Positions 1 through 64,000 of a stretch of DNA of 64,000 nucleotides are shown here, one piece after another; the first letter of the stretch is position 1; each line of letters starts with the position of its first letter. The notes under the pieces were generated by a model. It saw only the letters and a list, made by a program, of their open reading frames with translations. It had not been told where the DNA came from and did not search any database. The stretch covers positions 186,001 to 250,000 of the forward strand of contig JAFCMP010000083.1 in the NCBI GenBank assembly GCA_017506865.1, in the 5' to 3' direction. The position numbers and the translations under genes are program-made. This stretch comes from Tribonema minus. Taxonomy: Eukaryota > Sar > Xanthophyceae > Tribonematales > Tribonemataceae.

Positions 1-795
1 CAGCGGCGCTCTGCTGAACCCTTGCTGAACGATGACTCCTGTCTGATTGAGACCTCTGCGCCAGAGGTTGAAGCAAAAACGCGCGCGCGCGCTCCTCTGA
101 ACCCATCTGCTGCTCGTCGATTGCGCGCGCAACGGCACCGGCACCAAGAGTGTTTATGCGTTGCCTACCAGCTAGGGCTCTGCTTCAGCTGTGTGCCTCC
201 GTATTGTTGACCTGTGCCAGACAACAAACGACGGCGCTACGCTACGCTGCAGCTTCCCCGAGTCTCTCTGCAAAAACTTCACATTCTATTCCGTACGCCC
301 ATTCCCCATCTTCTGCTCGTCGACTGCGCGCGCAGCGGCGCCGGCACCCAGAGCAAGCGGTCGCGCTCGAATAAACTCTCAGCGGCGCTCCGCAGAACCC
401 TTGCCAAAGGACAACCCCTGTCTGAATGAGAACATCTGAAACTTATGTGCCAGAGGCTGGAGCCAGCGCGCACACGCTCTGTTGAACCCATCTGCTGCTC
501 GTCTACTGCGCGCGCAGCGGCGCCGGCACCAAGAGCAAGTGGTCGCGCGCATCGCACCTAGGATAAACTCTCAATGGCACTCCGCTGAACCCTTGCTAAA
601 CGGTAACTCCTCTCTGATAGAGACAATCTAAGATTTGTGTGCCAGAGACTGAAGCACATGCGCAAACGCCCCTTTGAACTATGTTTTACAGTCATTGGAC
701 ACAGTCCACACTGCAGTCACAATCACTGTGTCAGCTGTCCGCTCGTTAGGGGTGGCTTGAAGTGCCCATCCGCCGCCCACCGACTGCGCGCGCAG
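1..795 (+). repeat. Intron with tandem copies of an acceptor plus exon start
   Basis: This is the intron before the first visible exon. Copies of the segment 'ctgcgcgcgcag|cggcgccggcacc' and following exon bases lie at about 107-151, 311-370 and 491-560; the true one is at 784-840. Intervening sequence is also repeated: 1-72, 371-465 and 563-655 are alignable (ctctcagcggcgct... ccagagg). Only the last copy continues into the full exon; the others lose the exon similarity after about 20-60 bases. Confidence 0.85.
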
Positions 796-2368
796 CGGCG
801 CCGGCACCAAGAGCAAGCGGTCGCGCGCGTCGCACCTCGACCGCCACTGGAGCATGCCCAACAAGCTGGTCGACTTCCTGTGCAACCTGCCCAAGACGGC
901 GCAGGCGCTGCCCGTGCGGCCGCTGCGCTGGCTCGTGCGCCAGATCTGGGTCATCCTGGACGAGAAGGTACGGGCAAAAAGCAGATTGGACTTCAGCGTG
1001 GAGTTACACGGCGCAGATGGTGAATTGTTGTCTCCAAGTAGGTGGCCTGCCTGCATCTGTTGTCAATTGCGGTGTAGCAGATCTGGGTCATCCTGAACGA
1101 GAAGGTACGGGCGCGCACGCAGGCGCAATGCGCAGATGGTCAAACACGGTCCCCAAGTAGGCGGCCTCCCTACTTCTATTCTGCGGTGCAACTGTCCGCG
1201 GAGCCTGATGGGAGATGAAAATCCTAACCCTAACCCTAACCCTGACCCTAACCCATGGGGTAGCTTGCGCCGGGTGCTGCATCACCGTGAATGATGTAGT
1301 GCGTCCTTTGCGTAAGGCGCCACTGCTTGCGATAGCGCACGGCAAGAAGTGGCTTTCAGCAACGTTCGCCTAGTGCACTCCTACAGCCCGCCCGTGAAAC
1401 GAGCATTTGTGACTCTAGAGGTAGCTCCACCGCACGCCAAGCGCAGCTTCAACACAACTGTGCTGAGCAATGCAGCCTGGGGCCGCATCCCGGCAATGCT
1501 GCTCACCCCACCTGTCGTTTCACCACCACAGCCAATCACCCACCCCCCGCCGCCGCCGCCGCCGCCGACTGCACAACCGATGGTGCGCGTCCCACCTGTA
1601 ATGAACCTCACCTTGCATGAGCCACGCTCGTGTAACCGCCACCGCCTCCGCCGCCGATGAATGCGCGCCGCCGGCGCAGGAGCGCATGGACGCGATCGAC
1701 GACTTTGAGGACTCATAATGCGTGTGTGCAAGCGCGCGCGCACGCGTGCGTGTGTGCGTATGAGTGTGTGTATGCGTGTACTTAACCCCCACCGCTGGCA
1801 CCGACTGCATGCCGCAGAGGGAAGCCCGGCTGCACCAATGACTGACCATCATCGCTCACCGGCACACTGAGCACACGCTGTTGTGATATGTTTGTTTCGA
1901 GAGGCACCACCGCTCGCTCACCGGCACACTGAGCACACGCTGTTGTGATATGTTTGTTTCGAGAGGCACCACCGTTTGCGAGCGCGCACGGAGGGTGCCG
2001 CGCCAGCGAGAGTTGATGCATAGCAACAATTGCCCCCCGCGTTCCCCCAACCTGTCCGTGATGCACTTGCGGACGACAATGGAGGTGGCGCTGTCGCACG
2101 CGGAGCGCAGCTTCAGCACAACTGTGCTGAGCAATGCAGCCCAAGCGCCGCATCTCTGCCGATGCTGCTCACCCCACCTGTTGTGAACCTCATGTTTCAT
2201 CATCCACGGCTCACTTGCCACAGCCGCCAGCCCACCAACCCCTGCCGCCGCTGGCAACCGCGCACCCCAATGCTGCTGATTCCACTGCAACAGAAGTAAG
2301 CGTCACCCCTGGCCCGCGCGGCGCCACCGCCGGGGCGGACAGAGCGTGCGTGCGTGCATGCGCGCGCA

Positions 2369-2399
<31 letters not shown>

Positions 2400-5300
2400 G
2401 TCTTTGCATGCGTGTATTCAACCCCCGCCACCGCTGCCGCTGATGAACGCGCGCCGCCGGCGCAGAAGCGCGTGGACGCGGTCGACGACTTTGAGGGGAC
2501 CGAATGCGTGTGTGTGCACGCGCGCGCACGCGTGCGTGCGTGTGTGTGCGTGCGTGTGTGTGTGTGTGTGCACGTATGCGAGTATTTAACTAACCCCCAC
2601 CGCTGGCACCGACTGCATGCCGCCGACGCAGGAGCGCGTGGACGCGATCGACGACTTTGAGGGGCAGCCGCCGCAGACCATGGGCGACTTCATGATCGAG
2701 CTGTACCTGCGCTGGCACGGCCTGCGGCAGGAGGCGGAGCTCGCGTTGTACGTCCTGCTGGTCGCCATCAAGGCGCACTACCAGCGCTCCACCGCGGTGC
2801 ACACGTTCGCGCGCCTGCTCGACCTGCTCAACGAGGTGCGCGAGTGTGGCACCGATTGATTATGGTTGTGTATCATGAGAAGCTGAGCATCACTGCCGTG
2901 CACACGTTCGCGCGCCTGCTCGACCCGCTCAACGAGGTGCGCGGTCGGTGGCGCGGAGCGTAGGCAACCACTAGTGGTGTGTGTTGCTGATTGGTTCTAG
3001 TCATATGTGTTTGAGAAGCTGAGCATCACCGCCGGGCACACGTTCGCGCGCCTGCTCGACCTGCTCAACGAGGTAAGTGAGCGGCGCCGCGGAGCGTACG
3101 CAATCCCTTGACTGATAAATGGTCATGTAATTATTGACAAGCTGAGCATCACCGCCGTGAACACACCTGCTCAGCGAGGCGCACGGTACCGCGGAGCGTT
3201 TGCAATCTTGTCACTGGTGATTGTATGTTGCCAGTCTCTAGCTGCGCACCACCTTGAACAACACCTGTCAAGATGTAGGACAGGGAGTGTTGAGTTCAAC
3301 CGCTTGTACGACTGACAACAGCTGCAAATGTCGACCACTTCACGGTAGGTTTGGCAGCAGCCAGTACAGTTCTGAAGCTTAGCCGGAGAGCAATCGTTCA
3401 TGAGTCCGAACGTGGTCACAAACTGCAGCTATACACTTGCAAGACAACACGACAAACCATCGCTATTTACTTGTAAGACAAACGCACAAAAAGTCAACAA
3501 TACCTACCTACCTACACCCGCCCCATCACGCGCGGCGTCTCACCTGCCGGAGGGGCTAGCATGTGGCATTCACGCGTGCTCATAGACTACCCGAGAAACA
3601 AGAATTAGCACAGTACATAAACAGCGCGCTCTGCCTCCGACACGCGCACACACGACCGCACCGCACGCCGCACCGCACCTCAGCTGCAGGCACTCATACG
3701 TGCTCATAGACCACTCAAAAAGTAACACAATGCACAAACAGCGCATGCTGCCTCCAACACGCGCGCGCACGCACCCGCACCGCGCGCCGCTCCGCACCGT
3801 AGCTGCCGGACGCGAACCTTACACATGCTCATACGCTTCAGTACCCAAGAAGTAAGGCAGTGCATGAACAGCGCGCGCTACCTCCCTCATGCGCGCACAC
3901 GACCGCACCGTACACCGCACCCCGCATCTCAGCTGCCAGACGACCAAGACGTTGCGGACAAGGAGTCGAGCTCGCCCAGGCGGCGCGAGGGGAACCTCAC
4001 CGCCACCAGGTCCATGGCCTCCGGGCTGTCGGCGTCGGAGCGCGAGAGGCGCCTGGCCGAAGAGAAGGACGAGGATGATGTCAGACCCAACTACACGTGA
4101 GAGCGAGAGGAGCGTCCCTGTGTCTTGAAGTTACGCAAGAGTCTGGAAGGAAGTCTCGAAGCTCCGCAAGAAAATAGAAGTACTCCGAAGTATAACTTTA
4201 GCGTGCTGCCAAAGAACCCCAGAACTTTCTGACAATGCGTCGGAGCGCGAGAGGCGGCTGGCGGAGGAGAAGGACGAGGAGGACGTCAGACCGAACTACA
4301 CGTGAGAGCGAGAGGAGCGTCCCCGTGTCTTGAAGTTCCGCATGGATGTGGTGTGGTGCAAGTATCGAAGTTTCGCAAGCATACGAACTACACGTGCGTC
4401 CCCTGTTTTGCAGTTGCACAAGAACGTGGAAGCCTCGCAGTTTCAACCAAGGATGTCATTTGAGGGTGCTGCCAACGGACATCGGCACTTTTTGACAGAG
4501 ATGCAGGTGCTGAACACCTGGAGTGAATATGACGACTCTTTTGATTATCGCACACTATGGATGTGCCGATTGCGTCAAGCGGAAGGGGAGTATCATCATG
4601 CTTTTCAACACAGGAGCTTGCAGCAGCAGGGACGAGGCGCGCAGCCCCGCTGCGCGCCAGGCGCGACGCGCGTCGCACGTCGCGCGTTCTGCGGCAAACA
4701 CCTTGCGCTGTAGTACGCGCCAGCCTCGCTGCGCAGCAGTCCTGCGAGCGATGCCACACTGAACTCGTCAGCTGCAGCCGGTGGACGCTGCACCGCCCCG
4801 CAGCTGCCTCACCTACGCTTCCTCTCTCGCTTCCCCCCCCCCCCTCTCCCTCTCTCTCTGCGCGCGTGCGTGCGCGCCGCAGCCACCTCGATGTCGCATT
4901 CCTGCAGGTCCTCCTCTTCGCGCGGCGCCGCCTGCTCAAGCGCGCCAAACTCGACGTCGGCCGCATGCGCAAGAAGGAGCGCGAGGCCGCCGCCGCCGCC
5001 GCCACCGCCGCTGCCGCCGCCGCCGCCGCGCCGCCGTCGCCGCCGCCGCCGGACGCCGCGGACGGCGGCAACGACGACAGCTCCATCGGGGCAGCCTCGG
5101 GTGCGTCTTGAGAGCTCGTGATCTCTGTCGAGCATTCGGTAAGGCCCGGGTTAGGGTTAGGGTTAGATGCATGCGGCATGCCTCTGGACCTTTGACGTGC
5201 CCCCCCCCCCCCCCACCCTCCCCAATTGGTGGTGCTGACACCTGCGGCAGCACTCAGCAGCAGCGTCCGCGGTCGTCAGCCACATTGCTCAGCAGCTGTG

Positions 5301-8300
5301 CCGCTGGGTGATCTGCTGCTGGGCCAGCGCATCCAAATGTCCAGACCATACTCGCTCTGCGCTGCATGTTCCATGTGAGTTGTCCCGCCAACTGCACATT
5401 CAGCAGCAGCGGCGGCCACCCCAGCACCACGCAGCAGCAGCCACTGGCGGCGCTGCTGCAGTGCTACCTGGCCAGCCTTGGCACACAACCAGCTTCCCTC
5501 CCTGATGCGTCAGGGTGAACGTTAGGGTTAGGGTTTAGGTTAGGGTTAGGTTATAACGACGAGCCTTCACGCCGAACCCCAATCCCCTACCTCAATTCCC
5601 CTCTCCTCCCCCCCCTGCCCCGATGCCCCCCCCCCCCCCCGCCCGCTCCGCGCTGCAGACTCCGCGGCGGCAGCGGTGGCGGCCACTGCAGCATTGCTCA
5701 GCGGAGGCGGCGAGTCCGCGGACGCCAGCACCCCGCTGCTCAAGCGCACCAACACGTCCACGTCGGCGCGCCTCATGAAGTCAGTGCTCAGGAGCTCGCG
5801 CACGGGGGGGGGCGCTGGGGGGCGGCGTGGCTCTGCGTCCCCCTCGCGCTCGCGCTCGCCGTCTGTTAGCCAAAGCTTGCCGGCGCCAAAGGGCGCAGCT
5901 GCAGCGGCAGCAGCGGCAGCAGCGGGGTCTCCCCGGAAATCCCCCGATAAGACCCCCGCGGCAGGGGGCGGGGAGGGGGGGGAGTTGGAGGTGAAGGGGT
6001 TCGCGCTGCCGGAGCACGTGTACGTGGGCGACGACGCGTGCAGCTTCTGGGTGGAGCTGAGCGACTTCACCGACTGCTTCAAGCTCGTGCTCGCGTGGCT
6101 GCCGCAGGGGCGCATGCACGCGTACATGCGCGTGCTCGAGCGCGCCGCGATGCTGCTCACGTCGCGCGGCGCCGTCACCAGCGCGGAGGGCAACCGGTGC
6201 GTCGTTGCCGGTTGGAGTACGCTAATGTGGTTGAGGTAGGACGCCGTGCGGCGCCGCCTCTTTGCGCTGAGGGCGACCGGTGCGTTGCCGGTTGAAGTGA
6301 GCACTAGCGTTGAAGTAAGACGCTGCGCGGCACTGTCACGAGCTAGGAGGACGCTTCACCAGTTGAACCAGGCTTTTGCAGTTGAAGCAAGACGACGCGC
6401 GGCGCCGTCACGAGTGCGGAGGGTGACCGGGGCGTCGCTGTTGAAGTATGCCGCCGCGGACTCGCGCGTCACCGCATCTGAAGTAGATTGCATCGGATGC
6501 GTGCCTCACCGGAAGGCTGTGCAAGTACGGCCGGTGTACTGAATGTGTGCATCTATGCACGGTCGCCGGCGAGTGAGATGAACGGCACGCAGGTATATCG
6601 TCTTTGCTAGCGTTCATGCATGGCAAGTGCTGCAATGGCGCTGATGCTGTGCGACGCTGTCGCAAGGGCAGCCAGCGGCTGGTGTGCCTGTGTGCATGTG
6701 CATCTCGAGTGTCGCTCTTCTGCATGCTGTTGGCTCCAGATACATGGCTGCAGCGCGAGCACTCGTAGTCGCTAGCACGCTGTCGCGAGGAGTAAGCAGC
6801 ACGGACGTCGACCGCCGTCACATCCCCTTCAGCCCCGGTCAGCCCATCTAGATCATTGGCATGCTTGCGTGTCGCTCCCAACCGTTGCTCGTCGTCAGTG
6901 CCGCCGTGCCCTCCTTCTGAGCGCCGCTATTTCTTATGGTGCCTCGCTCCCGCAGTAGTGCGTCACACAGGTAATATGCACTAATCACGAGTCCTGCGGG
7001 CGTGCAGGACCATCATACGGTCCATCATGCGGCGCCTGATTGGCGGAGAGCCGGAGACAGTCAAGGAGGAGCCCACCTACATTGACACGGAAGGCCCCAA
7101 GGGCGGCGAAGTGCGCGCGGTGAGTCTGGGTCAGAGTCAGGGAGTCTGGCTCAGATTCAGGTCAAGCTTCCTCGGCGGTGATTGCCCTGCCCTGCCCTTG
7201 TTTGCATATCTCTGAACCAGTTGCATACTTGCCAGGCACTTGACATGCCGTACACTCGTGTTCTCAGCGTACATACCAAAGTGTTTTTACTCTGCCTGCC
7301 TCTCCAGCTTTATTTCGTTACTTTCTTCAACTTAACTTGACTTACTTAAGTCGTCGCCACAGCGGCAGACCCGCATATTGTGAAGAATATTAGTGGCTCG
7401 GAGGCTTGTTAGTGCCATTGTTAAGGTCAACTCTTGTATGTCCTTAGGCAACTTCAACGTATCCCCGAGCCCCGCACCAGCAACGCTTTCAAGCTGTTCT
7501 GGGTTCGGATTTGTAAGCAGCCAGCGACAAGGTCGCTCTGGCCGGGGCTCGCCTCTCAACGCACGACAGTGCAAGCGGCACAAACGGCACTGCGACTACA
7601 ACACCGCTTTAGAATCACCTGTGCCGTGTTTTACGCTGCGCGTGCGCGTCAGGTGGTGGAGCTCGACAAGGTGCTGCAGGTCGTGATGGAGGTGCTGACC
7701 ATGCAGCAGAGCGCCATCACCGCGCGCCTCAAGCGCCTGTTTGTGGAGGGCGACGACAATGGCGACGGCGTGCTGTCCTTTGAGGAGGTGAGTTGTTGGC
7801 CTAAACCCTTGTGCCTGACCCACACGCCAGTGCTCAGATGTGCTGACGACTGTTGCACGTGACGGCAGACCCGGACGCCACGCGGCAGCGCTCATGGCAG
7901 CTGCTTCGCAACAGTCCACAAGCCTGCTTCAGTTCTTATGCATCCGTGCCATTGATGCTGTCCGTCGAAGACACAGCACCTCTGCTGCTCTCTGACTTCA
8001 CTCCCAACAACACATGCACCACATGCCTCCAACGCATGACTGTCATCAACGCAACTTAACGTACAACTCTGCCCCCCCCCCCCCCCCCCAACCCCCCCCC
8101 CCCCCCCCGCCCCCCCTCGCACGACGCGCAGTTCAACGCTATTGTCACCAACGTCGCGCCCGACTTCAGCGAGCGCCGCATCCTGCGCATGTTCCGCGAG
8201 GCGCTCACGAGCGGCGCCGAGAGCTCCTTCGCGATAGAGAAGGAGACGTTCATCCAGGTGTGCAAGGCGCACGGCCTCGTGCAGCTCATCGACATCCGCG

Positions 8301-8362
8301 CGCTCGAGCAGCAGGAGCTCCTCGTGCAGCAGTGGCAGTTCGCGACCGGGCGCAAGCAGTAG
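796..8362 (+). CDS. EF-hand protein, unrecognised family, 5'-incomplete (8 exons seen)
   Basis: Exons, joined in phase: 796-967, 2632-2835, 3933-4096, 4883-5100, 5659-6196, 7008-7119, 7653-7787, 8132-8362 (TAG). They give 590 codons before the stop. The first exon starts in phase 1 after an acceptor, so the true start is before the window. The first two exons encode a helical segment (WSMPNKLVDFLCNLPKTAQ, then MGDFMIELYLRWHGLRQEAE). A charged linker and a basic stretch (ARRRLLKRAKLDVGRMRKKE) lead to Ala/Pro low complexity. The 538-nt exon is Ser/Gly/Ala-rich, then has a conserved-looking part (EHVYVGDDACSFWVELSDF). Near the C-terminus is one canonical EF-hand loop, DDNGDGVLSFEE, split from its second helix by an intron, so Ca2+ binding is likely. 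I cannot name the family; a cytoskeletal or flagellar role is only a guess. An additional exon between 967 and 2632 is possible. Exon calls are strong because every phase matches. Confidence 0.72.
1220..1253. repeat. Interstitial telomere-like repeat (CCCTAA)n
   Basis: Several near-perfect CCTAAC units with one CCTGAC variant, inside an intron. Similar short runs occur at 5148-5166, 5520-5552, 22596-22625 and elsewhere in the window. Confidence 0.85.
1853..1974. repeat. Near-perfect 62-bp tandem duplication
   Basis: The unit starting 'cgctcaccggcacactgagc' at 1853 is repeated from 1915 with no visible mismatch over about 58 bases. This is a recent duplication within an intron. Confidence 0.9.
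2885..3190 (+). repeat. Three decaying copies of an exon end plus donor
   Basis: The exon end at 2785-2835 (cacacgttcgcgcgcctgct ... aacgag|gt) recurs at about 2890-2942, 3018-3076 and 3138-3185. Each copy is preceded by 'agctgagcatcac'. The second copy keeps a better donor (GAG|GTAAGT) than the true one (GAG|GTGCGC). The third has lost part of the exon. Confidence 0.88.
3191..3932 (+). other. Intron remainder with repeated acceptor-like segments
   Basis: No exon was recognised. Segments resembling 'cgcacctcagctgc' recur near 3540, 3680 and 3795 before the true acceptor at 3931-3932. They alternate with CA-rich 'cacgcgcacacgaccgcac' stretches and 'gtgctcata' blocks. Confidence 0.55.
4130..4400 (+). 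repeat. Donor-side copies of exon 3933-4096
   Basis: Positions 4228-4335 copy the exon end and first intron bases (tcggagcgcgagaggcg ... aactacac|gtgagagcgagaggagcg). A shorter remnant, 'cgaactacacgtgcgtcccc', is at about 4383-4402. Both keep a GT in register. The rest of the intron to 4882 shows no other feature except the pyrimidine-rich run before the acceptor. Confidence 0.85.
6160..6450 (+). repeat. Array of donor-side copies of exon 5659-6196
   Basis: The true edge (gcgcggcgccgtcaccagcg ... ccg|gtgcgtcg) is followed by copies at about 6241-6300, 6311-6375 and 6386-6445, each ending in 'gttgaagta/g'. The unit is about 75 bp. The last copy has GGGGCGTC in place of the donor GT. Confidence 0.82.
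8073..8118 (+). promoter_or_regulatory. Homopolymer C tract acting as polypyrimidine tract
   Basis: Almost pure C just before the acceptor of the last exon (8132). The same arrangement precedes many acceptors here, for example 5622-5640, 56517-56541, and as G runs for minus-strand genes at 11480-11507, 30529-30550 and 37690-37711. Confidence 0.7.
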
Positions 8363-10634
8363 CAGGAGGGTGTGGGGGGGGGAGCGCGCTGCTCACAAGT
8401 GATCATTGGGTGCCGCTCGCGTTTACCGAGCGCTCCGCCTACTGTGTGCCCCCCATAGGAGGGTCGCCACATGTATTTTGCTGTTGGGGAATGCCCGCGC
8501 CAGAGGCTTGTGCAGCATGCGTCTGTCAGGCTGTGTGCTCGTGCGGCTGTGCTGAGGCGGGTCGAATGCACACGGCCCATGTGCAGCGCACATTTCCACT
8601 GCAGGCGTTGCTTGATCAGTGGCGGCAACTGGCAAAGCGGGTGGGCGAGCAGCAGCAGCAACAGCAGCAGCAGCCGCGGCGGCGGCAGCGGCGGCGGCGG
8701 CGGCGGTGGCAGCGGCAGCAGCAGTGGCAGCGAGCCCGCAACACAGTCTGCCACACACTTGGCCGGCCACAGGCTTTGTTGAGGTCTTCTTCATAGGCAA
8801 CACGCAGCTGCCCAATGAGCAAGTCCACATCTGCCTCTCAAGCAGTCGCAGAGGCCATGTGCAATGGGGTGCAGCCAGAATGACTCAACAAGTGAGCCAA
8901 GCTTTGGCGCACTGCTCTTGGTTCTATGCTATGCATCGAGTGCTATCTTCCAAATAGCACGCCAAGCGCCAACAGATTCATCACAACAGGCGGCAAGCAA
9001 GTCCTTGCCCCTCAAAGCATGTCTCAACACATCACCATGACACGTGGGCATTGTGACTGTGGCAAGTCTCTTGCGCGACTGCCGTCATCAGATGCGCGGT
9101 GATGGCGTCCTGTTTGCTCTGGCTGCTCGTGCCCGGCATGCATGCACGCTGCCATAGAAAGCATACAATTAGCTGCAAGTCATTGGAAATGCGTCATCTC
9201 AGAAAGCATACAAGTAGCTGCAAGTCATTGGGAATGCGTGCTGAAGCGCTCGTCGCAATTTGCAAGTCACATATCAACTGTCAATGCCACGTCGTCAGAT
9301 GCACTACAGGTTATGCAAGCTATCTGCAAGCTTCCACATCACTGCAGTGATGTCGCTATCGTAAATGTGACGATCAAGTCACCCACACAGGCACGAGCCG
9401 GGATATGTGGGTGTGCATTCAAGTTGCGTATGTATGTATGCAGCGGGCATGACATTGCAACGCTAAGATCGCCTTGAACAATCAAAGATACATTTGCACA
9501 CGCGATCTGGTGCGCAAGGCATTGGCAGCAGGCTGCTGTGCGGCAGCCGCAATGAACTCATGTTCAGAAGCCGAAAAATCGCGAACCTCTCACTGGACGA
9601 AATCAGCCAACGCACTCCATGAATCGTGAAGGAGCAAGGGAGCGGATGGGGTGCTCCGGCTGTGTGTGTGTCATTAAAGTTGAACTTGGCAGCAAACCTT
9701 CAACCCGCACAAGTGCAGCAACAAGCAGCAGGAAAGAAATGAGCTGTAGCACACGCAGTGGCTCGCCTCACGCACCTCCATTAGAGTCGTCGACACCAGC
9801 GCGGTTTGCAAAAGGGCGCCAGCGGCCACACACCAAAACTACTACTGCAGCGCGTACACGGTCGCGGCGGCGCCATTACAAAGTCTTGAGAGAGAGCCCC
9901 TGGAGAAAGAACATTCTTTCCGGAAAGGACGCTTCTGGGGCGCTACGGTAAGTCTGCCACAAAACCGAGAGGCGTCCGAGACCGCAGACAGGCCGTGACG
10001 TGTCCGAAACCTATGATACTTCAATTTTCTTTTCACTGTTCCCCCCGGTATCTGTGTTCTCCTCCCCCCCCCCCCCCCTTCAGAACAACACACACCCCTG
10101 CTGCAGCGCTCATTGCTGACTGGCCGCCGAGCACTGTCACTTGGTTGTCAACAGCGGTTGCTGCCTGCGATGCCAACGACTGTACATTTCGGCAGTTGCG
10201 CCTTGAGCACCTGAAGTTGGCTGAGCGCTGCCGCTGTCCCGCTATTAGCCTTAGCAGTCTGCCGCGCTCCAGATGCGCAGGGCAGCCAGCGGGTCTCAAG
10301 GTGAAGTTTCAATGTGAAGTTACATCGCGTCTGCGAGTCCAGAGCCTCCTACCCTAACCTCGCCAATCTGCCACGCTCCAGAGGCAGATGCGCACACGGG
10401 CAACCGGCGTGCGCTTCAAAAGTGCAGGTTACAGTGCCTCTGCCGTCCCCAAGCCTATCACGGGCTTCCAGCGACCATCGGCGCGCTCGCGCGTTGCGCG
10501 CATGGCCCCCGCTGATGCCAACGCGCGCCCAAACCGTTCTTCAGGTTTTCTCCCTGGTGGGAGCCGCTCTCCCCTTGAACCGTTCTGCAAAAGGCGGAAC
10601 GGGAGGGGCGAGCAGCGGTCCGTCCGACGCGCTG
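8363..10634. other. Convergent intergenic region, no gene recognised
   Basis: This lies between the 3' ends of the EF-hand gene and CDPK-A. It holds CAG/CGG triplet repeats at about 8648-8725, a 45-bp tandem duplication (9156-9195 and 9201-9240, 'gaaagcatacaa..tagctg') and a C tract near 10064-10078. Open frames here lack recognisable domains. Confidence 0.6.
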
Positions 10635-13600
10635 CTACTGCTCCAGGCGGTGCTGGGCGCTGACGCCGTGCTGAGCAGCAGCTGCGGCAGTAGCGCTGGA
10701 GTGGCCGGCGTGGTGCGCCGGCGTCGACAGCGGCGGCAGCGCAAAGAGCGCCGCGCTGCCCTTGCCCTCCACGACCTGGGGGTAGGGGCAGAGGGTGCGA
10801 AGGGGGGGTATACCGCTTAGCTGACCTGAGGGGGGATGCATGCCCCTTGCTCTTGACGATGGGGGGTGACCGGGCAGGGGGCGCCAGGGGGGTGCGTCGC
10901 TGAGTGGCGGTTGAGGCAGCATGTGAGGCATGCTCTCTCTGAAGGGAGGCGGCTGGCAGCAGCAAAGTATGCACGACCAAGGTGCTACGAAAACACATCA
11001 GTGGACTTGAGGATGAGCAGTTCTTCACAGCATTCTGCTTTACTCGAGCTACATACAGCACTGGGCACGGCTGCGCTGCCCTTCTCTCGGGGTATATCAA
11101 GTCAGGCACTGGGGCGCATTCACGAGGCAGCGTTCGAGGTACGCCCATCAGATACTATCATACTACACCACACCGCACCACGCAAGCGACACGCATGTTC
11201 GCTGATGGACGCCACGCCACCACCACCAGCAACGCTCAGCAACAGACACCCACCTCAATAGACGTCGTGTCGAGCGCCTGCGAGCGCGGCTGCGACCATC
11301 CGAGGCTCGCGCGGTGCGCGGCGGCGACGGCACCGGTGCCGCCGGCCTGCGCCCCCTGTTGAGCGCTGCTCCTGCTGGCCAGCGCGCTGACGCTCAGCAG
11401 CAGGCTCGCGCGCAGCGCCTCAGCGTGCGCCTTGGCGCGGTCTTGCAGCTCTGTCACCGGGAACTCCTGTTGTGCGCGCCGGGGGGGGGGGGGGGGGGGG
11501 GGGGGGCGCATCAGATGAGCGCTGTGGTTGGTGGTCGCTAGCTTTGTGGCTCCTGCTTGCAACTGCAGCGAGGGCGGAGCGCGTTGTCGCAGTCCCTGCA
11601 GCGCGCTCCGAGCCCTCCTCTCACGCCACCGAACTTCTGTACTTGAAGTATGTGAGTAAAAAGCACCCCTGCAGTACTCCTCTGACAGCGGGCAGAACAC
11701 TTCCAAGCGCATCTATGGTACGTGCAATACGCCACGTGCAACACGCTGCATTCACCGCGAAGTCATTGGCCGCATCCACTGAGGACGAGAATGCACTGTC
11801 GAGCGATGCAACCACCAGCCGCCACTCCCGTCATTCGCTCCTCTCATCAAACCAAACTTCGGTGTATGTAGATGCAAAGTACCTCTTAGGTACTCCTCCG
11901 ACAGCACATGAGACATGTCCAAACGTGTCGACATGCCCATTACAGCGCGAGGTCATCAGCCGCCTTCACCGACGCCGTAGATGCGCTGTTGAGCGATGCC
12001 ACCACCACATGTAGATACAACATGTACTTCGAAATACTTGAAAGTACTCTTCTGACAGCGCACACAAGACAATTCCAAGCGCACCTCATAAACGTGTAAT
12101 ATGCTACTGCTGCATGTACTATGCTGCATGCCTCACCGCAAGATCGTCGGCCGCTTCCACCGAAGCCGTGGGTGCGCTGTTGAGCGATGCCACCACCGTA
12201 TGTAGACGCAAATATGTACTTCAAAGCACTCTTCTGACAGCGCACACAAAACACTTCATACTGTTTGATATGCTATTGCTGCGTGTAATGTACCGCAAGC
12301 GTCATCGGAAGATCATCCGCCGCCTCCACCAAAGCCGTGGACGCGCTGTTGAGCGATGCCACCACCACCGCCATCCGCTCCTCTCAAAACACCAAACTTC
12401 TGTGCGTGTAGATGCAAAGTACCTCTGGCATACTCCTTTGACACCACATGCGATATGTCCAAGCGTCATATACCGCGAGCCTCACCGCGAGGTCATCTGC
12501 TGCCTCCACCGACGCCGTGGACGCGCTGTCGAGCGACGCCACGACCACCGGCCCCGTCTCGTTGGCCCGGCTCGTGCCGCTGCTGCCGCCCACCGTCGTC
12601 TCCGAGAGGTTGACGCCCGTGCCTATCTCATACGACTGCTCGCTGATGGAGGCGTTGACGGTGAGCTGCTGCAGCGCCTCGCCCGTGGGCAGCTTGCGCC
12701 GCGCGAGCTTGCGGTTGCGCATGGTCGCCAGGTCTGCGGAGCGTCGCGCGAGGTAAAGTTCAATTCGTGGAAGTGGTGCGCACAATCGTGGCAATGGCGT
12801 AAGCAGATGAGCTGCTGCAGCGCCTCGCCCGTGGGCAGCTCGCGCCGCGCGAGCTTGCGGTCGTGCATGGTCGCCTGGTCTGCGGAGCGTCACGCGCGCG
12901 CACAGTGCAAGTTCAACATTTCGAAGTACTTAAAGAAGTGCACACGGCCGTGGTGACGTGCGCACGACGTCGGGCATGCGGGTAGGGGCATCTGTTTGCA
13001 GCTTGCTTGCGCCGCGCGAGCTTGCGGTTGCACACTGTCGCCACGTCCGTGGAGCATCACCCACCGCAAACAAAGTCCGCAGGCGTTGAAGAAATGCACA
13101 CATGCGGGTGACGCGCGCAGCCAGGCGGTCACTGTCTGGCGACATTTCCAATTCTCACGAGCAGTTGACGTGCACGTCCAGATGGATAGGTACGTATGGA
13201 AATGACGTCATGTCCGCGTTGAAGTTGCACATAGCCATTTCTTCAACACTGAAGTGCACGCCGAGATGGGGTGGGTACACGAAGCTTCTGGCACCCCCCC
13301 TCGCCGGCCTCAAACAACTGCTTGCTGCTACCGGCGGGCGACGGCGAGGTGCTGCGGAGCCTTGCTCGTCGACGGCGGCCGGGCGCTACGTACCATGAGC
13401 GTGCGGGTGCGCATGACGGCCGATTCCGTGGGCATGCTAGCGCCGACGCGAGCCCAGGCGCTGCAGCCTACCAGCTGCGAAGGCAGCAGCGCCTTGCACG
13501 GCAGCGATGGGCACTGCTGCTCGCTCTCCGGTAGCGTGCTGCGATTGCGCGTGCACACAGCGCGCGACTGCCGTACTTCCGACGCAGTCGCTGTGCATCC

Positions 13601-16600
13601 CCTCCATGGCACATGTGCTTTTTATTTTGATTTCTCCCTCAGGGCGCGGAAAAGCCCAGATGAATGGCATCTATTTTGAAGCTTGCTGTACGGAATCTAC
13701 ATGTCGTATGACAGGCACATGTGCTTCTGACACCCACCATGCGGGCTTCTTCGTGCCCAAAGCACGGAATGTAAAAAGTACTTCGAAGTACACCGTTGCA
13801 AGCACGGTGCGATTCGCATTAAAAAGCATCTTGCATCTCTCACCGAGGATGCCGACGTCCTCCTTCTGGCGCATGGCCGCGCAGAACTCCTGGAAGTTGA
13901 TGGCGCCGTCGCCGTCCGTGTCCCACTCTTTGATCGCTGCCTGCGGGGGGGGGGGGATTAAGCGGCGATCAAGGGGGGAGAGGGGGGGGGGAGGGGGTTA
14001 ACAGCGTCACAAAGATTAGCAACATGAAAGCGCACCAACGACGCTCTCAACCTCTAGCGAGTAAAGTCTAGACGCAGAAGAGGCCGTCGCTGCACTGCGC
14101 GCCGATCACCGACTGTGGAGAATCACCGAGGGCGCGTTTTCGCCGTCAAAGCGCGCAAGGGAGGTCGTGCACGCGGACGCGATCAGCGCCGACACCAGGG
14201 AGCTCAGGGTCGGGGTTAGGGCGAGCGCAGCGGCGTCTGATGATCACCATCCTCGCCTGTGGCGCGCGCGCGGTGCCTGCACGTCAGCGGAAGACAGCGC
14301 ACGCTGCGGACGTGACGGCAGCACGCAGCCCAGCTCAGCAGCGCGGCACCTGCGTCCAGCTCCCCAAAACCTTGTGCACTGTGCGTCACATCTCGGGACC
14401 TGTACGACGGTGCTGTCGTGTGAGATGCTACATGTTTCGCGAAGCAGGGCGCGGCGCGGGCGAGAGCAGCACGCCAGCACTGCCCCCCCAGCCCTGGCAG
14501 ATAGTGCTTCTTCGTCGCAAGCCCCCGAGCGAAGCCGGTAGTACTGTCGTGCAAGAGCAGTATACCTACCAGGACTCACTGCGAGCATGCAGACGAGCTA
14601 CGTACCACGCTGTCGCATGCAAAGCAAAATCACACCAGCGCTAGCCCCCAAACCCTCAGACCAACTATCGCTGCGCTGTGTGCGACAGCTCGTGAACGCA
14701 GCAGCAGCCCCGGCCTCAGCCGCGAAACTTCAACCAAACCTCAACGCTGTCATGCACGGGCAACATACCTACCCCTGCCCTGGCATCAGTGCTCACCTTG
14801 AGCGTCACCTCATACAAACTGCAACATTACAGGAGACATACCTACCCCACACCCCACCCCGGCCTCAGCGCTCACCTTGAGCGTGACCTCGTCCGCGCCC
14901 GCGCCGACCGTGAGCTCGAGGTCGTCGACGGAGATGGCACCGCTGTGGTCGTAGTCGAGCCTGTCGAACGCGAGGCGCAGGCTGCGGTCGTCCAGCATGC
15001 GGCGGCTCATGGACGCCGCCATGAAGTCGTTGAAGGACAGCGTGCGGCTGCCGTCCATCACGACGCCGTCGAAGATCGCCTGCAATCAGGGTTGCAGTTA
15101 GGGTTAGCTGCGGTTTGAGCGGGGTGCACGCGACGAAGGAAGGTCGCCGACGGTTAGGGCTGGGGCAACGGTTCAGGTCGGATGCGCGACAGAGATGCGC
15201 GGCGTGCTTGAGCCAGACGACGCCTGAGAACAGCGCACGGGCGTTTACGACCGCCGCAGTCAGTGCGGCGGCAGCGACAGTGGCGCCCGCTGCCGGCCCC
15301 ACCCCCCTACTTAGCTGGCTGCCACGTTACAATGACTCCCCTGCAGAAACTGAACTCAGCCCATTGCAGTGTTGTGCCGACTCCCCATGCGTCTCAGCGG
15401 CTTTCTCCTTCAGAGTTATCGATACACCCTGCCACTGCTGCTGCTGCAGTCTCTGTCGGCGACATGGGGCTTGGAAAGAAGCCCTGTTGTGATCTGAACT
15501 GCTGTTGAATTGTTTTTGCAACACTGACAGTGTGCATCTCCTCCCGACCGTGACACCTTCTGAACTCGCTGCGTTCACACTGAACTGCAGAGGACCCGCG
15601 CGCAAGTCTGCGGCGCAGTGCGCAGCGCAGCCCGTAGCGCTCCTCAGATTGAACTGCAGACGCAGCTCCCAAACCGCAACTGAAACCGCAACTCGAGCCT
15701 CCAAAGTGCACACCCCCAAGCGTGCCCCTCGTCTGCGCGCGCACCTGAGCAGCTTCCTCCTCCTGAGTGTTGCCAACAACCACTCCCCCTGCCCCCCCCA
15801 CCGCCGCCGACCCCCCTATCGGCATGGGGCTCGAGAACCCCCGCCGCATGGCGCCCCCCGTCGTCGTCAGCCGCAGCGACGCCGTGGGGCTCAGGCTGGG
15901 GTGCGAGAGGGAGCCTGCAGAGCCGCCGCCGTGAGCGCTGCTGCCTGCGGCGATGTGGCGGTCCCAGCCCGGCATGGAGCGCTGCAGCACGTCGCGCAGC
16001 TCCGAGAGCGAAATGACCCCCGACTCCGAGGTGTCGGCCTGCAGGCGGATTTGTTTATTGGGGGGGAGAGGGGGGGGGGGAGGGGGAGGGGGGGTTGATC
16101 AGCCTGCTAGGGATACAACGCTAGACCCTGAGGTGTCAAGTAACTTCAGCTAGACAAGTGTCCCCCAGCCCGGCATGGAGCGCTGCAGCACGTCGCGCAG
16201 CTCCAACAGGGAGATGGCCCCCGACTCTGACGTGTCGGCCTGCATGCGTACTTGTTTGGGGCGGGGGGGGGGGGGTCCGAAATGCCTGCACACCATTGCT
16301 AGGGATACGACGCTAAACTCAGATGCATTAGGCTAGACAAAAAAAAATGTGTGTGCATGTTTTGACGGGGGGGGGGCGAGGGACAAGGTCCGGCGGCGTG
16401 CACAGGACTGATGATGCCACTGACCTGGGATACGCAGCAGCAGAACGAACAGCAGCGGGGCGGGCATACATACATGCAGGCCGCGGCGAAGGCGCTTCGG
16501 CGACGTGTAGCATGGTGCGCAGTGCGCGCAACTTCACCTTGCAAAATTGCGTTTCCAGCTCGCGCACGTGCTCCGGCTCAAGCGCGCGCGCGACCGCCTT

Positions 16601-19600
16601 GAGCGCGAGCTTCTTAAGCAGGTTCTCCTCGCGGAACTTGACGATGTTCGCGGCGACCTCCTGGGGGAGCTCGTGGGGCTCCTGCGAGGCGCACGGCAGC
16701 AGCAGCGCTCAGTATTGAAGTTGCAACGTGAAGTGCGTGCGTATACCTACCTCTGTTGAAGCTGATGCAGTTGAGCATACAGGCAGAGGCGCGTCAACTG
16801 CTGCGCTGGTTCACACAGCTCTGAGGTAGTGTGCCCTGAGTTGACGAGCCTGAAGCTACATTTGAGGCACAACTGCTACTGCAATTCTACCACCTGCCTC
16901 ATGTGCACCAATGAAAAACGCATAGTTAGGCGCCAAGATCCTGCCGTGCCGCGGGCACGCGGCAGACCGACGCAAACCGCGGCAAAGGCGTGTGCGCTGC
17001 TGAGCGTTGCGCACGCTCGAACCTCGTGTGCAATGTTGAACTTCCATCTACTTCACAAAACAGGACGCCCCCGCTGAACTGCAGGAGCGCAACTAGAGTG
17101 TCCAGGGCAGAGGGTTGCGTGAAGTACAAAATTGAGGTTGTGGGGGGGGCGAACGTGCTGCACATCCACACACACACACCTTGTTGCGCGTCGCAGAGCT
17201 GATCCACGGGTGGTGCTGCGCCTCCGCCGCCGTCATGCGCTCGCGCGGGTTGCGCACCAGCAGCCGCTTGATGAAGCTGCGGGATGAAGACACAGGACAA
17301 GACCACAAACGTCAACATCATACAACCACTCTTCAACATTGTCACCACGTCCGAAGTGGAGCGCGGCGGGAAGCGACGGAGAATGTCGGGTGCAGGTGCG
17401 GCGGTGCGCAGCGCGCCGGCAGCGCAGCGCGATGCACGCTCACTGGAGCATGCAAAAAGTGCAATCCTGGACCTGAGCCAGCAACCCCTAGTCGTACGCA
17501 GCAGCTCTCGCTGCCGTCCAGCGGCGCACTTGGAGCGTATCTACATGGCGCTAGGTGCCCATCGGACAAATGCGCACGAAAGCGCGTAGCACGGCGATGC
17601 GAGTAGCTCAAGTGTCTGTTGAGCAGGCGCAGAGGGAGCACAGCCATCGGAGCGCTGGGCACTCACTTTTTTGCCAGCGGCGAGATGTGCCGCCAAGCCT
17701 TCTCGTGGAACTGGTACGTGCCGTGCTGCGCGCAGCGAGTGGAACAGCGGTGACAGCAAAGTGCGGTTACGTGTGATCACGACAGAAGGGTGCCTGCGCT
17801 CTGCTGCGTGCAGATCTGAGTGACGAGGCCCCATCTGTGAGCTGCTGGCGCAATTCTGCTCTGAAGTTCTTGCCAGGTGCTGCAACATCAGACTGCGGTA
17901 CAGGTGCACCCGCACGTATACATATGGCAGTCAATACACTGGACACACAAGCGGCGCTGAACCGTGAGATGCGACAAAGATGCACTGCCGCACACTACCT
18001 GTAGGTACGATGTGCAGTGCAACCGCACCTGTGTGCTCAACGGGTAAGGCATGACACGCTTGCGAGTCATGCATGTGCTACTTGAAGTAGTACAGCACTG
18101 CGGAGCGCTGCCTCTCACCCGTATTTGCCGCGTGTGCTCCTCGCGCGTGCTGCCGTTTTCAACTACACTTCAAGTACTTGAAGTTGTACTACTTCAAGTA
18201 CTTGAAGTAGTTCAGAACCGTTGAGCACTGCCTCTCACCCGTATTTGCCACGTGAGCTCCTCGCGCGTGCTGCCGAGGAACGGTGGGTAGCCGCACAGCA
18301 GCAGGTACGCGATCACGCCGATGCTCCACATGTCGCACGCCGTGGGGTAGTGCGACCCCCCTATCACCTCGGGAGCCATGTAGATCTGGCGAGCGCAAGA
18401 AGGCGGGCAGCACACAGCTAGGTGGTGAACTTCAAAAGCAGCAGTGCCGTGCGCGGGGAAGGGCTCAACTGATCAGACAGATTCGGCGCTTGATCATGGG
18501 CTGATCTGATCTGGGGGCTGAACGCTGCCTCAATACTTACCCTAACCTCAAACCCTCAAACAGCCAACAGTCACCGCCCGAGATCTGTGATTGCTACACC
18601 TTCATCCATGTATCAGAACAGGTGGCAGTGAATGGCGTGAGGAGGCGTGTATGTGTTCATGCCATCATTATAATAGTTGCCGCCAACGTTGACAGCGCAG
18701 TGACCGCAGATGGACCGCTCATGCGCGTGCTTGCTGCTCTACGTCGGGCGAATTACGCCGCTGCACGTGCTACTGAAGAAAAACTCGAGAGCGACGGGCC
18801 ATGACATGTTCAAATTCAAGAAGAAGAAAGAGTGTTCATAAAACGCGAAATGTACCTCAACATACCGGTACTAGTACACAGATCCCTGGAGTTGCTGCGC
18901 TACACACTGCGAGCTCGTTCTTGCGCAAAAGCAACATGGCCGTCATCATCCATCAAACAATTGCTACTTCCGATTAGAACTTCCAGGAGTGACTCACCCA
19001 TGTGCCGACCACGTCGTGCTGCAACTCCGACTCGCTAAAGTGGCATGACAACCCGAAGCTGTGATGGCAAGAGAGGGGGGGGGGGCAATGCGCTGCGCAT
19101 CAGAAACAACTCCCAGGGAATGGAGCACGGTGGCATACTGAGGAGCGCAGGGTCACTTCATACTTAAAGTTGAGAGGAGCCACATCGCAGGGAATGGTGG
19201 CTCGGTTGCCCCAAATGTACTGCGTGTGCTCAATCGCTGCACACATTGCAATCCGCAGTACGGTTTTGTATCATTCCACAGTTGGCTATTTCAGGCAAGG
19301 GTGTTGGACCAAGTGATGTTAGAGAGTTGTTAATGAATATGTGTGCGCACCCATGCTCTATTTGGCCATTTCAGGCAACAGACAGCAGCTGGCCCCCATC
19401 CCGTGTTGTCAAAGGCTCACATATTGCCGCATGTGCTTGTGTAGAGGATGGTTCATTGTCAAGGGCATTGAGCGCTGCCGTCACGATGGTGATGCGAAGA
19501 GCGGAAATTCAGGAGGTCCAGGACAGCCACTGCGAGTGTGATGGTCCCGTGCTGGTGTCCCACAATACTTCAGCCACGGTGGAAGTGACTGTCCAAGAAC

Positions 19601-22600
19601 ACACACGCGCGTCAATGTCGCCTCCAGGGCAATATGTGAGCAAGCCTTGGGGGATGCTACGTAGAAAAATGCACGGTAGAGCCCCGTCCTCTGTACTGTC
19701 AAACAGCCGCCAACAACGGTGTACTGTCAGCATGTGTGACCACTCACTCTACTAGCTAACCCTAGCCCTACTTGGCACTCACTCGTCGAGCAGCTTTAAG
19801 TACCAGCCGCCACCGCGACAATATCATGGCGCAAGAACGCGCATACCTCGAAGTATTTTATTCAACGAAAGGCAGAATTGCAAGTTATGATCTTGGTTGC
19901 CGACAGCCTCCGACGGCAACATCCGTTTACATGATCAGATACCGCCCAGAGCATACAGCACCAGGACCGCGTCCTACGACTCGTTGACTCACTCGACGAG
20001 CTTGATCTCCGCGTCCACGCCTCTGTGCTCGCGCACGATGTTGTCGAGTTTCAGATCGCGGTGCTGAGGACACAGCATAGGGCAGAGCGGGGCACGCATA
20101 GTAGCGCTCAGTAAGTAAGTGCTCGTGTCAGTGATCAGCGCTCGCTTGCAACTCACACACGCAGGCCTATCTGAGAGGGCAGAGCGGAGTGCAGCCAGCG
20201 GGTATAATCAGTGTTCACGAATCACCAGATCGTAGAGCTCAAGGTGACAAGGTGTGGTTAGTCGCCCATGCTTTCCACCAATAACCGTGATCGCCACTGC
20301 TGCAGCTATCGGCCACGAGGCAAACAGTGCCACCAAATAATCTATGTCGCGAAGCCTGTGCCCCAGACGATGCAGATGCCGATGCACATTCCAACATGCA
20401 ACAAAAGATGCTGCACGCGGTAAAACTCACGCAACAGCGCTCAGCTTCAAGTCACGCGACTCACCGCGATGCTGCGGTCGTGGCAGTAGCGTATTGCGTT
20501 GATGACGCTCTTCACAATATCCGCCGCCTGCGCGCGCGGGCAGAGACAGGCAGTGCTCAGAACAGGGGAAACGCCGCCTATCAGACGGCGCAGGAATGCG
20601 AAGGCGCATGCACGTGCGCAGTGCAGATCACGCACGGCACTGATGGGCGCGCATGCGCTCAGAGGCAAGCGCACTTGAAGCGGCGATCGTGGTAAGCGCA
20701 CCGATCACGGAGTGCTCGAAGAGCGGTGACAGCACCCTGATCTAGTGAATGAACCATGCGCGCTTTTGGTCTTTGAAATTCATATGTGACGCTCGCTGCA
20801 CTAGCTACTGCATGTGGGTCATGCACCAGGCATAAGCATTCTGAAGGCAGACAGTTACAGAGGCATGCTGTGGGAGCAGTTGTGATGGGTCCCCCCAACC
20901 AGGCCCGCTCCCCCCCCCCCCCCCCCCCCCCCCCTACTTGCTCGCCGCCTGCAGCGCAGCGGCCGTCGGCGGTACCGCTAGAGTATGCGTTCACAATGAA
21001 GGCGGGCGGGGGGTGTGCCAATGATCAGGTGCACCTGCCAACTTCAACTTCAGAACTTCAGTCGAATCTCGTCAACGCACGCAATGGAACGTCACGCGCG
21101 CGGTGAGTGAGGCCTGAAAGGCCGAAGCCCCGCCCAATCGTGAGCGTGCGCACTCAATGCGATGCCACACGCCTGTGCCAGGCTGGCTGGCGGTGCCAAC
21201 GTGCCCCCTTGCGAGCTGCGGCGACTCAATTACTCACCGCGTCCTCCGAGTGAAACTTGTAGGACTGCATGAGGTTGCCGCCCGTGCACAGGTCCATGAC
21301 CAGGAACAGGTAGCTCGGCGTCTGGTAGACCTCCTGGAGCCGCACAATGTTGGGGTGGTCTGAAACGGCGCAGCAGCAGCAGCAGCAGCAGCAGCGTGAT
21401 GAGATAACAGCAGCGGCGTGTGGCGTCTTAGGCCCATCGCTGGGCCTGGCCGCGGTCCGCGCGGCGCTTGCAGCGACGCTCAGCGGTGGAGGCGCGCCGC
21501 AGCGCGCCACGGCGCAGCACTTTCTTCTACGTGCGCGCGCCTATCAGAGCGCCTGCTGCGAAGCGCAGCGCGTTTCATGCACGCGACGAGCGCCTCGCTG
21601 TGCACGTGTGCCGAACAGGATGCGGCGCACGGGCGTCACGGCACGCCGCGCTTTTGAGCCGCGAGGCTCAGCTCACACGTCCGTGACAAGTGCATGGCAA
21701 GAGCGCATGACGGGAGTTACCGCAAACAGGCGCCGTTCGCGCTGCGCGTCGAGTGGCGCGCGTTACAGCACCTCGTGTATGATTCGGCCAACAAGTGCGC
21801 GGCTCACAGGCGCCATATGTGCTGCGCAGCGGGACAGTGAGGCGCGAGAGTCACGCGCAGCAGCGGCGGCGGCAGCGGCGGCGGCAGCAGCGCTCACCGA
21901 GGTTCTTCATGACCTCCACCTCCTTCATGATGTTGTCGAAGCTCTTCTCGTCGCGCACGCGGCTCAAAGGAGCGAATTGCACTAAATGAAAAACGAATCA
22001 AAAAGATCGTTGAGCTCAACATGATGCGCTGCAAGAGGCCCAACTCACCGAGATTTTTCATCACCTCCACCTCCTTCATGATGTTGTCGAAGCTCTTCTT
22101 GTCGCGCACGCGGCTCAGCTCCACCATCTTGAGCGCGTAGCGCTCGCCCGACGCGCGGTGCGTGATGACCTGGACCTTGCCAAAGCAGCCCTGACAGCAG
22201 CGACGATGCGACAGTGCAGCGCGCGCGGCGTGAGGATGCGATGGAAAAGGCGCGAAGCAGTCTGACAGCGACGATACGGCAGTGCGGCGCGTGCGCTGTG
22301 AGGACGCGAGGGAAAGAGGCACGAAGCAGCCCTGACAGCGGCGACAACGATACGGCGGTACGGCGCGCGCGGCGTGAGGATGCGAGGGAAAGAGGCGCGA
22401 AGCAGTCCTGACAGCAACGATACGGCAGTGCGGCGCGTGCCTTGAGGATCAAGATACGGGTGTGAGGAGAACACGCGCGCGCAACGCAGCGCAGAACTGA
22501 GGCGCAGGGCGTCTGGAGCGTCGCCATTGAAGCTGGAATCGTGTGGCGTGATTGATCCGCTGGTGCGCGCGTTGGCGCGTGAGCCCTGCTGCTTAGGGTT

Positions 22601-24398
22601 AGGGTTTAGAGTTAGGTTTTAGGGCTAGAGCACCGTGCTCGGTGGGCGCTCGACAGCGACGGTCACGCGCCATACACGACTGAAGATCATGTGGGCGCCG
22701 GCTTTGGTCGACCATCAGAACAGCAAGGGCCGCACTGGCGCACGCGGCAGACACTTCAGCAGCTCGCCAGGTGCTCATGGGCAGCGCCGCGATGCTTGTG
22801 TACTCCAGATCGCGTCAGATCAGCACCCCACATCAGGACCCAAAACGCCCATGGACAACACAACGCGTACGGACACATCTACAGCTCACTGGCAGCGGCT
22901 CTTTCGGGGCGCGACGCTCCTCCCCAACCTGCAAGTTCAAACTACACGCTTCACAACCTGTCCGTTGCTGGAGGCCCGGAACAGCAGGTCGGCGGACTGC
23001 GCTAGTCGGGGCGCAGACACAATTTCTGGGCGACAGAGGGTTGCCAAAGGCTCGCTGCACGCTGTATGACAGTGACGAGCCTTTCAACATCCCACCCTTT
23101 GCATCTCATGCGCGCACGCGATGCCTCCTCGCGGGCCATAGCGAGCGCGAGCCCCAGAGTCCTCAGTCGTCAGTCCTGCGCAGCGCTCAGGAGCACTCGA
23201 CCCCCCCCCCCAACCGTAACTGTCGCTGTTAAAGGGAGTCGGGGGAGCGGGCAGCGCGAACGCGCGCGCCGCCCGCTTTGCGTGTGGTTTATGAGGACCC
23301 AGCGTCAGCGCTCAGAGTTCTGCTTGTACGTGGTGGCGAGGCGCGTGCCCTGCTGCGTAAACGTGGGCTTCGCGGCCTGCGGAGACGCGCACCGCTAATG
23401 CAGTACAACCCTGACCTAGCCACAGCTGGAGCGTCCCTGATGCTGGCCTGGCGATGAATCTTGACCGGCCCTAGCGGCCTGCGCGGGGGTCATTGACCCT
23501 CCCCACCGTGTTCATTCAGAGACATATCCCCAGAGAATCTGCGCGCCTCAATGAGGGCCACTGCCGTAGTCGCCGCCCCAATTCAGCAGGCTGCCGCACG
23601 CCTGCGCCGATGTGGGCTGCTGCAGCCGCGCTCAGCCGCCGCTGCGCAGCACGCGTCCTGCCGGAGCGGCTGTCTGACCAGCAACGGCGGCTGCCGGACT
23701 GCTGTCTGTCGCCGCGACAGACAGAGTGCGTCCATGACCGCGCAGCAGCGGGCGGCTGCGCTGATCTACTGTGGACGCAGCAGCAGCCAGCCTAGCCCTA
23801 GAAGTGCAAACCCTTTCCGTGACCGTGGCCCTGGCACTTCGCTGAATGCGCGCCGCGTTCGCGCCGCTGCCTCTCCCCTTGACGTATTTTGCGCACGCTC
23901 TGCGACCACTCTCAGTACTGCAAACTCAATCCTGAGACTGCCCCCTTTCCCCAATCCCCCCCCCCCCCCCCACACACACACAGCACTCACCGCGCCGAGC
24001 TTCTTGCCCCCCGACAGGTCGTACGCCTCCGTGATTGTGCGGCAGTACTCCTCGTGCACGAGGTTCTGCAGCATGCTCTGCCGCCGCCGCTCGTCCACCA
24101 GCAGCAGCCGCCGCAGCTCCGCCTCCGAGCCGTCCTCGCCGTGCTGCGATGCCGCCTCCCCCCCGCGCCCCGCCCCCCCGGGCTGCTGCACGCCCCCCCC
24201 CTCCCCCCTCCCCGCCGCCGCCGCAGCGGCAGCAGCGCCGCCATCGCCGCCGCCGGCCGCCGCCGCCGCCCCCCGCGCGCCTTCTGCGTCAGCGTTGAGC
24301 GCTGCTTTGGCGCCGTGCGCACGGCTCGACGGATCATCTGGGGGCTTCGCAGGCGGCGAGTGGGGGGCGCGCGAGGGCCTGGAGCTGCAGGTGCCCAT
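10635..24398 (-). CDS. Calcium-dependent protein kinase A (CDPK), 16 exons, 836 aa
   Basis: Exons 5' to 3' (high to low): 24398-23991, 22190-22049, 21359-21238, 20527-20465, 20063-19993, 19058-18998, 18385-18239, 17725-17667, 17276-17180, 16681-16538, 16038-15745, 15079-14876, 13940-13844, 12733-12486, 11466-11254, 10775-10635 (TAG). The start MGTCSS fits N-myristoylation plus palmitoylation, so membrane anchoring is likely. Kinase domain is about residues 127-383: Gly loop GAGCFG, Lys157 in [12 protein letters not shown] at 246, DFG at 269 (Asp codon split by an intron), APE at 293. A junction helix ([19 protein letters not shown]) matches the CDPK autoinhibitory segment. Four EF-hands follow: DTSESGVISLSE, a degenerate second that lacks the first Asp, DYDHSGAISVDD and DTDGDGAINFQE. 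A roughly 73-residue Ser/Gly/Pro insert after EF1 and a roughly 200-residue tail are unusual. Exons 2-14 are very secure; 15 is good; the last is the weakest. Confidence 0.92.
11640..12560 (-). repeat. Array of donor-side copies of CDPK-A exon 14
   Basis: The true exon end and donor are at 12486-12560. Copies lie at about 12300-12365, 12127-12190, 11945-12005 and 11750-11815. Each encodes a version of VASLDSASTASVEAADDLA followed by a donor position. Spacing is roughly 180-190 bp. Between copies recurs a segment with 'agtactc(t)tctgacag'. Copies decay with distance from the exon. Confidence 0.9.
12795..13065 (-). repeat. Acceptor-side copies of CDPK-A exon 14
   Basis: The start of exon 14 (cgcag|ACCTGGCGACCATGC on the sense strand, 12733) recurs at about 12800-12895, with an intact acceptor and reading LARRELPTGEALQQL, and more weakly at 12995-13060. 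Both lie upstream of the true acceptor. Confidence 0.88.
14740..14875 (-). repeat. Donor-side copy of CDPK-A exon 12
   Basis: 'tcagtgctcaccttgagcgt' at about 14784-14812 copies the true edge 'tcagcgctcaccttgagcgt' ending the exon at 14876. The copy retains the donor. Confidence 0.75.
16165..16250 (-). repeat. Pseudo-exon: copy of the start of CDPK-A exon 11
   Basis: An intact acceptor followed by a reading ADTSESGAISLLELRDVLQ, copying the EF1 exon at 16038. The copy breaks off after PGW without a credible donor, so it is a decoy rather than an alternative exon. Confidence 0.85.
18105..18238 (-). repeat. Donor-side copy of CDPK-A exon 7 with palindromes
   Basis: 'cctctcacccgtatttgccgcg' at about 18111 copies the true edge at 18231-18260. 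Between them lie two 16-bp perfect palindromes CTTCAAGTACTTGAAG at about 18171-18186 and 18193-18208. Confidence 0.88.
19770..19805 (-). repeat. Short donor-side copy of CDPK-A exon 5
   Basis: 'ggcactcactcgtcgagc' resembles the true edge 'gactcactcgacgagc' at 19985-20000. It sits next to telomere-like 'ctaaccctagccctac'. Confidence 0.6.
21894..21966 (-). repeat. Donor-side copy of CDPK-A exon 2
   Basis: About 70 bases nearly match the end of exon 2 (22049-22118), reading SFDNIMKEVEVMKNL with the same GTGAGC/T donor. The 5' half of the exon is absent. Confidence 0.9.
22191..22460 (-). repeat. Acceptor-side copies upstream of CDPK-A exon 2
   Basis: The boundary 'gcagccctgacagcag' at 22185-22200 and about 50 bases of adjoining intron recur three times, near 22252, 22318 and 22398, with 'gaggatgcgagggaaagagg' between. 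Units are about 65-80 bp. Confidence 0.82.
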
Positions 24399-27181
24399 GG
24401 GCGCGTGGCGGCGCTGCGGCGGCGACGGCGGCGGCGGCGCTGCTGCCGCGCGACTGTGCGCTCTTTGCCGCTGCTCCTGGAGCGCGCGCTGCGGCCGGTG
24501 CGCTGCGCCCTCCGCGCTGCCGTGCGGCTCTGCACTCGTTGGGGGGGGGGGGGGGGGGGGGGGGGCGGCGCGATCAGATCGGGTTGCGACAGTGCTGCGG
24601 ACTGCACTTCTGTCAGTCGTGCAGCAGCGTTGCCATCGGGCTGTTACTGTCACAGGCCGGAGCAGCGACTGCGTTGCGAATGTTATGCGGCGAGTCCACG
24701 TCCAAACTTCAAGAGTGACAGACACTTGAAGAAGTGCATGTATTGGAAGTCAGCGCTGCGTAGGGCCCGCTGCGCTACATAGCGTCTGCCTCGGCTGGCA
24801 CAGCGACAGGCGCCAGAGCGCCGAAAGAAGCGCCGCCTCACGTACAGAATTCTCTGACACCGGTCGTGCTGGATGAGCATGGCAGCGTGCTGTGGCGCTG
24901 TCTCTAATGTCACAGCCCACTGGCGCGCCAAAACTCCTGCTGCTGCTGCTGGCGTGATCGTATTTCCAATGAAGCATCAGGTGGCTGCTCTCAGTGCCCG
25001 CAGCAGCAAATGCTTGCGCGACTGTTATGGTCGAGACGGGTAGCAAGCAGCAACCTGGTTTCAGCATGGAGATTCCAGCAAACTGTGGGAATGGCGTTCC
25101 TGGCACAACGGAGCAGCTGGACGCAGTCATTCGACTCTGCTCTTCACTTAGCCTGACCACTGCAGCTCGCAGAAGCATTCATACAGAGAGTATGAGGATG
25201 AAACTGCATTGTGGTGGTGTATCATCTACTACTTGCTTGACTAACGACGTCTGTAATCAGGCCAATGGCACCAAGCTCCACATTTCCCACTTCTGCTGCT
25301 GATGGCCATGCCCTGAGAGATGCACCGAAGCCGGTCCAGCAGTCTTCCTGCTGGCGAAATATTGCTACGTTCATTGATGTAGCAGACAGCAGAGATGAGC
25401 CAGCAGCGTCAGCCGACCCAGCACGCGTAAGCTCAGGAGACGACGACGTTCCTGAGTCCGCGCGGTTTCGGTCTTTCCCATTAGCAATCGGTGCTTGCCT
25501 GTGATATGCCGCGGTACGTGGGATATGTCGCTGACTGGCGCCTGAGTCTCGCTGTTGCCTGTCCCTCCGCCGCTGCCTAGCCACTTGCTACTCGGCTTTT
25601 GAGGAACTGCTGCTGCTGCTGTGGCTGGCGCTTTGTCAGCTAGCATGTGCTCGGCAATGACCCGGCTGCAGCTGCTGGCCCCGCCTGGGAGCGTCAATGC
25701 ATGCCTAGCGCGGTATCTGCTCTGACTTTCCTCGCGCACAAACCTGTGTCGCTCACTGCAGCTCAGACTGCGGGCCCCCCCGAACACTGAGAAACGGAAA
25801 GCCCCCGTTTTGTCGGGCTGGTTGGTGTGTTTGGTGCGTTGTGTGCGGGCAAGAGGAGGCCTGCATGTTGGGCCTGCTGTTGACTTCTCACCTGATACGG
25901 GTCAGCGTGATTTCGTCGCTCCTCGCCGTCGCCGTCGCTGGGTCATCGCGCCCGCCGCTTCCCCATTCTTTTGAAAGTAAACAGCCCTAATCAGCCTCGA
26001 TCAGCAAGTGATGCCCTGCTGCTGTTGCCCGTTTTCCCTGAGCAGTTTGAACGCTGCTCGAGGTCGCAGTCGAGGCAGCGCTGGGCCGTCCTTTCTTTGA
26101 GGCAGCTGCGCCCGAGGCGGCTGCAACCTCACCAATCAGATTTGCCTCGGCGGCGTGCTTGACGTGCCTTTCTCGTTACGTGCATGGTGAGGTGATGAAT
26201 ATGGGAGTGCTCATTCGCATGCACCATCACTGGTGTGGCGTCAGCATCAGCATCAGTAGAGTCGTCCTGTGGCGCGTCACAGCTCGTTGTTGCAGATGCC
26301 CATGGCGACAGAGCAGGGTAATACTTGCAGACACAATAGGTGCGGATCGCATGGCGCAGGCAAATCAAGTGCATCGACACACACGCGCGGCCATCATTGC
26401 TATGTTCTTCATCTTTCCATTGTGAAGCACCCTTCCAAAAGAAAATCATGCCCACGTTGCGATACAAGGACACCGGGCACTACGCGCCTACAACGGTGCG
26501 CGCCGCCGACTGCCGCAAGCAGCCGCCGCCAACGGCGCGCGTGCACACGCGCAAGCGCGCGCAAACGATTGATTACACTACACAACTGCCTGCCTGCCTG
26601 CCTGCGACCACAGAACACGGAGTGCGTGTGCTAGAGAGGGGCATAGTCACTCGGCAACTTTGTCAGCACGCAGCCTGGCCTCATGACTCATGGGCCTGCA
26701 GTATGCTGCAGCCGAGGCGGGCGCTCTGTACGAGAATGGCTAAAAGAATCGACGCGGCGCGCACGTGTAGCGCCGCCGCCCCCCCCCCCCTCCCCCCCAA
26801 AACCCCCAATCAACCACCCCATCACCCCCCCCCCGCAAACACCCGCTGCACATCCCATCCCTCCCCGCGCCAAGCTCGATCAGCTAATGTTAACCTGTTT
26901 TTTGCATCAAGCGACCTGAGCCGCTTTGTTCCAACACATCCATGTTTCGCGCCCGCACTCCTGCATGCCGAGCGCCGCAGCAGCGGCACACAACACGCCG
27001 CGACAGCGGCGCACCATGCGCCGCGGCAGCGGCGCACAACACGCACGCCACGCGGGGTGCTGCTGCGCGCATGCTGCTGCGCGCCGCGGCCCCGCCTCCC
27101 ATCTTGCGCCGCAGCAGCAGCAGCAGCCGGCGCCGCCGCAGCGCTGCCGTGGCGGAGCGCTGCAGCAGCAGGCAGCAGCGC
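24399..27181. other. CDPK-A 5' flank and CDPK-B 3' flank, no gene recognised
   Basis: A G run at 24541-24566 lies about 145 bp upstream of the CDPK-A start. Several open frames between 24990 and 25790 overlap on both strands without domain or splice support. C tracts occur at 26780-26835 and short GCGGCGCAC repeats at 26970-27050. Confidence 0.5.
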
Positions 27182-30100
27182 TCACGCGGCCGGCGACCGC
27201 GTCCGCGTGCGCGGCTTGGACTTGCCAAAGAGCGCCTTTACGGCGCCCGACCGCGCGCGCCCCCGTGCCGCCTCAGGCGAGGCCGCCGCCAGCTCTGGGT
27301 GACTGAGCTCTGGGGCGGAAGCCGGGTGCTCTGTGGGGGGCTGCGGTGCGAGGGCAAGGACGGCGGCAGCGTGATTTGGGGGTCACGATGGGACGGAGAA
27401 AATGGCTGCGCATTGCTTTATTCTAGTATAGAGATGCTTAGTGGCTGCTCGCAAGCGGCAGCACAAGACGCGGCCGCTGCAGGGTGCGCATCGAGGAGAA
27501 GCAGTGGTCACTCATGAGCAGTGCTGCAAGCGACTCGGCGAGAGATGGGGGTAATAGGTGGCGGGCATTCTGGTGAGGGCGCGTACACGTGGGTGTTGAC
27601 CATTCGATGTCGTGCACAAGAAGTCTCACAGAAAGTGTCCAATTCAAGTCAGGTGTGTGGACGTCGGCATGCTTGGGTGCCGATCCTGCAGCTTTCAGCG
27701 CAGCTCACATTGTTTGAATGTGACTCACAACCAGCCTCACGCACAACGCCTCAGCTCAAGTCAGCGCTGTGGATGACGTGTCCAAACCCGATTGCAGTCC
27801 TCCTCACAAAGATTGCCAGCATCAAATCCAAATTCAGTTCTTGCACTGCGCACCGCGGTTGGAGCACTATCAGCACCTCGCTCGAACAAAGACCAACATT
27901 TGAAATTGCTGAACTACGATGCGAATCTCTTTTGGGAGCGCGGCGAGGCACTGACCTTGTCCTTAAGCGGGAGGGTGCCCTGGTGCTTGAGCGTCTCGGC
28001 GCTCATGAGGACGCTGGCGCGCTGCCTCGCCTCGCGGTTGTGCGTGGCAGAGTCCTGATGCGCAGTAAGCAGAAGCACGTGTGTGAGCTCTCGAGGCTCT
28101 GCTTGAAATGAGCATGAGAGTGGGACAGAGCAGGTTCACAAGCAGGCGCCGCATATACCAACTGGCAGATTTCGGGCCTGCTGCGTACGGTGCGTACAAA
28201 AAGCCTCGCAACGGTGCTCAGAGCAGCAGCAGCGCTCAGCTCCAACCATGCAGCACTGATGCGTCGACGCCGCCCATACCACAACCTGGCTCCCCGTGCA
28301 GGCAGCGGTGCCGTGCCATGCGAGCAACAGCCAACAACGGCGACGACGACGATGTTGCAGCAGCAGCTGCAGCAGCAGCGCTCACCGTGGTGGGGTCTTG
28401 GTAGTGGTCGGCGAGGCTGAGATCCGCCAGGTTCGCGGCCATGTCGCCCTCGCTGGGCTCCGTGACCTCGACGAGCGCCTCCGCCATGCGCACGCCGCGC
28501 AGCTCGTCCGAGCCGCGCTGCACGATGGCCACCTTCTCCATCGCAGACATGCGCCGCACCGTCTCGGTGAACGAGCGCCGGTTGGTCATGGCCAGGTCTG
28601 CGCGGAGGCGCGCGCGGGCGATGCGGGGGGGGGGGGGGGGATGAGTGTGTGCTAGCAGCTGGGCGGGTTCAGCGCGCGCAGGCGCGTCTCAGCGGTTCAG
28701 CACAGTTTGATCACGGCACTCCGCAAATGAGGGCACCATTTGACGAGCATGAGGGATGTAGAGCGCTTTCGCGACCTGCAAGACTTGGGACATTGAGATG
28801 GTCAATGAATGAGTGAAAATCGGTCATGTTTCATTGCGGAGCGGCCGCCTTCGATGCGCGCTGCGCCGCCGCGATGCCGGAGCGGCGGCTGACCCTAACC
28901 CTGACCTCGTGACGGAGTGCGCGCGGTGCAAGTGGGGAGGGGGGGGGGGGGGGGGTTCGCATGTGTTGACTTTGAGAAGAGTGCCGCACAAACGAGCGCC
29001 ATGCTGGTATGGTGAGCTTGACTGGGCGGCAGATTTACGGTCAGCGGTCCGTGATGGCGACCTGTGACAGCTTAGGGTTAGGGCAAGGGTGGCAGCGTCT
29101 TGTCCGAATGAAACAAAACGCAGGCGAGCGGTAGAGATGTCAGCAATCAGACCTCGGCCTGCATTGCGTGTGCCTCACTGCGATGCCGTGATGTCCTCAG
29201 TATGGCAGCCAGACTACAGAAATTTCTACAGTCAACACGAAATCTCCGGCAACCCCAAGCACGAACTGCCATGATGGTGTGCAGCTGCTGGCGAAAAAAC
29301 AGTATCGCGATTTGCGGATGGCGCCTTACCGAGCATGCCAATGTCCTCGACGTTGCGCATCGCCGCGCAGAACTCCTTGAAGTCGATGACGCCATCGCCG
29401 TTGGAGTCAAACTCGGCAATTGCATTCTGCGGAGGGCGAAACGTCAGCGGAAGCGCAAGCGGCACGGCGGGGGGTTAGAGGCATGTCGAGCTTGTGCGCC
29501 GGTCTGCAAAATAGGAGAACAGCGCGCCGTCGCTGTATCGTTCCCCGCGGTCTGCATGGCCGCAGCGCGCAGTGGTCTTAGCGAAAACGCCATGACGGCG
29601 ATGCTCACTGGCAATTGCGTCCGATATAGCTGCGGTGCGGCGCTGTGGTAGTGTGTTAGTGCTCACTCCGAGCTCGTCCGCACGGATGTGTCGGTGCTGA
29701 CCGTGAGCTCTAAGGATGAGGAAGCGGTTGAAGTTGCAGTTATGGGAAGTTGCAATGGAGACACTCACCTTGAGCTCGTCCCAGGCAGTTGGTGCCGACC
29801 ATGAGCTCTCAGGATAAAAAATTGATTGATGTTGCAGTTGTGGGAAGTTCACGATGGCAGTGCTCACCTTGAGCTGTAAGGTTGGGGCCAGGAGTTTGAC
29901 CGGGGGTAGGGATAGGCATTGCAGTGGCGACGATGCTCACGTTGAGCTCGTCGGCAGACTGCGCTGGTCTTGCCGAAATCAGGTGTTGAAGTTTGAAGAT
30001 GTGGCCATGAAGATGCTCACCTTCAGCTCGTTTGCAGACGCATTGGTGCCGACCGTGAGCTCGAGGGCATCCACGGGAATGGTGCCGTTCTGGTAGTCGA

Positions 30101-33100
30101 GCCTGTCCAAACTTCAACACTGTCATACCCAAACTTCAACGCTGTCATACACGCGCAACATACCTACCCCCGCCCCCGTGCCGCAGCGCTTGCTCACCTT
30201 GAGCTCGTCCGCGGACGCGTTGGTGCCGACCGTGAGCTCTCAGGATGAGGAATGGGTGGAAGTTAGAACTACGGGAAGTTAAGGCTGAAGTTGCAGTTCA
30301 GCCTAGTGATGGCGACGCTCACCTTGAGCTCGTCCGCGGACGCGTTGGTGCCGACCGTGAGCTCGAGGTCATCCACGGAGATGGTGCCGTTCTGGTCGTA
30401 GTCGAGCCTGTCAAAGGCCAGCTTCAGGCGCTGCTCGTCCAGCTTGCGGCGGCTCATGCACGCCGCGATGAAGCCGTTGAGCGACACGGCGCCGCTGCCG
30501 TCCACGTCCACGGCATCGAAAATGTCCTGGGGGGGGGGGGGGGGGGGGGGATTTCACATCAGAGTGCGTGCGTACAGTGTCACGAGGTTTACTCACCAGA
30601 CCTGAGGGGGGTGGGGGGTAACTCACATGAGTGCGTGCGTACAGTCACGAGCCACGAGGTATACTGACCAGAGAGGTCGCGGGTGCGCGACGGGGGAAGG
30701 AAAAAGATGCCTGGCGCGACGCCATGGCAGTTCTGTGTTCACGATAAATTCTGGCTCATGCTGTACACTTGACCACTCAATTTCGGCGCGTCGAGAAAGA
30801 CGCTTTCGCCGCGCGCGCACCGACGCCGCACGGCCGCAGCTTGCGCCACACACAAAGCGGCCTGCTCTGGAGCGTAATATGCATGAATGCTTTCAAGCCT
30901 GCGGAACGTGAGAGTGCCATGCTGCAACACGCACATGGCCGTTCAGCCTCGTGGCAAAAGCACGTCACCCGGAGTACACCACGCCCAAGTGGTGTGCAGT
31001 GAATGAACACAGTGCCACACCATGCGCGTGAGGCGCGTATGAGCACGGACGCAAATTGCTTCGCGTCAGATGCCACATCGGACAACCACGACACGCGGTT
31101 TCAGCTGCTGCATCTGGACACCAATTGTGTCGTATGAAATGCCATTGGACACGCACGACACACAGGTCAGTTGCGGCAACTATCAGCTGCTGCGCAGCGC
31201 TGCGCACCTGCAGCTTCTCGGGCGCGATGCTGCCGCGCCGGAACAGCACGCTCTGGCGGCCGTTGCCGCGCGTCATCTTGAGGGAGCTGGGGTCGATGCC
31301 GCTGCTGCCGTCGCCGAGCGCGCGCTTGAGCAGCACCTTGAGATCCGCCATGGTGATCACGCCGGCGTTCTGGCTGTCGGCCTGCGGGGGGTGTGCGTGC
31401 GCGCGCGCAGAAGCGGATGCGGAGCGTTGTGTCACTGAGATGGAGCGTCGAGCGTGCTTTGCTGGCGTTGACTGCAGTGGGGTTATTGAAGTTCACGTCG
31501 GCTCAGTGGGGTTATTGAAGTTGACGTAGGCTCTGCTGCGATGGTGTCTTGAGGGTGACGAGCAACATGTGCTGCGCAGAGGCCACGTGCTGACGTCACA
31601 CATGCACGTCACACCTGCGCGCCCCCCCCCCCCCCCCCCCCCCATTCCACCTCGGTGGTGAACTCGCGCTCGAGGGTATGCTTCACACGTCAGCGGTGCA
31701 AATGCTCCGCGCGGCAGCGGCGCGTAGCACAACATTCGGCATGTTTGTTGCATATGATGTACACATACTGCGTTGATGACGCTCAATATTATTGCAAGCG
31801 CCCGAACCCGACCGTACTTCCCCCCCAACCCCCCCCCCCCCCCCCCCCCCCCCCGGATTTAGCCACCCCACCCCAGTGCTCACCTTGGCAAACTCCCGCT
31901 CCAGCTCGCGGACCTGGTCGTCCTCCATGGCGCGCGCGACCGTCTTGAGCGCAAGCTTCTTGAGCAGCTTGGCATTCTGGAACTTGAGGATGTTCGCCGC
32001 GACCTCCGCCGACAGCGGCGCGTCCGCCTGCGATCGTGGGCAAATGTGATTTCTATTTGAATTCTCGCCCGGGGTGCGGAAAACCGCAGATGATTTACAT
32101 CCGAGCATGCGAAGGTGCAGTATTAGTAATAGAATTGGCAGAGGATATGGGTGATGAACAGCAGCAGCACGTCCACCGGCTTGTGTACTTTTCATCGAGT
32201 CTCGCTTGGGGCGCGAAGAAGCCCAGATGATGGATGCCCAGCTTGCTACCAGAACCCACGCGCGTCTCGTGAACACGTGACAGTGTCCCAGTGCGCGCTG
32301 AGAATGATCACTTGCATACGTTGCAGTCACACAGTGAGAGGAGTCACAGTCGTCGCCGCAGCGACGTGCGCTCGCCTGAGAGGCGGACGCACAGCATGGT
32401 CGTGCCTTCGAGCTGATGGCAAGCACGCGGCACTGGCGCCTGCAGCGTCAGCTTCAGATAGCAAATGCACGCACCTGGGAGATTGATTGACTGCGCAACA
32501 CAGCAGGCAGGCACGCGCGCGGCAAAAGCAGCGCTTGCCGGCTGCAGCATGAGATGAGCCAGACAAACCCAAACAGACGCGGTGCCGAGACTCTGGCCCA
32601 ACCCTAACCCTAAATCTGAAGCTGTCATGGGCCTTAGCGTCCAGGTACCATGCGCAGTTAGAGCACACGCGCGCGAGCAACCAACGCGCAGAAATGTGCC
32701 ACCGAGTACGCCAGCGACGCTCACCAGCTCCTTGGCGCAGGTGCTGATCCACGGGTGGTGCTGAGCCTCCGCCGCGGTCATGCGCTCCTGGGGGTTGCGC
32801 ACCAGCAGGCGCGTGATGAAGCTGGGAGGCGGTCAAGAGGGGGGGGGGGGGGGGGGGGGAGATGCTCAATTGACTGACTCATGAATGAAGTGAACAGTAC
32901 AGCATGGGGGGGGGCGCGTGATGAAGCTGGGCGCCGGTGAGGGGGGGAGGCAAGCGGGAGAGGCAAGATGCTCGATCAACTTATTCATAAATCATCCACC
33001 ATGCAGTCAGCGCTTACGATGTTGCCAACGAAGCGCCAGCGCTATGTATAGCAGCGCGCTCGTCAGGCCTGCCACGTTTCGAGCTCGCGAGCCACACGCC

Positions 33101-36100
33101 TGTTCTGAAGCAGCAGCGGCGGTGCTGTCGTTGACCGACTGCAGCGCACCGGCTTTTGATGGGGCCAGCAGGGCTCAGGGCCCAGCAAATGGAGCACTGT
33201 GCCCGCAGAATCAGCAATCTGACTACCACCATCATTTTCCGTACTTTGATTGCTGTGTCATATGATGCTCATTGCGTTCTACTAGCGGATTTGTCGAATA
33301 GCAGTTCGGTGTGTGGCCAGAGAGGGCATATGCGAGCGTGCGCAAGGCCGCCACACGGCTGCGCTCCTAACCCTAACCCTAACCCTAACCCTAACCCTAA
33401 CCCTAACCCTAACCCTAACCTAGCCCTAACCCTAACCTAGCCCTGATGTGGCAGGCCTCGCAACTCGCTTCCGGAAGGCGAGCGCATGGCGCGACACCAC
33501 AGCAATTGAGCACTGACCTCTTGGCCAGTGGCGTGATGTGCCTCCAGGCGCTGTCGTGGAACTTGTAGGTGCCGTGCTGTGAGGGGGGAAGGGGGGGGGG
33601 GAGCAAGGGGAGGGGGGTAAGAGGGTGTGAAAAAGGTGGCAGCTGAAGTGTGAGGCGCGCGTCCCGGCTCTCGTAGCGAGACGGCCGCTCTGCATAGTCA
33701 CGTACTGCAACATGTCACTTCTTTTCCGCTCACGAGCATCTGCCACTTGTCTTGTCGCGCGTCTCGGCGGGTTGAAATACACTTGAAGTACTGGAAGGAA
33801 TGCAGTACGGGGGCGCTACCTCTCACCCGGATCTGCCACTTGAGCTTGTTCTGCGTCTCGCCGTTTTAAACTCCGCCATTTTGAACTACTGTACTTCAAG
33901 TATTTGAAGTAGTGTGACACAGCAGAGCACACACTGTCGCTCACCCGGATCTGCCACTTGAGCTTGTCGCGCCTCTCACCGTGTTGAACTACGTCTCACC
34001 GTGTTCAACTACACTTCAAGTACATGAAGTAGCATGACATTGCGCAGCGCTGCCTCTCACCCGGATCTGCCACTTGAGCTTGTCGCGCGTCTCGCCGGAG
34101 AACGGAGGGTAGCCGCACAGCAGCAGGTACGCGATGACGCCGATGCTCCACATGTCGCACGCCGTGGGGAAGTGCGACCCCCCTATCACCTCAGGCGCCA
34201 TGTAGATCTGGCGAGCGCAAGAGAGGGGGCAGCATCGACAGTCAGGGCGCGGGGGGGCGGGGGGGGGGGGGGGAGAGAACCTATGGTGAGGATGCGGCAC
34301 TCGTGTGACGGCGACGGTTGGCTGTGAATCGTTGCGTCGCCAGAGGTAAGCATGCATGCCTACATGTGCTGCTTCAAGTTCTGATATTTTGGTTTAGATG
34401 AGGACCTGAGGGATCGACAGCGGGCCACTTTTGCTTCATGTAATTCGCAACTGATAAGCGCTCATCCCCGCCAACTGCATCGTGCACGTAGCTTTGCAGT
34501 GCGGTGGCGTGCTGTGCAAGTGCGCTTCAAACAGGTCAGCTCGCGTCCAAAAATCCGAGCCTTGATGCTCCAGTGAACTGTAGTGTGTACTTGACAGTGT
34601 ACTCAGAGAAACGCGGATCGACACGACGCGGTACCATTGTGTACGGAGCGGGGACGTTTTGGAAGGATGCTGAGCGCTATCAGCAGCTGCAGCGAACGCG
34701 TAACATGGCAGCAGTGTGCATGTCAAGAGTCGAAAGCGCTCTCGTACCCTCTACAATCGACGCAGCAGCAGCAGCAGCAGCACGACTTCAAGTAGCACTT
34801 CAAGTAGCAGTCCAAGAGTGACTCACCCACGTGCCGACCACGTCGTGCTCCAGCTGAGCCTCCGTGTAGTGGCAGGACAGCCCAAAGCTGCAAGCGGCGA
34901 GCAACGGCAGCACACAGCATCGCTCAGGACCAGTGACTGCCATGCGCTCGCACACAGCACGTGATGGAGCGCAGAGCTCCCAGTCCGACGTCGCGCTACC
35001 CCCGGAAACGCCGCCAAACATGCTGGCGCACCCCTGCTGCACTCGCGCCCTGGGCGCACAGCTGGCCCACGCCGGCCAGTGCGCGACGCGCATGCTAACC
35101 CTTACCCCAATTATGACCGTCCTGATCACCGTGCGCGCTCTGCACGCTCTGCGGACGTCTCTCCTGTACCGCCGTCCGTTGTGCAGCAAGTGTATACGTA
35201 TCAACAAAACAAGGCCGATCTCCATGAGCGCTGACGCAACGAGCTTGGACTCCGCTGACCGGCGAGCAACCCTAACCCTAACCCTAACCCTAACCCTAAC
35301 CTGCGCGCGCCACCTGCTCACTCGACGCTGACTACTGTAGTGCTTGACATGCTGAGCCCTGCTCTGCTTTTGCGGTGCGCTACGATGGTGTGAGCGCACA
35401 CGCTAGCCCTAGTCTGAGCCTAGCCCTAGTTAGAGCACTCACTCGGCAAGCTTGACCTCTGCGCACGGTAATCCTAGCCGAACCCTAGCCCAAGCTAGAG
35501 CACTCACTCGGCAAGCTTGACCTCTGCGCACGCTAATCCTAGCCTAACCCTAGCCCTAGTTAGAACACTCACTCGACGAGCTTGACCTCCGCGTCGGGCC
35601 CGTTGTGCTCGTATACAATGTTGTCCAGCTTCAGGTCGCGGTGCTGAGAACACAAGGGCAGGTCAGGGCGGGACACACACAGCAGTGCTCAGTTAGTACT
35701 CCTCTTGTCAAAGCTCAGCGCTCGCGTGCAGTCCACAAACACAGGCCTATCTGCCGTCGAGCTTCAGGTCGCGATGCTGAGGACACACAGGGCACGGCAA
35801 GACGGGCGCACGTGGCAGTGTTCAGTCAGTGTTCAAGCCAGTGCTCAAAGTCAGTGCTTGAGGCCGCAGTGCTGCGGGTCATTGTGTGCACATGCACTCC
35901 AAGAGTAGGATTAGGGTTAGGGTCAGGCATGCAGACGCGTGCGCACCGGCGGCGACAGCGGGCGCGGCGCGAGCCAGCGGGCGCAGGGCCAGCCGCAACG
36001 GGAGCGCAGCGCAACGACGCGCATGTGAACTCTGACATGGCCCTTGCGCCTTGATCTGTGCGGCAAGAGGGTGCCGTGCTGCGAATTACTCTGTGCCAGC

Positions 36101-39100
36101 GAGCTGAAACATCGGCGTCGCACGAGTCAGCCCAGGGGTGCTCCGGAATGGAGTTGTCTCAAGCACGAGCACAAGAAGAATGCTGCTTCGAGCACAAATT
36201 TCCCTGATGTACCTTCTGTCAGAGCATGCATACCTGCCTTGATCCCAAAATGCTTGCTTGTTCACAATTTGTGCTAAAGATAATTTTGAAAATGCAAAAT
36301 CGCGCTGATGAGCTGTGTTGACGCAGAGAAGACGCCCCCATTGCATTCAGCACTGAAAGCATGTCGCCGCTGGTGTCACCTCTGCGAACCATCCACGCAG
36401 CACGCACAGCGCGCGATGACGGACGCAGGAGACTGGCATCGACAAGGTCTTTACTTATGAGCGCTTGGAGAATGCATTACATGCTGCGATGCTCCCACAG
36501 AGGGTGACAGCGCACAGATGCCTCGAACTGGTGCAAGAAGGAAAAAGCGAGGCAGCACGGCAAGAAAACGCGCAGCAGCCCTCATTCATGGCACACAACT
36601 CTCTCGGCGCTTACCGCGATCCCCCTGTCGTGGCAGTAGCGGATGGCGTTGACGATGTTGCGGACAATATCGGCGGCCTGCAGAGGCACACGACACGCAC
36701 GTCGCAACGTGTGTGAGCTAACCCTAGCGACGTGCAATGCGTGTGAGCTAACCCTAGTCTAAACTAGACCCTGAGCACAAGGCCTTGCCAGGCACGGCAC
36801 GCACGCCGCAAGCCTTGTTAGCTAGCCCTCACCCTGCACCCTGAGCGCGCGGGCTTGCCGGGCAAGGCACGCACGCCACGAGTCGTGTGAGCGAACCCTA
36901 ACCATCAGCAAACCCTGAGTGTGCGTGCTTACTGCTGACATCGTTACAAAGCGCAGTCAAGGCAGTCATGCTACGCCACAGGTCGTGTGAGCTACTGTAT
37001 CCCTAAACCCTGCCCCTAACCCTAAGCAAAGCCTGACCGCATGGGTTTGTCGCCGGAGTGTACGAAGTGCAGTCGAGGCAGTCATGGCACGCCACAGGTC
37101 GTGTGAGCTAACCCTAACCCTAGGCCCTGAGCGCATGAGCTTGCCGCTGGAGCGTCACAGAGCGCAGTCAAGCAGTCATTGGGAACGAATGGCAGGGGAG
37201 TCACGGGCGCAGCAGTGAGCCAAGGTACACGTGGAGGACCACCGTGAGCGGGTATGCACAGAGAAAGGCATTGGGGTCCTGAGCACGCGCATGTTACCGC
37301 GTCTCGCACACTCAGAGTGACCGCATCTCGGAGAGATGGCAGTTGCGGCGTTGATTTGCGGCGCATGCATGCTGGCTCATGGCCGGCTGCATCGCGCAGT
37401 CCACGGAGTATTACGTGCAATCTTCTTCCACATAGCAAGTTCAAGTCGCCGACGTCATGCCGCGCGCGGCGGCGCAACATCATTTGCAAAGCTATACCGA
37501 CAGAAGCGAGGCAGGTGAGGCAACTTCAAGTCACAGTTGAAGATGGCACGCACCGCGCGCTCCGTCTTGAACTTGTAAGACTGCAGCAGGTTGCCGCCTG
37601 TGCACAGGTCCATCACCAAGAACAGGTAGTCGGGGGTGTGGAAGACCTCCTGGAGGCGCACAATGTTGGGGTGGTCTGAAGGGGCACAGCGGGGGGGGGG
37701 GGGGGGGGGGGAAGAGGGGTCAGAGACTGCGCTAGCATCAAATTGGTTAAGCAGTTCATCAGGAAGTCCCCCCCTTTGGCCCTTCCGGCGAAAGGGAGTC
37801 CAAAACTGCCCTAGCATCAAGATAGTCGAGCAGTACACAATGACCCCCCCCCCCCCCATCAAGGAGTTGTCGGTTTGGTGCCCAAGGTGAAGACACGATA
37901 ACTGATAACCACTGCAGCAGTGCTCGATGACTAGAGCAGCGCCCCCGCGCCCGGCGCAGACAATAGGCAGGACAGCTGCAGCATCTGCCGCCGCTGCGCC
38001 TCTGCGCAGGAGTGTGTGCTCGCGCTTGCGCTCATCCGTCGTGGCGGCACTGAGCACTGCTACCGCCCTCAGACTGGCAGCAATCAGAGAGGAGTCAGCC
38101 GCAGGTGGCCACAGGCGCTCGTCTTCCAGCCCTAGCTCGTCTTCCAGTCCTGACCCTGACCCTAGGCTAAAGCAGCGCTCATCTGCTGCAGGTTCGGTCA
38201 GACAGCGCTCGCCAGAAACCGCGCATCACCCGGATCGCGCTGAACGCACGCCTTTGAAACTGCTGTTGCCGCGTGCCGGCGTCGTGGCTGTGACGACGCA
38301 CACGCGTCAGCAGCCCCTCCATCCGAAGGCACCTGTACCTACCTACCTTGTGGTCCAGCTGATAACTGGGCCAATACAAACTGCGTGACCTCCACAGCTC
38401 CGGCCAAGCGCGCGTCTGCATAACTGCCGTTGACCCACGCTGGCGCCGTGGCTGTGGCGGCGCACACGACTCCGCATCCCTCCGTGGGAGCCCATGCCTA
38501 CCTACCAACCAAGTGAGCACTAGTGCACTAAATAGCATAAGTCTACTTGGACGCTCCCCTTGCATGAATGTCAGAGTTGTGCGCACTGCAAACTGTCCGT
38601 GAGCGACACACCTTGTGAGATGGGTGGCGACTCAGCGCAGCGCTACAGCACACGCGTGGCTGATGGCAGCGCGAGCCAGCGCGTTGGGAGAGCGTGAATA
38701 CACAGACAGTGCGCCAGGCCATCGCCCTGGCAGGCTTCTGACTCTCACAAGATGGGCTGTAATTACGATGCGTGCCTCGCTGATGACAGCGCGCCTTGCC
38801 ACATCGCTCAGTAGCCATCTCAGCGCTCCTCGTCTAGGCAGTGCAAGGTTTTTGCTCCGCAGAGCGTGTGTTTTGGAGCATGGTCGCGCTAGTGGCCCTG
38901 CACCCTTGTCGCGCCGCGCCATTCGCTAGCAGTCTGCAAATACTGCCGCATGTCACCCGCCTCCTGCGACCGTACTTCTGCCTCAAGTTGACAACAGCGT
39001 CTCATAGCAGTGAATTGCTGAAGTGTGTGCATTCTTGACGAGGTGCATTACAGGAGGCCTGGCTCACCGAGATTTTTCATGATGTCCACCTCCTTCATGA

Positions 39101-42100
39101 AGAAGTCAAAGCTCTTCTTGTCCCGCACGCGGTCCAGCTCCACTGTTTTCAGCGCAAAGTCCTTGCCTGTCGCCTTGCGCGTCACGATTTGAACTTTGCC
39201 AAACCCTCCCTGCAAAGCAAGTCATGTTGTGAAGAAAGTGCAAACGTGAGTAGCATTCAAAAGGTACTGATGTGCTACAGACATCAAGGCAGGCCGTGCA
39301 TGTCGCCATTTGAAGTTTGACGAGCCTCTCCAGCGGCTCAAGTCCATGGCGCAGCGTTGACCCTACGAAAAGCGGGCAGCGATGGCACGATGGATGTTCA
39401 AGGCTGCTTGTTGTGTGACAGCGCCGCACATTGGCTGACCAGAGCCGGGGTAAGGGATGAACCTCAATTTAACCGTGGTAACTTAACCACGGTAAGGGAC
39501 GAACCCTTGACTCAACCACGTAAGGGATGAACGCTTGACGTAACCACGATGAGGGTATGCTGGCCTCCGATGCCTGATGAAGGCGAAAGATTAGCTGGGA
39601 ATGTGATCACAGCTGGTATGCACCGCACCCGCCGAGACACCCCACGCATGAAGCATCACGCTGCTATCTACTGCCATGCCACCAGCGATCAACACCCGAC
39701 ACACACTCTGCTGCGCTGTCATCATCGCCGCTCAGGACAGGCAAGGACTGAACCACGACGGGCATCGTCGCGCACTAGATGGCATCCGCAGGACCCATCT
39801 GGGCACTCGTGACCTCACAGCGCGCTGCCAGACAGCGTTGCAGCGCCACGGGGCACTCGCTCAGCTGATCCCATCCCAGCACACGTGTAGGTAGCCAGTC
39901 GGCTACAATTGGAGCGTGGTTCTAGCCTGTCCTGCAACTCGCCAAGATTCAGTGGACATTGGAAGCCTGCATAGAAGTATGCGGATCCAAACGCGCATGA
40001 TGCTGCCGCTCTTCACTGCGAATCCCTCCTCGCAACTGCAAGTGTGACGCTGCCAGCCTGATGCTGCAGCAGTGCTCAGTGTTGCGCTGGTAGTGCCAGT
40101 GCCGGAGCCTGCACCAGGTGCTCATCAGAGTCGCCTCGTGCGAGCCACTACACATTGCTTTGTTGTGCCTGAGTCACCACAGTGCTTTGTGTCATAGGGT
40201 GTGGGTGCACCGATTCAGCATTTGTTTGCGCAGCTGGCGCCTAGTTGCATGCCGGTGCAAGTATGTGAGGCTGAGGCCAAACACGGCCTTGATTTACGTG
40301 TAGGCATTCCAAACAGCCATTTTGAGTGCCTGACGGATGCGCCGGATGATTGCACGACCAGAGTTGAAGTGCAATACGCTCTCACTTAAAGTTGCCTAGC
40401 GCTTGTGCAGCCAAGCGAGCTCTTTGACCCTAGGCCTGCGCTGGTCAGCACTGAATATACACCGCCTCATTGCAACAGTGGTTGTGGTGTCCGCAACGAA
40501 GGTGGCACTGCTGTTCTAGTGCTGGAGCTATACCACCACTTACTTCACACTTGTCTTCAACTTGGAAGGACTGCATGTCGTGCTGCACAGGCTGGTAAGG
40601 GAGGGGTATGATACCACAATCACAGTAAACGCAGATGGCACACTTCATGCCGTGCACAGAGCTGCTGGTGTCTGTGCCCTGCGCTTGCGCAAGCGTCAAT
40701 CTTCATAGGCTTTTGTGGTACTTCAACATGTGCTGTCAACTTCTGAACATGTTTGCTGAGGCTCAGCATGCGGCTGAGCACGTGCCACGGTGTTGCACAG
40801 CTCGTGCACTGGCATCATACTGAGCATGCCTTATACTCAGACGTTCAGCAGCGTTGCAGGGAGATATGGTGTCCTCTGCACGGCCTGCCGTTATGACACC
40901 TGTCTCTGACACCTGTAGATTAGCAGGCGCTACAGAGGCCACCACTTGTCGCTACAGCGGTGCCCGCACGTCTCAGTCCGGGGAATACGGGAGCGCAGGG
41001 CCGCTGCTCAATCCGCATGCCAGCGCGCGAGCTGCTTGCGACGGCGCCGCGTGCGTGCTGCGGCGCGCTGCTGAGCCATGACACCTTGGCCGACTGCTGA
41101 CGAACAGCGGTGATGCCGCAGCGCTCAGCTTCATGTACCCCTCCAGGGGGTGCCAACACTTTATTCAGGCAAAGAGGGCATTGCACAGACTGACGCGTCA
41201 CTTCTGCTTGTGCGCACTTGAAGTGGATTCATCTGAGCTTCATCAGCGCCCCTTCCGACGGTGGCTCGAAATCGCAACCAGACAGGAGACCGCGTGCGCG
41301 AGCCTGACCGGCCTCCAACACGGCGCCATTGAAAGGTGTCTACAATTGGGGTGCTGTCCGCCGCGGCGCGGCGCTGATAGCGTGGCGCTTCCGTACGGCA
41401 ACCACCGCAGACGGGCTTGAGCTGAGCAGCTGACGCGCTACAGAATTGCCAAAATTGCTGTCTTGTCTTTGCTCTTTAGGCGTGTGTACATGAGCCGCTG
41501 AGGAAGGCACGATATATGAATCTGACTCAAAACGATGCCGGGTGGCGAGTCATGCTGCAGCACGCGGAGCGCCCCGCACTGCAACACTCCTTGGCCGTCG
41601 TCAGCTCACCTGCTTCTCAACAGCGGTCGCGTGAGGGTGCGCTGGCGCTGGCGCTGCTGCGCCGTCTGATCCAGTCGCAGACTCTCTCATCGCATCCTAT
41701 GGAGCGCACCACCACATTCACACAGCGCTCGCTGCCGATGCTACTGACTCGAGTACAGCGCGCTGCACTGCACTCTTGTACTTTTCGTGACAGAGGGGGT
41801 GATGAAGAGGTAGGTAGGTACATAGACTCACCGAGCCCAGCTGCTTCCCGCCCGCGAGCTCGTACACCTCCTGGATCGCGCGCCGGTGCTCCTCGTGCAC
41901 GAGATTCTGCAGCAGCGTCTGGTTCCGCCGCAGGCTCTCCTTGTCCTCCTGGCTGCCGAACAGCGCCGCGCGCGTCGCGCTGTCCCCCTTGAGCGCCCCC
42001 CCCTTCACCCCCAGCGCCTCCACGTGGCGCCGCGCCTGCTCCTCTGTGAGCCCCGCTTTTACGAGCTCCCTGATGCGCTCCTCGCCACTCGCGCCGCCGC

Positions 42101-42335
42101 CGGCGGCGTGCGCCGTCGCGTCCGCGCCGATGCCCACCGCCGGCGTCTTGATCGCGCCATCCGCTGGGGCCCTCATGGGCGAGTGGGCGCCGCCGCCGTT
42201 GGTCTCGCGGCGGGAGGAGAGGTCGCTGATGGTGTGGTCGGCGGCGGGGGCGGCTTTCTTGGTGTCTGCTTCCTGGTGCTGCAGCTGTGCCTGTGTGGAG
42301 TCCGCAACCACGGGCTTGGAGACGTCGCAACCCAT
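27182..42335 (-). CDS. Calcium-dependent protein kinase B (CDPK), 16 exons, 768 aa
   Basis: Exons 5' to 3': 42335-41832, 39209-39068, 37675-37554, 36677-36615, 35643-35573, 34887-34827, 34207-34061, 33576-33518, 32821-32725, 32027-31884, 31381-31208, 30526-30323, 29426-29330, 28597-28386, 28054-27956, 27292-27182 (TGA). MGCDVSKP at the start fits myristoylation plus palmitoylation. An in-frame upstream ATG at 42503 would add a polyQ leader, but that would bury the acylation signal. Kinase motifs: LGSGGFGKVQ, Lys189 (FALK), HRDLKLDN at 278, DFG at 301 and APE at 325. The CDPK junction [19 protein letters not shown] is followed by EF-hands [12 protein letters not shown] (weak), [12 protein letters not shown] (last position Gly), [12 protein letters not shown] and [12 protein letters not shown]. 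Exon lengths 2-10, 12 and 13 equal those of CDPK-A, showing tandem gene duplication. The EF1-EF2 spacer is shorter (about 34 residues) and carries FRRGS. The last exon uses an AGAG acceptor, and its TGA overlaps a donor-like GTGAGC, so the C-terminus may differ. Confidence 0.92.
29660..30322 (-). repeat. Six-copy donor-side array of CDPK-B exon 12
   Basis: The true exon end is at 30323 (gctcaccttgagctcgtccg on plus). Copies start near 30194, 30017, 29938, 29866, 29766 and 29660. The copy at 30017-30110 is longest and extends into the third EF-hand region with changes such as 'ggcatccacggga'. Other copies retain only 15-50 bases. Most keep the GTGAGC donor. Confidence 0.92.
31819..31854 (-). 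other. C run on plus (G run in the transcript) just after a donor
   Basis: A nearly unbroken C tract about 30 nt downstream of the donor of CDPK-B exon 10 (31884). A matching run is at 61140-61155 after the hydrolase donor at 61180. G runs near 5' splice sites often act as intronic enhancers in other eukaryotes; here that is inference. Confidence 0.5.
33366..33447. repeat. Longest interstitial telomeric tract, (CCCTAA) about 9 plus variants
   Basis: About nine perfect units to 33420, then CCTAGC variants to 33447. It lies inside a CDPK-B intron, about 70 bp beyond the donor of exon 8. It identifies TTAGGG as the probable telomere repeat. Confidence 0.93.
33770..34060 (-). repeat. Donor-side copies of CDPK-B exon 7, each with a palindrome
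   Basis: Three units end in 'ctcacccggatctgccactt': about 33824-33860, 33944-33985 and the true edge at 34056-34090. Each unit has a short inverted repeat of CTTCAAGTA/TACTTGAAG type about 40-60 nt into the intron (33780, 33892, 34012). Paralogue CDPK-A has an equivalent array at the same donor. Confidence 0.9.
35265..35302. repeat. Interstitial telomeric tract
   Basis: About five perfect CCCTAA units in the CDPK-B intron between exons 5 and 6. Confidence 0.9.
35400..35572 (-). repeat. Donor-side copies of CDPK-B exon 5 fused to telomere-like units
   Basis: 'gcactcactcggcaagcttg' copies the true edge 'acactcactcgacgagcttg' at about 35436 and 35500. Units are 63-64 bp and each contains 'cctagcc(t/g)aaccctagccc', so telomere-like sequence was co-duplicated with the exon edge. 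An acceptor-side copy of the same exon lies at 35753-35790. Confidence 0.9.
36690..37160 (-). repeat. Degenerate minisatellite upstream of CDPK-B exon 4
   Basis: About five units of roughly 90-115 bp share 'gtgtgagctaaccct', 'gcacgcacgccgcaag' and 'gagcg..gggcttgcc'. Telomere-like ACCCTA motifs recur in each unit. Confidence 0.75.
39440..39556. repeat. Short tandem repeat with hairpin in CDPK-B intron 1
   Basis: 'aagggatgaac' and 'aaccacg' alternate about four times. 'ccgtggtaacttaaccacgg' gives a 7-bp stem. The rest of this 2.6-kb intron shows nothing recognisable. Confidence 0.65.
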
Positions 42336-44783
42336 CCGCTGCTGCTGCTGCCGCTGCTGCTGCTGTTGCGGGCGCTGCTGCTGCTGCTGCTGCTGCTGGG
42401 CGCTGCCGACAGTGACACGAGTCAAGTCGACGCGGGCAGCGCTCAAGTGAGACGGCAAATACTCAAGCGAAGAAACACTGCTGGGCGAAGCCGACAATGA
42501 CACGAGTCAAGTCGACGCGGACAGCGCTCGATTGAGACGGCAAATACTCGAGCGAAGAAACTTGAGAAAGCGATATCAGCGTACACATGGTTATTTTAGC
42601 ATGACACTTTCAAACCGCTGGATCGCGTGAGTGATCTTGTGACGCCACTCCAGCTGGCCACTTGCACGATGAATGCAGCCTCAGAAGCAGGCGCATGCTG
42701 ATTGAATCCTTCCAAAACATCTGCCTTCAGCTATACTGTTGTAGAGGTGCTGGGTGCCGGTGGGTCCAACATGGTACCAGATGATCGTGTCTCGTCTGCA
42801 ACAAAGATTGGTGAAAGCACGGTCAATGCAGGCAGCAAAGGGTCCCTTCTCGCCGTACTTGGAGTGCGCAGAAGCCCGAGCTGCAGTGTTCATGGTACGT
42901 CTCACACAAGCCTGACAGCGCGCAGTTGCTGCAGCCGCCTAGAGATGTCCTGAAGCAACTCTCGGCCGGTCTTCGTCGCAGCTATACGCCACATTCATGG
43001 GCATTTGCCCATCACAGCACAGCGGCGTCCGCGTTTGCGCAGCCCTGGAATGCGGCAGGTGCATTCTACGCTGCCTCATTATCGAGCGGTCTCCACATCA
43101 GGAAACGGCGCGCCACGCTGCCATGCTTGCCCGAACTCAAAACAAGAGAAAAATTGATCCGCTTCGTCCCGAGCGCCATCATACCTGGCGCCCTGGCAGT
43201 GGCCGGGTGCGGGCACGCCGCGGCCCGTGCTGGTCCCGTGCCCCGTGATCGCGCCGTTCCCTGACTACAGGTCCAACTCTCTGCTTGTTTACAGCAAGAT
43301 GGTCAGCGCGCGAGGGGGCGGCTCCCGATCATAGGGAATCGCGATTGCAGTGAAAATGTCGACATGCACTCAGCGTGTCGAGTTTTTGGTTCCCCATTCC
43401 AAAGCAATCTTTGGTGTAGGCCGGAAGCATGTCCTGATGAGGCATCGCTTCATGAATGCATTCAAGCCCATGAGCTACACAGGGCTAGAACTAATGCATC
43501 GCAACAAAATGTTGCTGCACGATGACATGCCATGACCTAAAAGTTGAGAAGTATTGTGAAGCACATGGCGGGAGATGTGTGACTCATCGCATTGTAACAT
43601 GCTTGGACAAGGCATTGGGATGATGGTGTGTGCTGTCAGGTACTGCAGTAATAAAAGTACTGCAGTCAGAGCGGGCCTAGCAGGGCAACCGCAAATAGAA
43701 CCATTAGCTGATCACAGTTCTCATTAATTAAGTGACTTCTCTGATTGATGCTGTCAAATATTGGAGGTGATCAGTGGCCACAAGTGCGTTCTGCAACTCT
43801 GTGCACTGTAATTCCCTGAGCTGCCAGTCCCCATCCATCTGGCGCCAGACAACATGCTCCCAGGCGTGCAGTGGCGACGCTTGCACGGACCGACAGGTGC
43901 GCGCCTTATCGTGTGCGAGGACACAGCACACCATGACATGCCACAAGGCGGTGCAAAGCAGCAGGCGGCGCCCCAGTTCCGCACAACTGCAGCAGCAGCG
44001 CACGTCGGGAGCCCCGCAGCTGCGCTTGTGCCAATTAGCAACAGGGGGCGCATGCAACACCTGTGCCTGTTGCCCCTCTGCCAGCTTTGGCGCTGCGACC
44101 ATGTGCCAGAATGTGTTCCACCATCGCTTGCTCTCCTTTGCGCCTAGCCATGTGTACCCGCCGGGTCGGGGGTGGCTGGGAGGGCGGCCGCTGAATCCGG
44201 CGGCAGCGGCGGCGATGACCATGCCACCCGCAGCAGCAGCGCAGGGGGACGGGGGACACAGAACAACGTTCGAGCACCTCTCGCACAAGCCGCTGGCAAC
44301 GGCCGCTTCAGCGCTCAGCGCCAATCACGCACTGGGCAGCTGAGCAGTGCGCCTGAGGTTGCAGGGCAAGCGCCAGCAGAAGCAAGCGCTCACCCTCACC
44401 CAAGAGCAGCCATGGCGCCCTAGCGCAGGGCGTGTCTGGCAGCGCGGGGCCCCTGCAGGCATGGGCGGCAGCGGCGCAGCAGCAGCAGCAGCGCCGCAGC
44501 GTTGCGGCAGCAGCATCCTCCTCGCATATCGCCATGCAGTACACCATCTTCAACTGCCGCTGCTCTCGCTTGGCAATCGCACCGCCAGCGCCATCTATGC
44601 GGAGTCCTGCAGCACGCGCAGCAGCACCGCGCCTGCACCTTGACATGCCGTTGCGGTGCACCTTCAGCAGAGCTGCAAGCGGCGGCGGCTGCGCCGCGCT
44701 GGCGTCCCCGTCAGTGGAGCGAGCTGCTCTCCGTGGGCGCACCGCTGCGGCTGCGCTACTGCGACGTGCTGTCAGCCCTGCCG
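42336..44783. other. CDPK-B 5' flank and MFS 3' flank
   Basis: Immediately upstream of the CDPK-B ATG is a CTG/CAG run (42340-42400), then a direct repeat at 42406-42476 and 42491-42561. Nothing convincing is seen in the remainder. Confidence 0.6.
42406..42561 (-). repeat. Direct repeat (two copies, 85-bp offset) in the CDPK-B leader
   Basis: Copies 42406-42476 and 42491-42561 share 'acacgagtcaagtcgacgcg' and 'gagacggcaaatactc' with few changes. The position 70-230 bp before the ATG suggests 5' UTR or promoter. Confidence 0.85.
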
Positions 44784-47700
44784 CTACAGTGAGCTGCTCT
44801 CCGAGGCGGCATAGGCGGCCTGTCTGGAGTCGGACGATGGCGGCGGCGGCGTCAGCGGCGGCGGCGGCGGCGGCGCCTGCGCGTCGGCGTGCACGCTCTC
44901 GCCGAGCGCAAAGAACAGCAGCGCGCTGGCGGCGTACATGGACGACACGCTGTAGAGGAGGATCGTCTGTGCAGGGCGGGCAGGGAGCGGCACGGCAGCA
45001 GCGGCGCGACATCAGCGCGCTACGACATGGCGGTTGCGAGACAATAACGGTGCTGTCGCACAACGCAGAGAGTAGCGGCGCGGCGCTGACAGCGCTATGT
45101 CGACCATGTCGGGGGAAATATGCTGCTGCGCGAAACAGTGTGTGCTGCCTGCGGCGCGGGCGGGCAGGTAGTGGGAAGCGGCATGACCACAGCCACTGAC
45201 GCCGGGAGCTGCCGCGCTGCGGTGCAGCAAGCGCCGAGTGTGTGCGTGCTGTCACTCTGTCCCAATTGCAATCGTCCAGCTTTATGCACTGTTGCTACAT
45301 AATGGTGAACGGTATGCACCCAAACTGCACACATGGGTCACCACATAAGTCATGATGGATTCTTGTTACATTCGAACATCGGCTCCTGAGCGTAGTGTCC
45401 CACACAACACCATGGCGCCTCAACCGCCACATGAGCGGCGCACGCAACGCCTTTGATGAACGTGATGGCACTGTGAAAGATTGGGCTTGTGCGCGCTTCG
45501 GAGCATGAACGCGCTCAACATCCGCAAGCAGCGCCCCCACGCAAAGTGCGGTACACGGTTCGTGCTAGACTTTGTTGAGTGCAGCAGGCCATCAGACACC
45601 TTTGCTGTGCTGCACTTAACGTTCATGCCCCAAATACTTGCAACAAAAATGCAGACCTAAATGTTCAAGAAGCAGAGCTTGGAGGAGCATCGTACCTCTG
45701 TTGACAAACAATGTCACGGTTTCACAAAAGCACCGCCCTCGCAACCAGCAATCTTGCCAGGGCAGTAGGGCCCTGCCACACCCTGTGCTCTCCCTGTGCA
45801 TGTACCCGCAAACAACAGGAGGGGGTTGCAACCCCGCAGAAGCAGCGGCTTCACACAGATCTATAAGCTTGTCTGCAGCATTTGGCTACTGACTCCCATT
45901 TGTAGGCTAACAGAATCAGTTATGGTGGGCTGCAGATTGCCAGATGACGTACTGACGGCACGCACGCAAACGCCTGCAAACCCTCCGCGCACGCCACCGC
46001 TCACGCAGACCCGCACAGCCACGTCATGCGCAGCTGCAATGCTCACCTGTAGCGGGTAGGTGGAGGCCAGGGAGCCTATGAGCAGCGGCGCGAGGTTGCC
46101 CACCGCCGTCATGACGGAGAACAGCCCCTGCGCGGTGCCCCTGACTTCAACAGGCAGAGCACCCTGCAGCGAGGCGTTCACGTGCATGGAAGCGTGGCAA
46201 TGAGAGTGGTTCTGCATTGTGTCACATCATTACAAACTAATAACTCTTGATGTAGCAAGCGTTACATTGATTTTTTGCCCCAAGCTGGCATGTGTAGAGC
46301 TAAATTCACCTTCAAGTGGAGCGGTTTCTGAGAGCACAGGGAAGTCTTCAAAACAAAAGGATGGGCAGCTTGCTCGCTTGCTGAGCATCATCACAGCGCG
46401 GCTGCTGATCATCGTCACCACGGGGCCGGGTAGGCTAGCAAAATGAGTAGTCGGCACAGGCGATCATTCATGTGATTGTCGTCTCTCTTGCATGCATGCC
46501 ATGCTGGAGCAAGCCTGCGCAAAAGAGTACATCATCAGATGTGACGGTGAGAGGGCTTTTGGCTGACCAGCATATGCGTTTGATGGCGCTTAGAGTTATG
46601 TAGGGGTCAGGGTTATCCTGACCCTAGCCCCAATGCTAACCCTCACCCTAACCCTAACCCTGACCGCTGCACAGCGCGCGCGCTGAGCGTGTGCGTGCCG
46701 CTCGTGCGCAGGGCCACGCAGCGTGCCAAACCTCACACCTTCCAACCTATGTACTTCAACTTAAAGTTCAGGCGGACTGCCGCGTGCCCCGCGCGCACTC
46801 GCCTGCAGCACCGCGACCGTCGGCCCCAACCCATATACTGCGAAATATGTACTTTCACTTGAAGTTCAAACAACGGATCGCGCGCTCACGCACTCGCCTG
46901 CAGCACCGCGACCGTCGGCCCCAACCTATACACTGCGAAGTATGTACTCTCACTTGAACTTCAAACAATGAATCGCACGCCCCGCGCACTCGCCTGCAGC
47001 ACCGCGACCGCCGGCCCAAACCCATATACTGCGAAAGCATCTACTTTAACTTGAAGTTCAAACAACGAACCGCGCGCACGCGCGCTCGCCTGCAGCACCG
47101 CGACCGTCGGCCCGAACCAGCACTCCGCTAGCACGTACTTGAGGAGGAGGCACGTCATGCCAACAGCAGCACATGCTTGCAACCAGGTGACGCTATCCCG
47201 TCGTGCCATCACGTGTGCGCGCGCGCTCGCGTGCTGCGTACGCGCATGAGATGGCCACCAAGGCTCAACTTCAAATTACCAACCTCAACTTGAAGTTCAA
47301 ACGGAACGGGCGCCCGCACTCGCCTGCAGCACCGCGACCGTCGGCCCGAACCAGCACTCCGCCAGCACGTACTTGAGGAAGAGGCACGTCATGGCGAGGC
47401 CGAAGTCGCCGCAGTTGACCGTCCCGACCCACATGGGCACCGCCAGCAGGGAGCCCGCCATGGGGACCCACGCGCGGAAGCGCGGGTCGCGCGCGCCGAA
47501 GGCGTCGCTGACGTACCCCCCGGCGACGGCGCTGGCGGCGCGGCGCGGCGCGGATGGGAGAGCATTGTTAGCGTCATTGGCGCAGCTAGAAGAGTGCGGC
47601 GGCGGAAGTTGGGTGCACGGCCAGTGCGTGCGTAGCGGGGCGAAAGTGTCTATACTAGTTTGCCATCCTCATCTCAATCCACATAGGCGTTGCCCGCACG

Positions 47701-50700
47701 GGCCTCCTGGCATTGCTGACACATCTGCTGGCAGTGACACATGGCACATTCGAGTTGAGGCATCGAGTCAGGGAGAGACACGGCGAAGAGCAGCTTTCCG
47801 GATTCAATACAACGGCGCAACTTTTTTATACTTGTTCCACTTTGCTTGGGTACTTGATCACGCTGACGAAGGCACAGTCCGTTAGAGCAGGCGTATTTGC
47901 ACAGGGCACACATGCTTCTGTTGGTCGACGGCGACGACACGTTTCAAGGGTGTTCAGTATTACACCAGAATTCACACAAAAGGACCACATAAATGATGCT
48001 TTTGCAGATTCTGCAAGGCCACCGCGATGTTTCCGGATGGGTTCCGCGCTGCACCTGAGCACGCCGCCGATGGTGACGGCCGCCGCGTTCACGATGGCGA
48101 ACTGCGCGGCGTGGTCCGGGAACGCGCCGCGGAAGAACGGCGCCAGCCAGATGGCGACCGCGAAGCCCGCCATGAAGCGCGCCGCCGATGCGGCGTACAC
48201 GAGCACCGCCGTCCTGGAGCTCAGGATCTGCGAGTCTCGAGTCACGAGTCCCGGTCACGATGCACGGGGCGCAGGCAAAACATGAGGCGCTGTCAGATCA
48301 AACACTGCGCTATGGACGAGATGCGCGCCACATGGCCCAGACACAGGCACGAGATGCATCAACAACGTGGCCCAGATGACGCGCACTGAACAACACAATT
48401 GCACGCGATGTGTCGACGGCGCTGCCCAAGGCATCCGCCCCCCATACCGAACCGCGCACCGCCGGCGCCGCTGACCCAGAGTGGAGTGGCGGCGACGGCT
48501 AGACGCGGCCGCGGGTCGGTTAGCGCGCGCGGGCGCGTGAGGCGCTGTCATATCAAACACTGCGCTATGGACGTGATGCGCGCCACATGGCTCAGGCGCT
48601 TGCACGAGATGCGTCGACGACGCTGCCCCGGGAGCGACCCCCCCTGCACCGAACTGTGCTCGCCGGCATCGCTGGCCTGGAGCTCGGCGGCGGCGGCGGC
48701 GGCAGCTCAACACCGTTGCGGGGAGGCACGTGCCAGCGACGAAACCCCCTGGTAAGCGCACACGCGCGTGATGGGGGGGTGGTGCGGGGATGAACGGACG
48801 GGCGGATAACCCCCCGCCCCCCAACTCCGACTGACGGCAGGAAGGCAAATGCCGGCGTGCTCGAAGCGCGGTCGCATTTGCGCTGCAATACTTCGCCCGC
48901 ATTGAATGCTGCCAGCACCGCGTGCACCACTGTCGTGCTCACAGCGCCAACAGCACAAGCGCGATCGGGTGTTTGGGGTGGGGGGGGGGGGGGGGGGGGG
49001 GGGGGGGGTCAGCAGAGGCGCGCGCTGCGGTACCACCTGCGCCACAGCAGTGCACGGGGACGCATAGTCATGCTCACGTGGTCAACGCGGATGCTGCGGC
49101 ACCGACGCATGCATTACGTGCCCTGAGCGCCCATGCCACCGTGTTGCGTGAGCAGCGCATCGAAGCCGAGATGAGTGGGACTCTCCCGCTGTTTGACTTG
49201 AGACTGCCGTTGCACCCTGCGCGTAACCCGCTAGTACAACTTCAACTCAGCCAAACGCACCGTCCTCAGCGACTCCGCGAACGTCGGCGCGACCGCCGCG
49301 CCGCCGCCGCCCCCCTGCGTTTCACCCTCGCCCCGCTGCAGCAGCGCCTCGGCGGCGCCGTTGCCGAGCGTTGAGGCCTTGTTGAGCGCTGACGCGCCAC
49401 TGGCTGCTGCGGTGTGACTCTCCTCCCTGAGCAGCAGCTGCGCGACGGCTGCAGTAGCAACGCCCAGCCCGCCCACCAGCAGGCAGCAGTCGCGCCACCC
49501 TAGGGAGGAGTTGATGAGCACCGTGAGGCTGTCCATGGAGCAGGGGCAGGGGGGGGAGGGGAGGGGTGAGGGAGGGTTTTCAGGGTACTCTTCAAGTGGG
49601 GTGGGGGCTACGTGCAGACAACGCGGGTGGTGATGATTGTGCAAGGGTAGAGATATTACTAGGGTCAGGCTGCAACTGGCACGACACACAGCCATTGGAG
49701 ACGAACAGAGGCGGTAAGGCTGTGCCGCGAAGTATGGCAACGTGGCGAGCCGTTGCTCACGGGCCTCTGTTGCTGTACGCCGCCAGAGGCAGACATCCAG
49801 GTGACCGCAGCGAATCAGGAGCGTTGCTTTCAGTACTGTAGTCTGTCAGCTGGCAAACAGCGCAATTATTGCAGTAGCGGCCAGGATGCAGTGGCAGCAA
49901 GCGTGTCACAGCTGTACATGCCATCATGCACCACTGCGAGTGTGCCACAACAGCAGCACTGCTGCAGCGTAGCTGCGCACCACAGCGTGCACCCAGCAGG
50001 CATGCACACCTGCACTGCGATGGGTGTAAGGGTCAGGATTTGGGTTAGGATTGCCTGTTCCCCCCATCACATTCCATCAGCTTCCCTCCTGCGTGCCGCG
50101 CATGCCTGAGTCACTCTGCACACCAAAGTCAGCAAGCCGCGAAGCGTGACTGCACGTTTTTGTATTCTCGCACGCGCCAGTTTGGCCATTCGCGGAGGGC
50201 GCCGGCGCTGACGACGCGACGGACGCGCAGCCCCGCGCAGCAGTGCTCGCTTGGCCAGTCCCCCACCCACAAGCCCAGCCACATGTACCATTTGCAAAGA
50301 GCCCTACTTAGTATCGGCAGTAGGGCACCCGCGGACCATACACATAGATGACCCTGGTACTGATGAGGCTGGCCGCCGATGCGTGCGTGATTGCCAGCGA
50401 CGATGTGAGCACCAATACCTGCCTACCCTCATGACAGGGGCACGCTTAGCGAGCGTCGGTATGTCCAGTCACGTACAGTTGCAGGTGGACCTACTCTGCG
50501 TTGCAAATCATTGATTGCGCCGCTGCAGTGTTACCTATGGGAGTTCCCAGGCTGCCGGCTGTGTTTGCGCACGCGTAGCATGTGTCAGCGCTCACGAGAC
50601 GAGCAGCCCGTGGCAGCGCTCACCTGGCCAGTCCCCCGCCCACGTAGATGCCCGAGGAGTAGATGGCGTTTGCAGTGGCGCGGTACCGCTGCGGAAACGC

Positions 50701-53700
50701 GTCCGCGAGCATCGTGTACGCCGCCGGCGTTGTGAATGCCTGAGAGGACAGTGCAGGTGGCAGAAGCGCAGTGTGAGCTGCGACGCTGATCGCGCAGAGC
50801 GCTGCCGCGCCTGTAGACATTGGAGGGCGGAGGTTCGGTCCTACGCCGTCGGCTAGCGGACGCCGCGGCATGAGGCACGTTGCGTGCAGCGCCATGTACT
50901 TGCCTGATCTCTCGATAGCTCGTACCCGCTGCAGGAAGGCGCTCATCCGCGAGAGCTGCTATGGTGGCTGCCGCAGGCCTGCGCGCGCGCCTTGTCCACC
51001 CGCACCGCCGGTACCGTTACCACGTGCTGCGCGTGTGCGCATGATGCAGTTCGATGTATAGCATACAGGACCGCATAGCTTGCCATCTCTTTAACACTTG
51101 CGCACTCGCGTCAACACATTCGAGAGTCGCACCGAGGCGTGCTGGTCACTGGTCAACGCCGCGGCGCAAGCATCCGTCATCATGAGGCGTTTTGCCGCGG
51201 ACTGCGTGCTGTTACCACGAGAGCGGTGTACCGCTTTGCGCACGTATGAGCAGGCGTGCCGTCCATCAGTGCACACGATTCTCCGTTGGCGCGTGGGGCA
51301 TGCTGAGATGCTCTCAGCACATGGCACGTCCGTGACACGCCACTGCGACTGCCGGTTTCGGTCAGCGCAGCTGAGGCATGCTTGCCTTCCCCCGCACAGG
51401 AACGAGACCACGGGACGACGCACCGCCGCATCGCCTGCTGCACGGGAGCAGCGGCGCCCCCACGATTGCGGGATTGTTTATCGATGGCACCTACAGGGTG
51501 ATCAAACCCTCGGACGCAGCATCCGACAAGTCCTGAGCATCAAATACTTCACAGGTCTTTTTCTGAAGTGTGATGACGACAATACGCAGCGTTCGTGAGC
51601 GACGCCCGCTGGCACACGCGGCGCAAGCTTGACGCGGCAGCGCCCCTGTTGCGCAACGGCCGCGCGCCGCGCGCTGGTACGCGCTCATGCCAGTTGCTCT
51701 GTTCACTTCTTAGTCCGCGACGGCAGCAAACCTTGCAGTGAGGAACTCGTGCAAATGTGTCGGGCGGCGGCGGCGCAAAGCACGTGCAGGGCCCCATGAA
51801 GCCCACCGCGCCGCCCGCGTGCAGCCCTACAGTCGCATTCCACCGCTTGCCAACATCACACTCTACCCTACCTGCACGCAATAAGGAGGCGAAGCCCCAG
51901 TGCACCTCTCGTACACAAGGGCAGGTACACCTGCGTGACGCCCTGCGCAGGATGAGCATGTCCGGCATGCAGCAATGTCCTTTTCCACACGCGGCAGCCG
52001 CTGCACGCCAACAACAATCGCGCTTGCCGCCGCATGGCATTGCCTGAACCACTTCTGCTGGTAGTCGCGGCAGCGCGCGCAGAGCCAGCCTTGAAGGGAT
52101 TGAGTACGGGGCATGACAGCGGCAGCCGCACGCCCGGATCACTTACACCATACTCGCGGGCACTGAGCGCAGAGCCTTGATTGAGTACGGGGCACAACAA
52201 TGGCGGTGGCGGCGGTGGCGGCGGTGCGCGGGTCGCACCTGCGCGACGCCCTGCGCGACGCGCAGCGCGAGGACGTCCGGCAGGCCGCGCGCGAGCCCCT
52301 GCGCCGCCGTCGCCAGCGACCACGCCGCGCACGCCGCGACGGTCGCGCCCTTGCGGCTGAGCGCGTCCACGGCGCGCCCCGCGGCGAGGCTGGACGCGCT
52401 GAAGAGCAGCGTAAAGCCGTAGCTCGCGAGCGCGCCGTACTCGGCGGCGCCGAAGCCGAGCGCCACGTTCATGTAGTCCTGGCGACGGACCGCGGGGGGG
52501 GGGGGGGACGGGAGGGGGGGGGGGGGGGGGGGGGGTGCTGAGGTGTCTGCAGAAGTGCCTACTGCGCGGAGAAGAGGATTGATTTTTTTTCTTTATTGTC
52601 GACAGCACATCTCAGCTTGGTTCAAAACGAAGGACAGAGTACACCGTGTCCGCAGTGCCGACGCTGAATGACGAGCAACAGAGCAGCGCGAGGCCGCAGT
52701 CTGGTAAATAGTTGGCGACGCCTCGAGTGCAATGATCAACGCTCGGTCCTTTTTTCTTACCCGCCAACTGCATGCGCGCGTCACGCTGCAGGCAGCGCAG
52801 CGACGGCGCTGTGTCTGTGTATGAGGCATGGCACGCGTTCAATGATTCTTATACTGCGCTATTCACCAGTGCACTTTATCGAGAGTTTTTCAAAACAGCA
52901 CGATTCACCGGCGCATTGCCCCCCTGTTGGTTGGTTCTGCATCAGGACTCCGCCCCTTGAAACTATACACCACCAAGCCCAGCAACTTTCTGCTTCCTGT
53001 TGTCCGTCCAGCTGCAGCTTATTCTTATATGCAACAAATGGTAAATCAGACAACGAAGCCACATGCCTTGCGCACGTATATGCTCCTTGTCCCGCAGCGC
53101 GAAGTATGCTCCCAGTGCTGATCTGGAGGTTGGATCATGATGAATTTGGTAGTATCAAAAGCAGTTGCCTGCTAATCAAAATTACATGAGGACAGCACAG
53201 ACACGGGCTGCTGACAAAGTCTTTGACTGTGGTAACAAATCTCATGGTATACCACAGCGAGTGTTGAAGTGCAGACATGGTCTAGTACTTTTTATTAATT
53301 CTCGCTCAGGGCGCGAAAAAGCCCAGATGATTGGCATCTAGCTGTAAGAAATCTACGTGTCGTATGACAGTCTGAAAGTGTCGCAACGACAACCACTCAA
53401 ACGCCGCCGCCGCCAAATGGCATCTCGGGGTCTAGTACTTGAATAGCGGCTCCTGTCCCCTCCACCCACATGCAAAACGCACGCACCTTGGCATTCTCCG
53501 TAGTAGCAGGGACATCAAAGTTCACCACGTAGGGTAGCACATTTCTGCTCCACTGGTTGCTGATATACACCACCAGAAGCACACCCAGTGTCACCCAAGC
53601 TGGTGCCTGCACTTGCTCTCCTGCCCCACCATCATGCCCTTCGCTGTTGTCATCGCCAGTCGCACCCAGTTGCAAGTGCTTGTGGGTAGAGCGTCTGCGT

Positions 53701-53912
53701 ACAGACACCGGGCTGAGTTCCAGCGTCCCACGGGTCATGGCAACACCAGCCGCTCGCCTTGCGTCAGCAAAGCTGGTTGTGGAATATACCTTCAGCACAG
53801 GCACGGAAAAGGCTTGTGCGGTGTTGACAGCTGACAGATCCACTGAGAGCAGTACTGCTTGCAGTGCCAGTGCAGAAAGGGCAGCTCGTAAGCACCCGAT
53901 CCTCCATGCCAT
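44784..53912 (-). CDS. MFS transporter, 12 TM, probably plastid-targeted (8 exons, 576 aa)
   Basis: Exons 5' to 3': 53912-53487, 52478-52239, 50739-50624, 49528-49261, 48227-48055, 47531-47324, 46163-46047, 44966-44784 (TAG). All phases agree. The N-terminus has a hydrophobic signal ending ...NTAQA, then FSVPVLKVYSTTS and a Ser/Thr/Arg-rich stretch. This is the signal-peptide plus Phe-led transit peptide pattern of plastid proteins in algae with secondary red plastids. The first helix is WVTLGVLLVVYISNQW. Helices 2-6 run through exons 2-4, then a variable loop after REES, then helices 7-12. MFS loop signatures appear as GRAVDALSRKG (2-3 loop) and GGYVSDAFG (8-9 loop). YRATANAIYSSGIYVGG before helix 5 resembles Spinster-like and anion-transporter subfamilies, but the substrate cannot be told. 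The tail is Pro-rich. The intron after exon 6 uses a GC donor (CAG|GCGAGT). It diverges from the FtsJ gene, about 760 bp away. Confidence 0.86.
46605..46670. repeat. Degenerate interstitial telomeric tract
   Basis: A mix of CCCTAA, CCCTGA and CCCCAA units in the MFS intron after exon 6. Confidence 0.8.
46790..47165 (-). repeat. Four copies of an exon end with a GC donor (MFS exon 6)
   Basis: The true edge (47318-47345, sense CGGTGCTGCAG|GCGAGTGCG) recurs at about 46791-46831, 46881-46925, 46981-47021 and 47081-47160. All keep GC rather than GT at the donor. Spacers contain 'acttgaagttcaaac'. The nearest copy is longest (about 80 bases). Confidence 0.92.
48270..48710. repeat. Duplicated block in MFS intron 4
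   Basis: 48275-48360 ('aggcgctgtcagatcaaaca ... gatgcgcgccacatggcccag') is repeated at 48535-48620, and the following 80 bases are also alignable. A roughly 30-G run follows at 48980-49009. Confidence 0.8.
50240..50290 (-). repeat. Donor-side copy of MFS exon 3
   Basis: 'cttggccagtcccccaccca' matches the true edge 'cctggccagtcccccgccca' at 50624-50643. The donor CTCAC has become CTCGC, so this copy is probably silent. Confidence 0.78.
51920..51965 (-). repeat. Donor-side copy of MFS exon 2
   Basis: 'acctgcgtgacgccctgcgc' matches the true edge 'acctgcgcgacgccctgcgc' at 52238-52258 and retains a GTGTAC donor. Confidence 0.78.
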
Positions 53913-54673
53913 GCCAGGCTCTTCTATTCAGCTGTCAGTCGTGAAAACTGCCACCGGGGTGACTCTCCATTTTGGTGCAGTTCTAAAGCAGAGGGGGGTA
54001 GAATGCTGCCTGTCTGCTGCTGCCGTTGCAGCCGTCCACTGGCATGGACGAAAATTGGTGGTACTACTGCTATGGCTCAATCAGCCTACCGCGAGCTCTC
54101 GACGAGGTGAGGACTTCACCAACTTCTAGTCATCGCCAGCTCGTTGCCGCATGCAGCACAACGCTGAGCACATTGAAAGAAGCTTAAGGCTGCGACGCAA
54201 ATTGCCTCGACGCAAATTGCCTCGACGCAAATTGCCTCACCGGCGACCTTCGCAGTCATGTTAAAACCGAAATCAATGCAGATGCAGACTCAACTTAGAC
54301 TTGATTGAGGTCAGCATCGACACTAATGCTATGAGAAAATGACAAATCTGTGCAGTGTGGCGCGCTCACGACTGAAAAGCTTGGGTGATGGTGCACCCGC
54401 AATCACCCAAATCGAACTTTGTTCAAGTTGGCAATTACTGCCGGGCGCCGAAGTCCTGCATTCCTCCACACACTAGTGCTTATGCCAGACATGAAAACAC
54501 TTCCTACATAGGTGGCTCACGGGTCTAAACGATGGCAGATATGCAAGGTCGCAACTATGTTGCTCCAGCCAGCAAAGAGGGGTCCTCGGCAATCATAGTG
54601 TTTAAAGCAACCTTCAGTGACCGTGATCCTTCCAACTACTGGATGGCATGCTAATGCCACGATGCATGGCTGA
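53913..54673. promoter_or_regulatory. Divergent intergenic region between MFS and FtsJ genes
   Basis: About 760 bp separates the MFS ATG from the first open FtsJ frame, consistent with a shared promoter. It contains three perfect 15-bp units 'cgacgcaaattgcct' at 54193-54237. An unidentified first FtsJ exon may also lie here. Confidence 0.5.
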
Positions 54674-57189
54674 AAACCTCCTTCGCAATCTCCTCAATCT
54701 GCACGAGTCAGCAAAATAGGCAAGCATCAACGCTCAGTCACAAAGGGGTCCTCCGGGCGCTGGATGCAGCGGCACGTCTCGGACCCCTACGTGCAGCGCG
54801 CAGTGGCGGGCGGTCTGCGCTCCCGCGCGGCCTTCAAACTGCAGGTCAGCTATGGAACGCGTTTGCAATATTACTTTTGCCGTCATACTTGCATACTTCA
54901 AAGCATGTGGCTAGTGAGGTTTTAGATGGCAGCCGATAGGCGCTCTGCTGGAATGCCGCATGCATTAGCTGACACGCGCGTCACCTGCCTCGCCAATGAT
55001 CTTGTACACAGGGCACGAGTTTCCTCTTGTGTGTGCGGCAGCTTTTGTCTCCTATGCCCAGACATGACGAGAGCACGTAAAAGAAGTGGGCATTACGGGA
55101 GGCAATCTGGCCGAGTGGTGTACTTGACTCCACGAATAATTGCATGGAATAGATGTGCCTCGTTTCTGACATGGCCCCCTGTGCAACTTCTTGCGTGGCA
55201 GCCCCCCTGCAATGATGCCTTCCCCCTGACACATACCTGGGCGGATCGCATGGGCCTTACCATATGTATGCCTATGAGCAGGTGCACATGTATAAGCGGA
55301 TGCTGTCCACAGCAGGCATGTTGCATGCGAACTTCAGCTGGAAGGCTTGCAGCCTGTGTCCGCCTGCTACACCGTGCCTCACTTCTGTTGGGGCAATATG
55401 GCATTTCTGTACACCCATTGCTCATCTACTAGTAGTGAGCGCGACAGTGGCCCACCACAGGCAAGTAGGCCAACTTCCTTTCAGTGAGTAGTCCACCATA
55501 AACCAGCAGCTATACCCCACAACCGCTACCTCGCCTGAAACTGATTGTATGCGCTTTCCATGCACCTGCTGCCAGGAGCTGCAAAGTAAGCACCGCCTTC
55601 TAAGACCGGGGGCAAGGGTTGTGGACCTCGGTGCAGCGCCGGGGGGGTGGAGCGTTGTGGCAGCGGGGATCATAGGGGAAAAGGGGCAATTAGTGGCAGT
55701 GGATCTGCTACCGATGGACCCGTTGTCAGGCAACTCTCTGGTGATCCAGGTACCTATTCTTGCATGATGCATGTTGCAAAAGCTTTTGTCAGTGTAGTGT
55801 TGTCTATTGTTGAGACGACAGTAGCTTCATTGGGTGTACCACATGATCATCACGATAGCACGTGTGCAGCCTTGTGACTCGAGGGGGGTGCACTGGCAAT
55901 GAATTGTCATACCCTGTAGTGCATGGATGAGTGTCATTCATACATGAATGAATTCTGTTCATCCACGAACGAATGCATCCGATGCCGGACCATGTTGCAA
56001 TCATTAATCGCGTCCAATCATGAAAGAATGAATGGATAGGCGTTGTGTCGGATTCGACGCGCTTCAGAGGTGTTAATTGCGCATCGCGCAGGTGCCGGTC
56101 CTGGATAGCGACCCGCTTCCTGCTGCCATTCCTGACTGTGTTGATGCACAGGTCATGATTCACGAGGCTTGTCATCGCGCTTCGCAATCATGCCTTTTGC
56201 CGCACAGCACCCGTCTTGCACCTGTGAGCCAGCATGTGTAGATGGGTTCACATTGCGAAGCACAGCAACAAAGTACGCACAAGCACTGACAGCGCCTTGT
56301 TGACAGGCACGGCAGTTAGTACCGTCTTGTCTGACTGGTGCACTATGGTGACAGCGCTGACCAGCAACGCTTTAAAGCCTCTGTGCGAAGCATGGGGTTG
56401 CAATTGTGGTGGCAGGCTACTGCCTCAAAGGAGCACAGTAAGGCACTTTGGTCTCACAGGTCGTTTGGCGTTGTTCTCATCATCGCCTCACCCCAATCTC
56501 AACTCCGCTGGCGTCCCCCCCCCCCCCCCCCCCCCCCCCCCTGCAGGGCGACTTCACTCATGAGCAAGTACAAGTTCAAGTGCGAGGTGCGCTGCGGGGC
56601 GGCGCCGCGGACGTCGTACTGTCCGACATGGCGCCCAACTTCTGTGGCGACAAGGAGACGGACCACTTGCGCTGCATCTCCCTGTGTGAAGAGGCGAGTC
56701 ACCGGGCCTTCATTAATCGCTCACAATCTCATTAGCCAGTAACTCTCTCCAGACGTAGTGCTAGTAGCCTGGACTGCTGCAGCAGCTATCTGTCGCCATC
56801 TTTGCGGCACTGGAGTTGATTGCCCCCTTGCAGTTGTACTTCCTTGGGTCAAACAGCAGTGCTTTGCAGCTACAGGTGCTGTGGAGCGATCGCAGCTGGC
56901 GAACGAAGTTGTGAAGCCATCAAAACCAAAGCTAACAATGACTGTCCACACAACGCTGATGTGCTGTTGTCTGATGCTGCTTGTGCAGGCATTGAGCTTT
57001 GCGCTGCGCAGCCTGCGCCCGGGCGGCATGTTCTGCTGCAAGCTCCTCAAGGGCAGGGAGGAGGGTTCTCTGCGGAGCGCTGCTGCAGAGCACTTCGAAA
57101 GTGCCAAGTTCATTAAGCCACGCGCAAGCCGCGACAGCAGCGCGGAGCTGTACTTGCTTGCAACTGGCCTCAGATCACCAAGACAATGA
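54674..57189 (+). CDS. RlmE/MRM2-type 23S rRNA (uridine-2'-O) methyltransferase, FtsJ family
   Basis: Transfers methyl from SAM to a 2'-OH of large-subunit rRNA, most likely in an organelle, since the protein is of bacterial/mitochondrial RlmE type. Exons: (open from 54674) to 54844, 55576-55749, 56547-56693, 56989-57189 (TGA). The SAM motif is [17 protein letters not shown]. The K-D-K-E catalytic tetrad is complete: Lys in RSRAAFKL, Asp in VLSDMAPN, Lys in FCCKLLKG, Glu in [10 protein letters not shown]. Counted from Met at 54764 the protein is 200 aa, but this Met lies inside the family's conserved SSRWLQ-type motif (here SSGRWMQ). The real N-terminus is therefore longer, probably with a targeting peptide from an upstream exon I could not fix; the frame is open back to 54674. 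Intron 3 uses a GC donor (GAAGAG|GCGAGT), and the acceptor before exon 3 follows a roughly 25-C tract. Confidence 0.88.
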
Positions 57190-58575
57190 CACAATCGCCA
57201 CCTACTTGGGGCCTGGTTGATGCGGCTCCCTCCGGCACAAGGGTTCAACAAGTTGTGGTGCATATGCTTTTGTAAGGCATATGCATATTCGCTTGCATGA
57301 GGCAATCGGCAAGGCATTTGCTCATGTCAGGCGATCAGCGTGCTGCCGCACTCATCTGCGCCTCATACTAGCTGTTGTTTGCTAACTTCATACCAGCTGA
57401 GGTGCATCTGTGCCTGCCCGCATCTTGCTGAATGCCGCACGCGGTGCTGGTCAGACTTTAATGGCTTTGACAGACAGCGTGTACTGTCTCTACAGGCCAT
57501 GTGCATTTGGCATCGTGTAGGGGCAGGGTCGCAGTCCGTCGTGCGTGCGTGCGCGTGAGTAGTTGGCGCACTGCCATTAAAGTCCAGTTCAAGTTGGCTC
57601 CGCATCCATCAGACACCCAATTGGTGTCATAAGGCCCATATTGAAGTGCAGTGAACCCAGCAACAAAAACGGTGGGCAGTGTTTTGACATGTCGCCGGAT
57701 GTCCATGCAGCTCTCCCGCTCTCATGTAGAAGGTCCTCTTCAAGCGTCATCGGCAAGTTGAGTGCGATCATGGGGCCTTTTACAAAGTATAACATTGGTG
57801 CGCAAGCGCCATCCAACATTGTATGACGAAGCTGACAGGTACATGATGTTGCTGCAATCACAATCAGAACACCAAGCAGCCCAGCGGTGCTTCACAGGTA
57901 CTGTGCAAACTGGATAATGAAGGTGAACATGAAGGTGCGTTTCCCGCTTTGCACAACGGATCTGTGTTGCATGTGCGTTTCCGGCCAGCTTAGAGCTTTA
58001 GCCGCTTTGCAAAACGAGATGACCCAGATAACATTTGCTGGCATGTGCGTCAACGCAGTCACCTGCTTGAGTGCGCAAGGCATCACCATCACGCAACATG
58101 TACTTCAATGACAAACCTCAAGTTCAAGTCATCAAGAAGGGGCTTGGTTGAGCAAGCACCAGCATCCGATCGGACATACAGCAGCTGAACAGCAAGCAAG
58201 ACACAGAGGGCCCTCCAGTTGAGCAGCTGGTGGCAGTCTCACCAGCAAGGCGGGTGGGTTCACACCTTGATTCATACGGAATACCAAAAACCAGAAAACA
58301 CAGTACAGCTTGCAAGCCGGAGATGTGAGGTAGCACTTGCGCTGTCGCCGCATCTAGTGCATCGGCAGCACGTCACGTACACCGACGGCCGCCAGCTTGA
58401 GCAGTTTTCCAACGGGCAAAACCACAGGGCCTCGCTCGCCGCACAGCGGGATAACTCGATGATCATGAAGCCCTTCCTGGCAAAAAGTTTGCACCAGACT
58501 GCATCGTGAGCAGCACCCTTTCCCTAAGCACCACAGAAGGAAGAAAAACCAAAACAGCGGGGACAGGACGTGCAG

Positions 58576-58606
<31 letters not shown>

Positions 58607-59186
58607 CCCCCACGTCCATGCCTCCAAACATCACTCTCACAACCACTGGCGGGGGATGTAACCTGTCCGCTTGTTGACTCTGTAAAAACAGCAAAGGTGC
58701 ACTTGGTGCCAATGCCAGCACGCAGTGGCTTGCATCTTGCTGCCAATCCCCTTGCCAATATTGGACATCGCCCATCCGCCCCAACCCCAATCCGCCACCA
58801 CCCCTCCACTATATGGACCCCATGATGATCACTTCCTCTTTCGCCTCTGTCAGTCTTGGGGATAAGCCTCGGTCGTTGAAATGGCGGGTGCCACCTCCTG
58901 CATATTGTGCAACTTTAGTCTGTAATATCTGTCATAGGGACGTGCCGTGGTGGACCAGACCGGAATTTCACAGGCTCTGGCGTCACAAGTCCCCAACGGC
59001 CGAACCCCATCTACTGTATGACTGCCAGACAATTAACGGGCACTTGCAGCCTGGTTTGAGCGTTTGCGCGGCTCGCTGGCGCAAACACCACAACTGCAGC
59101 CCCCCCCCCTTCCCCCCCCCCCCCACCGGACCCCAGACGCCATGGTCACGTCAGCGGCGCAGGCAACTACGACACGGCTCGGCAGC
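57190..59186. other. Convergent intergenic region
   Basis: Between the FtsJ stop and the hydrolase stop. It holds C tracts at 58577-58602 and 59101-59124. Open frames at 57589-57861 (minus) and 58219-58509 (plus) have protein-like composition but no recognisable domain or splice partners. Confidence 0.5.
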
Positions 59187-62100
59187 TCACCGCGCGCAGT
59201 GGTCACGCAGGAACCCCGCAGCAAACGTCACGCACTCCCGCGCCTCCGGCGCGCCCGACGTGAAGAAGCCGTGCACCGTGCGCTCGTAGCGCCGCAGCGC
59301 GACGCCGCGCGCGCCCGTCGCCGCCGCCGCCGCCGCAAAGTCCTCGATCTCGTCCGCCAGGATCTCCGCCGCGGCGTACGGCAGCAGCGTCGGCGGCAGC
59401 GCGCGCAGGCGCCACGCCGGCGCCTCGAGCGGCGACGCGCGCCAGTCGCGGCCCGTAACCGCCACCCTCTCGGGGTCGGGGCGCGGCCCCGCGAGGTAGA
59501 CGCTCCACATGGCGACCATGACGCGGCGCAGGAGGAGGTAGCGGTGCGCGTAGCGCGCGTGCGAGCCGGCGTTGCGCGCGGCGTACGCGTGGGAGAGCGG
59601 CGGGCTGACGAGCACCGCCGCGCACAGGGGGCTGCGCCACGCGCTGCGGCGGCGGCACGCATCGGTTCGGCGCGGCAGCAGTTGTTCAAGGTCAGATGGG
59701 TGTGATAACAGTAGCTCCTGCTGTTCGACAAGGTGGTACACCAGCAAAGTGGCACACCGGCAGCAGCAAGCGACATCTTCCGAAGTAGCAGTTAGCGAGA
59801 TATGGTGTGTAACAGTGGAATACAGTGGACCCCGCTTCCACAGGCAGCCTTGGGCCTGCTGCTGTCAATGCAGCGGCCATAATGTAGAGCCCCTTGCAGT
59901 AGCACATGACAGCAACATCGCGGTCCAGTGCAGAGCAAACTGCGGCCTATGACCATAAAGTGTTGCCCACTGCACCCCTATCATTGCTCCACCACACTGT
60001 AAACGAGTAGCAGCGTACTGCACGGCGTCCACGCCCTCTCAGTGCTACATTACTGCGTGTACAAGCTTCCGAGCACTACGTTTGTACATGTGCACGAGGA
60101 GGGACTGCGCGTGGCATACCGCGTGTACAAGCCTCCGACCACAACGCTTGTACATTTGCACGACAAAAGCCTACGTAGCACACATACAAGGCGTTTTCCT
60201 CCATCGACCAGTCGCCATACATACCCCGCCTCGACCAGCAGGCGCGGCCCCGCGAGCGACAGCGCGACGGCGGCCCCCAGATTCCCCCCTGCGGAGTCCC
60301 CCGCGACCGCCACGCGCCGCGGATCGCCGCCGACGCTGGCGGCGTGCTTCAGCGCCCACCGCACCACCGCGACACCGTCGTCCACGGGTGTCGGGAACGG
60401 GTGGCGCGGCGCCATGCGGTAGTCGACGCTGAGCACGAGGCCATTGGTCTGGACGGCGAGCGCGCGCGCGACGGCGTCGACGGAGGCCGCGGAGCCGAGC
60501 ACCCAGCCGCCGCCTGCGCGCGGGGGCGGGGGGGGGGGAGCGCAATGTGCGGCGGCGACGACAATGCTGTGCGATGGGTTCTTGTTGTGCTCGTGCGTAT
60601 GCTGATGTATACGGAGGGCGAGCGGCGCCGCGACGGAGATGCGGCCGGGTGCACGCGGCTGGCGCGGACGCGGTTGCGGCGATGACAGTACTCAGCTCAC
60701 CGCCATGCTGATGTTGTTGTTTGAGGGCAGCATGTGAGCCTACGTGAGAAGTGATGGCATCGCCAACGATGAGGACGCCGACACAGCGAGCGCGGCGCAG
60801 CGTTGCGCAGGGACGCGCGCGGGTCGGATGACGCACCCGCTGCGCTGCACGCCTGGCAGCTTGCAACAGTGCTCCAGCATTCTTCTCTTCCCTCGTCACC
60901 TGGACGAGTACGGTCCCATATGAATGCAGGTGGTGCGGCGCCATGCGGTATGGCGCCCCCCATTCGACAGACACGAGCATGAGCGCAGCACATACACGCT
61001 GCGTGCGGCACGCAACAGAGGTCAAGTCCGGAGGCGCGGTTGCCTTGGCCGTGCATATAGCGCCCGCCGCACCGACACAGCGTGGGTGCAGATGATGCAC
61101 ACAATAACAGCTCGAGGTGTACTACTTGGTGCCGACGTTGCCCCCCCCCCCCCCCTCCCCAGCACAGTGCGCCACCCACCGTGCAGGTACACGGTCACCA
61201 TGAGCTGCTCGTTCAGCGCGCGCGCCGTGCTGTTAGGGTGGTACAGGACGGCGGGGATGTCGTAGCCGTCGCCGCTGGGCACCGTCATGTGCGTCACCGC
61301 GTCCACGTGGACCGCCGCGCCCCTGGGGGTGAGCGCTGCCACGCGCTGCTGGACGGCGACGATGGCGTCTGCGTCCAGCGAGTCCTGCGCGCGGGGGGCG
61401 GGGGGGGGGGGGCGCAGCAGTGCTCAGTGGTAGGCACAGCTCCGCTCAGCAAGAAAGACGATGGTCGGCAGCGGGTCGTTCGGCGACGGGTGCAGCGGTT
61501 CGGTGCATTAAGCATGGCAGCTAGCACGGCGCTGCGCTGCTCAGCGGTCTGTGCGGGCAGTCCTCAGCAGCAAGCGCTGAAGCTCCAATGGAGCTGTGAA
61601 TTTGTGGCCCACGGATTACCGCATTGAAGTACTTGGGAGTTGATGAGTGCGATGCATTGCCAGCAACAACAACTCAACACAAGAGCTTGAAGAGGGCGTG
61701 ATGGGGATGGAATGGCTCGCGCATGTGCTCATGCAAAGTGTCCATGGCGATCGCGAAACTGCACATGCTACTCGGTTCCCAGAAACTTCACCAGCCTGAG
61801 TCCTTTTTGTGGAATCAATGCAGGAGCAGATGACCAATGCGCGCAATCACAGCAGTGAGGCCGCTGTCAGTGCTAGACAAGGACCAAGCTTGAGCACCTT
61901 TGTTGCATCTGCTGCATGAGATGCAATGCCACCTTTGTGATCAGGAATGCCTTGATTTACACGCGCTGGTGCATGATGTAAGAATTTTGAGCTGCTGTGC
62001 AAATGCGCTACTCGGCGTCAATGCATGATGCGCCTTAAGAGTGTGTGCTGCACTGGCCCGTTATGCGTATGTGCACTGGCAGTTCAGTGCCCGTCGGCAT

Positions 62101-62695
62101 ACGTTTTCCTTGCAATGAGAGGGTGCGCTCATGGCCGCAGTGGGACTAAAGTGGCGGGCAGCAACGCTCAACGTACGCCTGGTCCATCGTCTGTTGTGAC
62201 TGCCAACTGCGCGCCATGCAATATTTCTAGGAATTTGACAGCTGGATGCTAGGAAGGCTCGTAGCAGCAACACATTTGCACTCAGTCTACGGTGCATGAA
62301 GGCCAGCCCAGAGAACTCCACGATGATTTGTACCTACATCATATCAGTAGAAAAGCCTGAAGTTGTTGCTCAGGCAACTACAGGGGGCAGCTGATGGGCA
62401 GGTACTCAATCAGCGCAGCTGTTGAACTTCCAGAGCTTATCGAAGACACCGAAAACTGAAATCCAAGCAGTCTCACCAGCTTGGTGACCCCTGTCGCCCA
62501 CCAGAGGAAGCTCACTATCTCAGCTGGGATCCATGCTCCCACCGCGAGGTCTGATGGCTTCCTGATATTCACTAGCAGTGTGAGCAACAGGATGACTGCC
62601 GCCGATATCTTAAAGCCCAGCGGCATCGCCATGGTCGAGCTTCTCCAGCTCAAGGCTGCGACAGCGCCTGCTTCAGCAGTGACCGACAAGGACAC
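59187..62695 (-). CDS. Alpha/beta hydrolase, HSL-like (alpha/beta hydrolase-3 type), 4 exons, 389 aa
   Basis: Exons 5' to 3': 62695-62477, 61384-61180, 60513-60225, 59643-59187 (TGA). The first exon encodes two hydrophobic segments (ISAAVILLLTLLVNI and IPAEIVSFLWWATGV), suggesting membrane anchoring. Its link to the rest rests on phase and position only; another exon between is possible. The core is clear: oxyanion-hole HGGGW split by an intron after the first Gly base, DYRMAPRHPFP, nucleophile Ser215 in GDSAGGN, and His in RTVHGFF. The acid position aligns with Glu in AAAEILADE rather than the usual Asp. The family hydrolyses carboxylic esters or lipids; the substrate is unknown. The final exon is 457 nt, exactly as in the downstream paralogue at 63512-63968. 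The terminal TGA overlaps a donor-like GTGAGC. Confidence 0.85.
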
Positions 62696-63511
62696 TCGGC
62701 CTGCTTCACTTTACACGAACCTTTTGGCACTTCAACAAGTAGTTGAACCTACGGGGTTGAACTTTCCATGGATCTTGAACTTTTGTTCTGGAGAGCGCGG
62801 GGAGCGCTGCCGCTAGGTGTGTCGCAGAATTGGCTTTATTACGAATCTGCAATCATGTCCTCGACGACGAATGCTTGCCGATGCGCATCAAAACATTCCA
62901 TTGACAGTGACTCAGATCAGTACAAGTGGCTGCTGCGTTGACGCAAGCTTTTCGATTGCATAGGCAACCCGGCCTCCCTTGGGCCTTTATAAATACAAGT
63001 CCATACGTACAAGTAGGATACAACTTCAACACCCAAATGGGGGCTTTTGCGTCCAGCACTTCAAAGGCATGCAAAGAGAGGTGAGTTATAACAATTACAG
63101 TGTACAAGTATGTGCTATTTACACCCAGCACATATGCTGTGATTACAGATGATATGCTCATGAGCGTATCTGCTCTGAGCTACAGAGAGTGCTATAGCCG
63201 AGTGACAGGCGCACAAATCACAAGTAATTTAAAGGAAGGCGCGTGACCAGCCCGCAGCACATCCAATACGGACACTATGCCAATCATTATATGGTAGCAT
63301 AAGGTGCAGCAGTGATCCTAGCGCCGGTTAAAAACCCTCTCGGCCCTGCAAAACCAGCACACCTGCAGCCAAACCCCCAGGTTGCCAACACATCAAACGA
63401 CGCAAAACCGCGCATCGCGTCAGCGCGCGCTGCTGCATCACAAACACTTCAACTTCACCCTACGCCGCTCGCCTGTGCGAGCCACAAGCGTTGCTCGAGG
63501 GGCAGTACTAC
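62696..63511. other. Spacer between the tandem hydrolase genes
   Basis: AT-richer than its surroundings, with no exon recognised. It should contain the 3' UTR of the distal hydrolase and the promoter of the proximal one. Confidence 0.5.
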
Positions 63512-63968
63512 CTAGGCGCACCGTTCGCGCAAAAACTCCGCGGCGTGCGACAGCGACTCCGCGCCGTACGGCAGCTGGTCGTGGCCGAAGAACGCGTGCA
63601 CCGTGCCCTCGTACACGCGGAGCGTCACCTCCGGCGCCGCCGCCGTGCGCGCCGCCGCCGCGAAGCGCTCGATCTCGTCGACGAGGACCTCCGCGGACGC
63701 GAGCGGGATCAGCGTCGGCGGCAGCGCGCGCAGGCGCCACGCCGGCGCCTCGAGCGGCGACGCGCGCCAGTCGCGGCCCGTGACCGCCACCCTCTCGGGG
63801 TCCGGCTTCAGCCCGCCGAGGTACAGGTTCCAGTAGGCGTTCATGAGGTGGCGCGAGAGCAGGTAGCCGCGGGCGAAGCGCGCGTACGAGCCCGTCGGCT
63901 CTGCGCACGCCTGGTGCGAGAGGACGGGGCTGGCGAGCACTGCCGCGCAGAGAGGGGACGCCGTTGCG
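63512..63968 (-). CDS. Second alpha/beta hydrolase paralogue, last exon only (continues past window)
   Basis: A single exon with acceptor CTGCAG at its high end and a TAG stop at 63512-63514. It is 457 nt, the same length and phase as the last exon of the hydrolase at 59187. Shared blocks include SPLCAAVL, PDPERVAVTGRDWRASP and APAWRLRALPPT, with GTVHAFF carrying the catalytic His. The acid position again reads Glu (ASAEVLVDE). The nucleophile and oxyanion exons must lie beyond 64000. The two genes form a head-to-tail tandem pair, separated by about 0.8 kb from this stop to the start of the other gene. Confidence 0.85.
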
Positions 63969-64000
63969 CTGCAGGTATGCGGGGGGCATGGGGGGTTCAA

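Follow-up and report, generated by a model that had tools for sequence, protein, structure and literature searches.

Many introns in the 64-kb window, the whole stretch of DNA in question, carry repeated copies of the edges of their own exons together with the adjoining splice sites. These arrays probably arose when tandem duplications spanned splice junctions and the copies were then overwritten with the exon as template, an explanation that we rate somewhat above an even chance. Intron growth by duplication across splice junctions, proposed in a preliminary description of the window, is well supported, and like arrays recur on other contigs. In the proposed course of events, local tandem duplications would arise often in these genes, and one crossing an exon border would be tolerated where the exon-proximal donor, or the last acceptor, remains in use (placement is observed, site use is presumed). 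The extra exon edge and its splice site would then become intron. The exon part of the copy would be repeatedly overwritten from its own exon, in the simplest case by gene conversion or by one-sided exon-templated repair synthesis, while the intron part of the unit would drift. The exon, fixed by selection, would serve as the master copy, the copies themselves would be neutral, and the outcome would be arrays with young-looking exon edges and old or unrelated-looking spacers. A broader claim, that exons are master templates rewriting their own fragments in their own introns and that introns grow genome-wide by edge copies with working splice sites, is put forward tentatively, at rather less than even odds.

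The window is part of one contig of a 158-Mb genome assembly in 554 contigs and has a G+C content of about 60%. It contains two calcium-dependent-kinase-like genes in tandem on the minus strand, kinase A (about 24.4-13.8 kb) and kinase B (about 42.3-29.3 kb), an FtsJ-like exon, an Abhydrolase_3 exon, a weak EF-hand match below the curated cut-off (7.4 kb, plus strand), and a weak MFS_1 match, also below cut-off (52.1-52.6 kb, minus strand). The best named relatives of kinase B were stramenopile proteins (Ectocarpus, Hapterophycus, and Chrysoparadoxa), above which a transcriptome-derived protein ranked. These relatives point to an ochrophyte-type alga as the probable host. The sample comprised the window and 260 kb of other stretches of the same genome (twenty 10-kb and twenty 3-kb loci). 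Comparison of kinases A and B gave 12 usable exons each (24 in total), separated by introns with GT donors and AG acceptors; exon 11 was left out in both paralogs due to ambiguous borders, and the starts of exon 1 are uncertain. The remaining borders, some of which will be wrong, come from a predictor of coding sequence and splice sites built for the purpose. It was trained on the 24 kinase exons and recovered 22 of them in its first two rounds; iterations 2 and 3 were discarded, as they found 19 and 18 of the 24 known exons instead of 22. The once-retrained predictor was used on the window and the twenty 10-kb stretches and later on the twenty 3-kb loci (the 22/24 score predates this retraining), and the kinase exons were entered into its output by hand. 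Junctions were counted using a 41-nt probe (36 exon and 5 intron nucleotides), with 14 short exons left out. A separate count used 30-nt windows at donor edges, acceptor edges, exon depths, and introns.

The probe detected exon-edge copies in all five example regions named in the preliminary description. On the plus strand, a predicted exon at 2632..2835, with its donor after 2835, is followed within 2900..3076 by two edge copies, at 2900-2940 (1 mismatch of 41) and 3036-3076 (2 mismatches; the probe was cut one base early). On the minus strand, donor edge 12486 recurs three times in diverged form in 11941..12341 (7-9 mismatches of 41), and acceptor 12733 has an acceptor-edge copy at 12808..12896 (94%, 89 bp). 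Donor edge 47320, also on the minus strand, has four copies about 96 bp apart in 46794..47121, with 1-5 mismatches of 41; its gene may be the MFS-like one. Copies had been reported at about twenty boundaries of the window; they are present, but at fewer, namely at 13 junctions by one criterion or at 14 of 106 by another, counts that cover copies above the thresholds used. The statement that no single exon is wholly duplicated is not a general rule: among 71 pairs, 3 span an entire predicted exon (90 bp in L010, 49 bp in L011, and 43 bp in L026), all three outside the window.

In the window and the 260 kb together, a near-copy was found on the own intron side of 35 of the 216 donor edges and 20 of the 205 acceptor edges, against wrong-side near-copies at 4 donors (of 216) and 4 acceptors (of 205), so that the reported intron-side bias is confirmed, while the word "always" was too strong. 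Reverse-complement probes of every class revealed no inverted edge copies, and among local repeat pairs 182 were direct and 2 inverted. No copy was found for the interiors of 68 exons, as opposed to the 35/216 donor edges; copies at equal rates at random exon positions, which would have contradicted the earlier proposal, were not observed. In the 30-nt windows, intron-side near-copies were present for 97 of 771 at donor edges (12.6%), 55 of 741 at acceptor edges (7.4%), and 184 of 6,728 inside introns (2.7%). The anticipated excess of junction copies over intron repeats is therefore 4.6-fold for donors and 2.7-fold for acceptors, with a value of 1.4 given by simulated uniform neutral duplication. 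None of the windows 80 bp into the exon was copied (0/443 for donors, 0/417 for acceptors), nor any deeper than 80 bp (0/3,089 and 0/3,118), giving 0/3,532 and 0/3,535 for all windows at least 80 bp from the edge. Base-by-base repeat cover was 13.5% at donors versus 7-12% inside introns, and 9.5% at acceptors versus 8-12%, the inside values being inflated by partner copies. Repeat cover at junctions is hardly above that of the intron interior, which speaks against overwriting. Among 119 introns, junction-spanning pairs outnumbered internal-only pairs 16 to 1 at an identity of at least 88% and 23 to 4 at an identity of at least 82%. Junction-targeted duplication at birth was considered as the lead explanation and then set aside in that role, since rewritten exon parts give junction arrays a young appearance and there are too few fresh duplications of whole units for a count by location.

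When an exon end is duplicated with its donor, the protein is unchanged only if the first donor is used, which places the copy downstream; acceptors are the mirror image. A duplication across an exon border spares the protein only when splicing continues at the outer site, which explains the fixed intron-side direction. This is established splicing logic, and no new mechanism is needed. Throughout the 48 mapped pairs, copies of donors correspond to donors, and copies of acceptors to acceptors, of the same border; one L010 pair of the 71 is labeled as an acceptor on one copy and a donor on the other. The nearest copy lies 65-349 bp away in 36 of 37 arrays and 952 bp away in one. Decoy splice sites are mostly intact (GT in 28/31, AG in 13/17). 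Between true donor edges and their copies, identity is high on the exon side, 94-100% at positions +1 to +5, 65% at +6, and at chance by about +11; at acceptors it is high and falls beyond about -12. The intact sites and the abrupt drop after +5 would be expected if the copies were kept by selection as decoy or alternative exon ends. This seems very unlikely, as the copies carry the splice motif particular to their own gene, which copying by itself would produce, and the transcript-derived protein P0001 of a relative (80% identical over 71% of the query) reads through the kinase joins with no duplicated edge peptide and without any of the kinase edge copies (by reading). As to in-frame use of decoys, 13 of the 31 donor offsets are multiples of three, where about 10 are expected (own count).

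At each of 37 junctions, the nearest copy with an identity of at least 82% was taken, and the intron part following the real site was compared with the one following this copy; neutral duplicates as old as the exon part implied were simulated as the reference. The main alternative to overwriting is plain tandem duplication without conversion, in which purifying selection acts on the real exon alone and intron parts diverge twice as much, both copies drifting. It accounts for the direction of the copies and their limit within the exon, and it fits 10 of the 37 arrays, some with exon parts too short to tell; this fit also counts against overwriting. In 27 of 37 arrays, the intron part was worse than the neutral divergence expected from the exon part: in 17 it was homologous yet too diverged, and in 10 it had no homology above chance. 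Homology of the units runs on into the intron in 32 of 48 pairs (z>2), and 18 of the 30 young pairs (at least 88%) align over less than half of their spacing. In the best local segments of the 16 arrays with clearly alignable intron parts, mismatches amounted to 6.3% in exon and 14.5% in intron parts, near the 1:2 of plain duplication, which is not rejected by this ratio (p = 0.064); gap positions numbered 2 and 88, respectively. Plain duplication is also favored by a 65-bp tandem array across the kinase B exon 5 donor (35396..35593, minus strand), in which the intron part is well kept too. It is at odds with the 27 misfitting arrays, with the edge excess above the simulated value, and with the kinase introns 7 and 12 described below, and we consider it unlikely overall, though it retains some weight. 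The arrays had been called tandem and decaying, which is correct in part; exon parts tend to decay less than intron parts. The copies were found by similarity, which biases the set toward well-kept exon parts.

Exon parts that track their own gene were observed in the kinase paralogs, in which the arrays sit at intron positions common to both genes, with the copies inside those introns (kinase pair only). On the minus strand, exon 7 of kinase A (18239..18385) has a donor-edge copy at 18079..18155 (unit A2), and exon 7 of kinase B (34061..34207) has three in 33726..33981 (units B2-B4), two of which were found by the probe for donor 34061, at 33940-33980 (2 mismatches) and 33822-33862 (3 mismatches). 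These exons were delimited by paralog comparison, as were exons 2 and 12 below, and the unit borders of the two intron 7 arrays are alike by eye. Exon parts of one gene lie 0.05-0.20 apart, copies and real exon being separated by 0.05-0.11, and those of different genes lie 0.22-0.35 apart; in detail, A1 differs from A2 by 0.05 and B1 from its copies by 0.05-0.11, and the B copies differ among themselves by at most 0.20. Intron parts without B4 give 0.33-0.44 within and 0.35-0.52 between genes, with no clear sorting by gene; that of B4 is hardly alignable (0.60-0.70). In kinase B intron 12, downstream of exon 12 (30323..30526, minus strand), a donor-edge copy at 30192..30239 is identical in 48 of 48 positions (42 exon, 6 intron), and the adjoining spacer at 30240..30316 resembles the stretch beyond this copy no better than expected by chance. 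An older copy (87%) lies at 30012..30110; the probe for donor 30323 detected the two at 30193-30233 (0 mismatches) and 30016-30056 (5 mismatches). Beyond the far copy, kinases A and B are 83% alike over 76 columns, for which reason this unit appears to predate the duplication of the kinase gene; the stretch after the B far copy also resembles, to a lesser degree, that after the A real donor (69%; score 46 vs 80). The exon part of the copy matches its own gene, 42/42 to the B exon and 14/15 to the A exon (A by eye). Overwriting by the exon would be expected to produce just this combination of an old unit and a gene-specific exon part. Both the 48/48 edge beside an unrelated spacer and the sorting of exon parts by gene in introns 7 and 12 argue against plain duplication. 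Greater likeness of copies to their own locus, as under gene conversion, was found for the exon parts of just two introns in a single paralog pair, and this narrow range counts against overwriting. Two units are shared by the paralogs, which lie about 16 kb apart. These units, the like arrays on other contigs, and the 0-18% differences between the listed copies, which sit in unlike spacers, render an assembly artefact extremely improbable as the source of the repeats.

Seven mechanisms of intron gain have been proposed, including tandem duplication and break repair, according to the consulted passages of PMC3443670. In the potato RdRp gene, a new intron arose by duplication over an intron-exon border (passages of PMC4974935). 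The present arrays resemble that case: the duplication is local, spans an intron-exon border, and passes on the splice signals of the parent border. They differ in that the duplicate enlarges an existing intron, copies recur in arrays, and the kinase genes have no new intron or exon. The passages of PMC4974935 and PMC3443670 mention no arrays within existing introns that stay in step with their exon, and among the open-licence papers listed, by title and beginning of abstract, none was seen to describe exon-edge arrays of this kind. The preliminary description had suggested an undescribed or little-described mode of intron growth; the fixed direction is no evidence for a new mode, and the precedent for border-crossing duplication is a single potato gene, whereas the abundance of the arrays and their concerted exon parts look new. 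Accumulation of exon edges would be an unusual mode of intron growth and a countable route of intron lengthening with an internal clock, namely the exon part against the intron part, and a typical sample would imply thousands of arrays in one genome. The rate of rewriting for short homologies beside selected sequence becomes testable, as does the choice of the true site by the splicing machinery among near-perfect decoys 100-200 bp away. Minisatellites and other tandem arrays in concerted evolution have units of tens to hundreds of bp that are homogenized by exchange. The arrays share this unit size and, if overwriting is right, homogenization. As to head-to-tail homologous units, the arrays are divided: 27/37 either fit plain duplication or keep homologous intron parts, and the other 10/37 do neither. 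A difference is that here only the exon-derived part seems to be homogenized, the exon acting as master.

The spacers bear on another explanation, staggered-break repair at splice junctions, in which fill-in would duplicate the edge and unrelated filler would be joined between, leaving long repeats flanking an insert. In Daphnia, introns gained in double-strand break repair are flanked by short direct repeats (passages of PMC3443670), and direct repeats around inserted DNA are the common feature; here the repeats are tens of bp long, lie at junctions of existing introns, and often enclose homologous spacers. In the genome-wide DNA search of seven spacers, very common words were skipped, so that dispersed matches are a lower bound. 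Five of the seven had no dispersed match (self only, one also at a nearby place). Exon 2 of kinase A (22049..22190, minus strand) has a donor-edge copy at 21893..21966 (94.6%, 74 bp), and the spacer at 21967..22043 contains, in its middle, about 35 bp from the 3' end of a dispersed element that is shortened at its 5' side; a 24-mer of this element has 113 exact copies genome-wide. One L009 spacer contains a dispersed stretch of about 65 bp present in seven other places. These two fragments agree with break repair, as do the 10 of 37 spacers without homology above chance and the 5 of 37 without an alignable stretch by a second method (one of which, in L026, counts as homologous in the 37-array test). 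Against it stand the recognizable intron homology in 17 arrays, the spacer in kinase A intron 2, of which the first ~34 bp look homologous to the start of the paralog B intron (by eye), and edge repeats of tens of bp, long for fill-in beside the "short" repeats of Daphnia in the passages of PMC3443670; we regard it as improbable. This ancestral look of the near spacer, judged by eye, also speaks against overwriting, as one polarity misfits some arrays. A long target-site duplication around a mobile insert was rejected, given the mid-spacer position of the dispersed element end and the five of seven spacers without a dispersed match. As with introners (PMC9860276), many introns of one genome have been altered by one kind of process, but here each copy is of its own exon edge; no common inserted sequence was found, and at least two of the seven spacers hold a dispersed fragment. 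The palindromic ACTTCAAGT/ACTTGAAGT, with 16 occurrences, was noted near units, with no demonstrated tie to break points.

The spacer at 21967-22043, between exon 2 of kinase A and its donor-edge copy, carries the 3' end of a dispersed element, which is also present in other stretches of the genome (L028-L042) with variable 5' truncation. A 24-mer of this element was found at 113 exact positions genome-wide, while its backwards control gave 0. The array of donor-edge copies at 2.9-3.2 kb has a spacer motif, CTGAGCATCACCGCCG (3019-3034 and 3142-3157), with 7 occurrences in the genome, 5 of which lie outside the window.

A recurrent inverted pair, ACTTCAAGT/ACTTGAAGT, was observed in introns, frequently at duplicated units; it was counted 16 times in the window, including 18080-18208, 33781-34021, and 34785-34805. 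Telomere-like CCTAAC/AACCCT repeats are located at 1223-1254, 33366-33437, and 35268-35301. A survey of the loci L001-L027 (27 in all, with L004 and L005 overlapping the window) for the similar 9-mer CTAACCCTA, both strands counted, detected it in 16 of them. Runs of C were noted immediately 5' of several acceptors in kinase B and elsewhere in the window (e.g., 30530-30550); the most over-represented 9-mers include CCCCCCCCC.

Regions 59262-59631 and 63587-63956 form a direct repeat (79%, spacing of about 4.3 kb), probably representing a tandem pair of Abhydrolase_3 genes, with the family scan covering only 63587-63956.
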